Positions 1 through 64,000 of a stretch of DNA of 64,000 nt are shown one piece after another. Made by a program: the position numbers and the translations under genes. The notes under the pieces are model-generated. The model worked only from the letters and a program-made list of their open reading frames with translations, was not told the DNA's origin and searched no databases. Location of the stretch: NCBI GenBank assembly GCA_030272585.1, contig BSYQ01000004.1, forward strand, positions 6,944,001 through 7,008,000, in the 5' to 3' direction. Numbering within the stretch: the first letter of the stretch is position 1; the number at the start of each line of letters is the position of its first letter. The DNA is from Bryopsis sp. KO-2023 (taxonomy: Eukaryota; Chlorophyta; Ulvophyceae; Bryopsidales; Bryopsidaceae).

Positions 1-555
1 AAGGTGAAGGATAGGAGAGAAACATCAAGAGGAGTGTTAAAACAGTCCCAATGTTAAAACTGCTTATGAAAACAACTTTCTAATTTTATTTGCAAAGAAC
101 ACTGGAAGTTTCTACAGAACATTACCAAGTTCTAAGTTGTTTTTGATCGAAAACATTTTTAAAACATGCTGCTTGGTCGATTCTCAGATGCGTTAGTAAG
201 AAAAAATATGAAAAATATAAAAAAGATTAACAAACACGTATTTATTTTCAGCAACAACTCCCACTGATGCTCGTATTCATTGTCGTTGTGGCAGGGTTTT
301 CTACTAGAACCCCCCCCTCCCCCCACCCACCCACCCACCGACCCACCCACCGACCCACCCACCGACCCACCCACCCCCATGCAAAACAAAACAAAACAAT
401 TTTAATTAAAGATATTAATTGTTTTTATCTATTGGCCAGTTGGGTGGAAAAACATATCAACTATTACACACACACACACGAGGCAAAATATTCCTTGGGA
501 AAAAAAATGATGACGATCCCACAGATTTTAATATATTCTGTGGGTTTTTTTCCAG
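1..555. other. No gene recognised; 12-bp C-rich repeat
   Basis: This is the upstream part of the Crypton locus. An array of the 12-mer CCACCCACCGAC lies at about 322-378 and a short CA run at about 468-479. A good polypyrimidine/AG acceptor at 540-555 precedes the first Crypton exon I can support. Any exon further 5' would lie here or outside the window; I cannot identify one. Confidence 0.6.
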
Positions 556-3500
556 AGACGGAGCAACCAAGTTCGGGGGAGGTAGAACGGAGTCTCAAAA
601 AAATTTTGACTGATCTTTCACACCTATCAAATGGTAAGAGAATTGCAAGAACTGACTTGAAGCACGAAGTCGAGGAAATCACCCCGGAGGATGTGCGGGT
701 GCTCGACTATCTCATAGACGTCGAAGCATTCGAGTTCGACGCCTATGAGGTGGTCGAGAGTCTGTTGCGGGAGGTGGAAGTTTCCGTGGAGGAGCCCTTG
801 CACCCATCTTCTGGCATCGAGGAACATCCTGCGATAGACCGGCATGAAGTAAGCAACAATTGAAAGATAATAATGATTTAGACTGCAAAAACTGGGAAAC
901 AATATTTTGAGCTGGAAAATATAAAAAGAATATAGTTTTCCCCCCCTAAAATATGTGCAAAGAACATTCTTAGATTTCTGCAAAACTTTAACTTCTTGTT
1001 TCAATTTCAGATTGGTAAAAACGACTTTAAAGGGTATTGCGCGGCCCTCAATAACTTACAACGACTTCAGCAAATGCTCCTTGGGGCCACTTTGGAGCCC
1101 CCCCTCAGCTCCGATGCAACCTTCACTTCTTGGCGCAAAAGGTGGTGCGCTGATGTCGCGCACAAACTAATGGAGTAAGCCTTCGACCTGTTTTCTGAGA
1201 ACAGAAATGGCGTACTCGGGATTCGAACCCGAGTAAATCATTCCACCGGACCACCAGAAAAATTCTAAAGATACTCAGAAAATTACCATCGAAACCGAAC
1301 CACCAGAAAAATTCTAAAGATACCCAGAAAATTACCATCGAAACCGAACCACCAGAAAAATTCTAAAGATACCCAGAAAATTACCATCGAAACCGAACCA
1401 CCAGAAAAATTCTAAAGATACCCAGAAAATTACCATCGAAACCGAACCACCAGAAAAATTCTAAAGATACCCAGAAAATTACCATCGAAACTGAACCACC
1501 ATAAAAATTCTAAAGATATCACGAAGCCTCCTTTCTAGAGTAAGAAAGTTTACTTAACTATCGAGGTACTTTGCAGCCCTAAAAATTTGCAGCTTGCTTG
1601 TCTTGTGCAGGAAGTTTTTAGACCGACAGGCCCGTGGCCTTGGGGAAGGATATAATTTATCACAAAAAAAAAATCTGCAGGAGTTTTTTCTCCTGCAAGG
1701 GACAGGCCCGGCATTGCAAATGAGGTATTTAGTTTAATCAACTAGATACATATGTTTCTGAACATATAAACATGATTTCATCTACGAACACTTCATTTTT
1801 CGACCGCTGATTTTTTGTCTATGAATTATTGGATTCTGTTCTTTTGTTATTTCTTCATATCTCAGTTTTTTTGTGTTTTTTTTTTACCTTCTTTAGGGCA
1901 CTCTTCCTCCTTTCCGCCGCGACATTAGGTCGCGGCGACGACCTCAGAATGCTACAGCTGTGCGATCTGAGCCACCGCACCTACGACGCCGAGTTTTTTT
2001 TCTCCCCTTCTTCGACGACCGTCCTCTTTCTTACAAAACATCAGGTTGACCTAAAGCATCATAAAAACACAACAGAAAATTCAATAACAATAATAATTAT
2101 TTATAATTATCAATTTATATGTTTTATAGGGAAAATGTAACAAGAATGGGGGAGTGGACCATTTATCTTGCGTCTCGGCGCGGGATGTCTTCCTGTGCCC
2201 CCTATTCGCGCTTGCCTTGCTCTTCGTTCACCGAGAACATCGGGAAAAAAAAACACCCCCTAATGTTCTCGGTGAACGGGGGGGGGTGGTACGGACTACA
2301 TGTTTTTGAAGGGAGTGAGGCCACCGCCCAAATTTCATACACCACCCACCGCTTGGCTATGAAAAAAGCCGGCCAAGCGGTGGGGTTTGCAACCACTCAC
2401 CCTACACACTGCTGTAGGGTGAGTGGCGCAAACGAATTGCGTATGAAAAGGTGGGCACGATTTTTTTTTACCCCTATAAACTTCTAGCATAATTTTTTCT
2501 ATATTCTATATATTGTGTATAGGCCATCATCTAGTTTTTTCCTGCCCCTACGAACTTCTAGCAGAAATATCTTTATATATCATACACAGTCCACCCAGTT
2601 TTTTTAATTATATAATCCACCAGTTCCAACCAGTGGATTATATATATAGTCCACCAGCCAGTTTTTTTTTTTAATTATATAATCCACCAACCAGTTCCAA
2701 CCAGTGGATTTTATATATAGTCCACCAACCAGTTTTTTTTTTTATTTTTATTTATATAGTCCACCAACCAGTTTCCAATTCCAGTTCCAATTTTTAGCCT
2801 TTTTATATATATAGTCCACCAGCCAGTTTTTTTTATATAAATATAATCCAACCAATCATTATTTCCATCATTTTTGTTTTTCTTCCACATGTTTTTTTCT
2901 TTTTCAATGCAATGAGATTTGGGTGACCGAAAGAAATCACTTTTCCGAATGAATAAAGAAACGAAACAGTCCACCCAGTTTTTTTAATTATATAATCCAC
3001 CAACCAGTTTTTTTTTTTTTTTAATTTATATAATCCACCAACCAGTTTTTTTTTTTTTTAATTTATGTAGTCCACCAACCAGTTTTTTTTTTTTTTCAAT
3101 GCAATGAGATTTGAAACAAAGGAACACTTACCTCGACAGGATGGACTTGGACACAATAAAAAGTATGCTTCTCCACAGCCGGGATGACTCCGAATTGAGC
3201 TACGCCAGGCTCCCTCCCCCCTCCGCTGTCCTCCTCATGGCAGGGTTTCCGTCCGACCGACACCACCACAGTCTCCCGAGGCTTGAAGTGGATCCTATGG
3301 AAGTCATTCCACAGCTTGCGTCAGCAATTTTTCCGAATATCGAAGCCCAACTTGCCACGAAAAATAGGGTGATGCCTGTTTTATTTTTTTCACCCCTGTT
3401 TTTTTTTTCTTTTCACAACTAGGATTTTCAATTCCTACTAGTATTTTTTTACCCCTACAAATTTTATATATATTATATGATATACATAATCCCCCCAGTT

Positions 3501-6056
3501 TTTTTAATATATAATCCACCAACCAGTTTTTTTCATCGTTTTATGTATCGTCCACCAACCAGTTTTTTTTTGCCCCTACAAACTTCTAGCGGAAATATCT
3601 TCACAACTACCACATATTATATATAGTCCGACCGTTTTTTTTTTTTTTTTTTTTTAAACTTTAGTCCCACCAATTTTTTTCATCGTTTTTGTTTTTCTTC
3701 CACCTGATTGTTATCCTTATTTATGTCGTATTCTGTCACACTTTCCTTCAGAGAAATCTGACCTACAAAGCTGCGTACCGCGACGTGTCGGGGGCGAACT
3801 TCCTCAGTTGCAAGCGATTTCTTCGCCAGTGCTTTTTTGCAGGTCTCCCAGAATTGCACGAAAGGTATGAATCTTCGTACCCAACCTCTTTTCTGACCTT
3901 CCGCACATTCGAGTACAACCTGTGTACAACCCAATCACAATTTGAGGTGCTCATACAGTTTCAATTTCCATACCCCTACAGTGCGATAAACGAGTATCCA
4001 GATTGTAATAGACACCACATCCACTTCATTTTCGCCAAAACGCTTCAAACACTTATTTCCACTCTCTTTGGCAATTCAACGACGGTCGATCGACAATTCT
4101 CCAGATTGTAGAAATAGGCATCTCCCATCTGGATTTATTTTTGCACGGTTAAATTATTCTTAATGTATTTTTAAACGGCTGCCAACTAAAATATTTCTTC
4201 CAAACCACCCTTACACTCAGCATGAAAAACACAGCACTCTAAACATCAAGACCGTATGTCCACAGATTCCCACAACATGAGATTTTCCAAATTTCGGAAT
4301 TGCGCATGCATTGGGACCAGTTTTTGCAGTGGAAGCAGTTCTTGCTCACCTACTGCAACAGAGTTCACGAGCTCGAAGATCTCCAGGACCCACAGATTGG
4401 AATGGGAAGGAGAGTCAGAGAGGACGCGCTTCGGGAGGCAAAGGGTGTGTGTTAAACATATGAATGAATGAGTAATTTACACTAGGCAAACGTGCACAAC
4501 GATGTGATTTCGCCCAACCCTTCCAAAATCCAGCCGAATTTATTTTCATATAAATCATTTATGATGTAGCATTCTTGAAAAGCGGATGGATGATTCATTC
4601 TCTCAACGCACACGTTCTTTTCCTTGCACAGAGCAACTCCGAGCTCCCCCACGTGACCCACTCGGAGCTCCCACTCCCCTCCATTCTGGAATGGAGGCCC
4701 CCCACGCTGGCCTTCATGTTCCATCTTCCATCCCAGCAGCAAATCTGGAAGCCAACCTCCGTGCTCCATCTCCAGCACCTCCTGGCCTGAATCGCGGCCT
4801 TCATGCTCCATTGCCAACCAGCTTGCAGTCCGTGCTTGGCCCACACATTCGAACCAGCCTCCACGCTTCTCCTCCACCACTCCTGCAGCCTCCGGCACCT
4901 CCTACTCAGGATCGCAACCTTCATGCTTCATTCCCAGCGAGCTTGCAGCCCAGCCTTGGCCAACACGCTGCATCTCCAGCACCTCCTGGCCTGAATCGAG
5001 GCCTTCATGCTCCATTGCCAACCAGCTTGCAGTCCGTGCTTGGCCCACACATTCGAACCAGCCTCCACACTTCTCCTCCACCACTCCTGCAGCCTCCGGC
5101 ACCTCCTACTCAGGATCGCAACCTTCATGCTTCATTTCCAGCGAGCTTGCAGCCCAGCCTTGGCCAACACGCTGCATCTCCAGCACCTCCTGGCCTGAAT
5201 CGAGGCCTTCATGCTCCATTGCCAACCAGCTTGCAGTCCGTGCTTGGCCCACACATTCGAACCAGCCTTCACACTTCTCCTCCACCACTCCTGCAGCCTC
5301 CAGCACCTCCTACTCTGGATCGCAGCCTTCATGCTTCATTTCCAGCGAGCTTGCAGCCCAGCCTTGGCCAACACGCTGCATCTCCAGCACCTCCTGGCCC
5401 GAATCGAGGCCTTCATGCTCCATCAAATTCGCTGTCTCCTCCCCTTGCAGCACATCCTAGTCTGGATCGGCCCCAGTTTTTTGGTGGTTGCCCTCTTCCC
5501 GCCATTCGACTGCAAAAACAAGACTTCAAAACACTCAAATGTGAGGCATATTTTGTGCATTCGCGTAAAGAATGCATTAAGGATAATGGGAATTCGAATA
5601 CTTGGGATCCAAGTGACTCGACGAAGGTGATTAAAAAAAAATTAAACAAAAGAATGAAACGTAATAACAAAAAACATGTTATCTTGTAGTGATGGATGCC
5701 CGAGCTTTGTGGAGCGAGTGGACAGAGGGGATCATTTTGGCAGATCACAGGTGGGGAAACGATTGGATACCTTGAACTCAAGAGAAACACGAAAAAAAAT
5801 GTTAAGGGAAAAATACTTATCTTGTTTTTTCTGCAGGAGTCCACCGCTTCGTGATCTTGAGGGGCTGGGTAATCCTGAGTTGTGGAGAGTGGGCGACGAG
5901 GCGATGCGAACTTTATTATGTAGGCGGCGGAAGTTGTGGAAGGCCATGGAGGCGACCTACAAGGACCGGGGGTTCGTTCGGATGATATCCGACTTTGAGG
6001 CTCGAAGAAAAGCCGGGAAGCCACCCACCATGGCCCGCCTTGCCAGGGAACTCTAA
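556..6056 (+). CDS. Crypton tyrosine recombinase (intron-rich DNA transposon)
   Basis: Exons read from splice sites and phase: 556-848, 1011-1174, 1897-2044, 2130-2450, 3140-3368, 3752-3864, 4266-4444, 5690-5750 and 5837-6056 (stop TAA). Nearly all junctions are phase-compatible, giving about 575 residues, a usual Crypton length. Landmarks in order: a helical N-terminal core-binding region; RGDDLR (exon 3, first catalytic Arg); the GKCNKNGGVDHLS segment typical of fungal-type Cryptons; THCCR (exon 4, the HxxR motif); ELSYARLP (exon 5, likely nucleophilic Tyr) followed by an MAGF motif; SLPRLEVDP...IFPNIE; and a C-terminal block (ALWSEWTEG ... CRRRKLWKAMEATY) resembling the GCR1_C DNA-binding domain of Crypton-F proteins. 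Oddities: exon 4 changes reading frame across the stem-loop at 2226-2277, so this copy may be broken or the exon model is wrong there. Donors GTGATG (3369) and GTGGGC (2451) are weak. The first exon with a start codon was not found. The family call is from recalled motifs. Confidence 0.75.
1175..1896. repeat. Crypton intron 2: tRNA T-arm-like hairpin and 49-bp tandem repeat
   Basis: A hairpin at 1213-1235 (TACTCGGG, loop ATTCGAA, CCCGAGTA) resembles a tRNA T-arm on the minus strand. Just downstream, about 1252-1520 holds 5-6 copies of a 49-bp unit (AAAAATTCTAAAGATACCC ... CCACCAG) with few differences between copies. The rest of the intron is unremarkable apart from a TGCAGGAG/CTCCTGCA stem near 1675-1702. 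It may be a degenerate SINE-like piece with an amplified tail. Confidence 0.7.
2226..2426. repeat. Three consecutive perfect stem-loops in Crypton exon 4
   Basis: Stem 1: GTTCACCGAGAACAT (2226-2240) pairs with 2263-2277, 15 bp. Stem 2: CCCACCGCTTGGC (2345-2357) pairs with 2372-2384, 13 bp. Stem 3: CCACTCACCCTACA (2393-2406) pairs with 2413-2426, 14 bp, 6-nt loop. Stem 3 encodes the THCCR catalytic motif. Confidence 0.9.
2575..3090. repeat. AT-rich array with recurring TCCACCAACCAG motif
   Basis: Degenerate units made of a T-run, TATATA-type DNA and (A/G)TCCACCA(A/G)CCAG recur about ten times in this intron of the Crypton. Variants read TATAATCCACCAACCAG or TATAGTCCACCAGCCAG. More copies lie at about 3490-3680 in the next intron. 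No protein is supported here. Confidence 0.75.
3488..3680. repeat. Second block of the TCCACCAACCAG AT-rich array
   Basis: Same degenerate unit as in the preceding intron (T-run plus TCCACCAACCAG), about 3-4 units, ending shortly before the acceptor of the Crypton exon at 3752. Confidence 0.6.
4765..5425. repeat. 204-bp minisatellite inside a Crypton intron
   Basis: Three full copies and a partial copy of a 204-bp unit containing CATCTCCAGCACCTCCTGG and GCTTGCAGTCCGTGCTTGG. Corresponding points recur at 4803, 5007 and 5211, exactly 204 bp apart. Because 204 is divisible by three and stops are few, long proline-rich frames run through it in several frames. The flanking exons (ending 4444, starting 5690) splice in phase across it, so I read it as intronic. 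A 367-codon Pro/His-rich frame (4586-5689) is the alternative reading. Confidence 0.85.
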
Positions 6057-6640
6057 CCTGAAGGCAGTTGCACACACACAAAAAAAATAAAAAAAATAAA
6101 AATACCAACTGGAGCAGAGAAAGATGTTCAATCTGTTTTATCTGTGGGAAATCTGTTGTTACATACAAAATTGCAAGGATATTTATTTGTCAAGAGGGAA
6201 AAAAAAACATGAAGATTTTGTGTTTTCGAACAAAGAAGAAAAACCAAACAGAAAGCAGAAAATTGACTGAGGTGATTTGGCCCTTGTAACACACACAACA
6301 GGCCCACCTAGGGGGCACGGCCTTGTTCCCTGATGAATTCTGGCAATGCCACTAATTTTTTGTTTTATTTTATTTTTTTTTTGGGGGGGTGTGTCCTTCA
6401 TACATGGCAGACACTGTGTTCAAAATACTAATACAAATATCTGTGGGTAAAACTGCCACCTCGAGGGACCCACCTGCCCCCTTCTTTTTTTGTGGATTCT
6501 GTTTTTGCTTTTGTTTTTTGTTTTTTTCCAGGCCCCTAATTATCTGTGGGTCTGGAAACAGGACCAGCCTTGGAACTGCAACTGCAAGCGACCCAAAACC
6601 CACCAAAACCTTTGTTTTGTTCTGCTCCTTTCTCGACACC
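6057..6640. other. No gene recognised downstream of Crypton
   Basis: AT-rich and T-rich spacer. The motif ATCTGTGGG occurs at about 6136, 6437 and 6540 and again near 6858, 7575 and 7640. On the minus strand it reads CCCACAGAT, like a splice acceptor. Confidence 0.5.
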
Positions 6641-6647
6641 CTTGGGG

Positions 6648-6868
6648 CACGTGTTGCTTCCACATTCTGAGCCGACGAGTCCAAATCACCATGTTCTCCA
6701 TCCGTTCGGGTCTTCCATTATATCGCACATCCCCGTTTCTCATTTTCGCCCTTGAACCAAGTCCCTTCACCAGTCCCGCCAGAAATTCCTCCGCATGCAT
6801 ATTCTCTGCTATTAAAAAACAGCCTTTTTTCATTTACAATCTCTTGCTCCAAGTTCCGGTTATCTGTG
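6648..6868 (-). CDS. Possible exons of an unrecognised minus-strand gene
   Basis: On the minus strand an acceptor CTATCCCACAG precedes a short segment ending at a GTAAAT donor (about 6868-6843). A second acceptor, AATAGCAG (about 6816), opens a segment reading NMHAEEFLAGLVKGLGSRAK ... TRRLRMWKQHVPQ, which ends near 6648 at GTGTCG. Frame and sites are plausible but I recognise no family. It could equally be a decayed transposon piece. Confidence 0.3.
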
Positions 6869-7095
6869 GGATAGAGTAAGAAAGGAAGATTCAGTAAGAG
6901 GTTGCCCAGTTGAGACCACACTTCCTGCATGTGAAAACTAATATGACACAATAGACAAAGAAATAAAAAGAGTAAAAAGTTATTCACTGTTAAAAAGTTA
7001 TTTCTTCAGAATACATATAAACAAAAATAAACAAAATGAGGTGGGAAGAACTGGAAGCATAGACTTCCAAAACAAAACAAAACAAAAAAACAAGA

Positions 7096-7735
7096 CAAGT
7101 TCTATTGGCTTTGTTGGCTGTTTGAAAAGCTTAAAAAAAACAAATCGGCCTGAAAAAAATCAAGCTTTCACTTCTCTTAAGAAATCAGGGAAACAAGGGG
7201 GGGAGAAGGCCTGTCCCCCCCGCAAAAAAAAAAAGAGAAAGACGGCAGAGAATGCCCCACCAGACGCGCGCTGCCATCCCTTAAGACTTCCTTCCGTGTT
7301 CCACCATAGTTTATGCTCTCGCTGCTGCTCCATTTAAGTTCTTCAAAGAAGAAAGATTTTCCTAGACAGCTTCTGTTGGCTTTGTTGGCTGTTTCAAAAG
7401 CTTAAAAAACAAAAATAGTCAGGTTGAATAAAACTCGAGCTTTCACTTCTCTAGAAAAATCAGGGAAACAAGGGGGGGAGAAGGCCTGCCCCCCCCCAAA
7501 AAAAAAAAAATAAATAAAAATAAATACAGGTCCTGTTCATCCTGTTGGCTGTTTGAAAAGCTTGAGGTTTAATTATCTGTGGGTTTAAAAAAACACAAGC
7601 TCTCACTTGTCTCAAAAATCAGGGAAACGGCCCCTGATTATCTGTGGGTTGTGGGTTGTGAAGGAAAAGAAGAGAAATGAGAGAAGAGAGAGAGAAATAA
7701 GGGGGGGGAGAAGGCCTCCCTCACCAAAAAAAGAA
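7096..7735. repeat. Degenerate tandem repeat, about three units
   Basis: Units begin near 7096, 7360 and 7525. Each holds TTGGCTGTTTGAAAAGCTT, then (in order) CTTTCACTTCTCT, AATCAGGGAAAC and GGGGGGAGAAGGCCT followed by an A-run. The third unit is shorter and includes two copies of TTATCTGTGGGT. No coding potential recognised. Confidence 0.7.
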
Positions 7736-7859
7736 ACAAAAGCAAAAAAAAATAAAAGCAAAAAATAATAAAAGCAGCAAAAACAAAAACGAACAAGGGC
7801 AAAGAAAAAGAGAAAGAAACCTTTCTATCTCCTTTTATCTTTTTGGACCAGCCCAAACA

Positions 7860-8334
7860 GTTCAACAGAGAGAAAAAGCTTTATTTTTTTTTTTCGCACC
7901 ACCCGACACCGTCTGTGCGCGCTCTCGTCCCTTTCTCCATCCGAACAATCGCAGAGGGAAAAAATCGACGCACGCACGCACCACCCGTCCCTTTCTCCAT
8001 CCGTTCCACAGATTCGACCGGCTCGGGAATCGAACCCGCCCGAGCACCCATGCACCGGCCTTTTGCGTCAAGTCCCCTCGGCGTCCTCGGCGTCCTCGGC
8101 GTCCTCGGCGTCGGGATACTTAACGCCGGCTACCGCATCCAGCGATCTTGTTTCCAGACCCCCCAGATCTCTTTTCTTGGCGAAATTGCTCCCCTCCACA
8201 GAAAGTCCACAGAAGCAGATGCGTGGAAGAGGGAGAAGGGGCGGGGCGGGCGGAAGAGCGATGCCACGCCGTCCCGCGAGGAGAGGCCCCCCGGCGGGTT
8301 CGGGGTCAGCAGCAGCAACAACGGCGAGCGGTGA
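7860..8334 (+). other. GC-rich segment with 9-bp repeat; possible first exon
   Basis: A 9-bp unit (GTCCTCGGC) is repeated about four times at 8072-8112. From the ATG at 8050 a frame stays open to a candidate donor (GAGCG|GTGAGG) at about 8334, and other frames are open too. A minus-strand frame through the repeat is Asp/Ala/Glu-rich. The higher GC and CG content could mark a promoter or first exon, but I recognise no product. Confidence 0.3.
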
Positions 8335-8539
8335 GGGTTTTTTGCTGTGGGAGTGAGGGTGTGAGGGAGGGTGGGACGGAAACGTGCGATGAGGGTGACG
8401 CGATCGTGAGACGGGGGGCGCCAGCGTGGCGTTTCCAAGCGCGTTACCGCGATGATCCCGGAGGGTGATCGCGTGTATGATAACCAGATCCTTGCTTGAT
8501 TCGCCGTTTTCAACCACCAGATATGGTTGGATCAGATTT

Positions 8540-8850
8540 CAAGTTCAAGGCGATTACAATCAAGCTCTGCATCTAATTTCTATATCAAATCAAAACATGG
8601 GAAGGTGCAGCCCCACAATAAGAGGCCCAGAGGTGAATCATTTTGGAAGGCTACCCAACCAGAAACTAAAAGAACAAATTTCTTTCTAACCAATGCATAG
8701 CAATTAAAGCTCAGGCAGTTCTTCTGGGGTTGGAATTGGCACTGTAGGTTATTGTCACTGTGAAAAACTCTCTCCCCTAATCGTCATTTTTTCGTTATGG
8801 AGTGACATGAAAAGAAAGATGCTCAACCTAGGACAGAGGAAAATGCGTCT
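8540..8850 (+). repeat. Dispersed repeat segment X, copy 1
   Basis: Homologous in direct orientation to 59757-60095. Shared stretches include AATCAAGCTCTGCAT, TCAAATCAAAACATGGGAAGG and GGTTATTGTCACTGTGAAAA. No coding content recognised. The adjoining segment Y lies in opposite orientation at the two loci. Confidence 0.85.
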
Positions 8851-8984
8851 GGAATTCTTTGAAACAAATGACTGGAAGGTAGGCACTGATATGACCGACT
8901 GGGGTTAGGTCAGACATAGTGGTGTTATGTCGGACAGAACGGTTAGAGCTGGATTGTGCTAACGGGTGTGGGATCCCGTTTGGG

Positions 8985-9540
8985 TCTTAACAGGCACGCA
9001 CGGGCCGACCAATCCATTCCGTTTTCTCCTTCTAGCCCTGCTCTCGCATAAATTCTCTGAAATATGATTCACAGTGCTGGAGCTCCCCTTAGAACTCCTA
9101 TATCTCAGCTTTTCATTTGCATGTGTCCCGTATCAGTTATTTGCTAATCTCTTTTTTTAAAATATTAATTTTAAGACTAGTTTTAGCCCCTGTTTCTCCA
9201 AGAACAAAGCAATTGAAAGGCTGGGGAAGGATTCAACTTTCTTATTTCCACTCGAGAAGACACATTATGATAAGAGAAAAAAAATCGCTCGTTTCAAAAC
9301 TACAAAATATCAGGATAGTATACACCATCTTTGAAGATGGTGTATTTCTTTCACGAATTCGTGAAAAAAAAAAGAGTCGACCCCCGTTTTTGTTCTTTTT
9401 CCCCTCTCGAAAGGACCTAGATAATAGACGATGCTTGCTAAATCTGACTGAAGGTGGGGTGAGGCAAAAACTGAAAACCCCCCCATAAAACTGGAGGGCA
9501 AAATCATGCACAAAGCGACGTGCAAGGAGAGGTGGAGACA
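8985..9540 (-). repeat. Dispersed repeat segment Y, copy 1
   Basis: The reverse complement matches 59115-59690. Shared stretches include AACGGAATGGATTGGTCGG, CAAATGAAAAGCTGAGATA and TTTCTCTTATCATAA. This copy carries two adjacent palindromes (9320-9345 and 9349-9366) that the 59-kb copy lacks. Confidence 0.85.
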
Positions 9541-10002
9541 GATGATATTGAGCTAGGGGCGTCTAAAGTTTCAAAGGGATCAAAGTAAAAGTTAAAAGTT
9601 TGTTTCCTTGCTTTTTTGTTTTTGTTTTAATATAATTTCAAAAACAGCAAAAGGAAAAAGATGCAAGAGAATTTGCCCATATCTTTTTTTTCTTACACTG
9701 GAAAAAAAATCCAATAACAAAAAATCCGTGCCATTACAAATCTTAAGATCATGCAACTTGTTTGTGCCCTTTGCAAGAACTTTAGTTACTAATCATTATC
9801 GAGCAGCAATCTTTCTCAGAATACTAAAAAATCAAGGTCCGATGGATAGAAAGTTTTTTGAAAGCGCCATGTTGTTCGACTGGGACAAACCTCACCGTTT
9901 CAGTGCCAGGAAAAAGAAAAAAAAGAAACAGTTTCTTGTCAAGGGTTCAGGGATTTGCAAGAAGCACTTCTTGCAAAAATGCTTTTTAGAAAAGACGTTT
10001 TC

Positions 10003-10071
10003 CACTTTCTCGATCAAACCACAATTCATACACAATGTCCTCCTTCATTCCAACATCTCCCCCTGATCAAA
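10003..10071 (-). pseudogene. Scrap of the BTB/glycine-rich gene 3' end
   Basis: Close match to 46001-46068, which holds the last codons and 3' flank of the minus-strand BTB/glycine-rich gene (shared CACTTTCTCGATCAAACCAC and CTCCTTCATTCCAACATCTC). Nothing else of the gene is seen nearby, so this is a small duplicated fragment. Confidence 0.75.
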
Positions 10072-10840
10072 GTGCAAAACTTTGGGGCCCAATACCCCCA
10101 CATAAAGGCACACTTTTTAAATTCTATTCACACCAGCAAGTGAATTCCTTGCCACCTGAAAATCAGAATTCAGGTCCTTGATTGCTGGCCCGGGTGGAAT
10201 ATATACCCATCACAGCTCCCTGGAGTCTCTCTGGGGTCTTAGCAGAAAAAGAGAAACATAAAAAGGAAGAAGAAAAAAGGGACTGTATGTTGGCTATGGT
10301 CTGACCACAGCAGATTATCCACATATCCTGCAGGGATATTCATTCTGCTCCTGACCAACAATATGGCCCAATTTTTGAACATACCGTATCCCTGCAGCTG
10401 AGAGCTTTTTTTTCCATCCATGAGCGTATGAGGCTGGACAAATGTTGATGGCCACAGCAAAGAAAAATGTGAGAATACAGTATCATGGTGGAAATCTCTC
10501 CAGCACCGGGGTGGAATTCGAAACAAACAGCCACCCACCAGAAAAGAAAGAGGGGTCCGAGGATTGGATCCACCACCACCAAGGAAGTTTGGGGTGGTGC
10601 CCCACGAGTCTTTCCAGCTGCATGAAACACAGGCCTTGACGAGAACAGCTATTGTAGGTGCTGGATTAGGTAAAAGAGTGGCAGAAACAGTGCCAAATGC
10701 CACAGGATTTGGTTTCTGGGTGCTCTGGCACAAATAATCAAAAAACTATTGGACCTTTTCTCGAACCGAGCGTGTCATCCTTGGGCGTAGGCGACACAGT
10801 ACTTCGCCGCGCTTTCCAATTTTGCGGTCCGCGTCACCGA
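10072..10840. other. No gene recognised
   Basis: Moderate frames exist on both strands (for example minus 10239-10733), but none shows a recognisable domain or convincing splice pattern. A short plus-strand stretch, about 10640-10735 (GAGLGKRVAETVPNATGFGF), could be an exon relic. Confidence 0.4.
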
Positions 10841-10841
10841 A

Positions 10842-10995
10842 AAAATTGGAACGCAGCCCGACATCCGCGCGAGAAATTGGAAAGCCCCCAGTCCGACCCG
10901 CGGGGCCCCTCGTCAGCCAAAAAATTGGAACGCAGCCCGACATCCGCGCGAGAAATTGGAAAGCCCCCCCAGTCCGACCCGCGGGTCCCCTCGCC
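10842..10995 (+). repeat. Two tandem copies of a ~77-bp GC-rich unit
   Basis: AAAAAATTGGAACGCAGCCC ... AGTCCGACCCGCGGG occurs twice in a row with one or two base differences. It begins a GC-rich block (to about 11830) unlike the AT-rich flanks. Confidence 0.85.
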
Positions 10996-11407
10996 GGCAC
11001 CCCCTTACCTCGCCGCGCGGCGCCCGACTCGGGCGGTCGACTGCGGCGAGCTGCGAGCGGAGCTGGGAACACTGCGACCACTGCGCGCGTCGCGACGGAG
11101 AAGCGGGATCTGGGAAACACGTGGCAGCCGCTGCCCTGCCCTGCCGAGGGTCGACGACCGACAGGCGAGTGCCCCCATCGCGTCGCCGTTTTCGTTGGGT
11201 TTCTGTTTTGGGGGGGGGAGTTGTCTTACCAACCAAACAAACGAAACGACGACGAAAAAAGGAAGGGGGGGGAGAAGGGGGTAGTTTTTCAGACCGTGTT
11301 TTCTTGCACGAACAGGATGCCGAAGGAGGGAAGGGGAAAAGAGGGGTGGGAAAAGGTGCTCGAAAGCTACCGAAAGAGCAGGGTTTGGAAAGTGGGGTCC
11401 GGGGTGA

Positions 11408-13198
11408 AGAAGACGCCTGACTGGGTGTTGGACAAAAAAAAAAGATATCGATCAAGAGTTCTGGAGCCAGCACCCGTTCAGACTTGCGCGCCCCGGCCTC
11501 GAAGGACCCCCCCAACCCAAGCCTTCGGAGCCCAGCCAAGCAAGGGAAACGACCGAGGGGGCTGGCCCACCAAGGGGCGTGGAGTTGGGTCCGGCCACGA
11601 CGAGGGAGGATCCACGGGAGTTTTGTCCGGACGGGTGGACGAGAAAGCTGAGCAGCGCCGAGCTCAAATACTACGGGCAGGCGTTATACTCGAGCAAGGG
11701 GATCCCGAAAAGGACGGTGGAGGTCTACCACAACCCCCGCCCCCCGTTTGCGCCGACGTCGTGCCCGGACCCCCTGCAATATTCCATGAGAAGAGGGTTC
11801 GTGTGGGCGCCGAAAAGCCTCTTGCGGTGCAAGGTAAGCCTCCTCGCTTTTTTGTTCCCGCTCGGTTGGAATTCGATTCCTGACCTTTTTTCAAGACTCT
11901 TTCTGAGGAAAAACAAATCCTCAATTGACGGTTTACTGCAAGTCGGTTGGAATTCGATTCCAGACCTTTTTTCAAGACTCTTTTTGAGGAAAGACAAATC
12001 GTCAATTGACGGTTTACTGCAAGTCGGTTGGAATTCGATTCCAGACCTTTTTTTTAGACTCTTTCTGAGGAGAAACAAATCGTCAATTGACGATTTACTG
12101 CAAGTCGGTTGGAATTCGATTCCAGACCTTTTTTTTAGACTCTTTCTGAGGAAAAACAAATCGTCAATTGACGATTTACTGCAAGTCGGTTGGAATTCGA
12201 TTCCGGACCTTTTTTCAAGACTCTTTTTGAGGAAAAACAAATCGTCAATTGATGGTTTACTGCAAGTCGGTTGGAATTCGATTCCGGACCTTTTTTTTAG
12301 ACTCTTTCTAAGAAAAAAAAGGCACCTTTCGCTCTTCTTCCAAAGGGAAAGTTCCTGGTGAGTGCAAACCAACGCGAAAGGGAACTTTCCTTTTCGCTTC
12401 TTCGTTTTGGATCCAATCGTGCATGTGCTCAGGTCGTTTGCGAGTGCGGCAAAGAGTTCACCTCGAAGGGGTGGTACCGAAACGTCCGAACGATCGTCGA
12501 CCTCGAGGACGAGGTGCTCTTCTTCACGGAGTACTTGGGGTGCTCTTGTGGCGCCACGAAACTCGCTTGGGACCCCTCGATCATGGACCAACTGCCGGTG
12601 AACATAAGGGCGAAGTTCGATTTCGTGTTCACCCACAAGAAGGCGTGCACACGTGCCGTCGTTTGGGAATGCGCGACGAGCGGGGCGTCGATCGCGTCCG
12701 TCACTCGGGGCATCGAAGAACGCCACCACCGAAAGTGGTTGGCGAACGCGGGCCTCTACCTCGGGGATTGCAAAGCATGGGGCAGGAGCCGTTTCACGAC
12801 CCAACAGATGGGCTCGTTCGAGCCCTTCCCGCCTTGCCATTCCACCCCGGGGGACAAATGGTTCTTGGCGTTGGTCGTGCAGGAAGTGCTCGAACGGGTG
12901 CACGTGATCAAGCGGGGGTTGCGATCGGTCGGCGGGGTGGTCCTCAAAATCGACGGCACCCGGAAAATCGCCAAGAAGCTCCTGAACGAGGAGGCCCAGT
13001 GGTCGGTGTCGGTGCAGAACGAGCACGGGCAGATCCTCTCGACGGTCCTCACGGCTGGTGAGGGCGTCGAGGATCTGAAATGGATGGGCACCCAACTCGT
13101 GCGGAGGTACGACGACCTGGGCTTCCCCGTTCCGGAGCTTCTTTACGTCGACAAGGATTGCTGCAGCGAGAAATGGCGGAGAGTCTTCCCCAGCTGGG
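11408..13198 (+). CDS. DUF6729-like protein, 3' end lost to an LTR
   Basis: Two exons join in phase 0: exon A ends at 11833 (CTGCGGTGCAAG-type end before GTAAGC) and exon B starts at 12433 after GCTCAG. Exon A reads RKLSSAELKYYGQAL ... RRGFVWAPKSLLRCK; exon B reads VVCECGKEFTSKGWYRNVR ... and later YLGCSCGATKLAW, HKKACTRAVV, VLKIDGTRKIAKKL, NEHGQILSTVLTAGEG and PELLYVDKDCCSEKW. These blocks match, from memory, the DUF6729 family of uncharacterised proteins in fish and invertebrates: CxC zinc-knuckle pairs, then a DDE-like core with acidic residues in KIDGT and YVDKDC. Family members normally continue with a DVWHFMRR-type region; here the frame is cut at 13198 by the LTR of element A. The 5' start is unresolved: the frame is open from 11408 without an ATG, and an ATG at 11317 lies in another frame. 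Probably transposon-derived; function unknown. Confidence 0.72.
11862..12330. repeat. Six 81-bp repeats inside the DUF6729-like gene's intron
   Basis: TCGGTTGGAATTCGATTCC starts at 11862, 11943, 12024, 12105, 12186 and 12267, exactly 81 bp apart, with little divergence. The period is 27 codons, and no stop occurs in one plus frame or one minus frame, so intron retention would add 27-residue repeats. The unit includes a TCAATTGA core. The intron (11834-12432) has normal GT and AG ends. Confidence 0.95.
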
Positions 13199-13438
13199 TG
13201 TTTAGAACCTCTCCTGCACGACCTTGTCGCCAAAAGAAGCCCCCTGGACAGCCCCTTGAAGTCCTTTAACCCTCCAACCCCATGGGTCCCATCAACCACG
13301 TGGAGGAACCTAGCAAGCTAGGCGGACACCCTGTCCAGTCACATCACCCATCAGGGGGATGTGACATCGACCACCCACTACACCACGCCACCCACATGGC
13401 TAGTGGAGGCGGCACACTCAGGCAAGGAGGGCATAACA
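13199..13438 (-). repeat. Element A LTR (3' copy)
   Basis: 240 bp, begins TGTTTAGAAC and ends GGGCATAACA in plus orientation. Nearly identical to 38031-38271. It directly truncates the DUF6729-like exon. Confidence 0.95.
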
Positions 13439-14003
13439 GTCCTCCCCCTCCGATGAGTCTCCACCTGGTGACTCGTGCCTCTGGAGCATATGCTGCTATT
13501 GCAACATACCTTGATAACCTGGAGCAGTTATCCTCGTGTGGTCAATAGAGCAGATGGGTTCACAAGATACTCTTGTACCTTAGCTATCGGTTACCCCTTT
13601 AGCTATGCGGACCACCCACATCTCTCTACAATGGATAATCAGTTGACTATTGTCCCACTGATTCTACCAACATCCAACACACCCATTCTTGGTGGCGAAC
13701 CAAGACACCATATCAATTCCTCCCGAATTGGTATCCATACTCTCACACCTGCACATCCGCTTATGCAGTAAGAAGATGCGATACCCAACACTTCTTCTTA
13801 TTCAACTTCACCTTCCTGTTTCGGAAGCAAGTCGACTCCCATTATGCGAGAAACCCAAAGTCAAGGTAGCTAACCTTCAACTAAGGCAGGTCCATTAGTT
13901 GAAAGTATTCCATACAAACAACTTGATTTTTCTGATCACGAACCCCTCTCCATATCAGTACTCCCCTTCCTGATCACGAAGAAAACACTCAACCCTACAC
14001 AAG
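13439..14003 (-). other. Element A untranslated region
   Basis: Between the LTR and the chromodomain end of A. A polypurine tract (minus strand GGAGGGGGAGGA) abuts the LTR. No gene seen. Confidence 0.7.
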
Positions 14004-14893
14004 TCACGAACGAAGTCGCCTACTTCGACGCACTTGTTTCAGGGGAACCAACGTTGGTTTCTTAAACTCTTCAATCATTTCCCGGGCATTCTCCAGATTT
14101 GCCTCAGGCTCCCATGAATTATGTTCATGCGAGTATCCCAACCACTTCACCAAGTATTGCGGGACTACTCGTCGACCTGTCTTTACCTCTCGGTAGTCGA
14201 GGAGTTTCTCAACCTCAAACTCAAGCTCACCCTCAATCTCAACTGGAGGTGGCGGAGGTTGTGTCCTACCATGCTTCCAATACCTCTTCAGAAGTGAAGC
14301 ATGAAAGACCGGGTGGATCGGAAGTGACTCAGGCAGTTCCAGCCGGAATGCAACCTGTTCGGCCATCGACCTTCGCTTTTGGACACCTTCCAAAACGCGG
14401 AAAGGACCCAACCATCGTGGCAACAACTTCCTACGACCGGGATGTTCAGTTTAATATGTCTAGCATCCAGCAAGACCATATCTCCCACTTGAATATCGAC
14501 CGGACGTCTGCGCGCATCAGCATAGGATTTCATCCTTTGCTGAGCCGCTTCCAAACACCGTTTTGCCTTGACAATCGCCTCGCGAATGTCCTCAGTCATC
14601 TTCTTCACCGCCGGTACCCCCACTTGGGTTTTACTCCTTCCACCTTGATCACCTGATCCTCTGGTAGGGAGTTGCACCGTCAACGGCGTCCACGGATCTC
14701 TACCGTAGTTCAAGAAGAACGGCGTCTCATCAGTGGCCATTGACTTGGAATTATTCATTGCAAATTCCACCACTGGTAACAAATCACTCCAATCATTCTG
14801 GCGCGGTCCAACGAAATGTCTCAGGGTATCCTCGAGGACTCTATTCATCGCTTCGGTCTGACCATCAGTCTGTGGATGGAAAGCCGTCGATAA
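14004..14893 (-). pseudogene. Element A integrase C-terminal part and chromodomain
   Basis: Fossil chromovirus coding piece. It shows an integrase tail (FVGPRQNDWSDLLPVVEFA), a GPFRVLEGV segment and a chromodomain (VVPQYLVKWLGYSHEHNSW). A chromodomain tethers integration to marked chromatin in this clade. Close relative of the same region in element B. Confidence 0.93.
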
Positions 14894-15342
14894 CGCCTGA
14901 TCATACTATGGATCTGATCGATCTTCCAAAACTAAGGTAATATTAGGTCACAGCAGTAATCCGACATCATAACTGCGTCCTAGAACCGATTTTAGCAATG
15001 ATCGTTTTTTTTTTTTTTTTTTTTCATTTTTGGCTGATCGGTGATCGTGATCGTGATCGGCCGATCAAATGTTGATCGTGCTCTTGATCGTCCGATCACA
15101 AGTTGATCGTGATCGTGATCGGTTCGCCGATCACCGATCTGATCGGTTGTTCCGATCACGATCCCGATCACGATCAAGCGCCGCGACCTGTCGGCACTTC
15201 ATCGGCTGACCTTGATCGGTGTGATCGTGATCGGCCGATCGTGATCGGACCTGCATCCGATCATGATTGGTATTGATCATTTGATCGATGAATTGATCGG
15301 TCTCGCGAAAATACCGACAAGTCACCACCCACAGGTGTTTCT

Positions 15343-15418
15343 GAGGTGGAAGGATTCGAACCGGGTACCTAACGGATTAGAAGCATACTCACTAATGCTT
15401 AGACCACTCGGAGCCACG
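15343..15418 (-). other. tRNA-like module, left arm of MITE-1
   Basis: Minus strand: an A-box-like GTGGCTCCGAGTGGTCTAAGC, then a B box GGTTCGAATCC within CCCGGTTCGAATCCTTCC. The length is that of a tRNA but no convincing anticodon stem forms, so it is a relic or Pol III promoter module rather than a working tRNA. Confidence 0.7.
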
Positions 15419-15501
15419 GTTTGTAGGTCATCCGTGTCATTATATACGTGATCTGTCAGTCCGACAAACTGAGGTATATAATGACACGGATGACCTAGTA
15501 A

Positions 15502-15580
15502 CCGTGGCTCCGAGTGGTCCAAGCGTTAATGCGTCTGTCTCTAGTCTGTTAGGTCCCAGGTTCGAATCCCTGCACCCCAG
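15502..15580 (+). other. tRNA-like module, right arm of MITE-1
   Basis: Plus strand: CCGTGGCTCCGAGTGGTCC (A-box-like) and CAGGTTCGAATCCCTG (B box and T-arm). Inverted partner of 15343-15418, somewhat diverged between the boxes. Confidence 0.7.
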
Positions 15581-15935
15581 AAACACCTGCGGGATGGACC
15601 GATCAATTGACCGATCATGATCCGATCTAATCGGCATCTCTGATCACGATCACGATCACGATCAAGCGTCTCGCCTTGTCGGCGCTTGATCGGCCGATGT
15701 TGGACGGTGTGATCGGCCGATGTTGGACGGTGTGATCGTGATCGGCCGATCAAAGTTGGCCGATTAAATCGGTCAGCCGATCAGATTGGTGATCGGCCGA
15801 TCTCCATCGATGATCGGCCAAACCGATTTGATCGGCGATCGATCTGATCGGAAAAACCCGATCACGATTTAATCGGTCGGACCGATCAATCCACGACCGA
15901 TTAGATCGTGATCGGATCCATAGTATGCGCCTGAT

Positions 15936-18365
15936 TGACTCCCAAGGTACGACATAGTTCTTTGAAGAACTTCGACGTCCACCTTGTATCCCTGTCACTG
16001 ATGAGAGTCTTAGGAAGACCGTGTGAACGGAAAACCTCACCAACAAACAGCCTCGCCGATTCAACCGCATCACAAGTCGTATGTGTAGCAACACATCGAA
16101 CCATCTTTGTGAGTCTGTCTACGAAGACAATGATGGCATCGAATCCACTCGAACCCGACTTAGGCAAATCAGTAATCAAATCCATGGATACTGATTCCCA
16201 TCTACCATCCGGTACACGTAAAGGTTGTAGAGGACCTGGCACCTTGCCGCGTCGGTGCTTATTCCTCTGACACGAATCACATCCTTTCACAAAGTTTGCG
16301 ATATCACCCTCAACGCCAGGCCACCAAAAGTGTTTCAGAACTGCCCTTTGGGTCTTGCGGATCCCAAAGTGTCCGGCATACACACTTTCATGACTTCCAA
16401 TCAGGATCTCTTGCCTTAAGCCATCCCAATCAGGTACCACTATACGTGCCCCATTCCAACACAAGCCTGAGTCATAGTGACAACCATGAGCGGCGACCTC
16501 ACTGGTTTCAAACCACTCATCTTGTGCCAACCCCTCAAGAATTCTATCACTGAGCACCGACGTACCGGTCCGGGGCGAGGACGGATCCCCTTTCCAAGTT
16601 GGTCGTTTCTGGCCACCTCCCAGCTCCGAGAGTATTCCGATCTGCTGAGAATACGACGGATATCGTGACAAGGGATCTGCCACGTTCGTCCGACCCGGCC
16701 TGTATTCCCACTCGAACCGAAAACCCTGGAGGACTTCGAGCCAACGTGCCGATCTCCGTGAAAGAGTTTCTTGGGAATGGAAATATGTATTAGGCTGATG
16801 ATCACACACCACCTTAAACATACGCACATCCAAGTAGCAACGCCACAACTTCAGAGCGTGTACCACGGCGAATATTTCTTTGTCCCCGGTGCTCCAATTA
16901 AGTTGTGCTCCAGATAACTTCCGACTTTCGAAAGCTATTGGATGTCCCTCTTGCAACAAGATTGCCCCGATTGCATAATCCGAAGCATCAGCAATCACTT
17001 CGAAATCCTTATCGAAGTTAGGCATTGCCAAACAAGGCGCATTCGTTAAGCTTTCCTTAACTCCTTTGAATGCCTTTTGACAATCCTCAGTCCAACTCCA
17101 CTCCTTGCCCTTCCTAAGCAAGTTAGTGAGTGGGGCAACAAGTTTGCTGTACCCTTGCACAAACCTCCGAAAGTAATTCGACAGCCCAAGGAAAGAACGT
17201 AACTCATTTACATCCTTCGGGACAGGCCATTCGAATACCTTTGCAGTCTTACGAGTATCCACCGTAATACCGTCTCGGTTTACCACAAAACCAAGATAAT
17301 GGAGCTCATTCTTGAAGAAATCACACTTAGACTTCTTAAGAAAGACCTTGTGCTCACGCAACCGTTCCAATACGGCTCGTAAATGTTGCACATGCTCCTC
17401 GGGGGTTTTGCTGAATACGAGTATATCATCCAAGTATATCAGGACCGACTTCCCGATCATACCGGTGAAAACCCGATTCATCCACGTCTGGAATATCGCT
17501 GGTGCGTTGCACAAACCCATTGGCAACACCCGATATTCATACAGACCAAACGGGGTCTTGAAAGCAGTCTTCGGTTGGTCTGGTTCCTTCACTCGAAGTT
17601 GCCAGTACCCTGCTTTCAAGTCCAAGGCCGAAAAGAACTTCGCACCTTGCAACTGATCAAGGAGATCATCTATCCTTGGTAGAGGATATTGATTCCTGAT
17701 AGTCAGTTTGTTCAAACCTCTGTAGTCAACGCACATGCGCCGGGAACCATCAGGTTTGGGCACAAACAAGATAGGCGCTCCCCATGGACTACAGCTTGGT
17801 TTCACTAAACCCTTTTTCAACATGTCAGCGATTTGCTCCTCGATCTCTTTTCTTTCCTCTGGCGTATACCGAAACATAGGTCTATGAACCGGTTTCGCTC
17901 CAGGGATAAGATCGATCGCTGCATCCTCTTCACGAGCGGGTGGACGTTCAGCCAACTCATCCGCAAATCTGTCCTCATATTCATTCAACAAGTTTTCCAG
18001 CTCACTTGAATGAGACACAGATGGAAGGGATTCAGTTTCGGGTACCCCAGGTTCCTCCCCCTCAACAGGGTGCGGGACCTCCCGAACCAACACAAGAAAA
18101 GGGGAAAGCGAAGATTTCTTCAACCGCCTTTTCACTTGTGAGACACTCAACAAGGGATTGATCCGTGCATTCGATGGAGTAGGGGCACGTAACGCCAAAT
18201 CAGGCCGTAACGTGAGTCGGTTTCCCCGTGTGGATAGAACCGATGCACTGCCCACAGTGAAATCCATCAGAACTCGGTGATTGCGTAACCACACATCCCC
18301 AAGGTACAAATCAAAATGCTTGGCAGTGATCACTTGACACTCGATTTTCATCCGCAAGCCTTGCA
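15936..18365 (-). pseudogene. Element A reverse transcriptase, RNase H and integrase part
   Basis: Fossil pol piece: RT with IYLDDILVFS (YxDD-type active site), an RNase H region (VIADASDYAIGA), a zinc-binding and core integrase region (GCDSCQRNKHRRGKVPG; DLITDLP). It is bounded on one side by MITE-1 and on the other by MITE-2. Confidence 0.93.
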
Positions 18366-18881
18366 TTCGCAAGCAGACCTGGGCCCGACCGGACCGGCAG
18401 CGAAAAACCGGTCCGGTCCGGTCCAACCTGTCCATGGACCGGCTGACCTGTCCGGTCCTGTCCGGTCCAGCGAAAAAACGCCGGTCCTTGCAAGACCGGA
18501 CAGGTTGTGACCTGTCCGGTCCTGTCCACTCCGGTCCAGTCAACCTCGGAAATCTGCAGAAATCTGGACCGGTTTTCTGACAGATTTTCCGTTTTTAGAC
18601 AGGTCACACCCACATTTCGCCTTTATTAGACCGGCGATGTGACCTGTCTAAAACCGGAACGACCCTGTCTTGACAGGGTTGTTCTCCTGTTTTAGACCGA
18701 CCTGGAGCCTGTCTAGAACAGGTCGCACAATTAAGCACTTTTAACGTGCTAATTGTGTATCAATCGACTGAGAACTGATTCAATTGATTAAAGAACGAAG
18801 TATTATTTATTATTTGCATTTTTAATGCATGAATGACGTGAGCCAAGCCCACCAGCCACCAACTAGAGGGAGTCGGTCGAC

Positions 18882-18952
18882 TCAAGGAGGATTCGAACCC
18901 GGGTTGGCTAAGCCCGAGTCGAAGACACTATCACTAGTGGACCCCACCACAG
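18882..18952 (-). other. tRNA-like module, left arm of MITE-2
   Basis: Minus strand: GGGGTCCACTAGTGATAGTG (A-box-like), then CCCGGGTTCGAATCCTCC (B box). The inverted copy spans 19036-19093 and resumes at 26677-26700, because element B inserted between its A and B boxes. Confidence 0.7.
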
Positions 18953-19093
18953 GGACGCTCAAAAGGGGGCCGTTACTTTTAAGTACCCGTTTAATTTTGG
19001 AAAATTAAACGGGTACTTAAAAGTAACGGCCCCCTTTTGAGCGTCCCTGTGGTGGGGTCCACTAGTGATAGTGTCTTCGACTCGGGCTTAGCC

Positions 19094-19360
19094 TGTTAGA
19101 CTTGGGGGTGCAAGTCTAAGAAGAGCTAAAAACTAAAACTTATGAGTCCATGACCTTGAAGCCCATTAATACCATGACCCCCAAGGATCCTAGCGTCCCC
19201 GCATGGTACCTAGGACAACCATCCTAGGTGGGCACCCGACATAGGTCTAGTCATCATGACTAGACCTGACTCACATGTCCACGTCAGCATGACTACGCAT
19301 GACTGTACATGACTGTACATGACTGGACCTGACTGGATGTAGCTCTTAACATCCCTAACA
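19094..19360 (-). repeat. Element B LTR (3' copy)
   Basis: Starts TGTTAGACTTGGGGG and ends ACATCCCTAACA in plus orientation; contains three short CATGACTGTACATGACTG-type repeats. Matches 26405-26671. Confidence 0.95.
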
Positions 19361-19864
19361 TTCCTCCCCCCCTAATCAGTCTCCTCCTGGAGACTCCTTT
19401 CCTCACTTCTATATAGCCCATAGAATGATACAGAGTCCCACAACGAACCCCAACTCTTATCATTCAACTATATAAAGTGTTTCGATAACTTGGAGATGTT
19501 ATCATAAGTGTATTCGTCAGAATAAGCCCCTACTCTGATATAGGTCATCCGAGTCCTTCTCATACACGGAGTGCTTCTCGGATCTACCAAGACCATACAC
19601 TTCTCTACACTGGTGGCGAACCAATGTACATCAACTGAAGTCTCGCAACTTCATCTACTTCCATTTATATTCTCATTTTGAATGGATCCCATCTAGAGTT
19701 CAAAATAGAATATAGCGAGAAATTCAATTTAGTTCACTAGTTCATTGAAAATGAGATATGTTCTTAAACATGTCCTCACTTAACAAGAACTTGATCTCGT
19801 TCACAAGATCTGGAACTCTTTTCATATCGACACTCGATTATGAAGAAACATTACCCCACACAAG

Positions 19865-22800
19865 TCACGAACGAAGTCGCCTACTTCGACGTACCGGTAT
19901 AGGGGGAATCAACGTTGATTTCTTTCTGTTCTGGTACTGCTCTACCAGCTCCCGAGCGTTCTCCAAATTCGCTTCAGGCTCCCAAGAGTTGTGCTCATGT
20001 GAGTATCCCGTCCACTTTACCAAGTATTGCGGAACTACTCGTCGACCGACCTTTACTTCACGGTAGTCGAGGAGGTCTTCTACCTCATACTCCAGTTCTT
20101 CCTGTATATCCACAGGTGGCGGAGGAGGTTGTGTCTTTCCATGCGACCAATACCTCTTAAGTAAAGAAGCATGAAAGACGGGATGAATAGGAAGCGAATC
20201 AGGCAATTCCAATCGGAACGCGACCTGTTCTGCCATCGGTTTTCGTTTTTGGACACCTTCCAAAACACGAAAAGGACCCAACCAACGTGGCAATAACTTC
20301 CTTGATCCAGGGTGTTTCAATTTGATATGTCGTGCATCCAGCAAGACCATATCGCCTACTTGAACATCAACTGGACACCTACGCACATCGGCATAAGTCT
20401 TCATCCTTTGCTGAGCACTTTCTAAACACCGCTTTGCTTTGACAATCGCCTCACGAATGTCCTCGGTCATCTTCTTCACCGCCGGTACTCCAATCTGTGT
20501 CCTTTGTCTACTCAGACCTCCAGGACCCATGACATTCGATGTCTTGGATGGAAGTTGTACCGTTAATGGTGTCCACGGATCTCTACCGTAGTTCAAGAAG
20601 AACGGTGTTTCACCAGTAGCCATCGACTTAGAGTTGTTCAAGGCAAACTCTACCACCGGCAACAAGTCACTCCAATCTCTTTGACGAGGTCCTACGAAAT
20701 GCCGTAAGGTATCTTCGAGGATCCTATTCATTGCTTCAGTCTGTCCATCACTCTGTGGATGAAAAGCTGTCGACAATGCTTGAGTGACCCCTAAGGTCTT
20801 ACAAAGCTCTCTAAAGAACTTTGAAGTCCACCTAGGATCTCTATCGCTTACGAGGTGCTTAGGAAGGCCGTGCAAACGGAAGACCTCAGTAACGAAGAGT
20901 TTCGCCGTTTGTACCGCATCACACGTAGTGTGCGTTGGTACGCATCGCACCATCTTTGTGAGTCGATCCACAAAAACTAAGATGGCATCAAATGCTTCTG
21001 CTCCTGATTTAGGTAAATCAGTAATCAAATCCATTGAAACTGATTCCCATCGACCATCAGGTATACGTAAAGGTTGCAAAGGACCAGGCACCTTGCCGCG
21101 TCGGTGTTTGTTCCTTTGACATGCATCGCATCCTTTTACAAAGTTTGCGATATCTCCCTCTACGCCAGGCCACCAAAAGTATTTCAAGACTGTTCTTTGG
21201 GTCTTGCGGATCCCAAAATGTCCTGCATATACACTTGCATGGCTATCATGTAGGATGTCTTCTCTAAGATTATCCCAATTTGGTACTACTACTCGTGCAC
21301 CATTCCACCACAGGCCTGAGTGCTTTTGACAACCTGAAGCGGCGACATCTTCGGTTTCAAACCACTCATCCCTAGTGATCCCCTCAGTCAATCTCTCCTT
21401 TAGCATCGACGTACCGGGCCGGGGCGAGGACGGATCCCCATTCCAAGTTGGTCGTTTCTGGCCACCTCCCAGCTCCGAGAGTATTCCGATCTGCTGAGAA
21501 TACGACGGATATCGTGACAAGGGGTCTGCCACGTTCGTCCGACCCGGCCTGTATTCCCACTCGAACCGGAACCCCTGGAGGACTTCGAGCCAACGTGCCG
21601 ACCTTCGAGAGAGAGTTTCCTGGGAATGGAAATATGTGTTAGGCTGGTGATCACACACCACCTTAAACACACGCACATCCAGGTAGCATCGCCACAACTT
21701 AAGAGCATGCACTACGGCGAACATTTCCTTGTCACCTATGCTCCAGTTAAGTTGGGCTCCTGATAACTTTCGACTTTCAAAAGCTATAGGATGTCCCTCT
21801 TGCAACAAGATTGCACCGATCGCGTAATCCGAAGCATCCGCGACAACTTCAAAATCTTTTTCGAAGTTAGGCATTGCCAAACAAGGTGCATGTGTTAAAT
21901 TCTCTTTAACACCATCAAAGCCTCTTTGACAATCCTCGGTCCAACTCCACTCTTTACCCTTCCTAAGTAAATTTGTGAGTGGGGCTACAAGCTTGCTGTA
22001 ACCTTGCACAAATCTCCGGAAATAGTTAGAGAGCCCTAAAAATGAACGCAATTCCGCAACGTTCTTTGGGACTGGCCACTCTACTACTTTCTCTGTTTTC
22101 CTCTTATCAGCGGAAATACCATCTTGATTTATAACAAATCCAAGATAGTGAAGCTCTTTCTTAAAGAAATCACATTTTGATCTCTTCAAGAGCATTTTGT
22201 GCTCACGCAAGCGTTTCATCACTGCTCGCAAATGTTGCACATGTTCCTCCGGAGTTTTGCTGAATACAAGTATGTCATCGAGGTATATTAGGACCGACTT
22301 CCCAATCATACCCGAGAATACCCGATTCATCCAAGTCTGGAATATTGCAGGTGCATTCGTCAAGCCCATTGGAAGCACTTTATATTCAAACAGACCGAAT
22401 GGGGTTTTGAAAGCAGTCTTCGGTTGGTCCGGCTCCTTCACTCGAAGTTGCCAATACCCTGCTTTCAAATCTAAGGCCGAAAAGTATTTCGAACCTTGAA
22501 GTTGATCAAGGAGATCATCTATCCTTGGTAGTGGATATTGATTCCTGATCGTCAACTTATTTAAGCCTCTATAGTCGATACACATCCGTCGAGTACCATC
22601 CGGTTTGGGAACAAACAAGATTGGTGCACCCCACGGACTACAACTAGGCTTAATCAAACCCTTCTGCAGCATATCAGAGACTTGCTCCTCAATCTCTTTT
22701 CTTTCACCTGGTGTGTAACGAAACATTGGTCTATGTACCGGTTTCGCTCCAGGGACAAGATCAATTGCTGCATCCTCTTCTCGAGATGGAGGGCATTCCG

Positions 22801-25186
22801 CCAACCCATCTGAGAATCTGTCTTTATACTCATCTAACAGACTTTCCAGCTCTGTTTGATATGAAGACACTAGAGGATTTTTGGGCAATTCGGGTACCCC
22901 AGATTCCTCCCCCTCAAAAGGGTTCGGGACCTCCCGAACTATAACCAGAAAAGGACATAACTCCGTATTACGGAGTTGTCTTCGAGCTTGGGCTATACTC
23001 AACAAGGGATTGATCCGTGCATTAGGCGGACTAGGGGCACGCACAACCAAATTAGGTCGTATCGTGAGTCGGTTTCCCCGTGTAGCTAGAACCGAAGCAC
23101 TACCAGTAGAAAAATTCATCAGTACTCGGTGATTGCATAACCACACATCCCCGAGGTACAAATCAAAATGCTTTGTAGTGATAACTTGACACTCGATCTT
23201 CATCCGCAAGCCTTGCAAACGCAAGTTAATCGAGGTTATCCCTACAATATCCAATGGAGTTCCATCGGCCATTTCGATTTTGGTACCTTGCTTACATCTG
23301 TAACTAAGCCCTGTACTTTCGCAGAAATGCTTAGAGATATAAGCGTAGCCAGCGGCGCCAGAATCTAACAGAATCTGACCAGGGGAACCAGAAATCAAAC
23401 CTTTGAACGACATTGACATTCTGAGATTACAATCCTCTCCTGGAATTGAGTTACCGGGTAACTCCGCTGTAGGTGGATCGTAATATATATCAACGGGCCA
23501 AAGAAGACCTGGTGCTTTACCGCTGCTAAGAGCAAACAATTTTGCTCCTTTTCGATATTGTGCAATCAATCGCATTTGATTGATTTCTTTTTGTCTAACT
23601 GCCATATTATGAGGGATTAATAGACAGCAACTCGTAGTAGAAGGTGACTCTTTCTTGCAAGCAAAATAATGCCTTAAGAATTCATTCAAATTCTTTCGTC
23701 CAGGATCCATCCAAACATGGTGTCCCGCTACTGACGATGCAAGAAACTCTTGTCCAGTGCAAAACTTTTTACAAATCGCAAATCTTTCATCACTAGTAGA
23801 TGAGTCAAAAGTGAACTCTCTACTTGCATTCTGCAAACGATGAAGTTCCGATTTTAAAAGTTGCATTCCAGAGATGCAATCGTTCTCCGGCACCTTCTCT
23901 TCTTTACTAGGCATAGGATCTTGGGCGTCCCCAATGGGATCGACGTCCAAATCATCCTCACCACATCGGATAGAGTCATCATTTCTGTCAACAGACATAA
24001 CCTGGTCAGGGTCATTCTCCACAGAAATATCCGATTTGTTCTCGGGCTTCGTAATATCCGTATCCATCGGATCAAATATTACATCTTTCGGATCTGAGTT
24101 TTTCGATACCTCCTTTCGAGATAACCCAGATGCGAGAACTTCTATACTAGGAAGTTCTTTCCCGAAACAAGCGAGACTCTTCCGTACCTTTCCAGTATCA
24201 CACACATGACCTGGAGAATAAGATGCTCCACATCTGAAACAAAGGTTCGCGGCCTTGCGCCGTTCCCACTCTTTCTGGGTAAGACCCGCAGGAAAAGATG
24301 TTTTACCAACTTTACTCTTACGAGTCTGTTGAGAACTACCACCAAATCTCGGTGAAAAACTCGGCATCATTCGGTTTTTCTTTCGATTAACCGGATACAC
24401 CTTTCCTTTTTCCTCTTTTCGAGATCTCTTTGATCCAACGGTACTTTCCTCCTTTTCTTTGGCACCTTTTTCCAATACTGGGTATCGCTCATCATGCGAT
24501 ACTCCTTTTGCCAATACATGGGTACGGAATTCCTCATATGAAGTCCATTCATGACCCGAAGTATCAGTGGCAACCGCTTCCTTCAACACTCCATGGAGGT
24601 TGCGGTGTAAGAACCAAATTTTTGAAATACTATCAATTTTGGTCTTACGAAGAGTAAAATATGTGTCCATTTGGCGCACATATTCTCCAGTATTGCATCG
24701 CCGGTTAATGTGGTCTTTGAATGTGGACAGTTTTTGCGTCACCGCATATTCGGTGGCCAACTCACCAAAACTTCCATCATCCATAGCAATACACATTTCC
24801 TCCCAAGTCAGGTTTCCTCCAGAAATTTTCTCTTCCCCGACTCGAGCGATGAGGTGCTTGATTCCCTTGGGTCCTAAGAATGTTGGTCCAATCCGACCCC
24901 ATTCTTCTCGAGGAACCCCCTCGGCAATCCAAAAGATCTCCAAAATGACCTTATGTTCTTTCCAAGGACATTGGCCATCAAATTTATCAGGTTTGGCCGT
25001 GGAAGACTTTTTACTTCCCGACCCTACAGAAGTACTACCCTTTCTGGTAGCCACTTCTCGTTCCCTTTCACGGTCATCGACCTCTTTACGGAACGCCTGA
25101 TGTTCAGATTGCATTAAAGCAATCCGACTTTGGACTACCGTTAAGGTGGTGATGTCCTCTTCACCAGAAGGGTCTAGTCTCGACAT
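19865..25186 (-). CDS. Element B gag-pol polyprotein (chromovirus)
   Basis: 1773 codons in one frame. Order: gag with capsid-like region (about residues 60-260); CCHC-type knuckle CFRCGASYSPGHVC; linker; aspartic protease around LLDSGAAGYAYI; RT with IYLDDILVFS; RNase H; integrase zinc finger (CDACQRNKHRRG) and core; C-terminal chromodomain (VVPQYLVKWTGYSHEHNSW). The start MSRLDPSGEED is the first Met after the leader. Gag and pol fused in one frame is common in chromoviruses. Same family as element A by protein similarity. Confidence 0.95.
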   Translation of the reverse strand: MSRLDPSGEEDITTLTVVQSRIALMQSEHQAFRKEVDDREREREVATRKGSTSVGSGSKKSSTAKPDKFDGQCPWKEHKVILEIFWIAEGVPREEWGRIGPTFLGPKGIKHLIARVGEEKISGGNLTWEEMCIAMDDGSFGELATEYAVTQKLSTFKDHINRRCNTGEYVRQMDTYFTLRKTKIDSISKIWFLHRNLHGVLKEAVATDTSGHEWTSYEEFRTHVLAKGVSHDERYPVLEKGAKEKEESTVGSKRSRKEEKGKVYPVNRKKNRMMPSFSPRFGGSSQQTRKSKVGKTSFPAGLTQKEWERRKAANLCFRCGASYSPGHVCDTGKVRKSLACFGKELPSIEVLASGLSRKEVSKNSDPKDVIFDPMDTDITKPENKSDISVENDPDQVMSVDRNDDSIRCGEDDLDVDPIGDAQDPMPSKEEKVPENDCISGMQLLKSELHRLQNASREFTFDSSTSDERFAICKKFCTGQEFLASSVAGHHVWMDPGRKNLNEFLRHYFACKKESPSTTSCCLLIPHNMAVRQKEINQMRLIAQYRKGAKLFALSSGKAPGLLWPVDIYYDPPTAELPGNSIPGEDCNLRMSMSFKGLISGSPGQILLDSGAAGYAYISKHFCESTGLSYRCKQGTKIEMADGTPLDIVGITSINLRLQGLRMKIECQVITTKHFDLYLGDVWLCNHRVLMNFSTGSASVLATRGNRLTIRPNLVVRAPSPPNARINPLLSIAQARRQLRNTELCPFLVIVREVPNPFEGEESGVPELPKNPLVSSYQTELESLLDEYKDRFSDGLAECPPSREEDAAIDLVPGAKPVHRPMFRYTPGERKEIEEQVSDMLQKGLIKPSCSPWGAPILFVPKPDGTRRMCIDYRGLNKLTIRNQYPLPRIDDLLDQLQGSKYFSALDLKAGYWQLRVKEPDQPKTAFKTPFGLFEYKVLPMGLTNAPAIFQTWMNRVFSGMIGKSVLIYLDDILVFSKTPEEHVQHLRAVMKRLREHKMLLKRSKCDFFKKELHYLGFVINQDGISADKRKTEKVVEWPVPKNVAELRSFLGLSNYFRRFVQGYSKLVAPLTNLLRKGKEWSWTEDCQRGFDGVKENLTHAPCLAMPNFEKDFEVVADASDYAIGAILLQEGHPIAFESRKLSGAQLNWSIGDKEMFAVVHALKLWRCYLDVRVFKVVCDHQPNTYFHSQETLSRRSARWLEVLQGFRFEWEYRPGRTNVADPLSRYPSYSQQIGILSELGGGQKRPTWNGDPSSPRPGTSMLKERLTEGITRDEWFETEDVAASGCQKHSGLWWNGARVVVPNWDNLREDILHDSHASVYAGHFGIRKTQRTVLKYFWWPGVEGDIANFVKGCDACQRNKHRRGKVPGPLQPLRIPDGRWESVSMDLITDLPKSGAEAFDAILVFVDRLTKMVRCVPTHTTCDAVQTAKLFVTEVFRLHGLPKHLVSDRDPRWTSKFFRELCKTLGVTQALSTAFHPQSDGQTEAMNRILEDTLRHFVGPRQRDWSDLLPVVEFALNNSKSMATGETPFFLNYGRDPWTPLTVQLPSKTSNVMGPGGLSRQRTQIGVPAVKKMTEDIREAIVKAKRCLESAQQRMKTYADVRRCPVDVQVGDMVLLDARHIKLKHPGSRKLLPRWLGPFRVLEGVQKRKPMAEQVAFRLELPDSLPIHPVFHASLLKRYWSHGKTQPPPPPVDIQEELEYEVEDLLDYREVKVGRRVVPQYLVKWTGYSHEHNSWEPEANLENARELVEQYQNRKKSTLIPPIPVRRSRRLRS

Positions 25187-26404
25187 CTTAAAGAAGGCTA
25201 GTGATTAACCTGCATCGCAGGAAAATCAATCCAGCAGCAAAATTTTCCTCATGTATATTGGTTCTTATCAAAGTACCAACTATACATTGACATTCGTGGA
25301 TCAAATTTGTATCTCAATACAAATCATCCCTATGAAAATTGACCTTGTATTCAGTGAAAATCATTCACTTTCGCAAATACAATCAATTTTCATTGAAGGC
25401 AACTCATTTTGCCTCATGCCAAATCAAGAAAATAATCGCTATTCATTCTCTCATTTTAGCGGATTATCTCTTCAACTCGATTTTATCGATCAACAATCGT
25501 CTGTCTCCATTAGCGAATTACGACAAGTCCTATTCCTCTAGGCTCAAGAGAGCGTACCATACCATACGAACCACTAACAAAAGCCCTCAATTTTACACAG
25601 ACCACTGCGCTAGCAAACCGATCCCGAAAGACCAGGGGTCTAGTGATTTCAAAGGGCAATAGTGGCTCTCCGTACAGCTAGGATAGGAGTGCCGAGTAAC
25701 GCTCTTTAGACGTGAAAATTGCCGAATCGATTTAATCAAATATCCAAGATCAACCCTAATAAAACTCAAGAGAAATGAACTTCCTTCCTCTTACTTCCCT
25801 CATCTCCTTTTATTGACCAAATAAAAGGTCTCCTTTTGTTATACCGACTCAAGCTCCCCTAGCTCTTGAGTCCTTATACTCGTTCCACCATCTAAGAGAG
25901 TACTCTTAGTGGCTTCTCGCGAGCACATGGTACAACAACCTCTTTACTCTTAGTATCTTCAGGTGTTAACCCTGCCCATACAAAGTTAACCCCACCCTTT
26001 GGATAAAAGAGAAACTTTTATAGTTCAAAAACTATACTATCTTGAAGTCGCAACGTGTCGACGTTCAAAATGATTCTAAAACATCATTTCGATCGTCCAA
26101 CACCTAGAACCGACACGGGCGACCTCAAAACACCCAAATTCCGACGCGAAACTTTAAAACGTCATAACTTTGCGCACACGCATCGGATTCACTCGCAACA
26201 AATTGCAACGGATGCATCTTGTTCCGTAGATGCTTTTAGACACCTTATATGTTCGATTCCGTGACGTATACGGTCCGGAACGGGCCAAAACGTGTCGCTA
26301 ATCGAACAGCTCCGATTTCCCTGCAGAAAATCCGCGCGCCGCAATAAGCAGTGCGACTCCACTCTCCACACGATAGGATGCTTGCCAAAGCTCCGAAACC
26401 AAGT
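25187..26404 (-). other. Element B 5' leader
   Basis: About 1.2 kb between the 5' LTR (on the minus strand) and gag-pol, AT-rich with no supported gene. The primer-binding site TGGTTTCGGAGC (minus) lies at about 26391-26403. Confidence 0.7.
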
Positions 26405-26671
26405 TGTTAGACTTGGGGGTGCAAGTCTAAGAAGAGCTAAAAACTAAAACTTATGAGTCCATGACCTTGAAGCCCATTAATACCATGACCCCCAAGGATC
26501 CTAGCGTCCCCGCATGGTACCTAGGACAACCATCCTAGGTGGGCACCCGACATAGGTCTAGTCATCATGACTAGACCTGACTCACATGTCCACGTCAGCA
26601 TGACTACGCATGACTGTACATGACTGTACATGACTGGACCTGACTGGATGTAGCTCTTAACATCCCTAACA
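26405..26671 (-). repeat. Element B LTR (5' copy)
   Basis: 267 bp, matches 19094-19360; followed by TAGCC, the target duplication. Confidence 0.95.
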
Positions 26672-27205
26672 TAGCCAACCCGGGTTCGAATCCTCCTTGA
26701 GTCGACCGACTCCCTCTAGTTGGTGGCTGGTGGGCTTGGCTCACGTCATTCATGCATTAAAAATGCAAATAATAAATAATACTTCGTTCTTTAATCAATT
26801 GAATCAGTTCTCAGTCGGTTAACACATTAAAAAGTGCTTAATTGTGTGACCTGTTCTAGACAGGTGCCAGGTCGGTCTGGACAGGCGGCCCACCTGTCCA
26901 GACCGACTTGGAGTCGGTCTAAAACAGGTCACATTGGGCGTCACATCGGTCTAAAACAGGGTCACACCGGTCTAAAACAGGTCACACGAGTATGACCGTA
27001 CTAGACAGGCGACAACCTGTCTGGAAAGGTCAAATCCGGTCTAGAAAGGTCAAATCCGGTCTAGAAAAGGTGGCCTTTACTAGACCGGATTTGACCTTTC
27101 TTGGACCGGAGTTGACCTTTCCAGACCGGAGTTGACCTGTCTAAGAAAGGTCAAATCCGGTCCAGAAAGTGGTTGCCGGTCCGGTCCGGTCCAACGGTTC
27201 GCAAG

Positions 27206-27704
27206 TTAATCGAGGTGACCCCAACAACATGTAAGGGACTGCCATCAGCCATCTCAACTTGTTGACCTTTTGTACACCTGTAACTCAACTCTATGCTTTC
27301 GCAATAGTGTTTTGAGATATAGGCCAAGCCAGCGGCGCCAGAGTCGAACAAGACTTGACCAGGAGAACCAGAAATTAATGCTTTGAAGGACATTGACATC
27401 TGATGATTATGATCCTCTTCCGATACCCCTCCAGGTAACGAAGCTACTGGTGGATCATAATAGATATCAACGGGCCAAAGCAAACCTGGTGCTTTTCCGC
27501 TACCATGAGCAAACAATTTCGCTCCTTTACGGTACTGTGCGATCAATCGCATTTTCCCGATTTCTTTGATCTTTACCGCCATGTTGTGAGGAATCAACAC
27601 GCAGCAACTGGTGGTAGAAGGTGATTCTTTCTTGCCATTCAAATAATGTTGCATATACTCATGCACATTCTTTCGTCCAGGATCCATCCACACATGATGT
27701 CCTG
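27206..27704 (-). pseudogene. Element A protease region
   Basis: Fossil piece between MITE-2 and the solo LTR. It contains an aspartic-protease-like VLFDSGAAGLAYISKH and the conserved HHVWMDPGRK segment shared with element B. Confidence 0.85.
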
Positions 27705-28167
27705 TGTAAAGACTGCACTGCGGACTGCGACTCTGAAGCAGTCTGCCAGCCTGAAACAACAGCCTAGAAGGCTGCAACAAGTTCTGACACGAGAGAGCGG
27801 GAGAGAGAGAGTGTTCAACCCCAAAATCGAGTTACAAGAATACCCTGAGGTGCTGCCCAAATACCCTAGGCTGCACCTCTGATCCAAACTGATCGTTCAA
27901 GGTCCTATCCATCAACATGACCTGACAGTCTGCCTCAGTGTCAGGTCCCCTGTCTGAAACCTTCTGAGCTGCCAGCCCTGCAGAAAAGCGTCTGCTGAGC
28001 TGTCAGCCCCCATTCACAGATCTAAGGGTTCCGCCCTGCTGCAGCAAACCGGCTGCAGCATTGCTGGTTCCCTAGAACTGCAGGCCTGTCAGTTCCCCTG
28101 AACTGCAGGTCTGCCAGTTCTCTGAACTGAGGATCTGACAGTTCCCCTGAACTGTAGAATCCTTACA
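27705..28167. mobile_element. Solo LTR of a different retrotransposon
   Basis: 463 bp starting TGTAAAGACTGC and ending AATCCTTACA, flanked by TCCTG (27700-27704 and 28168-28172). TG...CA ends, a 5-bp duplication and no internal coding region indicate a solo LTR inside element A. It is rich in CTGCAG and CAGTTC/GAACTG-type repeats. A GA-rich run lies at about 27790-27811. Orientation not determined. Confidence 0.8.
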
Positions 28168-28172
28168 TCCTG

Positions 28173-28599
28173 TTACTGACGATGCAAGAAATTTTTCTCC
28201 CGTACGAAACTCTTTACACAACGCAAATTTCACATCGTTTGTAGACGAGTCCAAAGTAAACTCTCTACTTGCTTCTTGCAAACGATGAAATTCCGTATCC
28301 AAGAGTCGCATCCCAGAGACGCAATCTTTCTCTGGCACCTTCTCCTTCTCACTCTCGAGTACAGGATTATGGACGTCCCCAATGGGATCGACGACCATCT
28401 CATCCTCCTCTTGAGTTCCACTCTCATTTCTATCAACAGACATAACCTGGTCAGGATCCGTCTTTGATGAAATGTTTTGTTCGGGTTCCAACATATCTGC
28501 ATCCACTGGATCAGATTTTTCTGTGACATGTTCCACAACTGTTGGAAAAACTTCTTTCCCGAAGCAAGCAAACACACCCTTACTTACCATTCCAGAATC
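28173..28599 (-). pseudogene. Element A gag-protease linker region
   Basis: Fossil piece (SREFTLDSSTNDVKFALCK; DPDQVMSVDRN) matching the linker of element B. Bounded by the solo LTR and by element C, which entered at the knuckle region. Confidence 0.85.
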
Positions 28600-29113
28600 T
28601 GATACCAGCTGCTGACGTCCAGGGACGTCAGACGTCAAAAGCGTCATGCATCTGACGTCTGTGAAGCGTCAGATGCATCCCCGGTGAATGACAGCATCCT
28701 CCCAAGGAGGTACTACTGAACTACAGCGAGGAAACCACCGCAAGAGCACAGAGTCAAGACAGTGGTTCGATCAGCCAGATTAGGACTTGCGAGACTGAGG
28801 TCTTGTGTTCGAGTCTGAGTGGGAACGTGCTTTGGTCTGGGCCTGTGTGTGAGAGTGTGAGTGAGTCAGGAGTAGAACTGGCGGCTGTGAGTCAGGGTAG
28901 TGGGAGTGTTACGGGTGGTTAGTCACCCTCGGGAAAGTCGAACTGGGAGTTGAAATGATGGGACGCTTGATGTAACCTTGCTTTTCAGTGATCTGTTGGT
29001 GTGACCCCGAGTCTGTGACCCGTGCGATTTTGTGTGACTGTTCCGCCGCCGCCTCACTCTTTTCCGAGATAGGAGACGTCGCTCGTGGACGTCAGTCCTC
29101 CCGAGCGATAACA
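28600..29113 (+). repeat. Element C LTR (5' copy)
   Basis: Starts TGATACCAGCTGCTGACG, ends CGAGCGATAACA. Its first 90 bp hold several GACGTC/TGACG palindromic motifs (CRE-like), possibly the element's promoter sites. Confidence 0.95.
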
Positions 29114-29548
29114 TTTTTGGTTTCGGAGCCCGAAGGAACCGACTGGACTGGAGCTCTCCGCTGGTTTGACCAGCAGGTTTGTTCGAGGCGCTTAACGCCA
29201 GTTGTAAGGTCGTGGGAAAACGGAAAAAAAGGCAAACGCAGTGAACGGGAAAAAAGGAAAACGTGTGGTAGCAACGTTGGAAAAGAATCACACCCATAAA
29301 AAGAGAGAAAAGAGGGTGCCAACGTTCAGTCGTGTGACAGGACGTTTGGGAAAAAGGTTACCCTGTAACCTGCGTCGCTGTCAGCGAACTGTAGTACTCA
29401 GGTTCGAAGGGTTAGAGTCGGACGTGAAGGGGTATAGTAGTATTACGTATAGTAACTCTCACGGCAAGGGCACGTGGGTTATCCGTTCACAGTTCGGCAA
29501 GGACAGGTCGTGGCGCGAAAGTCAACGGTCTACAGTTGACAGTAACCG

Positions 29549-31831
29549 TTGCCTGGAAAGTCAACTGAAAGTCAAGCGACCAGAATGGCTCTGGTTCCGG
29601 TCGTTACGGAAAGCGACATGGTCGCGATAAGCGACGAAGTTATGGAAGGGTCAGAAGTGCAACCAATGGTGCACCAGCAAATTCAGAATATACAGATCAA
29701 TGGTTCTGATCACACTGAAATGCAAAGACAGATTGAGGTCTGGGGTGGAACAGTAACCAACCACCTCCAGCAATCATTGACCTCCATGCAGAGCCAGGTT
29801 CAACAAGTCCAGGTTGAACTCTATACACACAGAGAGCAAGCAGAGCTATATCAGTCAACTCTAAAGGAAGAGTTGCAGTCAGCCTTAGTGCACAGTTTGG
29901 AAGAACAGAGTCGAAAACTACAGCAGACTCAAGAGCTACATGCAAAGGACTTTTATCAAAGCCTCACTGCAAATACAAACACTCAACTGAAGGACCTTGG
30001 TGAACAGTTGAGAAGTACAGGAAAAGATCATGCTGTGGGCATGGCTCAGTGGAAAAATAAGAACCAAACAGAGCTGGAACTATTCCAGAAGAAGCAGTTA
30101 GCTCTACAGGAGCAACTGATGTTGGTTCAAAAGAAACAACAGGAAGATATTAATGCCCAACTATATGAAGTGTCTCAGCACATGCAAAGAATGCAAAAAC
30201 AGCTGATGGAAGAGAGGGAGAGTATGACAAACACAATGACTAGTATACTACAAGGAGAATTGGACTCCTATCCTGCAGTCATTCAGAAAATGGTAGCTAC
30301 AGCAGTGGACGAAACCACCACAGCTATTGAGGACAAGTATAACAATGCTGAAGGACAGAAAGCAGATCTAGAAGAGACTAGATGGGCTTTAACTGATCCA
30401 GAATATCAGAAAGCAGTTGATGGCTGGATGAAGGATGGAATCCTGAGAACACCTATTCCTCCACAAGTGATGCAAGTGCATATGATGCAAGCAACACAAA
30501 CAGTACAGAATACAGAGGAAGGAGAAACTGAGGGACAAACTCAGGATATCCCAACATCTGGTCAGCCACCAGTACAGCAAGTTATACCTGCCACAAGTAC
30601 TGGAGCAGTACCTCCAGGACCCTCTTCTTTAGGTCTGATAGACCTCACTTCAGGACAACAACTGTCCATGGGTTTACCACCCCCTATACTGCAACCACCA
30701 GCAGTAACTATAGCACCTCCAGCTACCTTTACTTTAGGTACTACCCCAGCACCATCAGGAATGGGAATTAGACCACCAAATCCCTTTGAACAGTTAACAA
30801 GTCAAAGAGCACCCAGTGGTGGTGCACCTGGAGGAAATCCAGGGGATCCAAATGGATCAAATGGACCAAATGGCCCAGACAGACCAGGCATGCCTAGAGC
30901 ATCTGGTTCTGGACATCCAGGGCCAGGGAATGGTGGTGATGGTGGTGGAGGTGATGGAGGAGGTCCCCCAGGAGGAGGACCACCTGATAGAGATCCTAGT
31001 GGTACATCAGGAGGTTCAGGACAAGGTCCTGATAGACCTTACAGCAAACAGATTAAGCTCACTCCCCCAGAGAAATTCACAGGAGATGAAAGGATGTCTG
31101 CAACAGAATGGATACTAGGAATGAAGAGATGGTTGCAGAATCAACACATCTTAGAGAGAGACTGGTTATCCTGTTTTCAGTCACATCTCCAGGGAGATGC
31201 ACTTAGCTGGTTAAACCTGATGGATATACAGATCATGAATCAGGAAAAAGCAGAGTATGCTAGCTGGCAAGAGTTCACTCAAGAACTAAGGAATGTTTTT
31301 GAGCCAGTCTCCCTAATAGAGACTGCCAGAAAACAATTAAGAACTCTAAGGCAGACTGGAACTGCCTTAGGCTACATCAGACTCTTCAGAAAGCTGATGT
31401 TTAGACTCCCCAATCTACCTCAAGAAGAAAGATATGCAGCCTTTGTGGATGGGCTCTCAGATAGAAATATGCAAGCACAGGTTATGACCCTGTGTGATGG
31501 AGATCTGGATAAGGCCATCCTCACAGTCCAAAGACTCTCTGCAACTATAGGCAGTAGAGGTGGCACTACTAGCAATTTTAGAGGCAGAGGTAGAGGGAGG
31601 GGAAGATTTGGACAGAGAAATACACAGATATCAGCAATGATGTCTGCTGCAACATCGCAACTGCCTCCTGCAGCAAATTCAGTTAAGGCTGTGCAGCAGA
31701 GAGGTCAGATGGGATCTAGGCCCTCAAGGGGAGGATCCTTCAAGTGTTTTCTATGTGGAAGCACAGAGCATGGGGTGAGACAGTGTCCCAAACTGTCCCA
31801 AGCTCAGAAAGCCCTGAAGAAGGGAAACTAA
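29549..31831 (+). CDS. Element C gag
   Basis: 760 codons. The N-terminal half is Gln/Glu-rich and predicted coiled coil (about residues 30-260). Then a Pro/Thr-rich region, a Gly/Pro-rich stretch (about 430-500), a capsid-like region (KQIKLTPPEKFTGDERM onward), an Arg/Gly-rich run and a single CCHC knuckle CFLCGSTEHGVRQC at the end. The start could be residue 13 (MALVPV) instead. Overlaps pol. Confidence 0.9.
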   Translation: MPGKSTESQATRMALVPVVTESDMVAISDEVMEGSEVQPMVHQQIQNIQINGSDHTEMQRQIEVWGGTVTNHLQQSLTSMQSQVQQVQVELYTHREQAELYQSTLKEELQSALVHSLEEQSRKLQQTQELHAKDFYQSLTANTNTQLKDLGEQLRSTGKDHAVGMAQWKNKNQTELELFQKKQLALQEQLMLVQKKQQEDINAQLYEVSQHMQRMQKQLMEERESMTNTMTSILQGELDSYPAVIQKMVATAVDETTTAIEDKYNNAEGQKADLEETRWALTDPEYQKAVDGWMKDGILRTPIPPQVMQVHMMQATQTVQNTEEGETEGQTQDIPTSGQPPVQQVIPATSTGAVPPGPSSLGLIDLTSGQQLSMGLPPPILQPPAVTIAPPATFTLGTTPAPSGMGIRPPNPFEQLTSQRAPSGGAPGGNPGDPNGSNGPNGPDRPGMPRASGSGHPGPGNGGDGGGGDGGGPPGGGPPDRDPSGTSGGSGQGPDRPYSKQIKLTPPEKFTGDERMSATEWILGMKRWLQNQHILERDWLSCFQSHLQGDALSWLNLMDIQIMNQEKAEYASWQEFTQELRNVFEPVSLIETARKQLRTLRQTGTALGYIRLFRKLMFRLPNLPQEERYAAFVDGLSDRNMQAQVMTLCDGDLDKAILTVQRLSATIGSRGGTTSNFRGRGRGRGRFGQRNTQISAMMSAATSQLPPAANSVKAVQQRGQMGSRPSRGGSFKCFLCGSTEHGVRQCPKLSQAQKALKKGN

Positions 31832-34800
31832 AAGAGGAGGCTAGTGTTGGGTCAGCTAAGCCTCCAGATGATATTGAAATGAAAGAACCCACTACAAAAA
31901 CACCAGCCTCACTAAATGATGGTGTTCAAGAGACACCTGTGGTTGCAGCCCCTATTGCAACAGAACAGGAAGCATACACACTGGATGGGGTCACTCCAGG
32001 AGTGTTAATTCAAAAGAAAAAGCAGTCTCAAAAGAGAGTGGATAAACAAACAGAGGCCACTGTGAGTTTACCCACTAGAGTGGAAGGAAATGTTGAGGGA
32101 AAGGAACCAGTTCAGACTGCAGTAGCTCAGGCTACAGCAGCATATAGAGGATATGAACTGGCAGGATTTATTGGTGCAAAGAAAGCTACAGCATACATTG
32201 ATACAGGATCCACTGCTAACTATATTAGCATGGATGCAGTCAAGGAACTGGGACTACAATACAAACCACAAGAAACTCCTGTTAAGTTTCTAGATGGTAC
32301 AGAAAGGAAATCAGTGGGGAGATGTTTTGGCATCCCATTTGTCTGTGGAAAGATCCAGCTCTCATTTGATGCTGATGTCTTTCCAGACAGTAATCACCCA
32401 ATCCTACTGGGATTGCCCTGGCTCATACACTATAATCCCAAAGTGGATTTTAAGTCAGGAATAATCACAGTAAACAAGGGCAAAAAGAGTGTAAAATTAC
32501 CACTCTCAGTGATGCCTGAATATCAGCTCAAACCCACTGGAGCTACAGAACTTTCCTTTTGTTCTAGTGGCAGAATCAAAAGACAGATAGAAAAAGGGGA
32601 AATCAAACACATCATCATGGTGGTGATTAGGCCAGAGGATGAATCAAAGACTGGAGTAGAAACAATCCCAGAACAAAGGGAAGGGGATGATCTACAGAAA
32701 ATCCTGCAGGAGGATATGGATCCCAGGATTAAGGAAGTACTGACTCAGTACAGAAAAGTATTTGCAAAAGATTTGCCTAAGGGTGTACCTCCTACCAGGC
32801 TGGGTCATGAATTCAGGATTGATCTGGAGGAGGGTACAGAACCCATGTATAGACCCCTATACAAACTGTCTCCTCTTGAGTTAGATGAGGTTAAAAGACA
32901 GTTAGATTACCTGTTGGAGATGGATTTCATAGAACCATCACAGTCACCATTTGGGGCACCAATCCTGTTTGTCCCTAAGAAAGATGGAGGGCTCAGGATG
33001 TGCCTGGATTACAGATGGCTCAATAAGAAAACCATCAAAAACAGATACCCTCTGCCCTTACCAGAGGAGATGATTGACAGGGTACATGGGGCTAGATATT
33101 TCACTAAGATTGACCTGAGATCAGGCTACTGGCAGATGCCTCTAAGGGAAGAGGATAGGCCTAAGACTGCCTTCAGAAGTAGATTTGGACACTATCAGTT
33201 CAAAGTGCTTTCTTTTGGACTTACTAATGCTCCAGCACAATATATGAACATGGTTAATGACATCTTCAAGGATATGCTGGATATCTTTGTGCTGATCTTC
33301 ATTGATGATCTCTTAATCTATTCTAAGAGCATCTCTGAGCATGTAGAGCATTTAGCAGCAGTCTTAGCCAGGCTACAGAAGTATAGTCTGTTTGCCAAGG
33401 CCACCAAAAGTGAAATCTGTGTGAAGGAAACAGATTTCTGTGGATTTTGGTTGAGTGAAAAAGGGATCTCAGCAATGGATGTGAAAGTTAAGGCAATCAG
33501 GGATTGGAAGCCCTTAAAAACAGTTACTGATGTCAGAAGTTTTCTGGGGATGGTATCCTTCTATAGAAGATTCATCCCAGACTTTGCAAAGATAGCAGGC
33601 CCTCTGCATGACTTAACTAAGAAGGATGTCATGTGGGAGTGGGGCTCTGCTCAGGAACAAGCTTTTCAATCACTTAAAACTGCATTGATGGGGAAACCAG
33701 TGCTGATCCATCCTAATCCAGTGAAAGATTACACTGTGATTAGTGATGCATCTGGGGAAGCAACTGGAGGAGTCCTTTGTCAGGATCATGGCTCTGGATT
33801 ACAGCCCATAGCCTTCTGCAGTAGGAGATTATCAAAGTCAGAACAGAATTACTCAGTATATGAAAGGGAACTCCTGGGAATAGCCTACTGCTTGATGCAG
33901 TGGAGGCACTATTTAGAGGGCTGCCCAGGAGAAGTCACAGTCTTTACAGACCACCAGCCACTAACTAATTTCATGGATCAAAAGATGATGTCAAGACCCC
34001 AAGCCAGGTGGCTCAGGGCAGGACATTTCCTCAGCATCAAACCAAAAATTCAGTACATCCAAGGGAAACTGAATCTGGTTGCTGATGCACTATCAAGAAG
34101 TCTTCCAGCAGAGCAGGAACTCAAAGTAGTGAGTTCATTACAGCCTAGCACAGAAGAGATTACACTCTGGGAACAAGCAACACTGGCAGATGTTGAGATC
34201 AAGGACATCTACACTCAAATACTGGATGGGGAGAGAATTCCAGGCTATGGAATTAATGAATCAGGATTATTGATTTATCAAACTCAGGATGGACTTATGA
34301 AATTATGGGTTCCTCAGGAACTGAGGATGAAAGTCCTTACAGAAGGACATGATAATCAAATCTCTGGACATTTGGGAATAGAGAGAACTCTGGAGCTGAT
34401 GTCCAGGAAATACTACTGGACTAATATGAAAAAGGATGTCCAGGAATATGTCAGGACATGTAAGGTTTGCCAGCAAATGAAACCTGAGTTAAGAGCTCAG
34501 AAGGGATTGCTGCAACCTATTCCAGTAGCTGATAAGAAATGGGATCAGATCACTACTGATCTAGTGACTGATTTACCCCCTGTGGATGGATTTGATTCAA
34601 TTGCAGTGTTTGTTGATAGATTGACTAAGATGGTAAAGTTTATACCCTGCAGCAAAACAATAGATGCACCAGGGTATGCAAGGATATTCTTTGATCACAT
34701 CTTCAGGAATCATGGGATTCCCAGTGTGATAATCAGTGATAGGGACACTAGATTTGCTAGTAAATTCTGGCAGGAATTAATGAGATGTGTGGGGACTAAA

Positions 34801-35613
34801 GTAAGGATGTCCACAGCCTTCCATCCTCAAACAGATGGACAAAGTGAAGTCAGCATCAGAACATTAGAGAATTTCCTAAGACCCTATGTGGAAGAGCATC
34901 CAGAGACATGGATGCAGGGATTAGGGATGGCTGAATTTGCAGCCAACAATGCTGTACACACATCTACAGGATACAGCCCCTTCTACTTGATGTATGGGGT
35001 GCATCCTCAGCTGCCAGGAGATCTACTGGCTGGAAAAGCTCAAGCTGAAGCAGAATCAGTGCAAGAGATGATATCTCATATGCAGGAAGTCATCAATGAT
35101 GCCAAAGACAGATATAAGACAGCTCAAGAGAAGATGAGGCAGCAAGCTAATAAGAAAAGGAGGGATGTACAGTTTCAAGTGGGAGAAAAGGTGTTGCTCT
35201 CCACAAAGACATTGAATTTATCAGTCTTGAAACACATCCCAGCAAAAATCAGAAGAAGATATATAGGGCCTTTTGTTATTGCTGCTGCAGTGGGATCTGT
35301 GGCATATAGATTGGTGTTACCAGATGGATGGAAATTACATCCTGTATTTCATGTATCAAAGTTGAGAAAACTTCAGGAGAGTTCAAAGTTTCCTAGGGAG
35401 GTAATGGCACCTCCAGCAGAATTAGATTCTGAGGGAGAAGAAGAATTTGAAGTTGAGGCTGTAGTAAGACATAAGTTTTCAGGAAGAAAAAGGAGATTTT
35501 TAGTAGTCTGGAAGGGGTATCCACTTAGTGAAGCAACATGGGAACCCCAAGACAATTTACTAAATGCATCAGAGATCCTGGCTGATTATAAGAGGAGAGC
35601 TGGGATCAGGTAG
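31744..35613 (+). CDS. Element C pol
   Basis: 1289 codons. Aspartic protease (AYIDTGSTANYI), RT (FIDDLLIYS), RNase H (ISDASGEATGG), integrase zinc finger (CKVCQQMKPELRAQKG) and core (DLVTDLPP; FHPQTDGQSEVS), then a C-terminal chromodomain-like VVWKGYPLSEATWEP. The first residues overlap gag; the real start is set by frameshifting near the knuckle. Confidence 0.93.
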   Translation: MFSMWKHRAWGETVSQTVPSSESPEEGKLKEEASVGSAKPPDDIEMKEPTTKTPASLNDGVQETPVVAAPIATEQEAYTLDGVTPGVLIQKKKQSQKRVDKQTEATVSLPTRVEGNVEGKEPVQTAVAQATAAYRGYELAGFIGAKKATAYIDTGSTANYISMDAVKELGLQYKPQETPVKFLDGTERKSVGRCFGIPFVCGKIQLSFDADVFPDSNHPILLGLPWLIHYNPKVDFKSGIITVNKGKKSVKLPLSVMPEYQLKPTGATELSFCSSGRIKRQIEKGEIKHIIMVVIRPEDESKTGVETIPEQREGDDLQKILQEDMDPRIKEVLTQYRKVFAKDLPKGVPPTRLGHEFRIDLEEGTEPMYRPLYKLSPLELDEVKRQLDYLLEMDFIEPSQSPFGAPILFVPKKDGGLRMCLDYRWLNKKTIKNRYPLPLPEEMIDRVHGARYFTKIDLRSGYWQMPLREEDRPKTAFRSRFGHYQFKVLSFGLTNAPAQYMNMVNDIFKDMLDIFVLIFIDDLLIYSKSISEHVEHLAAVLARLQKYSLFAKATKSEICVKETDFCGFWLSEKGISAMDVKVKAIRDWKPLKTVTDVRSFLGMVSFYRRFIPDFAKIAGPLHDLTKKDVMWEWGSAQEQAFQSLKTALMGKPVLIHPNPVKDYTVISDASGEATGGVLCQDHGSGLQPIAFCSRRLSKSEQNYSVYERELLGIAYCLMQWRHYLEGCPGEVTVFTDHQPLTNFMDQKMMSRPQARWLRAGHFLSIKPKIQYIQGKLNLVADALSRSLPAEQELKVVSSLQPSTEEITLWEQATLADVEIKDIYTQILDGERIPGYGINESGLLIYQTQDGLMKLWVPQELRMKVLTEGHDNQISGHLGIERTLELMSRKYYWTNMKKDVQEYVRTCKVCQQMKPELRAQKGLLQPIPVADKKWDQITTDLVTDLPPVDGFDSIAVFVDRLTKMVKFIPCSKTIDAPGYARIFFDHIFRNHGIPSVIISDRDTRFASKFWQELMRCVGTKVRMSTAFHPQTDGQSEVSIRTLENFLRPYVEEHPETWMQGLGMAEFAANNAVHTSTGYSPFYLMYGVHPQLPGDLLAGKAQAEAESVQEMISHMQEVINDAKDRYKTAQEKMRQQANKKRRDVQFQVGEKVLLSTKTLNLSVLKHIPAKIRRRYIGPFVIAAAVGSVAYRLVLPDGWKLHPVFHVSKLRKLQESSKFPREVMAPPAELDSEGEEEFEVEAVVRHKFSGRKRRFLVVWKGYPLSEATWEPQDNLLNASEILADYKRRAGIR

Positions 35614-35869
35614 AAGTTAGATGCACTTTTGATTCTGTGGCTGAAGGATCAGGAATCCCAGAGACTAGGGGATGGGTTGCATAAGGGCAGTGAAGTGTTT
35701 TCTGAACTTCTGTGGGTTAAGGATTTTATGGGGATCTAATTATCCTTTCAGAAGTGCAGGGAGCTTGGGATTTGCATCACCCTAGTTCAGAGTTACTTTT
35801 ACAGAATCAGAAGGATGCATTTGATGGATACTTGGTGAGGGCACCAACTGCCCCCAGGGGGGAGGCAAT

Positions 35870-36383
35870 TGATACCAGCTGCTGACGTCCAGGGACGTCA
35901 GACGTCAAAAGCGTCATGCATCTGACGTCTGTGAAGCGTCAGATGCATCCCCGGTGAATGACAGCATCCTCCCAAGGAGGTACTACTGAACTACAGCGAG
36001 GAAACCACCGCAAGAGCACAGAGTCAAGACAGTGGTTCGATCAGCCAGATTAGGACTTGCGAGACTGAGGTCTTGTGTTCGAGTCTGAGTGGGAACGTGC
36101 TTTGGTCTGGGCCTGTGTGTGAGAGTGTGAGTGAGTCAGGAGTAGAACTGGCGGCTGTGAGTCAGGGTAGTGGGAGTGTTACGGGTGGTTAGTCACCCTC
36201 GGGAAAGTCGAACTGGGAGTTGAAATGATGGGACGCTTGATGTAACCTTGCTTTTCAGTGATCTGTTGGTGTGACCCCGAGTCTGTGACCCGTGCGATTT
36301 TGTGTGACTGTTCCGCCGCCGCCTCACTCTTTTCCGAGATAGGAGACGTCGCTCGTGGACGTCAGTCCTCCCGAGCGATAACA
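35870..36383 (+). repeat. Element C LTR (3' copy)
   Basis: 514 bp, matches 28600-29113; followed by the GAATC duplication. Confidence 0.95.
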
Positions 36384-36388
36384 GAATC

Positions 36389-37363
36389 ACACACGTGACC
36401 CGGTTGGTATGGTGCACCGCACTTGAAACGCAAACTGGCTGCTCTACGCCTCTCGAGTTCCTTGGGACTCAAGCCAAAAGAGCGTTTCTCATTTCCCCGA
36501 CGCATCCGCGTTGGTTGAGAATCACCACCACGACCTGGTGTGAAAGCCGGAGTCGATCGAAACTTCTTTCGACTATTCGACCGTTCTTTGCTCTTTTCGT
36601 TTGTTTCATTGCGCTTTTTGCTCTTTCTGTCCTCTTCGTCACTCTTCTGTGACAACACTGGCGTTCGCTCATCGTGCGAAACCCCTTTTGCCAACACATG
36701 AGATCGGAAACCCTCATACGAGGTCCATTCCTTTCCCGAAGTATCCGTTGCAACCGCTTCTTTCAACACACTGTGCAAGTTGCGGTGTAAGAACCAAATC
36801 TTGGTGATATCATCCACCTTGGTCTTACGCAGGGTAAAGTATGTGTCCATCTGACTAACATACTCTCCAGTGTCACACTTCCGATTGATATGGTCCCTGA
36901 ATGTGGCCAGTTTTTGAGTTATGGCATACTCTGTAGCCAACTCACCAAAACTACCATCATCCATGGCGGTACACATATCCTCCCACGATAGGGCACCTTG
37001 GGACACACTGTCCTCACCCACACGTGCAATGAGGTGTTTGATCCCCTTGGGACCCAAATAGGTTGGACCTATTTTACCCCACTCGGAACGAGGCACACCC
37101 TCAGCATTCCAGAAAATTTCTAAGGTCACCTTGTGCTCAGCCCATGGACATTGTCCATCGAACTTGTCCGGTTTTCCAACCGCGGACCTTTTAGCACCTC
37201 TGCGGCTTTCGACCTCTTTCTGAAAATTTTCTTGCTGGGTTCTCAACAAAACCAACTCCCTTTGCAACTCTGCAACTGTGGGAGCTACCACTTCTGGCTC
37301 CTCGGTCTGACCTCCGACCAAGTCTTGAACCTCAAGGCCAGTAGACCCCTCTGGTTGAGCCAT
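36389..37363 (-). pseudogene. Element A gag
   Basis: Fossil gag beginning MAQPEGSTGLEVQDL, with the capsid-like region (GKPDKFDGQCPWAEHK; TYFTLRKTKVDDI) and a knuckle near FKCGAPYQPGHVC. Element C sits at its downstream end. Confidence 0.92.
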
Positions 37364-38030
37364 TTTCCTCACACCTTCTATTGACCAAATAAAAGGGAAC
37401 ACACTCACTGAAGCTCTCCAAGCACTTCAGTACAACTGTACTCTTTCCACCATCCAAGACACAACTGCCCTTGGTATGCTATGTAGCACTAAGGCTTCTC
37501 GAGAGCACACACACACACACACTAGAGCTCTCTAGGGTCTTGATCTTAGCTCAAGGAGAATAAATCTCAGCAACCCCAGTCACAGCCCTCACTGATGTTT
37601 GTGGGTTTCCAGAAAAACCTCAGCCCACTTTCACTTGCTTATCCACCCAAAAGAAAACACCCCTTTGAGTAGCAACAAGCCCTATGGACCCAAACAAGCA
37701 CACAGCACCACCAAAACTCTCCAACACTTGTCTTAGGGTACTTGACCTGACCCTTACCCTAACCTAGGGTAAAACACTCAGTGAACAAGAAAACACCCCA
37801 AGTTTTCCTTCGCGAACCCAAACGAACCACTATAGGCCACCCTGAAAAACGTCAGGATCTTCAAACGCCCATAACTCGCTCGTCTGAACTCCGATAACAA
37901 AGCAACAAACTGTTCTGGAAAGCTCTTTTTCTGTAGATACTTTGTGCAACCTTGGAATCCCAATTCCGAGTCGTGTGCGAGCTGTAGCAGCCGAAAACGT
38001 GCGCTAATCGTCACTTGCTCCGAAACCAAC
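37364..38030 (-). other. Element A 5' leader and primer-binding site
   Basis: AT-rich leader with a CA run near 37510-37523. The primer-binding site TGGTTTCGGAGC (minus) lies at about 38018-38029, directly inside the LTR. Same site as in B and C. Confidence 0.8.
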
Positions 38031-38271
38031 TGTTTAGAACCTCTCCTGCACGACCTTGTCGCCAAAAGAAGCCCTCTGGACAGCCCCTTGAAGTCCTTTA
38101 ACCCTCCAACCCCATGGGTCCCATCAACCACGTGGAGGAACCTAGCAAGCTAGGCGGACACCCTGTCCAGTCACATCACCCATCAGGGGGGATGTGACAT
38201 CGACCACCCACTACACCACGCCACCCACATGGCTAGTGGAGGCGGCACACTCAGGCAAGGAGGGCATAACA
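38031..38271 (-). repeat. Element A LTR (5' copy)
   Basis: 241 bp, matches 13199-13438 apart from about two differences. Confidence 0.95.
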
Positions 38272-39630
38272 ATGTTGCATGGCGTCTGCACTGCCAGCTG
38301 CATCAGTTGGTTGTGCCTCTGTCGAATTCGGTGGAGGTGGTGGAGGTGGCACGAATTCAGTCGCTCGCTTCGGCGGAGGCATCAAGAACTTTCGTGACCC
38401 CAACTGCCACTGCATATTCATCTGTTTCTTGGATCTGTTCTGCCAAAGTTTTAATGGCACCTTAATTTCGCCCATAAATGCTTCAAAATCCGGATCCAAG
38501 GTAGTCTTGATTCGTGGTTTCCTTACACCTCCATCCGTGTTCCGTTGCCGCTTCCCCACCATTGCAGACTCCACTGCCGGGCATGGGGACAAATTAATCG
38601 TTTCTGGAGCCGAACCAGGAACCTCCGTTACACGTGCCAATCGTGCCTGGTCATTTCGATTCGCAGTGCGCTGTGGGCAACGATCAGCCCAATGGTCTGG
38701 TGCCTGACAAATGTAACACCGACCCGCAGGTGTTTGTTTATCGTTCTGACCTCCCAGTGGCACTTGATTACTGCCTGTCGCAATTGGTGGTCGACTACTG
38801 TTCTGCCAGTGCACAGTTGGCCGCTCTTTCCTTGTCTGTGTGGTTTGCTGCGCAGCCATTCGCGTCACCACATCCGTTAGCTTTCCAACTTGTGCTGCCA
38901 ATGATGCGATTTCCTGATTAACTGCCCCTGGTGCCGGTAGCGCCAGAAATGGAGTCGCCTGGAATGTTGGTGTAGGTGGTTCTTCCACACTCGATGCTTG
39001 TACTGGTCGAGGGAGGAGAGCTGGTGCTGGAGTGAGAGGAGAATCGGTCCTTATCCTTTGTTTGTATGTGATTATTTCAGCCGCCTGGGTGGCAAACTGT
39101 TTTGCCTTTTTGATTGTGTCAGGCATTTTGTTCATAACCTTCTCCTGTACATCCGATGCGAGTCCACGCAAAAACGCCTTGATCTGCTCCTGCTCAGAAA
39201 CGGCTCCTCCAGCTTTGTTGGTTACACGCTCGAATCGGAGGGTGTATGCTGCGACGGTATCACCGGCGGTCATCCGCACTTTGCGTAAGTCATCAGCGAA
39301 ATCCTGTACTAATCCCAGCAGCACAGCGCCCTCTTTCGCGAAGTTCGTCCGGATTTCACTCCAATCATACTTCGTCCGCCCGCGTGTATCCACTGTAATA
39401 GTGAGATTGACCAATCGCTCGCACCAGTGGCGATATTCCTTGATGCAAAAGAACGGAAGTCGTTTGGCCGCCATTTCGTCACTCCAGACTTGTGTTTTTC
39501 CCAGCCAACCTTCGAACGAGTCGAGAAAGTCATCTTCGAACGAGTCGAGAAAGTCATCTTCGAACGAGTCGAGAAAGTCATCTGGGTCCCGACATTGAGC
39601 GTTGAACTCGGGAACAGCCAATCCAGTGAG

Positions 39631-40095
39631 CAGAGATAGGACTTTACGGTTACGGTCACCGTAACCGGACCGTAACCACCGTAACCGGACCGTAACCGGA
39701 GTACAATTTTCGTCAGAAAATCGTACTTTTACGGCCGTAACCGTAGCACCGTACCACTCCGTACCGCTCCGTACCGGACCGTAACGACCGTAACGGCCGT
39801 AACAACCGTAAACCGTAGAAAGTGACCCCCGCAGGGTCCCGCGATTCCAAAGGAACCCAGGGGGATTCGAACCCGCGACCCTACTGACTGCAGCCTAACG
39901 CTTTAGCACTGAACCACGCTACTTCACGGTGATTTAGGGCCTACCGTAGTTATACCGTACCTGTTCCGTACCGTAAAAACAACATATTACTCCGGTTACG
40001 GTACGGAGTTACGGCCGTAGTACGGTGACCGTAACCCGACCGTAACCGGACCGGACCGGAGTCGGACCAAAAATTTGGCCCAAGTCCTATCTCTG
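39631..40095. mobile_element. MITE-3: hAT-like element with tRNA-like module and CCGTAAC array
   Basis: 465 bp. Terminal inverted repeats CAGAGATAGGACTT at both ends. 8-bp duplication CCAGTGAG (39623-39630 and 40096-40103). The interior is packed with CCGTAACCGGACCGTAACC-type motifs, plus one tRNA-like module. Termini and duplication length fit the hAT superfamily. Non-coding. Inserted in element D's gag. Confidence 0.92.
39858..39922 (-). other. tRNA-like module in MITE-3
   Basis: Minus strand: GCGTGGTTCAGTGCTAAAGC (good A box) and GCGGGTTCGAATCCCCC (good B box) with a possible anticodon loop CTGCAGT. The most tRNA-like of the modules, though acceptor pairing is poor. Confidence 0.72.
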
Positions 40096-40245
40096 CCAGT
40101 GAGACACTGGGCGAGCAGTTGAACGTCCATGAGCAGCGTGAGAGGCGAGCGTGACTGTCAGGGTAGGAGAGGGAGGGTCGTCCAGGGAGCTATCTGAATA
40201 CCAATAAGCAACACACCCAATCACCGACGCAACAACAGGTATCAA

Positions 40246-42980
40246 TTGCGATGTTGGTGCGCTCTTTTCCAATGCTATGTCCCAAAAGCCAAATATAAAA
40301 ACACCGGTCCCAAAATCCGGTCTGTCCGGTTTAACACTTCACGACACTGTTTCGACCCAGCTTGTCTTTCCGTCCTCAAAACGCTTGATGCGCGTCACTG
40401 GTCGACAACACTTTTTCACATAGAGCAATCAAGTCGTGTCCTGTTTTTCCAGCACAGTGTGGTGCGAAAGCTTTTCCTCGAAGGTATCGAAGACGAAGTC
40501 CGCCGACGGTTTGCTGCTTGACCACGTCGTTGTGGCGTCGGCCAAAGATATCACAAGGTAGTCAAAAAAATAGATGAATCGGAGAACAATATTCAATCCA
40601 AAAGGCCGTCAGAGCAAAGCAACTCTGCTTCCCCTTCTTGGCCACCAACTAAAGGATAAGACTCAATCAAAATCTTACAAAACGTTCATGTTCCACCCCA
40701 ATTAATAGTTCCACATCCAGTTTGACAGTAATAACCGATTAACTGTGACCCTCCATTCCTCCCACTATCCTAACCCTTTCCAACTAGAACACACAGTCAC
40801 TCCTCTCCTACACAACCGCAAAATCGAGTCATCGTAAATTAAATAGAACATAAATGTGAGTTTCCAACTCGGTTGCTTCGCAAGGACAAGGGCTGATTGT
40901 CAGAATTAAAAAAAGATGGTTACAAATCGACAGTCCAACTTGCCCAACCTTTAAAATCAAGTGATCAAAAGATCCTGCACACAATAATCTCCCTTGCACT
41001 TTTTTTTCAATTGGCTGTTTGATGATTATCCAGCCCCCCCCCCCCCCCCCCCCCCCCCCCACACACACACAAATATCAATAAGTTGAATGTAAGCATCCA
41101 ATGTCGCAATAAAGAACATGGGGAAAATCACTCATCGACTGTTTGTCCTAAAATACCAATTAATCAGCACTCACCATCTTTCCAGATTCAAAAATGTTGA
41201 TGGTTTGATACTAATGTGGAATTCCGGATTTTCCATTGGAACTTTCTTTTTGCTCTCTCACCTCTTTTTCCAAGGCGGACAGGAAATGATTGGCACAGGT
41301 GATGTTCAACTCCTGGAATGCGATATGCAGCTGTTGTGCATTGCCACAATCCTCCATGACTGACTATGGTGTAAGACACGATGTCCCCACCAGAAATCAC
41401 CACCACCAGCCTCAGGGAGCCTCAAGTTCGCTCCTTGCAGTTGCTCAAGGACATATGGATGCATATGTTTTTTGTTTTATTCTTTATTGCTTCCACTTTT
41501 ACACAACCAATCAATCATGCATTTGGCATTCTGAAAAAGCAATGGTTATCGATCCATTGATTGATTGTTATCTTTCTGTACATCAGTACTTTTTTCAGGG
41601 AACTTGCAGGCAAAATGAAAAAAAGACACTTTCCTCGACGGAGCAAGTTGTGGATCTCGCTTGAAAGTGGAAAGAGGACAAAAAAGAAGTCAAGGAAAAG
41701 AAAAAGAGTGGGGAAATTTTGGGTCTTTCCTGATATGTTTATTGGATTTGCAATGATGTATTGAACAAAACATGTAAAGGATTTGGAAAGAAGCAATGTG
41801 AGCTAAGGGCATTTATGAGGGGAAGAATAAAAATAAAAAAAGCAAAAAGCGAAAGGGAAATGAGGGTTTTGTGAGCAGTCGTCAGCTCATGGATTGATTC
41901 AACTTATCACGAGTTTGTTATTTTCCTCTTTTTGAAAAGCCTTTTTGCTGGCTCTTAAAAACACACTTGAAGAGCCAAATCAATGGAGGATAATCTTGTT
42001 GCTGCATGCAAACCTGAAGAAATGATTTGTGTTTCTGTGGAACAATTCATGGCCGCTGGAATGAGGCTTTGGAGTTGTTCCGCTCTTCGGGAAGGACATC
42101 CCGAAAAGGTGCAGCAGCAAAATTCTTATTCCCAGTTCAATTTTTTGATTTCATCCTGAGTAAGAAAACGTATTTTGTGCAGGAAAGTATGCGACAACCC
42201 CACCTGCTCTCTCATCGTTTTATCTGATGGAGCAGTTTTGTGGTGTAGGTGGTGTTTGTGTTTGAGGGCATTTTTTTTGCTGGATGATCCTTTGATTCTG
42301 ACTTACAGTAATTTGATCAATTGAAGTTTATCTCATCCAAAAGGACTCGGGCATCCAATCGACTCCTGCCACAGTCAACCAGGTGCGACTTGAAATCAAT
42401 GCACAATAAATTCCGTTTGGAAGGTGTGGCACAGAGATATTTACCTTCTGGGGTCAGTGCTATTTATTTCCCTGTTAAAGAGAGATAACAGAAAATTCTA
42501 TGCGAACCCAAAGTGAATGGAGCAAATGGCATTCAACGCACATGTGGTCAAATGGGGAAACAAGAGCAAGCAAAGGCTGGTGATGAACCCATTTTGTCAG
42601 TGGGCAGCCAGGATGTCGGTGACTTGAGGAGGGCTTGCGCTCAAATTCGTGGGCGAAAGAAAAGGCTGTGGTCTGGAAATCTCTGGCATCCCTGGAGCAA
42701 AAAAATGTACACCTTTGGAAAGAAAAAAAAAAGCATCGTGGCTTCAAGATATTGACCTGTAATCTCTCGGGGGATGGCAAGCAGCCTGGGTTCGGGGGGA
42801 AAGAAACAGAACATGATGCATGATCAGTTTCTGTCGGTCAAGGGCTGGAAAGAAAACAAATCGGATCAATCATGCAAGTGCTGATTTTTTTTACTAAACA
42901 CTTGTTTTCTTATTTTTGTTTTGCTCGGTTTGGGTGGGAAGATCGAGTACTTTTTGGAATTGGTTGGATGAGTAGGTGCA
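40246..42980. other. No gene recognised; poly-C/CA run
   Basis: Spacer with a poly-C run followed by CA repeats at about 41032-41072. Frames near 42500-42760 stay open but match nothing I recognise. Confidence 0.45.
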
Positions 42981-43135
42981 GGATGATGTGGGGAGTTCTT
43001 TCAAGATCAAATTTGAACAAACTCGTTTGGCTGTTGTAAAATAATAAGATGCATGTAGGAAGCATATCTTGGGAATGTCCCAGGACCATTGTTTCCACAT
43101 GGAAATGCAAGATTCCATATCTTCTCGATCTTTTC

Positions 43136-43301
43136 GGTCCTCAATGCTGCCTCTTCGTTCTTTTCAGTTTCTACTGGAACCAATGTCAAATTTGGGCAGT
43201 CGACCCCCACCGGGGTTTGCTACTAGTTGGTCCAGTTTGGACATTGCGAAGCAGTTGGCTGTTGATGGCGGTGGTGCAGGTCGGCTGAGTTCGAGGTATG
43301 A
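43136..43301 (+). CDS. Possible exon, unrecognised
   Basis: After a TTTTCAG acceptor near 43160 a frame reads FLLEPMSNLGSRPPPGF ... SLDIAKQLAVDGGGAGRLSS to a GTATGA donor at about 43300. Composition suggests coding, but no partner exons could be placed. Confidence 0.25.
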
Positions 43302-45616
43302 AGGCAAGCAAGAGGGGGGGGGCTATATGCCCATGGGAAAAATGGTGGGAAGAAACTGGACTATTGGTGGTGATAACGGACGAGTCATGTGAGGGGGCAA
43401 AACAAAGCTGCAATGTTTTAGGAAAAAACTGGAAGAAAGAAAGGGAAGAAAAAAGTGGGGGGGAATAGCCCCTTCAAAAATAATAGAAAAAGTCGAGCTT
43501 GGAGCTTGTTTGTTTGATTTATTTTTTCTTCTTTGTTTGCTGTTATCTTCTTTTTTTCATTGTAGCTCCTTCAGAGTTTGGATTGGTTTTTCGGTTTAAA
43601 AAAAAAAAAAGAAATTGAGGGGGGGGGGGGGGGAACTTGGTTGCCACCTTTTGCTTGGGATTTTGCTGTTCAAAGCCAAAACGACACGGATTTTTATTTG
43701 CATGCATGCATGTGTGCATGGATATATATCCCAAAGCTGTCGGTGGATGTATGATTAGTTTGTGTGTCATTATGATATCAGCAGAATTGGGGGGAAAATA
43801 TTCTAATACGTCTGCGTATGTACAATGAATGTTTGGGTGTGGAAAGCAACAGTTGATGCATTGATCTCCCCCCAAAAAACAGACAAGCAGGGATGGGGTG
43901 AAATATGGCCCATAAAAAATGTTTGTTGGAGGGTAATATCTGAAAACTTTAAAATAGCTAAGAAATTTCGTCAAGAAATTTGATAAGAAAAAAGGGGTTG
44001 CTATTTTTGTACGATCGTTTTGATGTTTGGAGCGAAAATGTTTTGTTGCTGGAGGGAGGAAAAAAAAAGAGCGCTACGTTCTGGCATGAAATTCAAATCA
44101 GCTATCCCAAAACTTTTGCGTGTTTGGACGACTCGGGTGCAGAGTGCACCGCAACCCCTTAAGGCTGAGACTAGCCACAACACCTCAATGTCAAGCTTGA
44201 GACGTTACGGTCTCAAGTCTGTTGTGTTGTTCTCATAACTCCGCCCATCTCACACGACGTCTCACGTCAGTCGACTCTCCTGCGATGGGTTTCCGTTACA
44301 GACGTCCACTCGACGTCGTTTCACTCTCTCACTCTCAACCGTTTGTTGGAACACCGCTCGAGTACAAGCTTTGTTCTAGCGACTCGCTGTAAATGTGTTC
44401 GTTTACATGTGTTGTGTCTGGCCTTTTAAAGCACAAGGAGTTTCTGGCGCGCGACCCTTCGTCGTCCCCGCCAAAAACGCCCAATGAAACTGCAGCTGAA
44501 ACGGCACGGCTTACAGTCACAACCGCCGTGCCGCTTCACACTTACTGCACTTCGAATATCCCATGTCCCAATCTGTTTGTACTGTTCCCCCCAAAGTCCC
44601 TTAATAATATTATTCATCCCACCATCCCCTTCTGTTCATTCACCCTTTTCACAACACAAGTCCCACTCCTAAAAATAATCGCAAGCCCAACCCCAGGCTA
44701 GAATCGCAATCACAAGTCGAAGCCGAGGGAGACCCTTGCTAAGAATCACAAGTCGAAGCCGAGGGAGACCCTTGCTAAGAGGAACCTCCTGCGGCTGAGA
44801 TAGAAAGTGGAGTCCTCTGGAGGGTGGACGCTGAGGGGACCTCGATAACTCGAAGGAAACATAACGTAAAACCTGCCCAGAGCTCCCACTCTCAGGACAG
44901 TCCTGAACAAAAATTGGAATTATTTTCTTTGTGCTAATGTTTGCTTGTGAGAAATTCTGAACCAGAAATTCTGATGTCGACCTCGCTGGGAGTTGAACCC
45001 AGCGCTAGAACCGCAAAGGTCTTTTTTGTACATAGAGCGATCAGCGTAGAGACAGACATTCTGGTTATTGTTTCAGAAATGTGTTGTGTTGTTGTGGTAG
45101 TACGTCTGCTGTGTTGCTTCTTAGACCATCGCAGCCTTACAAGGAGGCTCAAGTTTCCAAGGGTGGAGCAGACATCATGGTGGAAAAAGTGTTCTCCGGA
45201 TTCTGTGTTGCTGATGAAGGTGAGGGGTGAAAACGAGGAGCACAGTGTATCTAATGCTTACAGGTGCAAACAATATTCGAATGTAGCTGGCAGATTTGAA
45301 ATATAGATCAAATCCACAATCTCGACCCCCTCCGGTGGCCTCGGGGGATTCTTTTCTCCAGGGGGGGCAAGCAACATGTTTCTGAGAGGGAAGAATGCAA
45401 AAAAGACCTGAATGGCTGGCTGCGAGAAATCATGGGCCACAAGTCATTCATGCTAAATTATCTTCCCGTTCAAAAAAACACTTCCACCCAATCGAAGAAA
45501 GAATGTGCGTCCCCTTTTCAATGTTGTGCAGGAAGGTCACGAAAATTTCCTGCCTGCGTCCCACCCCACATAAACAAACTCGAATTTAAGATCAGGCCTT
45601 TACCGATTCCCTCGAA
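43302..45616. other. No gene recognised; poly-G run, 36-bp duplication, T-arm-like hairpin
   Basis: A poly-G tract at about 43618-43633; a direct duplication of a 36-bp unit (44708-44743, 44744-44779; AATCACAAGTCGAAGCCG...); a tRNA T-arm-like hairpin (GCTGGG, loop AGTTGAA, CCCAGC) at 44985-45003 on the minus strand; a possible exon at about 45125-45222 ending in GTGAGG. None is a supported gene. Confidence 0.4.
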
Positions 45617-45638
45617 ACTGGATTCAATTGAATCCAGT
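45617..45638. repeat. Perfect 22-nt palindrome
   Basis: ACTGGATTCAA is followed immediately by its exact reverse complement, with no loop. Confidence 0.9.
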
Positions 45639-46041
45639 CTCAATTGTGGTGGTCGACTATTATTCTCCAACAAATAAAAGATGGGGCCACACCATATTTG
45701 TTTGTTTGTTTGAGAGAGGGGTGTCCAGAGTTTTAGAATAGAACAGCTGGGATCATAGTTTTGGGCTTCCCCTTTGGGAGGGAATACGCAACAGGCACTG
45801 AGAACGTTTTTGCATTGGGTTCGTCTTTGAAATTGAAATATTTTCTTGTCCAAGTTTGAGGGATTTGCAGGGAGTGCTTGTTCCAAAAGACAAGATTTGC
45901 CACTACTTTTGAAGGATGGACTATTGTGAGGGGCTAAAGAATATTCAAAGCTTTGAATAAGGGTGCAGTTTTTCTTTTTTTGTTCGAGTTTTAAAGGACC
46001 CACTTTCTCGATCAAACCACAATTCATACATATATCCTCCT

Positions 46042-47382
46042 TCATTCCAACATCTCCCACTGATCAAATTCCTCCTCATCAATTTTTCTCTCCACATCAA
46101 CGCCTCCAATCTCTTTGAGAAAAGAGACTTCTTCGTCTGGCACATTCTTACCTCTCCAAATAAATGCCTTTCCATGACCCAAGCTACCCACTTTCTTCCA
46201 AACATTTTCAGCTTGAGGTGCAACATAGCTACCACCCCCTCCGGCGCCGTTATTGCACCCAGCACTGCCCCCAGAGTAACCTCCTCCACCACCAACCCCA
46301 TTCCCTCCACCACCAAAACCCCCGTTATCATTCGGAGCTGAAGTTTTTGGTTTTGCAAGTGCCACAGGGCCAGCATTCCATCCAAGACCTCCATAACCCC
46401 AAGGAAGATTGTTAACTCCGTTCCCTCCCTTTTTTCCACCCAAAATTTTGGGTTTCGCACTGGATCCATCTTCATTTAAACTGCCATTCTGACCAGAAAA
46501 ATCTATATCTGTACTCCCACCTCCTCCCGCTGCCAAAAGTAAGGAAAGCTTCTTCTTTTTCAGAGCGAGGAAGGTGCCACCACCACCACCAGTGTATCTG
46601 TTCTTGTATTCCTTACTTATCAAAAGCCTTGACATTCCCCCCGTCAAGATTTGGATGACATCACCAGCCTGCAATTCAAAAGATCCCCCAATCATTGCAC
46701 CCATGCCGCCTTGTGACCAACAGGGCTGGCCGACATCAGCTTGATCGGCTGCTTTTGCCCCCACAGCAACCAAGTGATACCACCCAGATTCTGGGACCTT
46801 CCATTCCTGCCATTTTTCGTTTTCCTTGGAATACCTGAAGGCGGCCAGGGGATCTCCTGTGTCCCTTTTCAGATATTTCATGCAAGCCTTTTCCACCCAG
46901 TCCATTTCATACATTTTTGCAGCAACCATAACGCCAACGACGTTATCGTCGTTCAAATCACCGTCGCCAGTGTAACACGCTCGCAGGATCCACTTCAGCG
47001 CCGCCGAATCGACGTCGGTCGCAGACACCAATTTCGAATCACCTCGGGAGGAAAAGAGTTTTTTGAAATATGGACTGGCGACCTCCAACACGAACTTCTC
47101 GCAATGAAACGTCTGGCCATCCTTGGATTCAAAAACGACATCGCTCATTTTCGGGTCGTTGAAGCATTTCGCCCAGTTTTTGTGATGGACGGCATAGTTT
47201 TCCACCAGCACCTGTCCAGACACAGTCTTTAAACAGTTCTCAAACAGTTTTCGGACGATCCAATCGATCGGTGAGGAACAGTGAGCTGCCGCACACTTCC
47301 CATCACTGGAGCGAATTGGTGCCCTTTTTCTGTAAACAATTGAGCAGCAAGCCAAACCTGAAACACTGAGAAAATGAGTCAC
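46042..47382 (-). CDS. BTB plus glycine-rich-domain protein, copy 1
   Basis: 446 codons in one frame. A BTB/POZ domain spans about residues 70-180 (SDVVFESKDGQTFHCEKFVL, then FKKLF, then a helix with MYEMDWVEKACMKYL). From about 205 to 415 a glycine-rich domain (GWYHLVAVGAKAADQ; GGMGAMIGGSFELQAGDVIQ; GGGGGTFLALKK; LLLAAGGGGS; GGGGYSGG) resembles the Gly_rich domain of ALK/LTK-type proteins. BTB domains dimerise and often recruit cullin-3; the role of this fusion is unknown. No signal peptide is obvious. The start is uncertain: the second copy begins MSEQVLVENYAV, and here the matching position is GTGTCTGGACAG|GTGCTG, which could also be a splice acceptor. Closely similar to the 62.4-kb gene, so a recent duplication. 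Confidence 0.85.
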   Translation of the reverse strand: MTHFLSVSGLACCSIVYRKRAPIRSSDGKCAAAHCSSPIDWIVRKLFENCLKTVSGQVLVENYAVHHKNWAKCFNDPKMSDVVFESKDGQTFHCEKFVLEVASPYFKKLFSSRGDSKLVSATDVDSAALKWILRACYTGDGDLNDDNVVGVMVAAKMYEMDWVEKACMKYLKRDTGDPLAAFRYSKENEKWQEWKVPESGWYHLVAVGAKAADQADVGQPCWSQGGMGAMIGGSFELQAGDVIQILTGGMSRLLISKEYKNRYTGGGGGTFLALKKKKLSLLLAAGGGGSTDIDFSGQNGSLNEDGSSAKPKILGGKKGGNGVNNLPWGYGGLGWNAGPVALAKPKTSAPNDNGGFGGGGNGVGGGGGYSGGSAGCNNGAGGGGSYVAPQAENVWKKVGSLGHGKAFIWRGKNVPDEEVSFLKEIGGVDVERKIDEEEFDQWEMLE

Positions 47383-49742
47383 GAAACTCTCCCGACTTGG
47401 GTTTCAAACTCATACCATCGCTCATCACCTCCCTAGCCAAACCCAGCAACGAATGTGTGTCGAACTCACCCCAACACTCACGTTGACTGACTTTTATACG
47501 TCAAGCATCATCTCTCTTTTTACTGGATCCTTGCTTTTGTCCCACCCTTTATGTGATTCATCATTTAGTCAACTCGCAATCTTGATTCTCTTTTTTTCAG
47601 GATCCAGTAGAATTTTTGCTTCCATGCTTTTTTCGCTGATGAAAGGAACCAGAGACAAAACACATAGAACAAACAAGACAAGCAAAAACAATATTCAAAG
47701 ACACTGGTGATTGGTGATGGTGACAATCCTCTCCTTCCAAAACAATAATATCTTAATGACTAATAAACTACCCAAACATCGGAACACAGAGGTGGCCATA
47801 GTCACTCCTTCACACAAGCGGGCTTGTGTGAGAACGATGGCTTTTCTTTGTCACAAGACACCTGCCCTGCCAAGGATTGAACTATTTCTCAATAAATAGG
47901 TCTTTTTTCTCTGTTGATATCAATATCTATGGACATCAATCAATTTAATCTCTGTTCTGATCTATTCATTGGTAGCTCTATGAAATCTTGTTTTTGTTCG
48001 TTTGACAATTTTGATTTGGTCTGCAGTCGGCATGGAAGAAATTACAAGGACAACCCGTGAAAGGGGGTTAATTAACCGTCAGCTCGAAATTTGTCAAGAC
48101 TGGGTCGGGATCGAAGTGTCCACAGCTTTTTTCTGTTGAAAGGAATGCCCTTTTGGGCAGAAGACAAGATGGGTCAATGAAAAACGTGCGAATGTTCCTA
48201 TCTCCTGGAGCATACGCACATCCCACCATACCTTAACCAGTATATTTATGCACACTGTAGTGGATTCTGGACCAAGCATATACCAGCCTCACTGAGCTGG
48301 AGTCAAGCGGATCGACGGAGATTGATTTGGTCGACGTGTATGGTACCTTCGTCCCTTTTGCATCCTCCAGTGCATCTGGAGATGTCTCCTTCCCAGAGCC
48401 AATCAGCGCAGCCTGGGCCGAAGCCACCTTGGGAGGTGGCCATAGGCACCCCATCTCATGCGCTGCCAACCTCACGGAGGAGGAGTCGAGAAGTCTTTGG
48501 AGATAGTTTACTCCAAGGGTGTCCCGAATCTCAGGAATTCCAGGGTGTTAGTTGGACCCTGAAGATGGCTGGCCTCGCAAGCAGACTCGTGTCCGCGGGC
48601 TCAGAAGGTTTTGCAGCGTTGTGTTCCTGCTGTATTCTGATTTCTGCTACACCAATGAATATCTATTGTTTCCAAACCATGCCAAAGAACCCGTTTTGAA
48701 CAATTTTGCCCAAAACTTCCGCCAAGAGAAAATGCTAATTGATTGTGTGAACAGATGGCTTACAATAACTCTCAAGCACACAAAGGCGCAAAAAACGAGC
48801 CTGTTCTCTTGATGTTGAATTTGAACATGCCCACCCTCACCATCCCACTTGGCTTTCTAGCATTCATGTTTCACAGTATTCTCGTTCATTGACTTTTTCC
48901 AGATGCCACTTAAGTGTCAATCCCCGATCATAAGAAAAGTGGGTTATATAAAAAGGGGGTGGGCAAAAAAAATTAAGTCCTTGCCAACAATGCAGAGAGA
49001 GAGAAAGCTTTAGACAAATCTCAGGTACTCCATAAAATTCGTCATTTTTTGGCTGCTTCTTTGGTTGTAGGATCCCTGCTTTTGTTCCATTGTTTCCTAT
49101 AGAAAAATGGAATTGTGATACTGGGATGAATCACAATGCAACCAGAGCACCATGATGGTTTCAGCAAGGCAAAGTACTCGCAGTGACCATACTCCAACTA
49201 ATAGAGAAAACAGCAATAACTAGTTCGGGCACATGATATGCAGAAGATATGGGAAAGAATGCAACCCATCGAGTCATCATTCAACAGCAAAATTTACCTA
49301 CACGCTCTCACAGGAAATGCACAGCTGTGACTGCAGCCAGTCATTTCCCTCAATTGGTACCTGAGTGCTATTTCATCATCAACAGTCCTGAAAGCCATAT
49401 GCCCAATCCAATCTACTTCCCACCCCAGACACTTCTCATCCTCCAAACCACCCCCAAAAAGCAAAATACCACAAAAAAGAAAAGCAAAGCCACCACAAAT
49501 ACCCTGTCCTCTTCCCTTATTTCGATATACCTGACGAGGGCATCTATCAAATCATCAACATCCCCAACCCTGCCTGCCTCCTCTACCTCCAAAAAAAAAT
49601 TACCAAAAAAAGTTGGCCAGCGGGAGCTTCCCCCGCTTGACCCTAGAATAAGATCCTACCCGCATGCATCCTTTCAACAATTTTACCTACCAACCACACA
49701 CCATACAAAATAAAAAAGATACAAATTTGCCATTGCTTGTCC
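47383..49742. other. No gene recognised
   Basis: The region upstream of BTB copy 1 contains, at about 47485-47520, a short stretch (TACGTCAAGCATCATCTCTCT) that is also present in the LINE sequence upstream of BTB copy 2 (about 62090), same orientation relative to the gene. A frame at about 48280-48507 (GSTEIDLVDVYGTFVPFASS) looks coding but is isolated. Confidence 0.5.
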
Positions 49743-51153
49743 TTAGTTGCACCTGCATGCACTGTCGGAGTCTTTCTCTTTCCATCCCTGGACACTGCCT
49801 TCGTTTGCCCTGACATATCGTCCGCAAGAATCACCGTTCACAAGTCTGCCTTCGCAACATTGCTTCTGGACACCGGAGCAGATAGGCCTGAGTTTGGCTT
49901 GAGTCTCAGCATCGCCAGAAGCTTCCGCTGTGCTTTCACCTCCAACAGAAACTGAGACTGCATCTGTGTCCACATTAGCCTGCTCCTGGGAGTCGATTTG
50001 AACATCGGCAACTGCTGCAGCACCAGACTCGGCGAAGTCTGTTCAGAAAAACAACATAAAGGTTAAAACACAGAACTATCCATCAAAAGCAGGAGATTCC
50101 ACTTTCTGAAAGAAATGTCAAAAACAACACATTGTGCATTATTATCTTGAAAAAAGCTGCAAGAAGGAATTTTAAGCCTTCCATTAAAATTGCGGATCCT
50201 GGTTGGGTAGCTTTTCGAAGTGAAGTCCACTCACTCTCAACGGCGAAAGCGAAAGCTTCTCCGATGGCAGTGGCAACGACTGTCGCAACGCTTGACGCAA
50301 CTGCTTCCGAGGTTGCTTTGGCGAATCCCCCCGTGGTCGACAACTTCACGTCGACGTTTGCAACGGCCGAAACGATCGCAGCCGCCACGTCCTCAGCCTT
50401 CACCTCCGATCCTGCGTAGTTCTCGTTGCTGGTGGCTTCCGCCACGGCTCCAGCGATCGCCTTACCGAAGATCTCAGCCTGCGCCTTCGCGCTCGCCCTG
50501 CCATCCCAAATCGAGACAAATTTCAGAAACGCCGCCACATTTCCTAACGCATCGTTGTTGCTGCGACTGCCTCAGTTCACAGATTAAGGATATTACTTCG
50601 CTTGCGACGTGGCGGTTCCTTGGCCCTCGACGAAAACGGTTCCGGTAGCTCTTGCCCACGCCTCGGCGAAAGCAACTCCAACGTCTTCCGCGACAGCAGA
50701 CGCGATCGCTTCAGAATCTGCTCCATCGGCTCTCGCATCCGCAAACGCTTGCGCGAAAACTTCTTCGACGGTGGTTCCAGCTGCACTCTGATTGCACACA
50801 CGCGAAAAGTTTCAATGACAACATGTTTTATCAACGTCGAAAGAATAAAGAGGTTCTCAGTTCAACAGCGGATTGCCCCAGTAGGCCCTGGAGGCAGAAC
50901 TCACGCTGGACTCGGCCTTCGACGTCGAAATCGCCACACTGCGCTTCAAATCTCTCAACCCTTCGCAAAAAAGTCCAAGACGACCGTTCTCAACAATTAT
51001 GGTTTGCAAACCATAAGCAAACAAACCCAGTTTCCCCCCCCCACAGCATCATCTGGAGTGTCAAAAACCAAAAACGATTCCGATCGGCAGTAAGAAGTTA
51101 CCCAAAGCGGAGCCGGCCAGACAGAGCATCATAACAGCGGCGATCGCCCTCAT
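49743..51153 (-). CDS. Secreted alanine-rich protein with cysteine-rich tail
   Basis: Four exons on the minus strand, all junctions phase-compatible: 51153-51102, 50780-50597, 50497-50235, 50038-49743; 795 nt, 264 residues. Residues 1-18 (MRAIAAVMMLCLAGSALA) form a clear signal peptide. The mature protein is Ala/Val/Glu/Ser-rich with short helix-like repeats (EEVFAQAFADARADG; EAIASAVAEDVGVAFAEA; GKAIAGAVAEATS; SSVATVVATAIGEAFAFA). A C-terminal 50 residues carry six Cys (CSGVQKQCC ... SCGRY ... ACRC) likely in disulphides. It looks like a silk-like or matrix/coat protein by composition, but I recognise no family. An extra exon between 51060 and 50880 is possible. It is divergent from the S28 peptidase gene, start codons 0.9 kb apart. 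Confidence 0.75.
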
Positions 51154-52027
51154 TGTGATAAGTCTTTCAACGCTGAAAGCGCACGAAGCAGGAAAGCGGC
51201 ACAATGTATTGAGAAAGAAGGCAAACCCCGAACGCTTGGAGAAAATGGCACTCAGGGAAACACTTGGTTGCTTGTTGATCGTTGGGAAGTTCGTTTGTTT
51301 TTGTAGGGGACGTCGCAGTGAAAACCCGCGCAAGGTCTTGTCAAATCAGTGACGCTCGGGTCAGCCCCTTGTGCAGTTGTTTCGTTGCCACTGGCAAGGT
51401 GCAATTTTTCCGACGAAGTAATTTTTCTTCGTGTGTAATCATGATTTCCGACGAAGCGAGTCCTGAAAGCGACCCTGCCAGCTGCTGTTCTGTGCTGTTC
51501 TGTTCACATTTGATTTTTACTGATCATTGTAATAGGAGAATGTCTCTCCTACACAATGTAATTTGATGTTTGTTTGTTTGTTTGTTCTGAAGAGAAGAAC
51601 CACTCAATCAATTAATGATTACATGTCGTCTGAGGAGCCACACCAACTTGCTTCTCAGGCAGCATTGCAATTCACCTGAATTGCAAAACAAGTAACAAAC
51701 AAACATGGAAATCCTGTGTAGAAGAAACGAAGAGTGGGAAAAGTGATAATAAACCTGGTTCCAAAAACTTGGAGGATTTGGACAGGTGCAAGAAATCAAA
51801 ACAGGGCGGATTAATTTCCATTAATTTTCTTGCTATGTTGTGGTTTGATAGACCAGCAGTCGATGGAATGCATTCAGTGGGTGGTGTCCTCAGGCTTCTC
51901 TTGAAGACCTGGAACAGAACACCTCGTACGATGCAGTTTAGATGTACTGGATGTACCGCATCCTCGTACGCTCCCCTTAAATAGTTCTTGAACGCACACG
52001 GCACCAGTCACGAGCAATCCGACAGCC
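51154..52027. promoter_or_regulatory. Divergent intergenic region; TATA-like box before the S28 gene
   Basis: Between two divergent start codons. CTTAAATAG at 51976-51984 lies about 45 bp before the peptidase ATG and could be a TATA box. No gene seen in the rest. Confidence 0.35.
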
Positions 52028-55000
52028 ATGAATCATTTGGGGGGTGTTTGTGTTTCTGTTTTTCTGTTCGGCGTCCTTTTGGTGGCGAGCGCCAGCCCTC
52101 CCGTGGCTGAACCACGAAGACCGCCCCATTTGCAACGGAGAGGTCCAACCAGATTTGATCCGCGACACCTTTTGGGGAGCGTTCGAAATGGGGTGCTCGA
52201 CGAGGAACCCATCAACATGTGCGAAGAGCGCTACCGCAACACGACGCTGGATCACTTCTCGTGGGTAAGTTTGACCAGAACGTGCGTCGTTCTTTTGGAT
52301 TGGTTTGGTGTTTTATTGATTCATCTCGTTTCCTGCACGACGCCGACGTTTTCTGAGTGCTGTGCTTTTTTAATTTCTGGGGTATTTTTCCAGGATGAAC
52401 AAGGTGGAACGATGACCTATAGACAGCGATACTTTTTCTGTGACAAATTCTGGAAAACGGAGGACGACGGCAGCAGAGGGCCGATCTTCCTGTACACAGG
52501 AAACGAAGCGGACGTCGAGCTGTACGTTACCATGACTAATCACAATTATGACCAATTCTCATCTTTCCTGCTCTCCACAATGGACTGAAGTTTTGTCCTT
52601 CAGTCACTCTATTTCCCTGAAATTTCCCTGGTCCGTTCCCTACTTGTTAGTTTTTGTAGTTCCCTACTTGTTAGTTTTTGTAAACTCATATTTTTTTTAA
52701 ATCGAAATTGTTTTGCACAAGGCCAAAAGATGCCGAGTGCAGCCCGTTCACGGAAATGTGTTATTGGCTGACTCAGAAACTGAATCGAGAACAGCCAGAA
52801 AAAACAGCTGACTGGAAAAAAGCTGAAAACTCACATATAAACGTATATGTTGTGTGGGCAGGTATCTGAATGCAACAGGATTGATGTGGGAATCGGCTCC
52901 AGAGTTTGGAGCTCTTTTGCTTTTCATTGAGCACAGGTGCAGACAGGGTCAAAAATAACAACAAACAGAGTTCAAGAAGAAAAAAAAAACGCAAGATATG
53001 CCTTCAAGAAACAAGCGAGAGAGAGAGAGAGAGTCTGTGAACAGTCTTTCATGGTTGCATGACTAAAAATAGAATTAAAAAAAAAACTTAAAATAAAGCA
53101 AATTTTTTTTGCTTTTATTAATTGTTGTTATCGTTGTCGCATCAATCGTCTTACCAGAAGCGGACTGAACCAAAAATTTGCAACGCTTTTTACTTCTTTG
53201 AATGGAAATGATCTGTTGGATTTTTTTTTTCTTCTGAAATTATTTGATTTTGGGGGGCTAGGTACTATGGGAAGTCGCTGCCTTTTGGAGATGATTTTGA
53301 ACAGCACAGGAATTATCTGACAGCGGAGCAAGCTATTGCTGATTACGTGGAGGTCGTCACTGAACTCAAGAAGGAATACAATGCTGAGGACAGCGCTGTG
53401 ATTGGCTTTGGAGGTTCCCTTGGTGAGTTTAATGTTTCTTGTTTTCACAGAAAAAGAAAGCCTTGAAAAAAAAATGTGTTTCACTTTTTTTTTTTTAATG
53501 TTTTTTTTTGGTGATGAGGATTGTTGCTTCTTATTGAGAGAGATTCAAGATATGAGATAGAAGAAGAGTATTTCGTCTCGTCTACAGAATTTTGTGTTGT
53601 TGCTCTTTCCTGGTTTTTTTGGGGGGTTGAAAGCTGCTGAAAATGCATTATTTGCTTTTTTCTGTTCTGGTGGAGATTTCCTCTGAACCCAACTTTTGAA
53701 TGAAATTAAGAAGCACCTTAGCTGAAAAAGGGTAAAAGACAATTTTGGAGGTTAAAAATGGATTTTGGATCTCCTGAGCAGGACATGTTTTCAGAGAACA
53801 CACACGACCAAACTGAACGGATGTTTTCTCTTACTCTGTCAGAAATTTGTCAGAAATTTTTTTAAGTAGATATTGTCTTTTTACTTCATTTCATCAAGTA
53901 GACTGCTGGTTAAGCCTGTTTTCTTGGTTTAATCCTGTCTGTTTGTTTTTCCAGGTGGAATGTACTGTTCTTGGATGCGAATGAAATACCCCCACATTGT
54001 GGATGGAGTTCTTGCTGCATCGGCTCCGATCTGGACTTTCATGGGAGAGGTATTTTTCGAAATTTTCTTCAAAAGCTAACTTTTCAAAAGCAACCTTTTT
54101 TGTGTCCAGACACAAGTCATTACCTTTTTTCCACTGAACACAGTGAAGGGCAGATACAAAAAGACAAAAGAAAGGAAACTATCAAATCAGATCAGTGGAA
54201 TGCATGCTGACTTGAAAAAAAAATAAAGAAAATTTGGTTATCAGATTTTTTTTGTTGTGAATAGGATCCTCCATACACTCCGAATGGATTCGCCAGAGTG
54301 GAAACTCGTGATGTGACCCCAGCAGCGGGGGCAGCCGCCGAATGCCAACCCAACATTCGAAGGATTTGGCCCACCATTTGGGAATATTCCTACACTGCAG
54401 AAAGTAGGTCATTTCTCGACACACCGATCAAGTTTTATCCATGGGGGTTCCCTCTGCAGTTCTCAATGGAAACAAATGCAGAAACCTTTTTTCCATGGCG
54501 GTCTTGTTATTGTCGCTGAAACCAGTAAAAGTTTGGCATGTCGCGCGCGGAATGGAGGGCTGTGTCTGACATATAGCCATTGTGCAATTTTCAACTGATC
54601 TGCAGTAGTTTTTCAGAAATGCCTTCCACCCTTGGTAAAAAATTTGGCAATCAAAGTGCACACGCAGGGGCATCCTTGCTGACCCTTCGCTTACTTCAAT
54701 GTCGATCTTGCCTGACCCCCGGTCTTCTGTCCAAATGTTACATTTTTTTTTTAATCCCTTTTTTCTTCTAAGCAACCTTTTTTTTTCTCGGATAGATCGA
54801 TCAGAGATGGCGAAAGCTATGAATTTCTGCGATGATATTGTTTTCGAAACGCCGGGGTCAACTTGGGATGCCATCTATTGGTTTACGAAAGCTGTCAGTA
54901 CCCTGGCTGAGGGAAGCTATTCTTTTCCCTCCGGCTATATGATCGATGGACAGGGCCTTTTGCCACCCTATCCTTTGAGGAAATTGTGCGACCATCTGGC

Positions 55001-56672
55001 GGAACCTCTGGAAGGCATGGATTTGCTGGCAGGTGAAGTTATTTTCTGCTTGTTTTGCTGGCTTTTCAAATTAGATCAAGCTGGGTGTTTTTCTGGTTTA
55101 TTTTTTTTCTGGCTTAGTTTCTATGGCACCATTTGATGGGGTGGTATATGAGTGGAAAAGATAGATTTTTAGTAAGGTTCATATTTTTGTGGGATTAATC
55201 AATCAATCAGTCGGGTGTGAAATAGCTTTCAAATTTCCATCCTCATCCAGAATCTGTTTTTTGTATTTTCTTCAGTTTTCCTTTTTTGAGGCAAGGGGCA
55301 AAACTGAAAAATTGCACAAACTTGTTTTTTCAAGGGAAAAAAAAAAGAGCAAAAAATGCTTATATCGAAGAAGGATTTTTTTTCCCCTTTGTTAAAGCTA
55401 TGGGAATGTTTGCACTGATGTTTTTGTTTCGTTTCCAGCTGCTGCTGTGGGTGCCAATATTTTCTACAACTACACTGGCACTAGAACTTGCAATGACTTC
55501 AGAAAGGCGGTCAACAAAGAGGATGAATTGGTGCTAGCAAACTGGGATTTTCAATATTGCACAGAGATGTTCCAGATTTGGGCTAAAGATGGAGGTATGG
55601 CTTTGCACATGTGTATCTTAGTAGTAAGACATCGGGGAAAAAAGTTAAAAGGAAAATTAGTCGGAAATCGGGAGGGGTGGAAATCCAAAGCAGAAAAAAA
55701 AGCCCTTTGAAAAGGCGTGATGAGACGCCTCTGTCTCCACTGGAACAAATCTGACTCTGTATTTTGGTTATGAGTTTTATGTGTCGTTTTGTTTTTCTTT
55801 TTGGATTAAAAAAAATTTAGTGTGATCAGGGTTGCAGACAGATTTGATGCTGTGAAATTTTTTCCCCAAAGTTCAACAATTTTTTTTTGTTCATTTTCAA
55901 AACGGTGCTTTTCAAAATCACTTATGGAGAAAATGCGATTGACATATCACTACTTTCGCTCGACGCAAGTCATGCTCTGTGTCGGTGGTTGCTTCGCCCC
56001 CAATTCTGTATTTCCTTTCAATATATATTTTTTAATTATTTTTTCGCGGTTTCTTTGCCACTGATTTTTGTTTCTTTTTTCCTTTTCTGTTTTTGTGCAG
56101 TGACGGACATGTATTGGGATTCTCCGTGGGACCCTGAAGGCACAATGGACTGGTGCTGGTCTTCCATTGGCGTCAAACCCAGACCTTACTGGGCCATTCA
56201 GGAATGGGGCGGTAAGAAAATTCAAACCGCTTCCAACATCATTTTCAGCAATGGAGAGTACGATCCCTGGTCAGCAGGCGGCGTTTTGAAAAACATTTCG
56301 GACTCCGTTGTTGCAGTCATGATCAAAGAGGTAGGGGCTTAATCAAATGTTTGTGTTTCGTTTTTTTTGTTTCAGTTTTTGGACACTTTTTCCTTCTGAA
56401 AAGGTTGCGAAATTATCATTTAACACCAAGAAGAAAGGGGGTGGGGAGAGATATGCTTAACATGATTCGGCATTGCTTTTCTAAATTTCTTTTGGGTCGG
56501 TTGAACGAGGAAAAGAAACAATGATATTGATGACATTGATTATCATTGATTATCAATGTCGTTATGTGAATGCAAATGCTCAACAAGTTTTTACGTCAAG
56601 GGACTTTATTCTGGAGCTGTTAAACTTCTCAAACAGTTATTCTTTTCTGGGTTGCCTGAGAAATAGTAAACT

Positions 56673-56720
<48 letters not shown>

Positions 56721-56992
56721 TTTGTGCAGGTACAGTTCTCATATTTCCTCCTTTGTCAAATTCTTTTAATTTTGTTTTATCAATTTCGTCACAGGGCGGC
56801 CATCATGCAGATCTGATGTTTTCACACGAAGCCGACACAGAGTCGCTCAAGGAAGCGAGGGAATTCGAAAAATCGTTTTTCAGAAAGTGGATTGCTGACA
56901 AGAAGGCTGCCAAAAAGTCGTATTCACCATCCGGTCAAACCCGAAAAATGCCCAACAGAAAAGTGACAGAAAAACTTGTGAAAATCACGTGA
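52028..56992 (+). CDS. Serine carboxypeptidase, S28 family (Pro-X carboxypeptidase-like)
   Basis: Ten exons with GT-AG sites in matching phase: 52028-52264, 52394-52521, 52862-52936, 53262-53422, 53955-54049, 54265-54403, 54796-55032, 55439-55594, 56101-56330, 56795-56992; 1656 nt, 551 residues, normal for S28. Residues 1-22 form a signal peptide, so it is lysosomal or secreted. S28 enzymes cleave after or beside proline near peptide ends. Landmarks: NTTLDHFSW and MTYRQRYFFCDKFW; FLYTGNEADVEL; EHRYYGKSLPF; nucleophile Ser about 199 in FGGSLGGMYCSW; DPEGTMDWCW; Asp about 464 in NGEYDPWSAGG; His about 489/490 in GGHHADLM. The triad is complete, so it appears functional. The C-terminus extends past the core as a basic tail (KKSYSPSGQTRKMPNRK). 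Start chosen as the first ATG giving a signal peptide, 45 bp after a TATA-like box. No other family fits as well. Confidence 0.95.
56676..56716. repeat. GA dinucleotide run in S28 intron 9
   Basis: About 20 GA units just before the last exon of the peptidase gene. A shorter GA run lies at 53014-53032 in intron 3. Confidence 0.95.
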
Positions 56993-57846
56993 AGGAAAAA
57001 CATCCTTCAGTTGACGAACAGTTAAACTTTTAGTCAATTTTAGTCACTCTTCTACCAGAAGCAGTGGCTTCTGTTGTTTTTTTTCTGGTTGAATTAATTT
57101 TTGCGTTGGAGGAGGTACAAGTGCCAAGGACCTTTTTTTTTGTTTCAAAAGAGATGGGAGGTTTTATGATGAATATGTTTGTTTTGTTGAATTATTGTAT
57201 TGTAAAATGGTTTTTTTTTCCTTGCGACTGATTTCCACTACTAAAGCATCTCTGCTGGAGACAATGGGGATTGATTCAGAACGAACAGTAATGAATTGAT
57301 TCTTTCTTTTTGAAACATGAACATCCACAAAACCAATGCACCCATGAAAGACCACTGGAAAAAAAAACAGCCCACTCCATTTTTTTTACTGGTTGTCAGT
57401 TATGCTTGACCAGTCCGTAACCGGTCCATGAACGGAAGGTGCAAGGGCAGGTGCGACCTATTTATTGGAGAAGGAGAGGGTTGATGAATCACGAAAAGGA
57501 CTGGGCAACAGCAAGGATCCAGTGAAAGGAGAGTTTCCTGAATTTTTTTAGCAAGATGTTTTGAGAAGATACAGAGCTGAGACAAATGATAAGCTTTTTT
57601 AAATCTTTGAAAGCAAAGCAAACCACTGCCATAGCGACCTACTCAAGTGTCAACAGATTCCAGATTCACTGCGTTCTCAAATGGGCCTACCTGTTGTTGG
57701 CCCCTCATTATACCCCGCCTGTTGTCAGCCCGATGGAACGTGTGGAATCTTTCCTCAAGTTCATACAAATAGTTGGTCTCTTAGAACAGTTGAATGGATG
57801 AACTAAGATCATCACACCAAATATCGGACTCAGGCTTTCTTTTCAG
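56993..57846. other. S28 gene 3' flank, no gene recognised
   Basis: AT-rich. An open stretch at 57586-57801 is not recognisable. Confidence 0.4.
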
Positions 57847-57963
57847 CAACGAGCGGGACTTGAGATTGTCCTTGTGCAAACATGAGCCGGAGTCGTTCTT
57901 CTTGAAATGGCAACAGTTGGAAGTCAGGAATAGAAAGGAACTGCGAAATTGGTGCAATCAAAG
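57847..57963 (+). CDS. Possible exon, unrecognised
   Basis: Bounded by TTTTCAG and AAG|GTCGAG, reading NERDLRLSLCKHEPESFFL ... QLEVRNRKELRNWCNQ. Charged, soluble-protein composition; no partner exons or family found. Confidence 0.3.
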
Positions 57964-59114
57964 GTCGAGAAAAACAAGCCCCTGTTGCCCCTTTTTTTTT
58001 AACTTTATGGGACCTGTAGCCGCTCCCCAAAAAAAAACACAGAAAGAAAGAAAGAACCCAGGTGGGTGACATTGTATCGCGTTTCTTCTTCAACCTTCCT
58101 TTTTTCATCTTAATTGCTTGCCGCCCCCCCCCCCCCCCCCCCCCCCCCCCCCCACCCCACACACACACACACACACATGCACCAAGGACAGTCTCCACTC
58201 TCGTTCACATCTTGAATAAGCGCCACAGTTCTCTTGCTTTGAGGAATAAAAACCTCACTCCTTCACTGTTCCAAAATTCACAGCGGAATGAAAGATGCAC
58301 CCCTTTGTTATCACTGATATGAAAGGGCAACGCTGATTATCTTTCATCTTCACTCAGAACCGGCCATTCTCTCTCCAAACAGCCACCTGAGTGCTCTCCT
58401 TAATTTCAGAAGCATGTTGCATTCCTATGGCCCAATTTTTTAATCCAAGCAAAAAGAGCAAAACCATAAGCATCTGGGAAGTAAAGAAGATCAATGTACC
58501 TCCGCATAGAATTACTCCCTAACTGCCAACCAACCCCAAAAGCAACCAATCGATCATTCCAGTGCAGCACAAACCACCAACCCAGTCGGAGCCATCGGTG
58601 TTGGTGAAGCAGGAACATGGTTTGAATCGTCGATGAAACGAAAACGCTGCTCCAAATGGAGTCACATTCCCAGCTTTTAGAGCTCTGTTTAAAAAATATT
58701 GGGGTGCCTGCAAAGAAGTCTTTTTGGTGCAGTACTGTTGTGTGGGGTGTTGGGAGTCGGGTTGAGATATTTGTACGTGCTTATGTTTCGGGAGAAAAGA
58801 AATGGGTTGTGGGAGCTGTTTGATGAGAGCACGCAGGTCATGACAGCATTGGGGGTTTGATTTCAGTTCCTGCATTCACAGCATCTGGGCAAATGGAATT
58901 GGATATCCACATCAGATTGGGTGTGTGCAAGGGAGCTCCGATCTTGGGCTCTTTCGTTCGATTTCGTTCAATGGATTCTTTGTAAGGAGCCGTAATGAGC
59001 TCACGAGGAAATCTGGCTGGCAGCTGTCAATCCTAAAAATGACCCCTCCCAAGGGGAAGCCCAAAACTTTTTCCCAGCAGCTATATTTTGAAACTCTTGA
59101 CACCCCTCGCTCAA
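57964..59114. other. No gene recognised; long poly-C/CA run
   Basis: A long poly-C tract (about 58123-58158) followed by CA repeats to about 58180. Remaining sequence shows only short frames. Confidence 0.5.
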
Positions 59115-59690
59115 TGTCTTCTTCATCCACCTCTCCTTGCACGTTCCTTTGCTGCAAAATTTTTCATGCTCTTTCAGATTTTTTTTCATCCCACCTTCAG
59201 TCCGATTCAGCAAGCGCCATTGGTTCTCTAATATTCATTGGGAGGGGATAAAAAGAGGGGGGGGGGGTCGGACGATTTTTTTTTTCGAAGATGGTGTTGA
59301 TTCTATCCTGATATTTTTAGTTTTGAAAGGAGCGATTTTTTTTCTCTTATCATAAAGTGTCTTTTCTAGTTTATACAAGAAAGTTGCCTTCAAAAGCAAA
59401 GAATTTTTCCCACGCTTTCAATTGCTTTGTTCTTGGAGAAAAAAGGGCTAAAATTCTGAAACATTTTAAATAATAATCTTTAAAATTAAGAAAGGGAAGA
59501 GAAGGTCAAAGAACTGATGAGGGACACGTGCAAATGAAAAGCTGAGATACACTAATCCAGTATACCTAGTAGGAGGTCTGAGGGGAGGATGCAGCTCCAA
59601 CACTGTGAATGACATTTCAGAGAATTTATGCAAAAGCAGAAAACGGAATGGATTGGTCGGCCCGTGCGTGTCTACAGCCTACTGGCCTTC
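59115..59690 (+). repeat. Dispersed repeat segment Y, copy 2
   Basis: Matches the reverse complement of 8985-9540. Lacks the two palindromes of that copy; around 59288 it reads T-run, CG, AAGATGGTGT. Confidence 0.85.
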
Positions 59691-59756
59691 ACTGTCATTC
59701 TTTTCAAAGAATTCAGGATGTTCATCTTCCACCCATGGAGCTCGACAATAAGGACA

Positions 59757-60095
59757 AGTTCAAGGCGTTCACAATCAAGCTCTGCATTTAATTTATAGAT
59801 CAAATCAAAACATGGGAAGGAGCAGCCCCACAATATGAGCCGCCAGATCTGGCGCTCTCTAGAGGGGAATCAAAAAGAATTCTTTTTTTGGAAGGCTACG
59901 CAGCCAGAAACCAAAAGATTAAATTTCTTTTCCAACCAATGCATAGCAATCAAAGCTTAGGCAGTTCTTTTTGGGTTGGAATTGGCATTGTAGGTTATTG
60001 TCACTGTGAAAAACTCTCTCCCCCGCACACCCCTGATCGTCATTTTTTTCCTGTGGAGTGACAAGAAGAAAAAGATGCTCAACCTAGGATAGAGG
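59757..60095 (+). repeat. Dispersed repeat segment X, copy 2
   Basis: Direct match to 8540-8850, with a few short insertions (for example a block near 59845-59895). Confidence 0.85.
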
Positions 60096-60464
60096 ATCTC
60101 TTTTTCCAGGTTTCATAAGGGCAAAGGACTAGAGGGTGGGCCTCTGTAGATAATTTTCATTTTTTTTTGCAAATAAACTATATCCTTTTTTTTGTCGTTG
60201 CTCATCAAAAATCAAAAATCGGTTGTACCCAATAAGAGCAAATTCCTAAATTAGGCTTTTGACACTCCACTGTGTTGATTAATTTCGCCTCTCTTCTTTT
60301 TTTTTTTACATATTGTTTCTTATCGCTCTTTCACAGCAAATATAAGTTCCATATATCAATTTTGATGTGAGCACACCAGTGATGATGCGAAACGTCATCT
60401 TCTTGATCTTGGTCATCGTGACGCATTGGGTTGTCTCCCCCAAATAGAGTATTTTTATTCTTAC

Positions 60465-60574
60465 CTCCATCAAATTCCTCACGGCCTCCCGTTGTTGTGC
60501 ATCGTGCTCGAAGTTGAAGTCAGACACACCGACTTCTTGCCACTTCGACGCAACCAGTGCTCTCGAGAGGAGTT
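60465..60574 (-). CDS. Possible exon, unrecognised
   Basis: Minus strand between TTAGCAG and ATGGAG|GTAAGA (strong sites); the frame reads LLSRALVASKWQEVGV, then SDFNFEHDAQQREAVRNLME. Looks like genuine coding sequence. No other exon or family identified. Confidence 0.4.
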
Positions 60575-61383
60575 CTGCTAACTAGCCCTGGAACTACCTC
60601 TGAGGGCGGCGCCCCTGGCACCACCAAATGCCCAGCTGTCCCATGATAATCCTCTGCTCTGACCCTAGTGTGTCTCTTGCCTTTGCCCTGATATGGTTCT
60701 TGGAAATCTCCCTCCTGCTACAAATAGTCCACCTCGTTCATTACTAATTTAAAACAAAAGCATAGTTTTTTTTATTGGGGGGGTAACAAATAATTGTTAG
60801 GAAGCATAACAATTATTTATTTTCTATTGGCCGTTATATTCGTCTTTGCGAACCAGATTTTCAGATTTGTTTATTTATAGGTTGTTAAAAGGTTTCTTCA
60901 CAAGGTCATATCATGTTAGAGTGGCTTGCTTCATTCGTGCAGCCTATAAGCTTAAATTTCAACTTCTCTGGACTTCATGATCAGTTTTTGCGTTTATAGA
61001 GCATTGTAAGAGTGTTAAATCGTGTCTGAATACAACTCCCAGGAAGCCTGTCAAACGAACGAAGAAAAAGAGTAACTACCAGCCAAAAATAGAAAAAAAA
61101 ACAATGAAAAGAGAGACGTCAGCCCCGTTCCAGTTGGGTGAGGAACGGGTGATGTCGAGGGAGCATCTCCAAGATAGCGCGCACCTGTGCGCAATGGAAG
61201 ACAACGGAGAGGCGCTGCCAAAGGCGCTCGACGAGAATGGAGCGAGGGAGGTGGGTAGGAGATTTAGAACAGCGATTCTCCTCAACGAAGTAATTTATGT
61301 TTGTTTGTTAGTTTGTTTGAACTCTCTATTACACCGGTCCGTATCTACAAACACTGATTGTCATTCAAAAGGAAAAAACAAAA
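60575..61383 (+). other. Mostly unassigned; possible first exon 61104-61251
   Basis: From ATG 61104 a frame reads MKRETSAPFQLGEERVMS ... ALPKALDENGARE to a GTGGGT donor at about 61251. The rest shows no gene. Low certainty. Confidence 0.3.
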
Positions 61384-62250
61384 TCACCCCCTCTCATAAG
61401 AAAACGAATCACTAAAAATCGACGACCGTTCAAGCAACGCAGAAGCTATCGAACGGTGCAAGGAAAGAGAAAGCTGTTGCCAGGCCCTTTCCACAACTAT
61501 CGACGTAGGAAGGTTTTGAAGAGTGGCAACCATACGCGATAAAGAACGAACCAAAGTTTGACTGTCAGACGAAAACCCCCCAAAAGTCTCTACTGCAAAA
61601 CAAATAAAATCCAAGCCCAACTCGTCACATTTGGACGCAGCTCGGCGTTTTCGATCCAGACCGCGCAGCAAACCAACCCCCGCTTCCCTGGAAGCCCTCA
61701 ACAAAGAGCGAGATTGTAAAGGATGAGAAACCGTGACATCAATCGCACATGATTTGCCAAACCGCCAAGAGGGAATAAAAACATCCGCTGGGCGCTCAAA
61801 AGTAGAATCAACGTGAACCTCCACACGAGGGCGAACCCCAGCGGTTTTTGCCAAACGAAATAAAGCATCACGAATAGCATCGTGGCGAGCCAAAATGCTT
61901 CCCCCCACATGACACATAACAGCGTGATCCCAGAAAATATCCATCGACGCGTGACACAAAGGACAAGAAACACCCTCGTCGTAAATTGGAATTCCCAGAC
62001 GCCACCGAAGCAAAAAGTTGAAAGCAAGTTTGTTTGAACTTGGAATCTGAACCAACGATATTTGATGGTTGAAAACGGAGAAAAGAGAGATGATGTTTGA
62101 CGTATGTAAGTCAGTCAAAGCTGGTGTTCCAGTCAGGTTTTGTTCCTTTTTACCCGCTCGGAAGTCTTTGGGCGAGCCATTTCCCAGAGGAGGGCATTGA
62201 GCGATGGTAAGGGTTTGAACCACCCCCTGGTCCCAAGCCGAGCGGAACAA
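61384..62250 (-). mobile_element. LINE fragment: zinc finger and restriction-like endonuclease end
   Basis: The 288-codon minus-strand frame matches the C-terminus of non-LTR retrotransposons that use a restriction-enzyme-like endonuclease. It shows a zinc finger (CPLCHASMDIFWDHAVMCH, then RHDAIRDALF), then an endonuclease-like core (RPADVFIPSWRFGKSCAIDV) with the spaced acidic residues of a PD-(D/E)xK fold. The reverse transcriptase part is missing, so it is 5'-truncated, as is usual for LINEs. The end toward 62250 adjoins the promoter side of BTB copy 2, and part of the same sequence is found upstream of BTB copy 1. Confidence 0.75.
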
Positions 62251-62372
62251 TGTGATTCATTTCAGTGTCCTTATTACACGAAACAATTTTCCCAGTGCGG
62301 AAAATAATGGCAAGTATGCGGCAGCTCACCGTTCCTCGCCGATGGATTGTCGTTTGAAAAGTATATGTTACT

Positions 62373-63481
62373 ATGTCTGAACAGGTGCTGGTGGAAAACT
62401 ATGCCGTCCATCACCAAAACTGGGCGAAATGCTTCAACGACCCGAAAATGAGTGACGTTGTTTTCGAATCCAAGGATGGTCAAACGTTTCATTGCGAGAA
62501 GTTCGTGTTGGAGGTCGCCAGTCCATATTTCAAAAAACTCTTTTCCTCCCGAGGTGCTTCGAAACTGGTGTCTGCGACGGACGTCGATTCTGCGGCGCTG
62601 AAGTGGATCCTGCGAGCGTGTTACACTGGCGACGGTGATTTGAACGACGATAACGTCATTGGCGTTATGGTTGCTGCAAAAATGTATGAAATGGACTGGG
62701 TGGAAAAGGCTTGCATGAAGTATTTGAAAGCGGACACTGGAGAGCCAATGGCCGCCTTCAGGTATTCCAAGGAAAACGAAAAATGGAAGGAATGGAAGGT
62801 CCCAGAATCGGGGTGGTATCACTTGGTTGCTGTGGGAGCAAAAGCAGCCGATCAAGCTGATGTCGGTCAGCCCTGTTGGTCACAAGGGGGCATGGGTGCG
62901 ATGATTGGGGGATCCTTTGAATTGCATGCTGGTGATGTCATCCAAATCTTGACGGGGGGAATGTCGAGGCTTCTGATAAGCGAGAAATACAAAAATGAAT
63001 ACACTGGTGGTGGCGGTGGCACCTTCCTTGCATTAAAACAGAAAAAACTTTCCTTGCTTTTAGCAGCAGGAGGAGGTGGGGGTGCAGCCAAAATCTTTGA
63101 TGGCCACAATGGTAGTCTGGATGAAGATGGAGGTAGTTCAGATCCTAAGCACTTGGGTGGGAAAAAGGGAGGCAAGGGAGCTGGCGGTGGTGGAGGTCTT
63201 GGATGGAATGCTGGCCCTGTGGCACTTTCAAAACCAAGAACTTCAGCTCTGAATGATAACGGGGGTTTTGGCGGTGGAGGGAATGGCGATGGTGGAGGAG
63301 GAGGTTACTCCGGGGGCAGTAATGGGCCTAACAATGGTCCTGGAGGGGGTGGTAGCTATGTTGCACCTCAAGCTAAAAATGTTTGGAAGAAAGTGGGAAG
63401 CTTGGGTCATGGAAAGGCATTTATTTGGAGAGGCAAGAACGTGCCAAAAAAAGAAACCTATTTTCTGGAGGAGGTTGGAAG
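62373..63481 (+). pseudogene. BTB plus glycine-rich-domain protein, copy 2, broken by MITE-2
   Basis: Starts MSEQVLVENYAVHHQNWAK and follows copy 1 closely through the BTB domain and nearly all of the glycine-rich domain (GGGGGLGWNAGPVALSK; GGGGYSGGSNG). After KETYFLEEVGS the frame runs into the MITE-2 terminus at 63482, replacing the final ~20 residues (copy 1 ends DVERKIDEEEFDQWEMLE) with transposon-encoded residues to a stop at 63608. Both domains are retained, so the product may still be made with an altered tail. The upstream 100 bp are also homologous to copy 1. Confidence 0.85.
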
Positions 63482-64000
63482 CAGACCTGGGCGCCAACCC
63501 GTTGGACCGGACCGGACAGGACCGGCAACCACTTTCTGGACCGGATTTGACCTTTCCAGACAGGTTGTCGCCTGTCTAGTACGGTCATACTCGTGTGACC
63601 TGTTTTAGACCGGTGTGACCCTGTTTTAGACCGATGTGACGCCCAATATGACCTGTTTTAGACCGACCTGGCACCTGTCTAGAACAGGTCACACAATTAA
63701 GCACTTTTTAATGTGTTAATCGACTGAGAACTGATTCAATTGATTAAAGAACAAAGTATTATTGATTATATACATTTTTAATGCATGAATGATGTGAGCC
63801 AAGCCCACCAACCACCGACTAGAGGGAGTCGGTCGACTCAAGGAGGATTCGAACCCGAGTTGGCTAAGCCCGAGTCGAAGACACTATCACTAGTGGACCC
63901 CACCACAGGGACGCTCAAAAGGGGGTCGTTACTTTTAAGTACCCGTTTAATTTTGGAAAATTAAACGGGTACTTAAAAGTAACGACCCCCTTTTGAGCGT
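63482..64000. mobile_element. MITE-2, second copy (left arm and part of centre)
   Basis: Starts CAGACCTGGGCGCCAACCCG and runs through the ACCGGACC/ACAGGTCACA motif field, the tRNA-like module (about 63843-63912, minus) and past the hairpin centre (about 63953-63960) to the window edge. About 95% similar by eye to the copy at 18374, so the family is recently active. The other end and target duplication lie outside the window. Confidence 0.92.

Follow-up and report, generated by a model that had tools for sequence, protein, structure and literature searches.

The window analysed here (64,000 nucleotides of Bryopsis sp. KO-2023, contig BSYQ01000004.1) contains members of three families of short, high-copy, TIR-bearing and homogeneous elements, as expected of MITEs, and genome searches confirmed MITE-1, MITE-2 and MITE-3 as hAT-type non-autonomous families, which extends the preliminary description beyond the window. 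The reading that we favor, at a probability of roughly 60%, is that these are hAT MITEs mobilized in trans that carry an interior cassette laid out like a Pol III promoter, that this cassette has hopped between hAT lineages, and, held more tentatively when taken singly, that it is kept because it would maintain open chromatin.

MITE-1 (14902..15927, + strand) has the TIR CATACTATGGATC, contains arrays of GATC motifs, and is flanked on the left (14894..14901) and right (15928..15935) by the 8-bp target site duplication (TSD) CGCCTGAT. A first-look genome search gave 314 candidates; the best 40 were scored, and there were at least 40 full-length matches as well as partial ones. The TSD was exact in 30/30 copies examined. 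The array consists of 75 GATCGG-type hexamers, compared to a mean of 1.0 in 100 mononucleotide shuffles. The center of MITE-1 is occupied by two modules that together form a head-to-head inverted pair (15325..15597, an 83% inverted repeat). The left module, on the − strand, consists of the B box GGTTCGAATCC (15352..15362), the A-box-like sequence TGGTCTAAGCA (15396..15406, 9/11 matches) and the TATA-like box TATATAAT (15439..15446), and the right module, on the + strand, consists of the same TATA-like box (15475..15482), the A-box-like sequence TGGTCCAAGCG (15515..15525, 10/11) and the same B box (15559..15569). Both B boxes were intact to the letter in 27 of the 30 copies examined, and the other three are each short of one exact box. 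One MITE-1 copy elsewhere in the genome adjoins CCCTAAA repeats, which suggest a TTTAGGG-type telomere.

MITE-2 (18374..27197, + strand) is split by gypsy B (19094..26672), an LTR element that lies inside the right module, has the TSD TAGCC and is not part of the MITE. The LTRs of gypsy B are identical at 268/268 bases, and gypsy B is a paralog of the element that hosts the MITEs, showing the empty sites of both MITE-1 and MITE-2. The left MITE-2 module has a B box at 18889..18899 and the TATA-like sequence TTAAAAGTAAC at 18972..18982 (both − strand); the right module has the same TATA-like sequence at 19017..19027 and, beyond gypsy B, a B box at 26683..26693 (both + strand). A second copy with the same module (63482..64000, − strand) is cut by the window end. 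The A box of MITE-2 is weak and displaced (best match 9/11, at −38 from the B box), and this family showed no pair of A and B boxes spaced as in tRNA genes. The window copy has the left TIR CAGACCTGGGC and the TSD TTCGCAAG (18366-18373 and 27198-27205), and about 17 bp that include the 3′ TIR are absent from its right end. An exact 8-bp TSD was found in two of five MITE-2 copies (the window copy and L065), and none was found in L003, L066 and L067, the last two being judged by eye.

MITE-3 (39631..40095, + strand) has the TIR CAGAGATAGGACTT, the TSD CCAGTGAG on both sides, and a TACGGT/ACCGTA array with 19 TACGGT motifs, compared to 0.2 in 100 mononucleotide shuffles. It contains one module and no head-to-head pair, with the B box at 39863..39873, the A-box-like sequence TGGTTCAGTGC at 39906..39916 (10/11) and the TATA-like box GGTATAAC at 39949..39956, all on the − strand. 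The genome search gave 554 candidates, of which the best 40 were scored and were all identical over 465 bp; therefore, at least 40 identical copies exist, although this identity is no family average because the scored copies are the best of 554. The TSD was exact in 30/30 copies examined, two of which (L035 and L036) share flanks within a tandem array and represent one event, and four older copies of about 86% identity likewise had exact TSDs. The dense motif arrays that had been described were therefore far above the shuffled values in MITE-1 and MITE-3. Their supposed uniqueness to each family did not hold fully, because GGTCCGG occurs five times in MITE-2 and five times in MITE-3.

The hAT affiliation was supported by the 8-bp TSDs and by coding partners that have a common TIR and the hAT dimerization domain PF05699, which is present in L068, L069, L072 and L075. 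TSDs of 8 bp were also found in two further families from outside the window, M4 (2/2 checked) and M1b (1/1 checked). Two coding elements are complete (L068, 457-7791; L069, 187-6394) and have the 10-bp TIR core of MITE-1 and exact 8-bp TSDs. Each end of both elements carries a GATC array, with 64 and 93 motifs, respectively, in 800 bp of the ends and 9 in 6535 bp and 16 in 5408 bp of the interiors. In 16 of 25 hAT domains assigned to the MITE-1 type by frame length, the 13-bp TIR of MITE-1 lies 2.8–3.4 kb on the 5′ side, as it does in 1 of 10 hAT domains of other types; the exact TIR was absent from the expected place in the other 9 of the 25. The locus L078, which adjoins a 350-type hAT domain, is 97% identical to the end of MITE-3 over 105 bp. 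TIR and array are common to coding hAT elements and to MITE-1 and MITE-3, as the preliminary description led one to look for, whereas the MITE-2 link to coding elements is weak and suggestive only, its basis being a single position of the TIR plus an array within an intron. No module was found in the coding hAT loci examined, two of which are complete elements.

The order within a module is a TATA-like box, an A box about 40 bases on, and a B box about 45 bases further. Measured from the B box, the TATA-like box lies at −82 to −85 in 5/5 families and the A box at −44 or −45 in four (MITE-1, M1b, MITE-3 and M4). Modules are arranged as a head-to-head, outward-facing pair in 4/5 families. Both MITE-1 and MITE-2 have this back-to-back arrangement. 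The A and B boxes described as tRNA-like were recovered as B-box modules in all three window families; the A box is good in MITE-1 and MITE-3 and weak in MITE-2. The tRNA-like character itself was not upheld: the modules were not called as tRNA by Rfam covariance models (MITE-2 alone was scanned via its 63.8-kb copy) or by ARAGORN, lowered thresholds yielded meaningless lists, and tRNA gene identity was rejected. Matches to miRNA precursors were below the gathering scores and were taken as palindrome artefacts. Eleven tRNA genes of the host, all in one array unit, are without an upstream TATA box. The modules resemble promoter cassettes that have a TATA box upstream, rather than tRNA genes.

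The missing tRNA calls would also be expected if the boxes were chance B-box-like words in repetitive DNA. In local alignments to host tRNAs, 4/4 modules tested beat all shuffles, and a B-box site picked outside the modules did so too, by a smaller margin. However, a TATA-like box and an A box occurred jointly in 41 of 215 distinct GTTCGA contexts, all 41 within MITE modules (as copies of four module types, these are not independent), and 9 contexts in tRNA genes had the A box and no TATA box. This restricted geometry, together with dimers common to unrelated arms, makes chance highly improbable. At the locus L029, outside recognized MITEs, there is a module with TATA and B boxes whose A box is weaker, and therefore this arrangement may also occur apart from MITEs. 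The excess conservation of box letters was only mild (12 differences in 170 letters, compared to 46 in 350 for the surroundings; pooled Fisher p 0.025), with 0/5 comparisons significant singly and the comparisons not being independent.

The centers of M1b and M4 are 89% identical over 341 bp, whereas their arms have no match at E ≤ 1e-3, which shows, at the level of sequence, a transfer of the cassette between hAT lineages. In addition, a 59-bp module tail of MITE-3 (39814..39872, + strand) is 83–86% identical to M4 and M1b. The three window families had been described as unrelated, but some lineages have homologous cassettes, so that the designs are not wholly independent. This common tail and the resemblance of the A/B-box heads to SINE heads would fit SINE insertions that were trapped in MITEs and passively carried, as would 22 of 100 listed cassette edges that are unpaired and could be solo copies. 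In contrast, the other 78 of the 100 matches listed fall in 39 close pairs, 36 of them with a spacing of exactly 298 bp, and the TATA-to-B spacing is kept across families. Furthermore, the flanks of the dimers in M1b and M4, the two sites checked, are inverted and not direct repeats, and so no target duplication of a SINE is visible there. We therefore regard SINE capture as unlikely.

A palindromic center could matter in its own right, as a hairpin that aids amplification or as the trace of a foldback origin, with the boxes as relics. The centers of MITE-1, M1b and M4 are indeed inverted repeats (83, 94 and 92%), which reach into the arms in M1b and M4. However, MITE-3 reached at least 40 identical copies with one module and no such pair, and the TATA-to-B spacing is preserved in diverged modules, and we give this explanation slightly less credence than SINE capture.

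The divergent outward layout in 4/5 families is compatible with action through outward Pol III transcripts, which would blunt silencing by acting as decoys or as a source of small RNAs, or would open the ends through R-loops. No T4 run was found between the B box and the element end in 4/9 arms examined, as such transcription would favor, but outward T-runs, the potential terminators, were not depleted (10 observed, 12.3 expected from shuffles), and on balance we doubt this explanation about as much as SINE capture. A depletion had been considered from the 10 outward compared to 29 inward runs (binomial p 0.003); since the outward number matches shuffles and the inward number is high (29 compared to 9.5), it is not claimed.

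In the trans-mobilization reading that we favor, lineage-specific hAT transposases would move the elements in trans, presumably recognizing the common TIR together with a lineage-specific motif array. The interior cassette has the observed Pol III promoter layout and may have promoter activity; its passage between lineages, seen for M1b and M4, most likely came about through template switches while gaps were repaired between nested MITEs. Bound TFIIIC and TFIIIB might keep nucleosomes sparse on the element and protect it from silencing, leaving the arrays within reach of transposase; that the cassette persists for this reason is our preferred, though tentative, proposal. A bolder version, which we hold to be somewhat less likely still, is that a transferable Pol III cassette spreads across unrelated hAT MITE lineages and enables the amplification of each, with the transposase genes of two lineages possibly having an intron that contains these binding arrays and so provides inbuilt feedback.

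MITEs are commonly viewed as deletion derivatives with an irrelevant interior. Here, five families have a common promoter-like layout in the interior, homologous in some and placed between unrelated arms in one pair. This makes it a testable proposition that what lies inside a MITE influences how well it spreads, which would connect Pol III factors with the amplification of DNA transposons. No description of this combination in hAT MITEs was found in literature titles or the beginnings of abstracts.

The elements have long central inverted repeats in common with foldback elements but differ in their hAT termini and target duplications and in that MITE-3 has no paired modules. As in extra-TFIIIC sites and tDNA barriers, B boxes occur outside tRNA genes and a chromatin role is proposed; here, however, the boxes are inside high-copy DNA transposons, and TFIIIC binding is a prediction. 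With tRNA-derived SINEs they share A and B boxes at tRNA spacing and a tail after the head, whereas they move as DNA with hAT TSDs, have an upstream TATA box and a head-to-head dimer, and have no TSD of the cassette's own at the two dimers inspected. They resemble hAT superfamily MITEs of the Ac/Ds type in the 8-bp TSD, short TIR, subterminal motif arrays and PF05699 coding partners, but unlike those MITEs, their center is a Pol III-promoter-like cassette, usually as a divergent pair.

The three hAT-type non-autonomous families were found in the window where the preliminary description had placed them, with ends and target site duplications (TSDs) at those positions: MITE-1 at 14902-15927 (TSD CGCCTGAT), MITE-3 at 39631-40095 (TSD CCAGTGAG) and MITE-2 at 18374-27197 (TSD TTCGCAAG). 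MITE-2 is interrupted by the LTR element gypsy B (19094-26672; TSD TAGCC), the LTRs of which are identical at 268 of 268 bases, and the right end of this MITE-2 copy is short by about 17 bases, including the 3′ TIR present in genome locus L065. The element hosting MITE-1 and MITE-2 is a paralog of gypsy B, in which the empty sites of both are visible. The gypsy B insertion point is the right module of MITE-2, immediately ahead of the B box.

In 91 Mb of genome searched, MITE-1 gave 314 first-look candidates, with 40 full-length matches among the best 40 scored, plus partial ones; an exact 8-bp TSD flanked 30 of 30 fetched copies, the median pairwise identity of which was 98.6%, gaps excluded. 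One MITE-1 copy (L008, near 1500) sits within CCCTAAA repeats close to a contig end, which suggests a TTTAGGG-type telomere. For MITE-3 (554 candidates), the best 40 scored were all identical, which sets a lower bound of at least 40 identical copies rather than a family average; five copies happened to lie in flanking sequence that had been fetched, and of these four were about 86% alike and one 95%. Exact TSDs were found in 30/30 fetched MITE-3 copies, two of which (L035 and L036) represent a single insertion event duplicated within a tandem array (C5, about 3.11 Mb; unit about 3.46 kb). The array unit read holds 11 tRNA genes called by ARAGORN and one MITE-3 copy. MITE-3 TIR pairs in the listed range were spaced 465 to 467 bp in 38 of 43 cases; the others measured 330, 436, 446, 451 and 581 bp, the last being a TIR paired with that of a neighboring copy, and the 330-bp pair could be without a module. 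The left part of MITE-2 (717-base query) gave 256 candidates, of which 40 were scored, and 33 matches listed cover the full query. MITE-2 TIR spacing was more variable (of 26 pairs, 11 at 1254-1347 bp, 13 shorter and 2 longer), and two of the five copies examined had an exact TSD; a 683-bp form (L003) lacks the TSD and retains one module.

At least 150 hAT dimerization domains are present in the genome (150 scored among 185 candidates). Locus L068 contains a complete 7335-bp element (TSD CCACACAC) with an open transposase frame, the TIR core of MITE-1 and GATC arrays at both ends, and L069 contains a 6208-bp relative (TSD AGTACAGG). Beside the transposase, each has a second open frame (L068, 4358-5404; L069, 1093-2583), with C-terminal regions that appear similar by eye. 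When domains within the listed range were grouped by frame length, the exact 13-bp MITE-1 TIR lay 2.8 to 3.4 kb 5′ of 16 of the 25 L068/L069-type domains and was absent from 9, compared with 1 of 10 domains of other types. Both 350-type domains in the range of listed TIR matches adjoin an unpaired MITE-3 TIR, 1.1 or 1.5 kb away on the 3′ side; beside one of them, L078 carries this TIR and a TACGGT array, 97% identical to MITE-3 over 105 bp, and its repeat is of the same kind as in the 3′ part of L072. The coding partner of MITE-2 is less certain: on C1, a MITE-2 TIR in the correct orientation is separated by about 1 kb from a domain whose score resembles that of the 194-type, and L075 (194-type) has MITE-2-like motifs within an intron. 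By TSD, TIR and partner, MITE-1 and MITE-3 are hAT MITEs, as is, less securely, MITE-2. Coding hAT termini with the same motif fields, for which the preliminary description had proposed a search, were located for MITE-1 (L068, L069) and MITE-3 (L078).

Array motif counts were far above 100 mononucleotide shuffles in the MITEs and in the ends of coding elements. Interior hexamers were near or modestly over expectation (L068, 9 vs. 6.4; L069, 16 vs. 5.5), and the bare GATC word was elevated in interiors too (154 vs. 52 and 88 vs. 41 expected, respectively). Arrays also occupy introns, with limits placed by splice signals and frame continuity, of two hAT transposase genes: L072 (1887-2186; 12 TACGGT, MITE-3-like) and L075 (1086-1482; 5 ACAGGTC and 10 GTCYAGA, MITE-2-like). 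The remainder of each locus has 0 or 1 array motif, and none of the TIRs of the three MITEs was found in either; the intron arrays are possibly feedback sites.

The central modules had been described as tRNA-like, with A and B boxes in all three MITEs. Neither Rfam nor ARAGORN called them tRNA. Counting from GTTCGAA, a TATA-like box (TTAAAA in MITE-2) stands between -82 and -85 in the modules that were read from MITE-1, MITE-2, MITE-3 and two further families, M1b and M4. Except in MITE-2, where the best A-box match (9/11) is displaced to -38, these modules also have an A box at -44 or -45 that agrees at 9 or 10 of 11 positions. Among 215 distinct GTTCGA contexts in the sequence examined, 41 had both TATA and A box, and all fall in MITE modules, as variants of four module types and hence not independent. 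Ten had the A box alone (nine in tRNA genes, one in a module interrupted by a MITE-1 insertion), eight TATA alone (five MITE-2 modules, the left MITE-1 module of the window with a 9/11 A box, a chance site and one additional module, located in L029) and 156 neither. The L029 module (about 215-330; A box 9/11) is outside any recognized MITE; sequences resembling it occur at C5:6500705, C11:904511, C14:1778588 and C14:1794541. B-box-like words with T-arm-like stems, without the TATA/A geometry, occur outside the three MITEs at 1219-1229 and 8026-8036 (minus strand) of the window. A genome tRNA search gave 8630 first-look candidates, of which 63 were scored. None of the 11 tRNA genes of L035, a single array unit, has TATA within 60 bases upstream. 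In local alignment to these tRNAs, all four modules tried outscored 100 shuffles; because one B-box site outside the modules also did so, by a smaller margin, tRNA descent of the modules is likely rather than demonstrated.

M1b (L001) has the TIR of MITE-1, related arms and TSD ACTGGCAG. In M4 (L007 and L032), the TIR is CAGAGCTGGGC, the array is built of CGTTAC, and the copies are flanked by exact TSDs, GTGGGGAC and CCCTGGCC. Their central head-to-head dimers are 89% identical across 341 bp, whereas their arms gave no match at E<=1e-3, in a comparison in which the arms of MITE-1 and M1b do match. Therefore, centers and arms have different histories, and alignment indicates that the center was exchanged between MITE lineages in this one case. 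A 59-bp tail of MITE-3 is common to M4 and M1b (83-86%), and MITE-1 matches MITE-3 at 74% over 57 bp. One edge of the dimer has 54 matches on one genome strand and 56 on the other (106 and 101 for a longer pattern that tolerates as many as 3 mismatches); among 100 edge matches listed, 78 form 39 pairs, of which 36 have a spacing of exactly 298 bp, and the other 22 have no partner. MITE-1 is nested within M4 (L007, L032), M1b (L010), MITE-3 (L018) and MITE-1 (L029), which would favor exchange through template switching.

No module of the joint geometry was seen in L068 or L069, or in the coding loci that are incomplete (L070-L075, L077 and L078); L076 contains a MITE-1 copy. The analysis establishes the shared ends and arrays, the TSDs, the promoter-like geometry and one case of exchange, whereas transposase binding, Pol III activity and a benefit of the cassette are inferences. 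In the mechanism that we favor, the cassette would recruit Pol III factors and so keep the element accessible. Constraint on the box letters may exist and is weakly supported (differences at 12/170 vs. 46/350 in the surroundings, p 0.025); a test for terminator depletion was negative.

The combination is undescribed in the titles and abstract openings searched, which covered few subscription journals. The MITEs may work like TFIIIC-bound sites. Target duplications of their own, expected if the modules were SINE insertions, were not seen at the two dimers inspected, where the adjoining sequence is inverted, not direct, and the MITEs differ from SINEs in their mode of movement.
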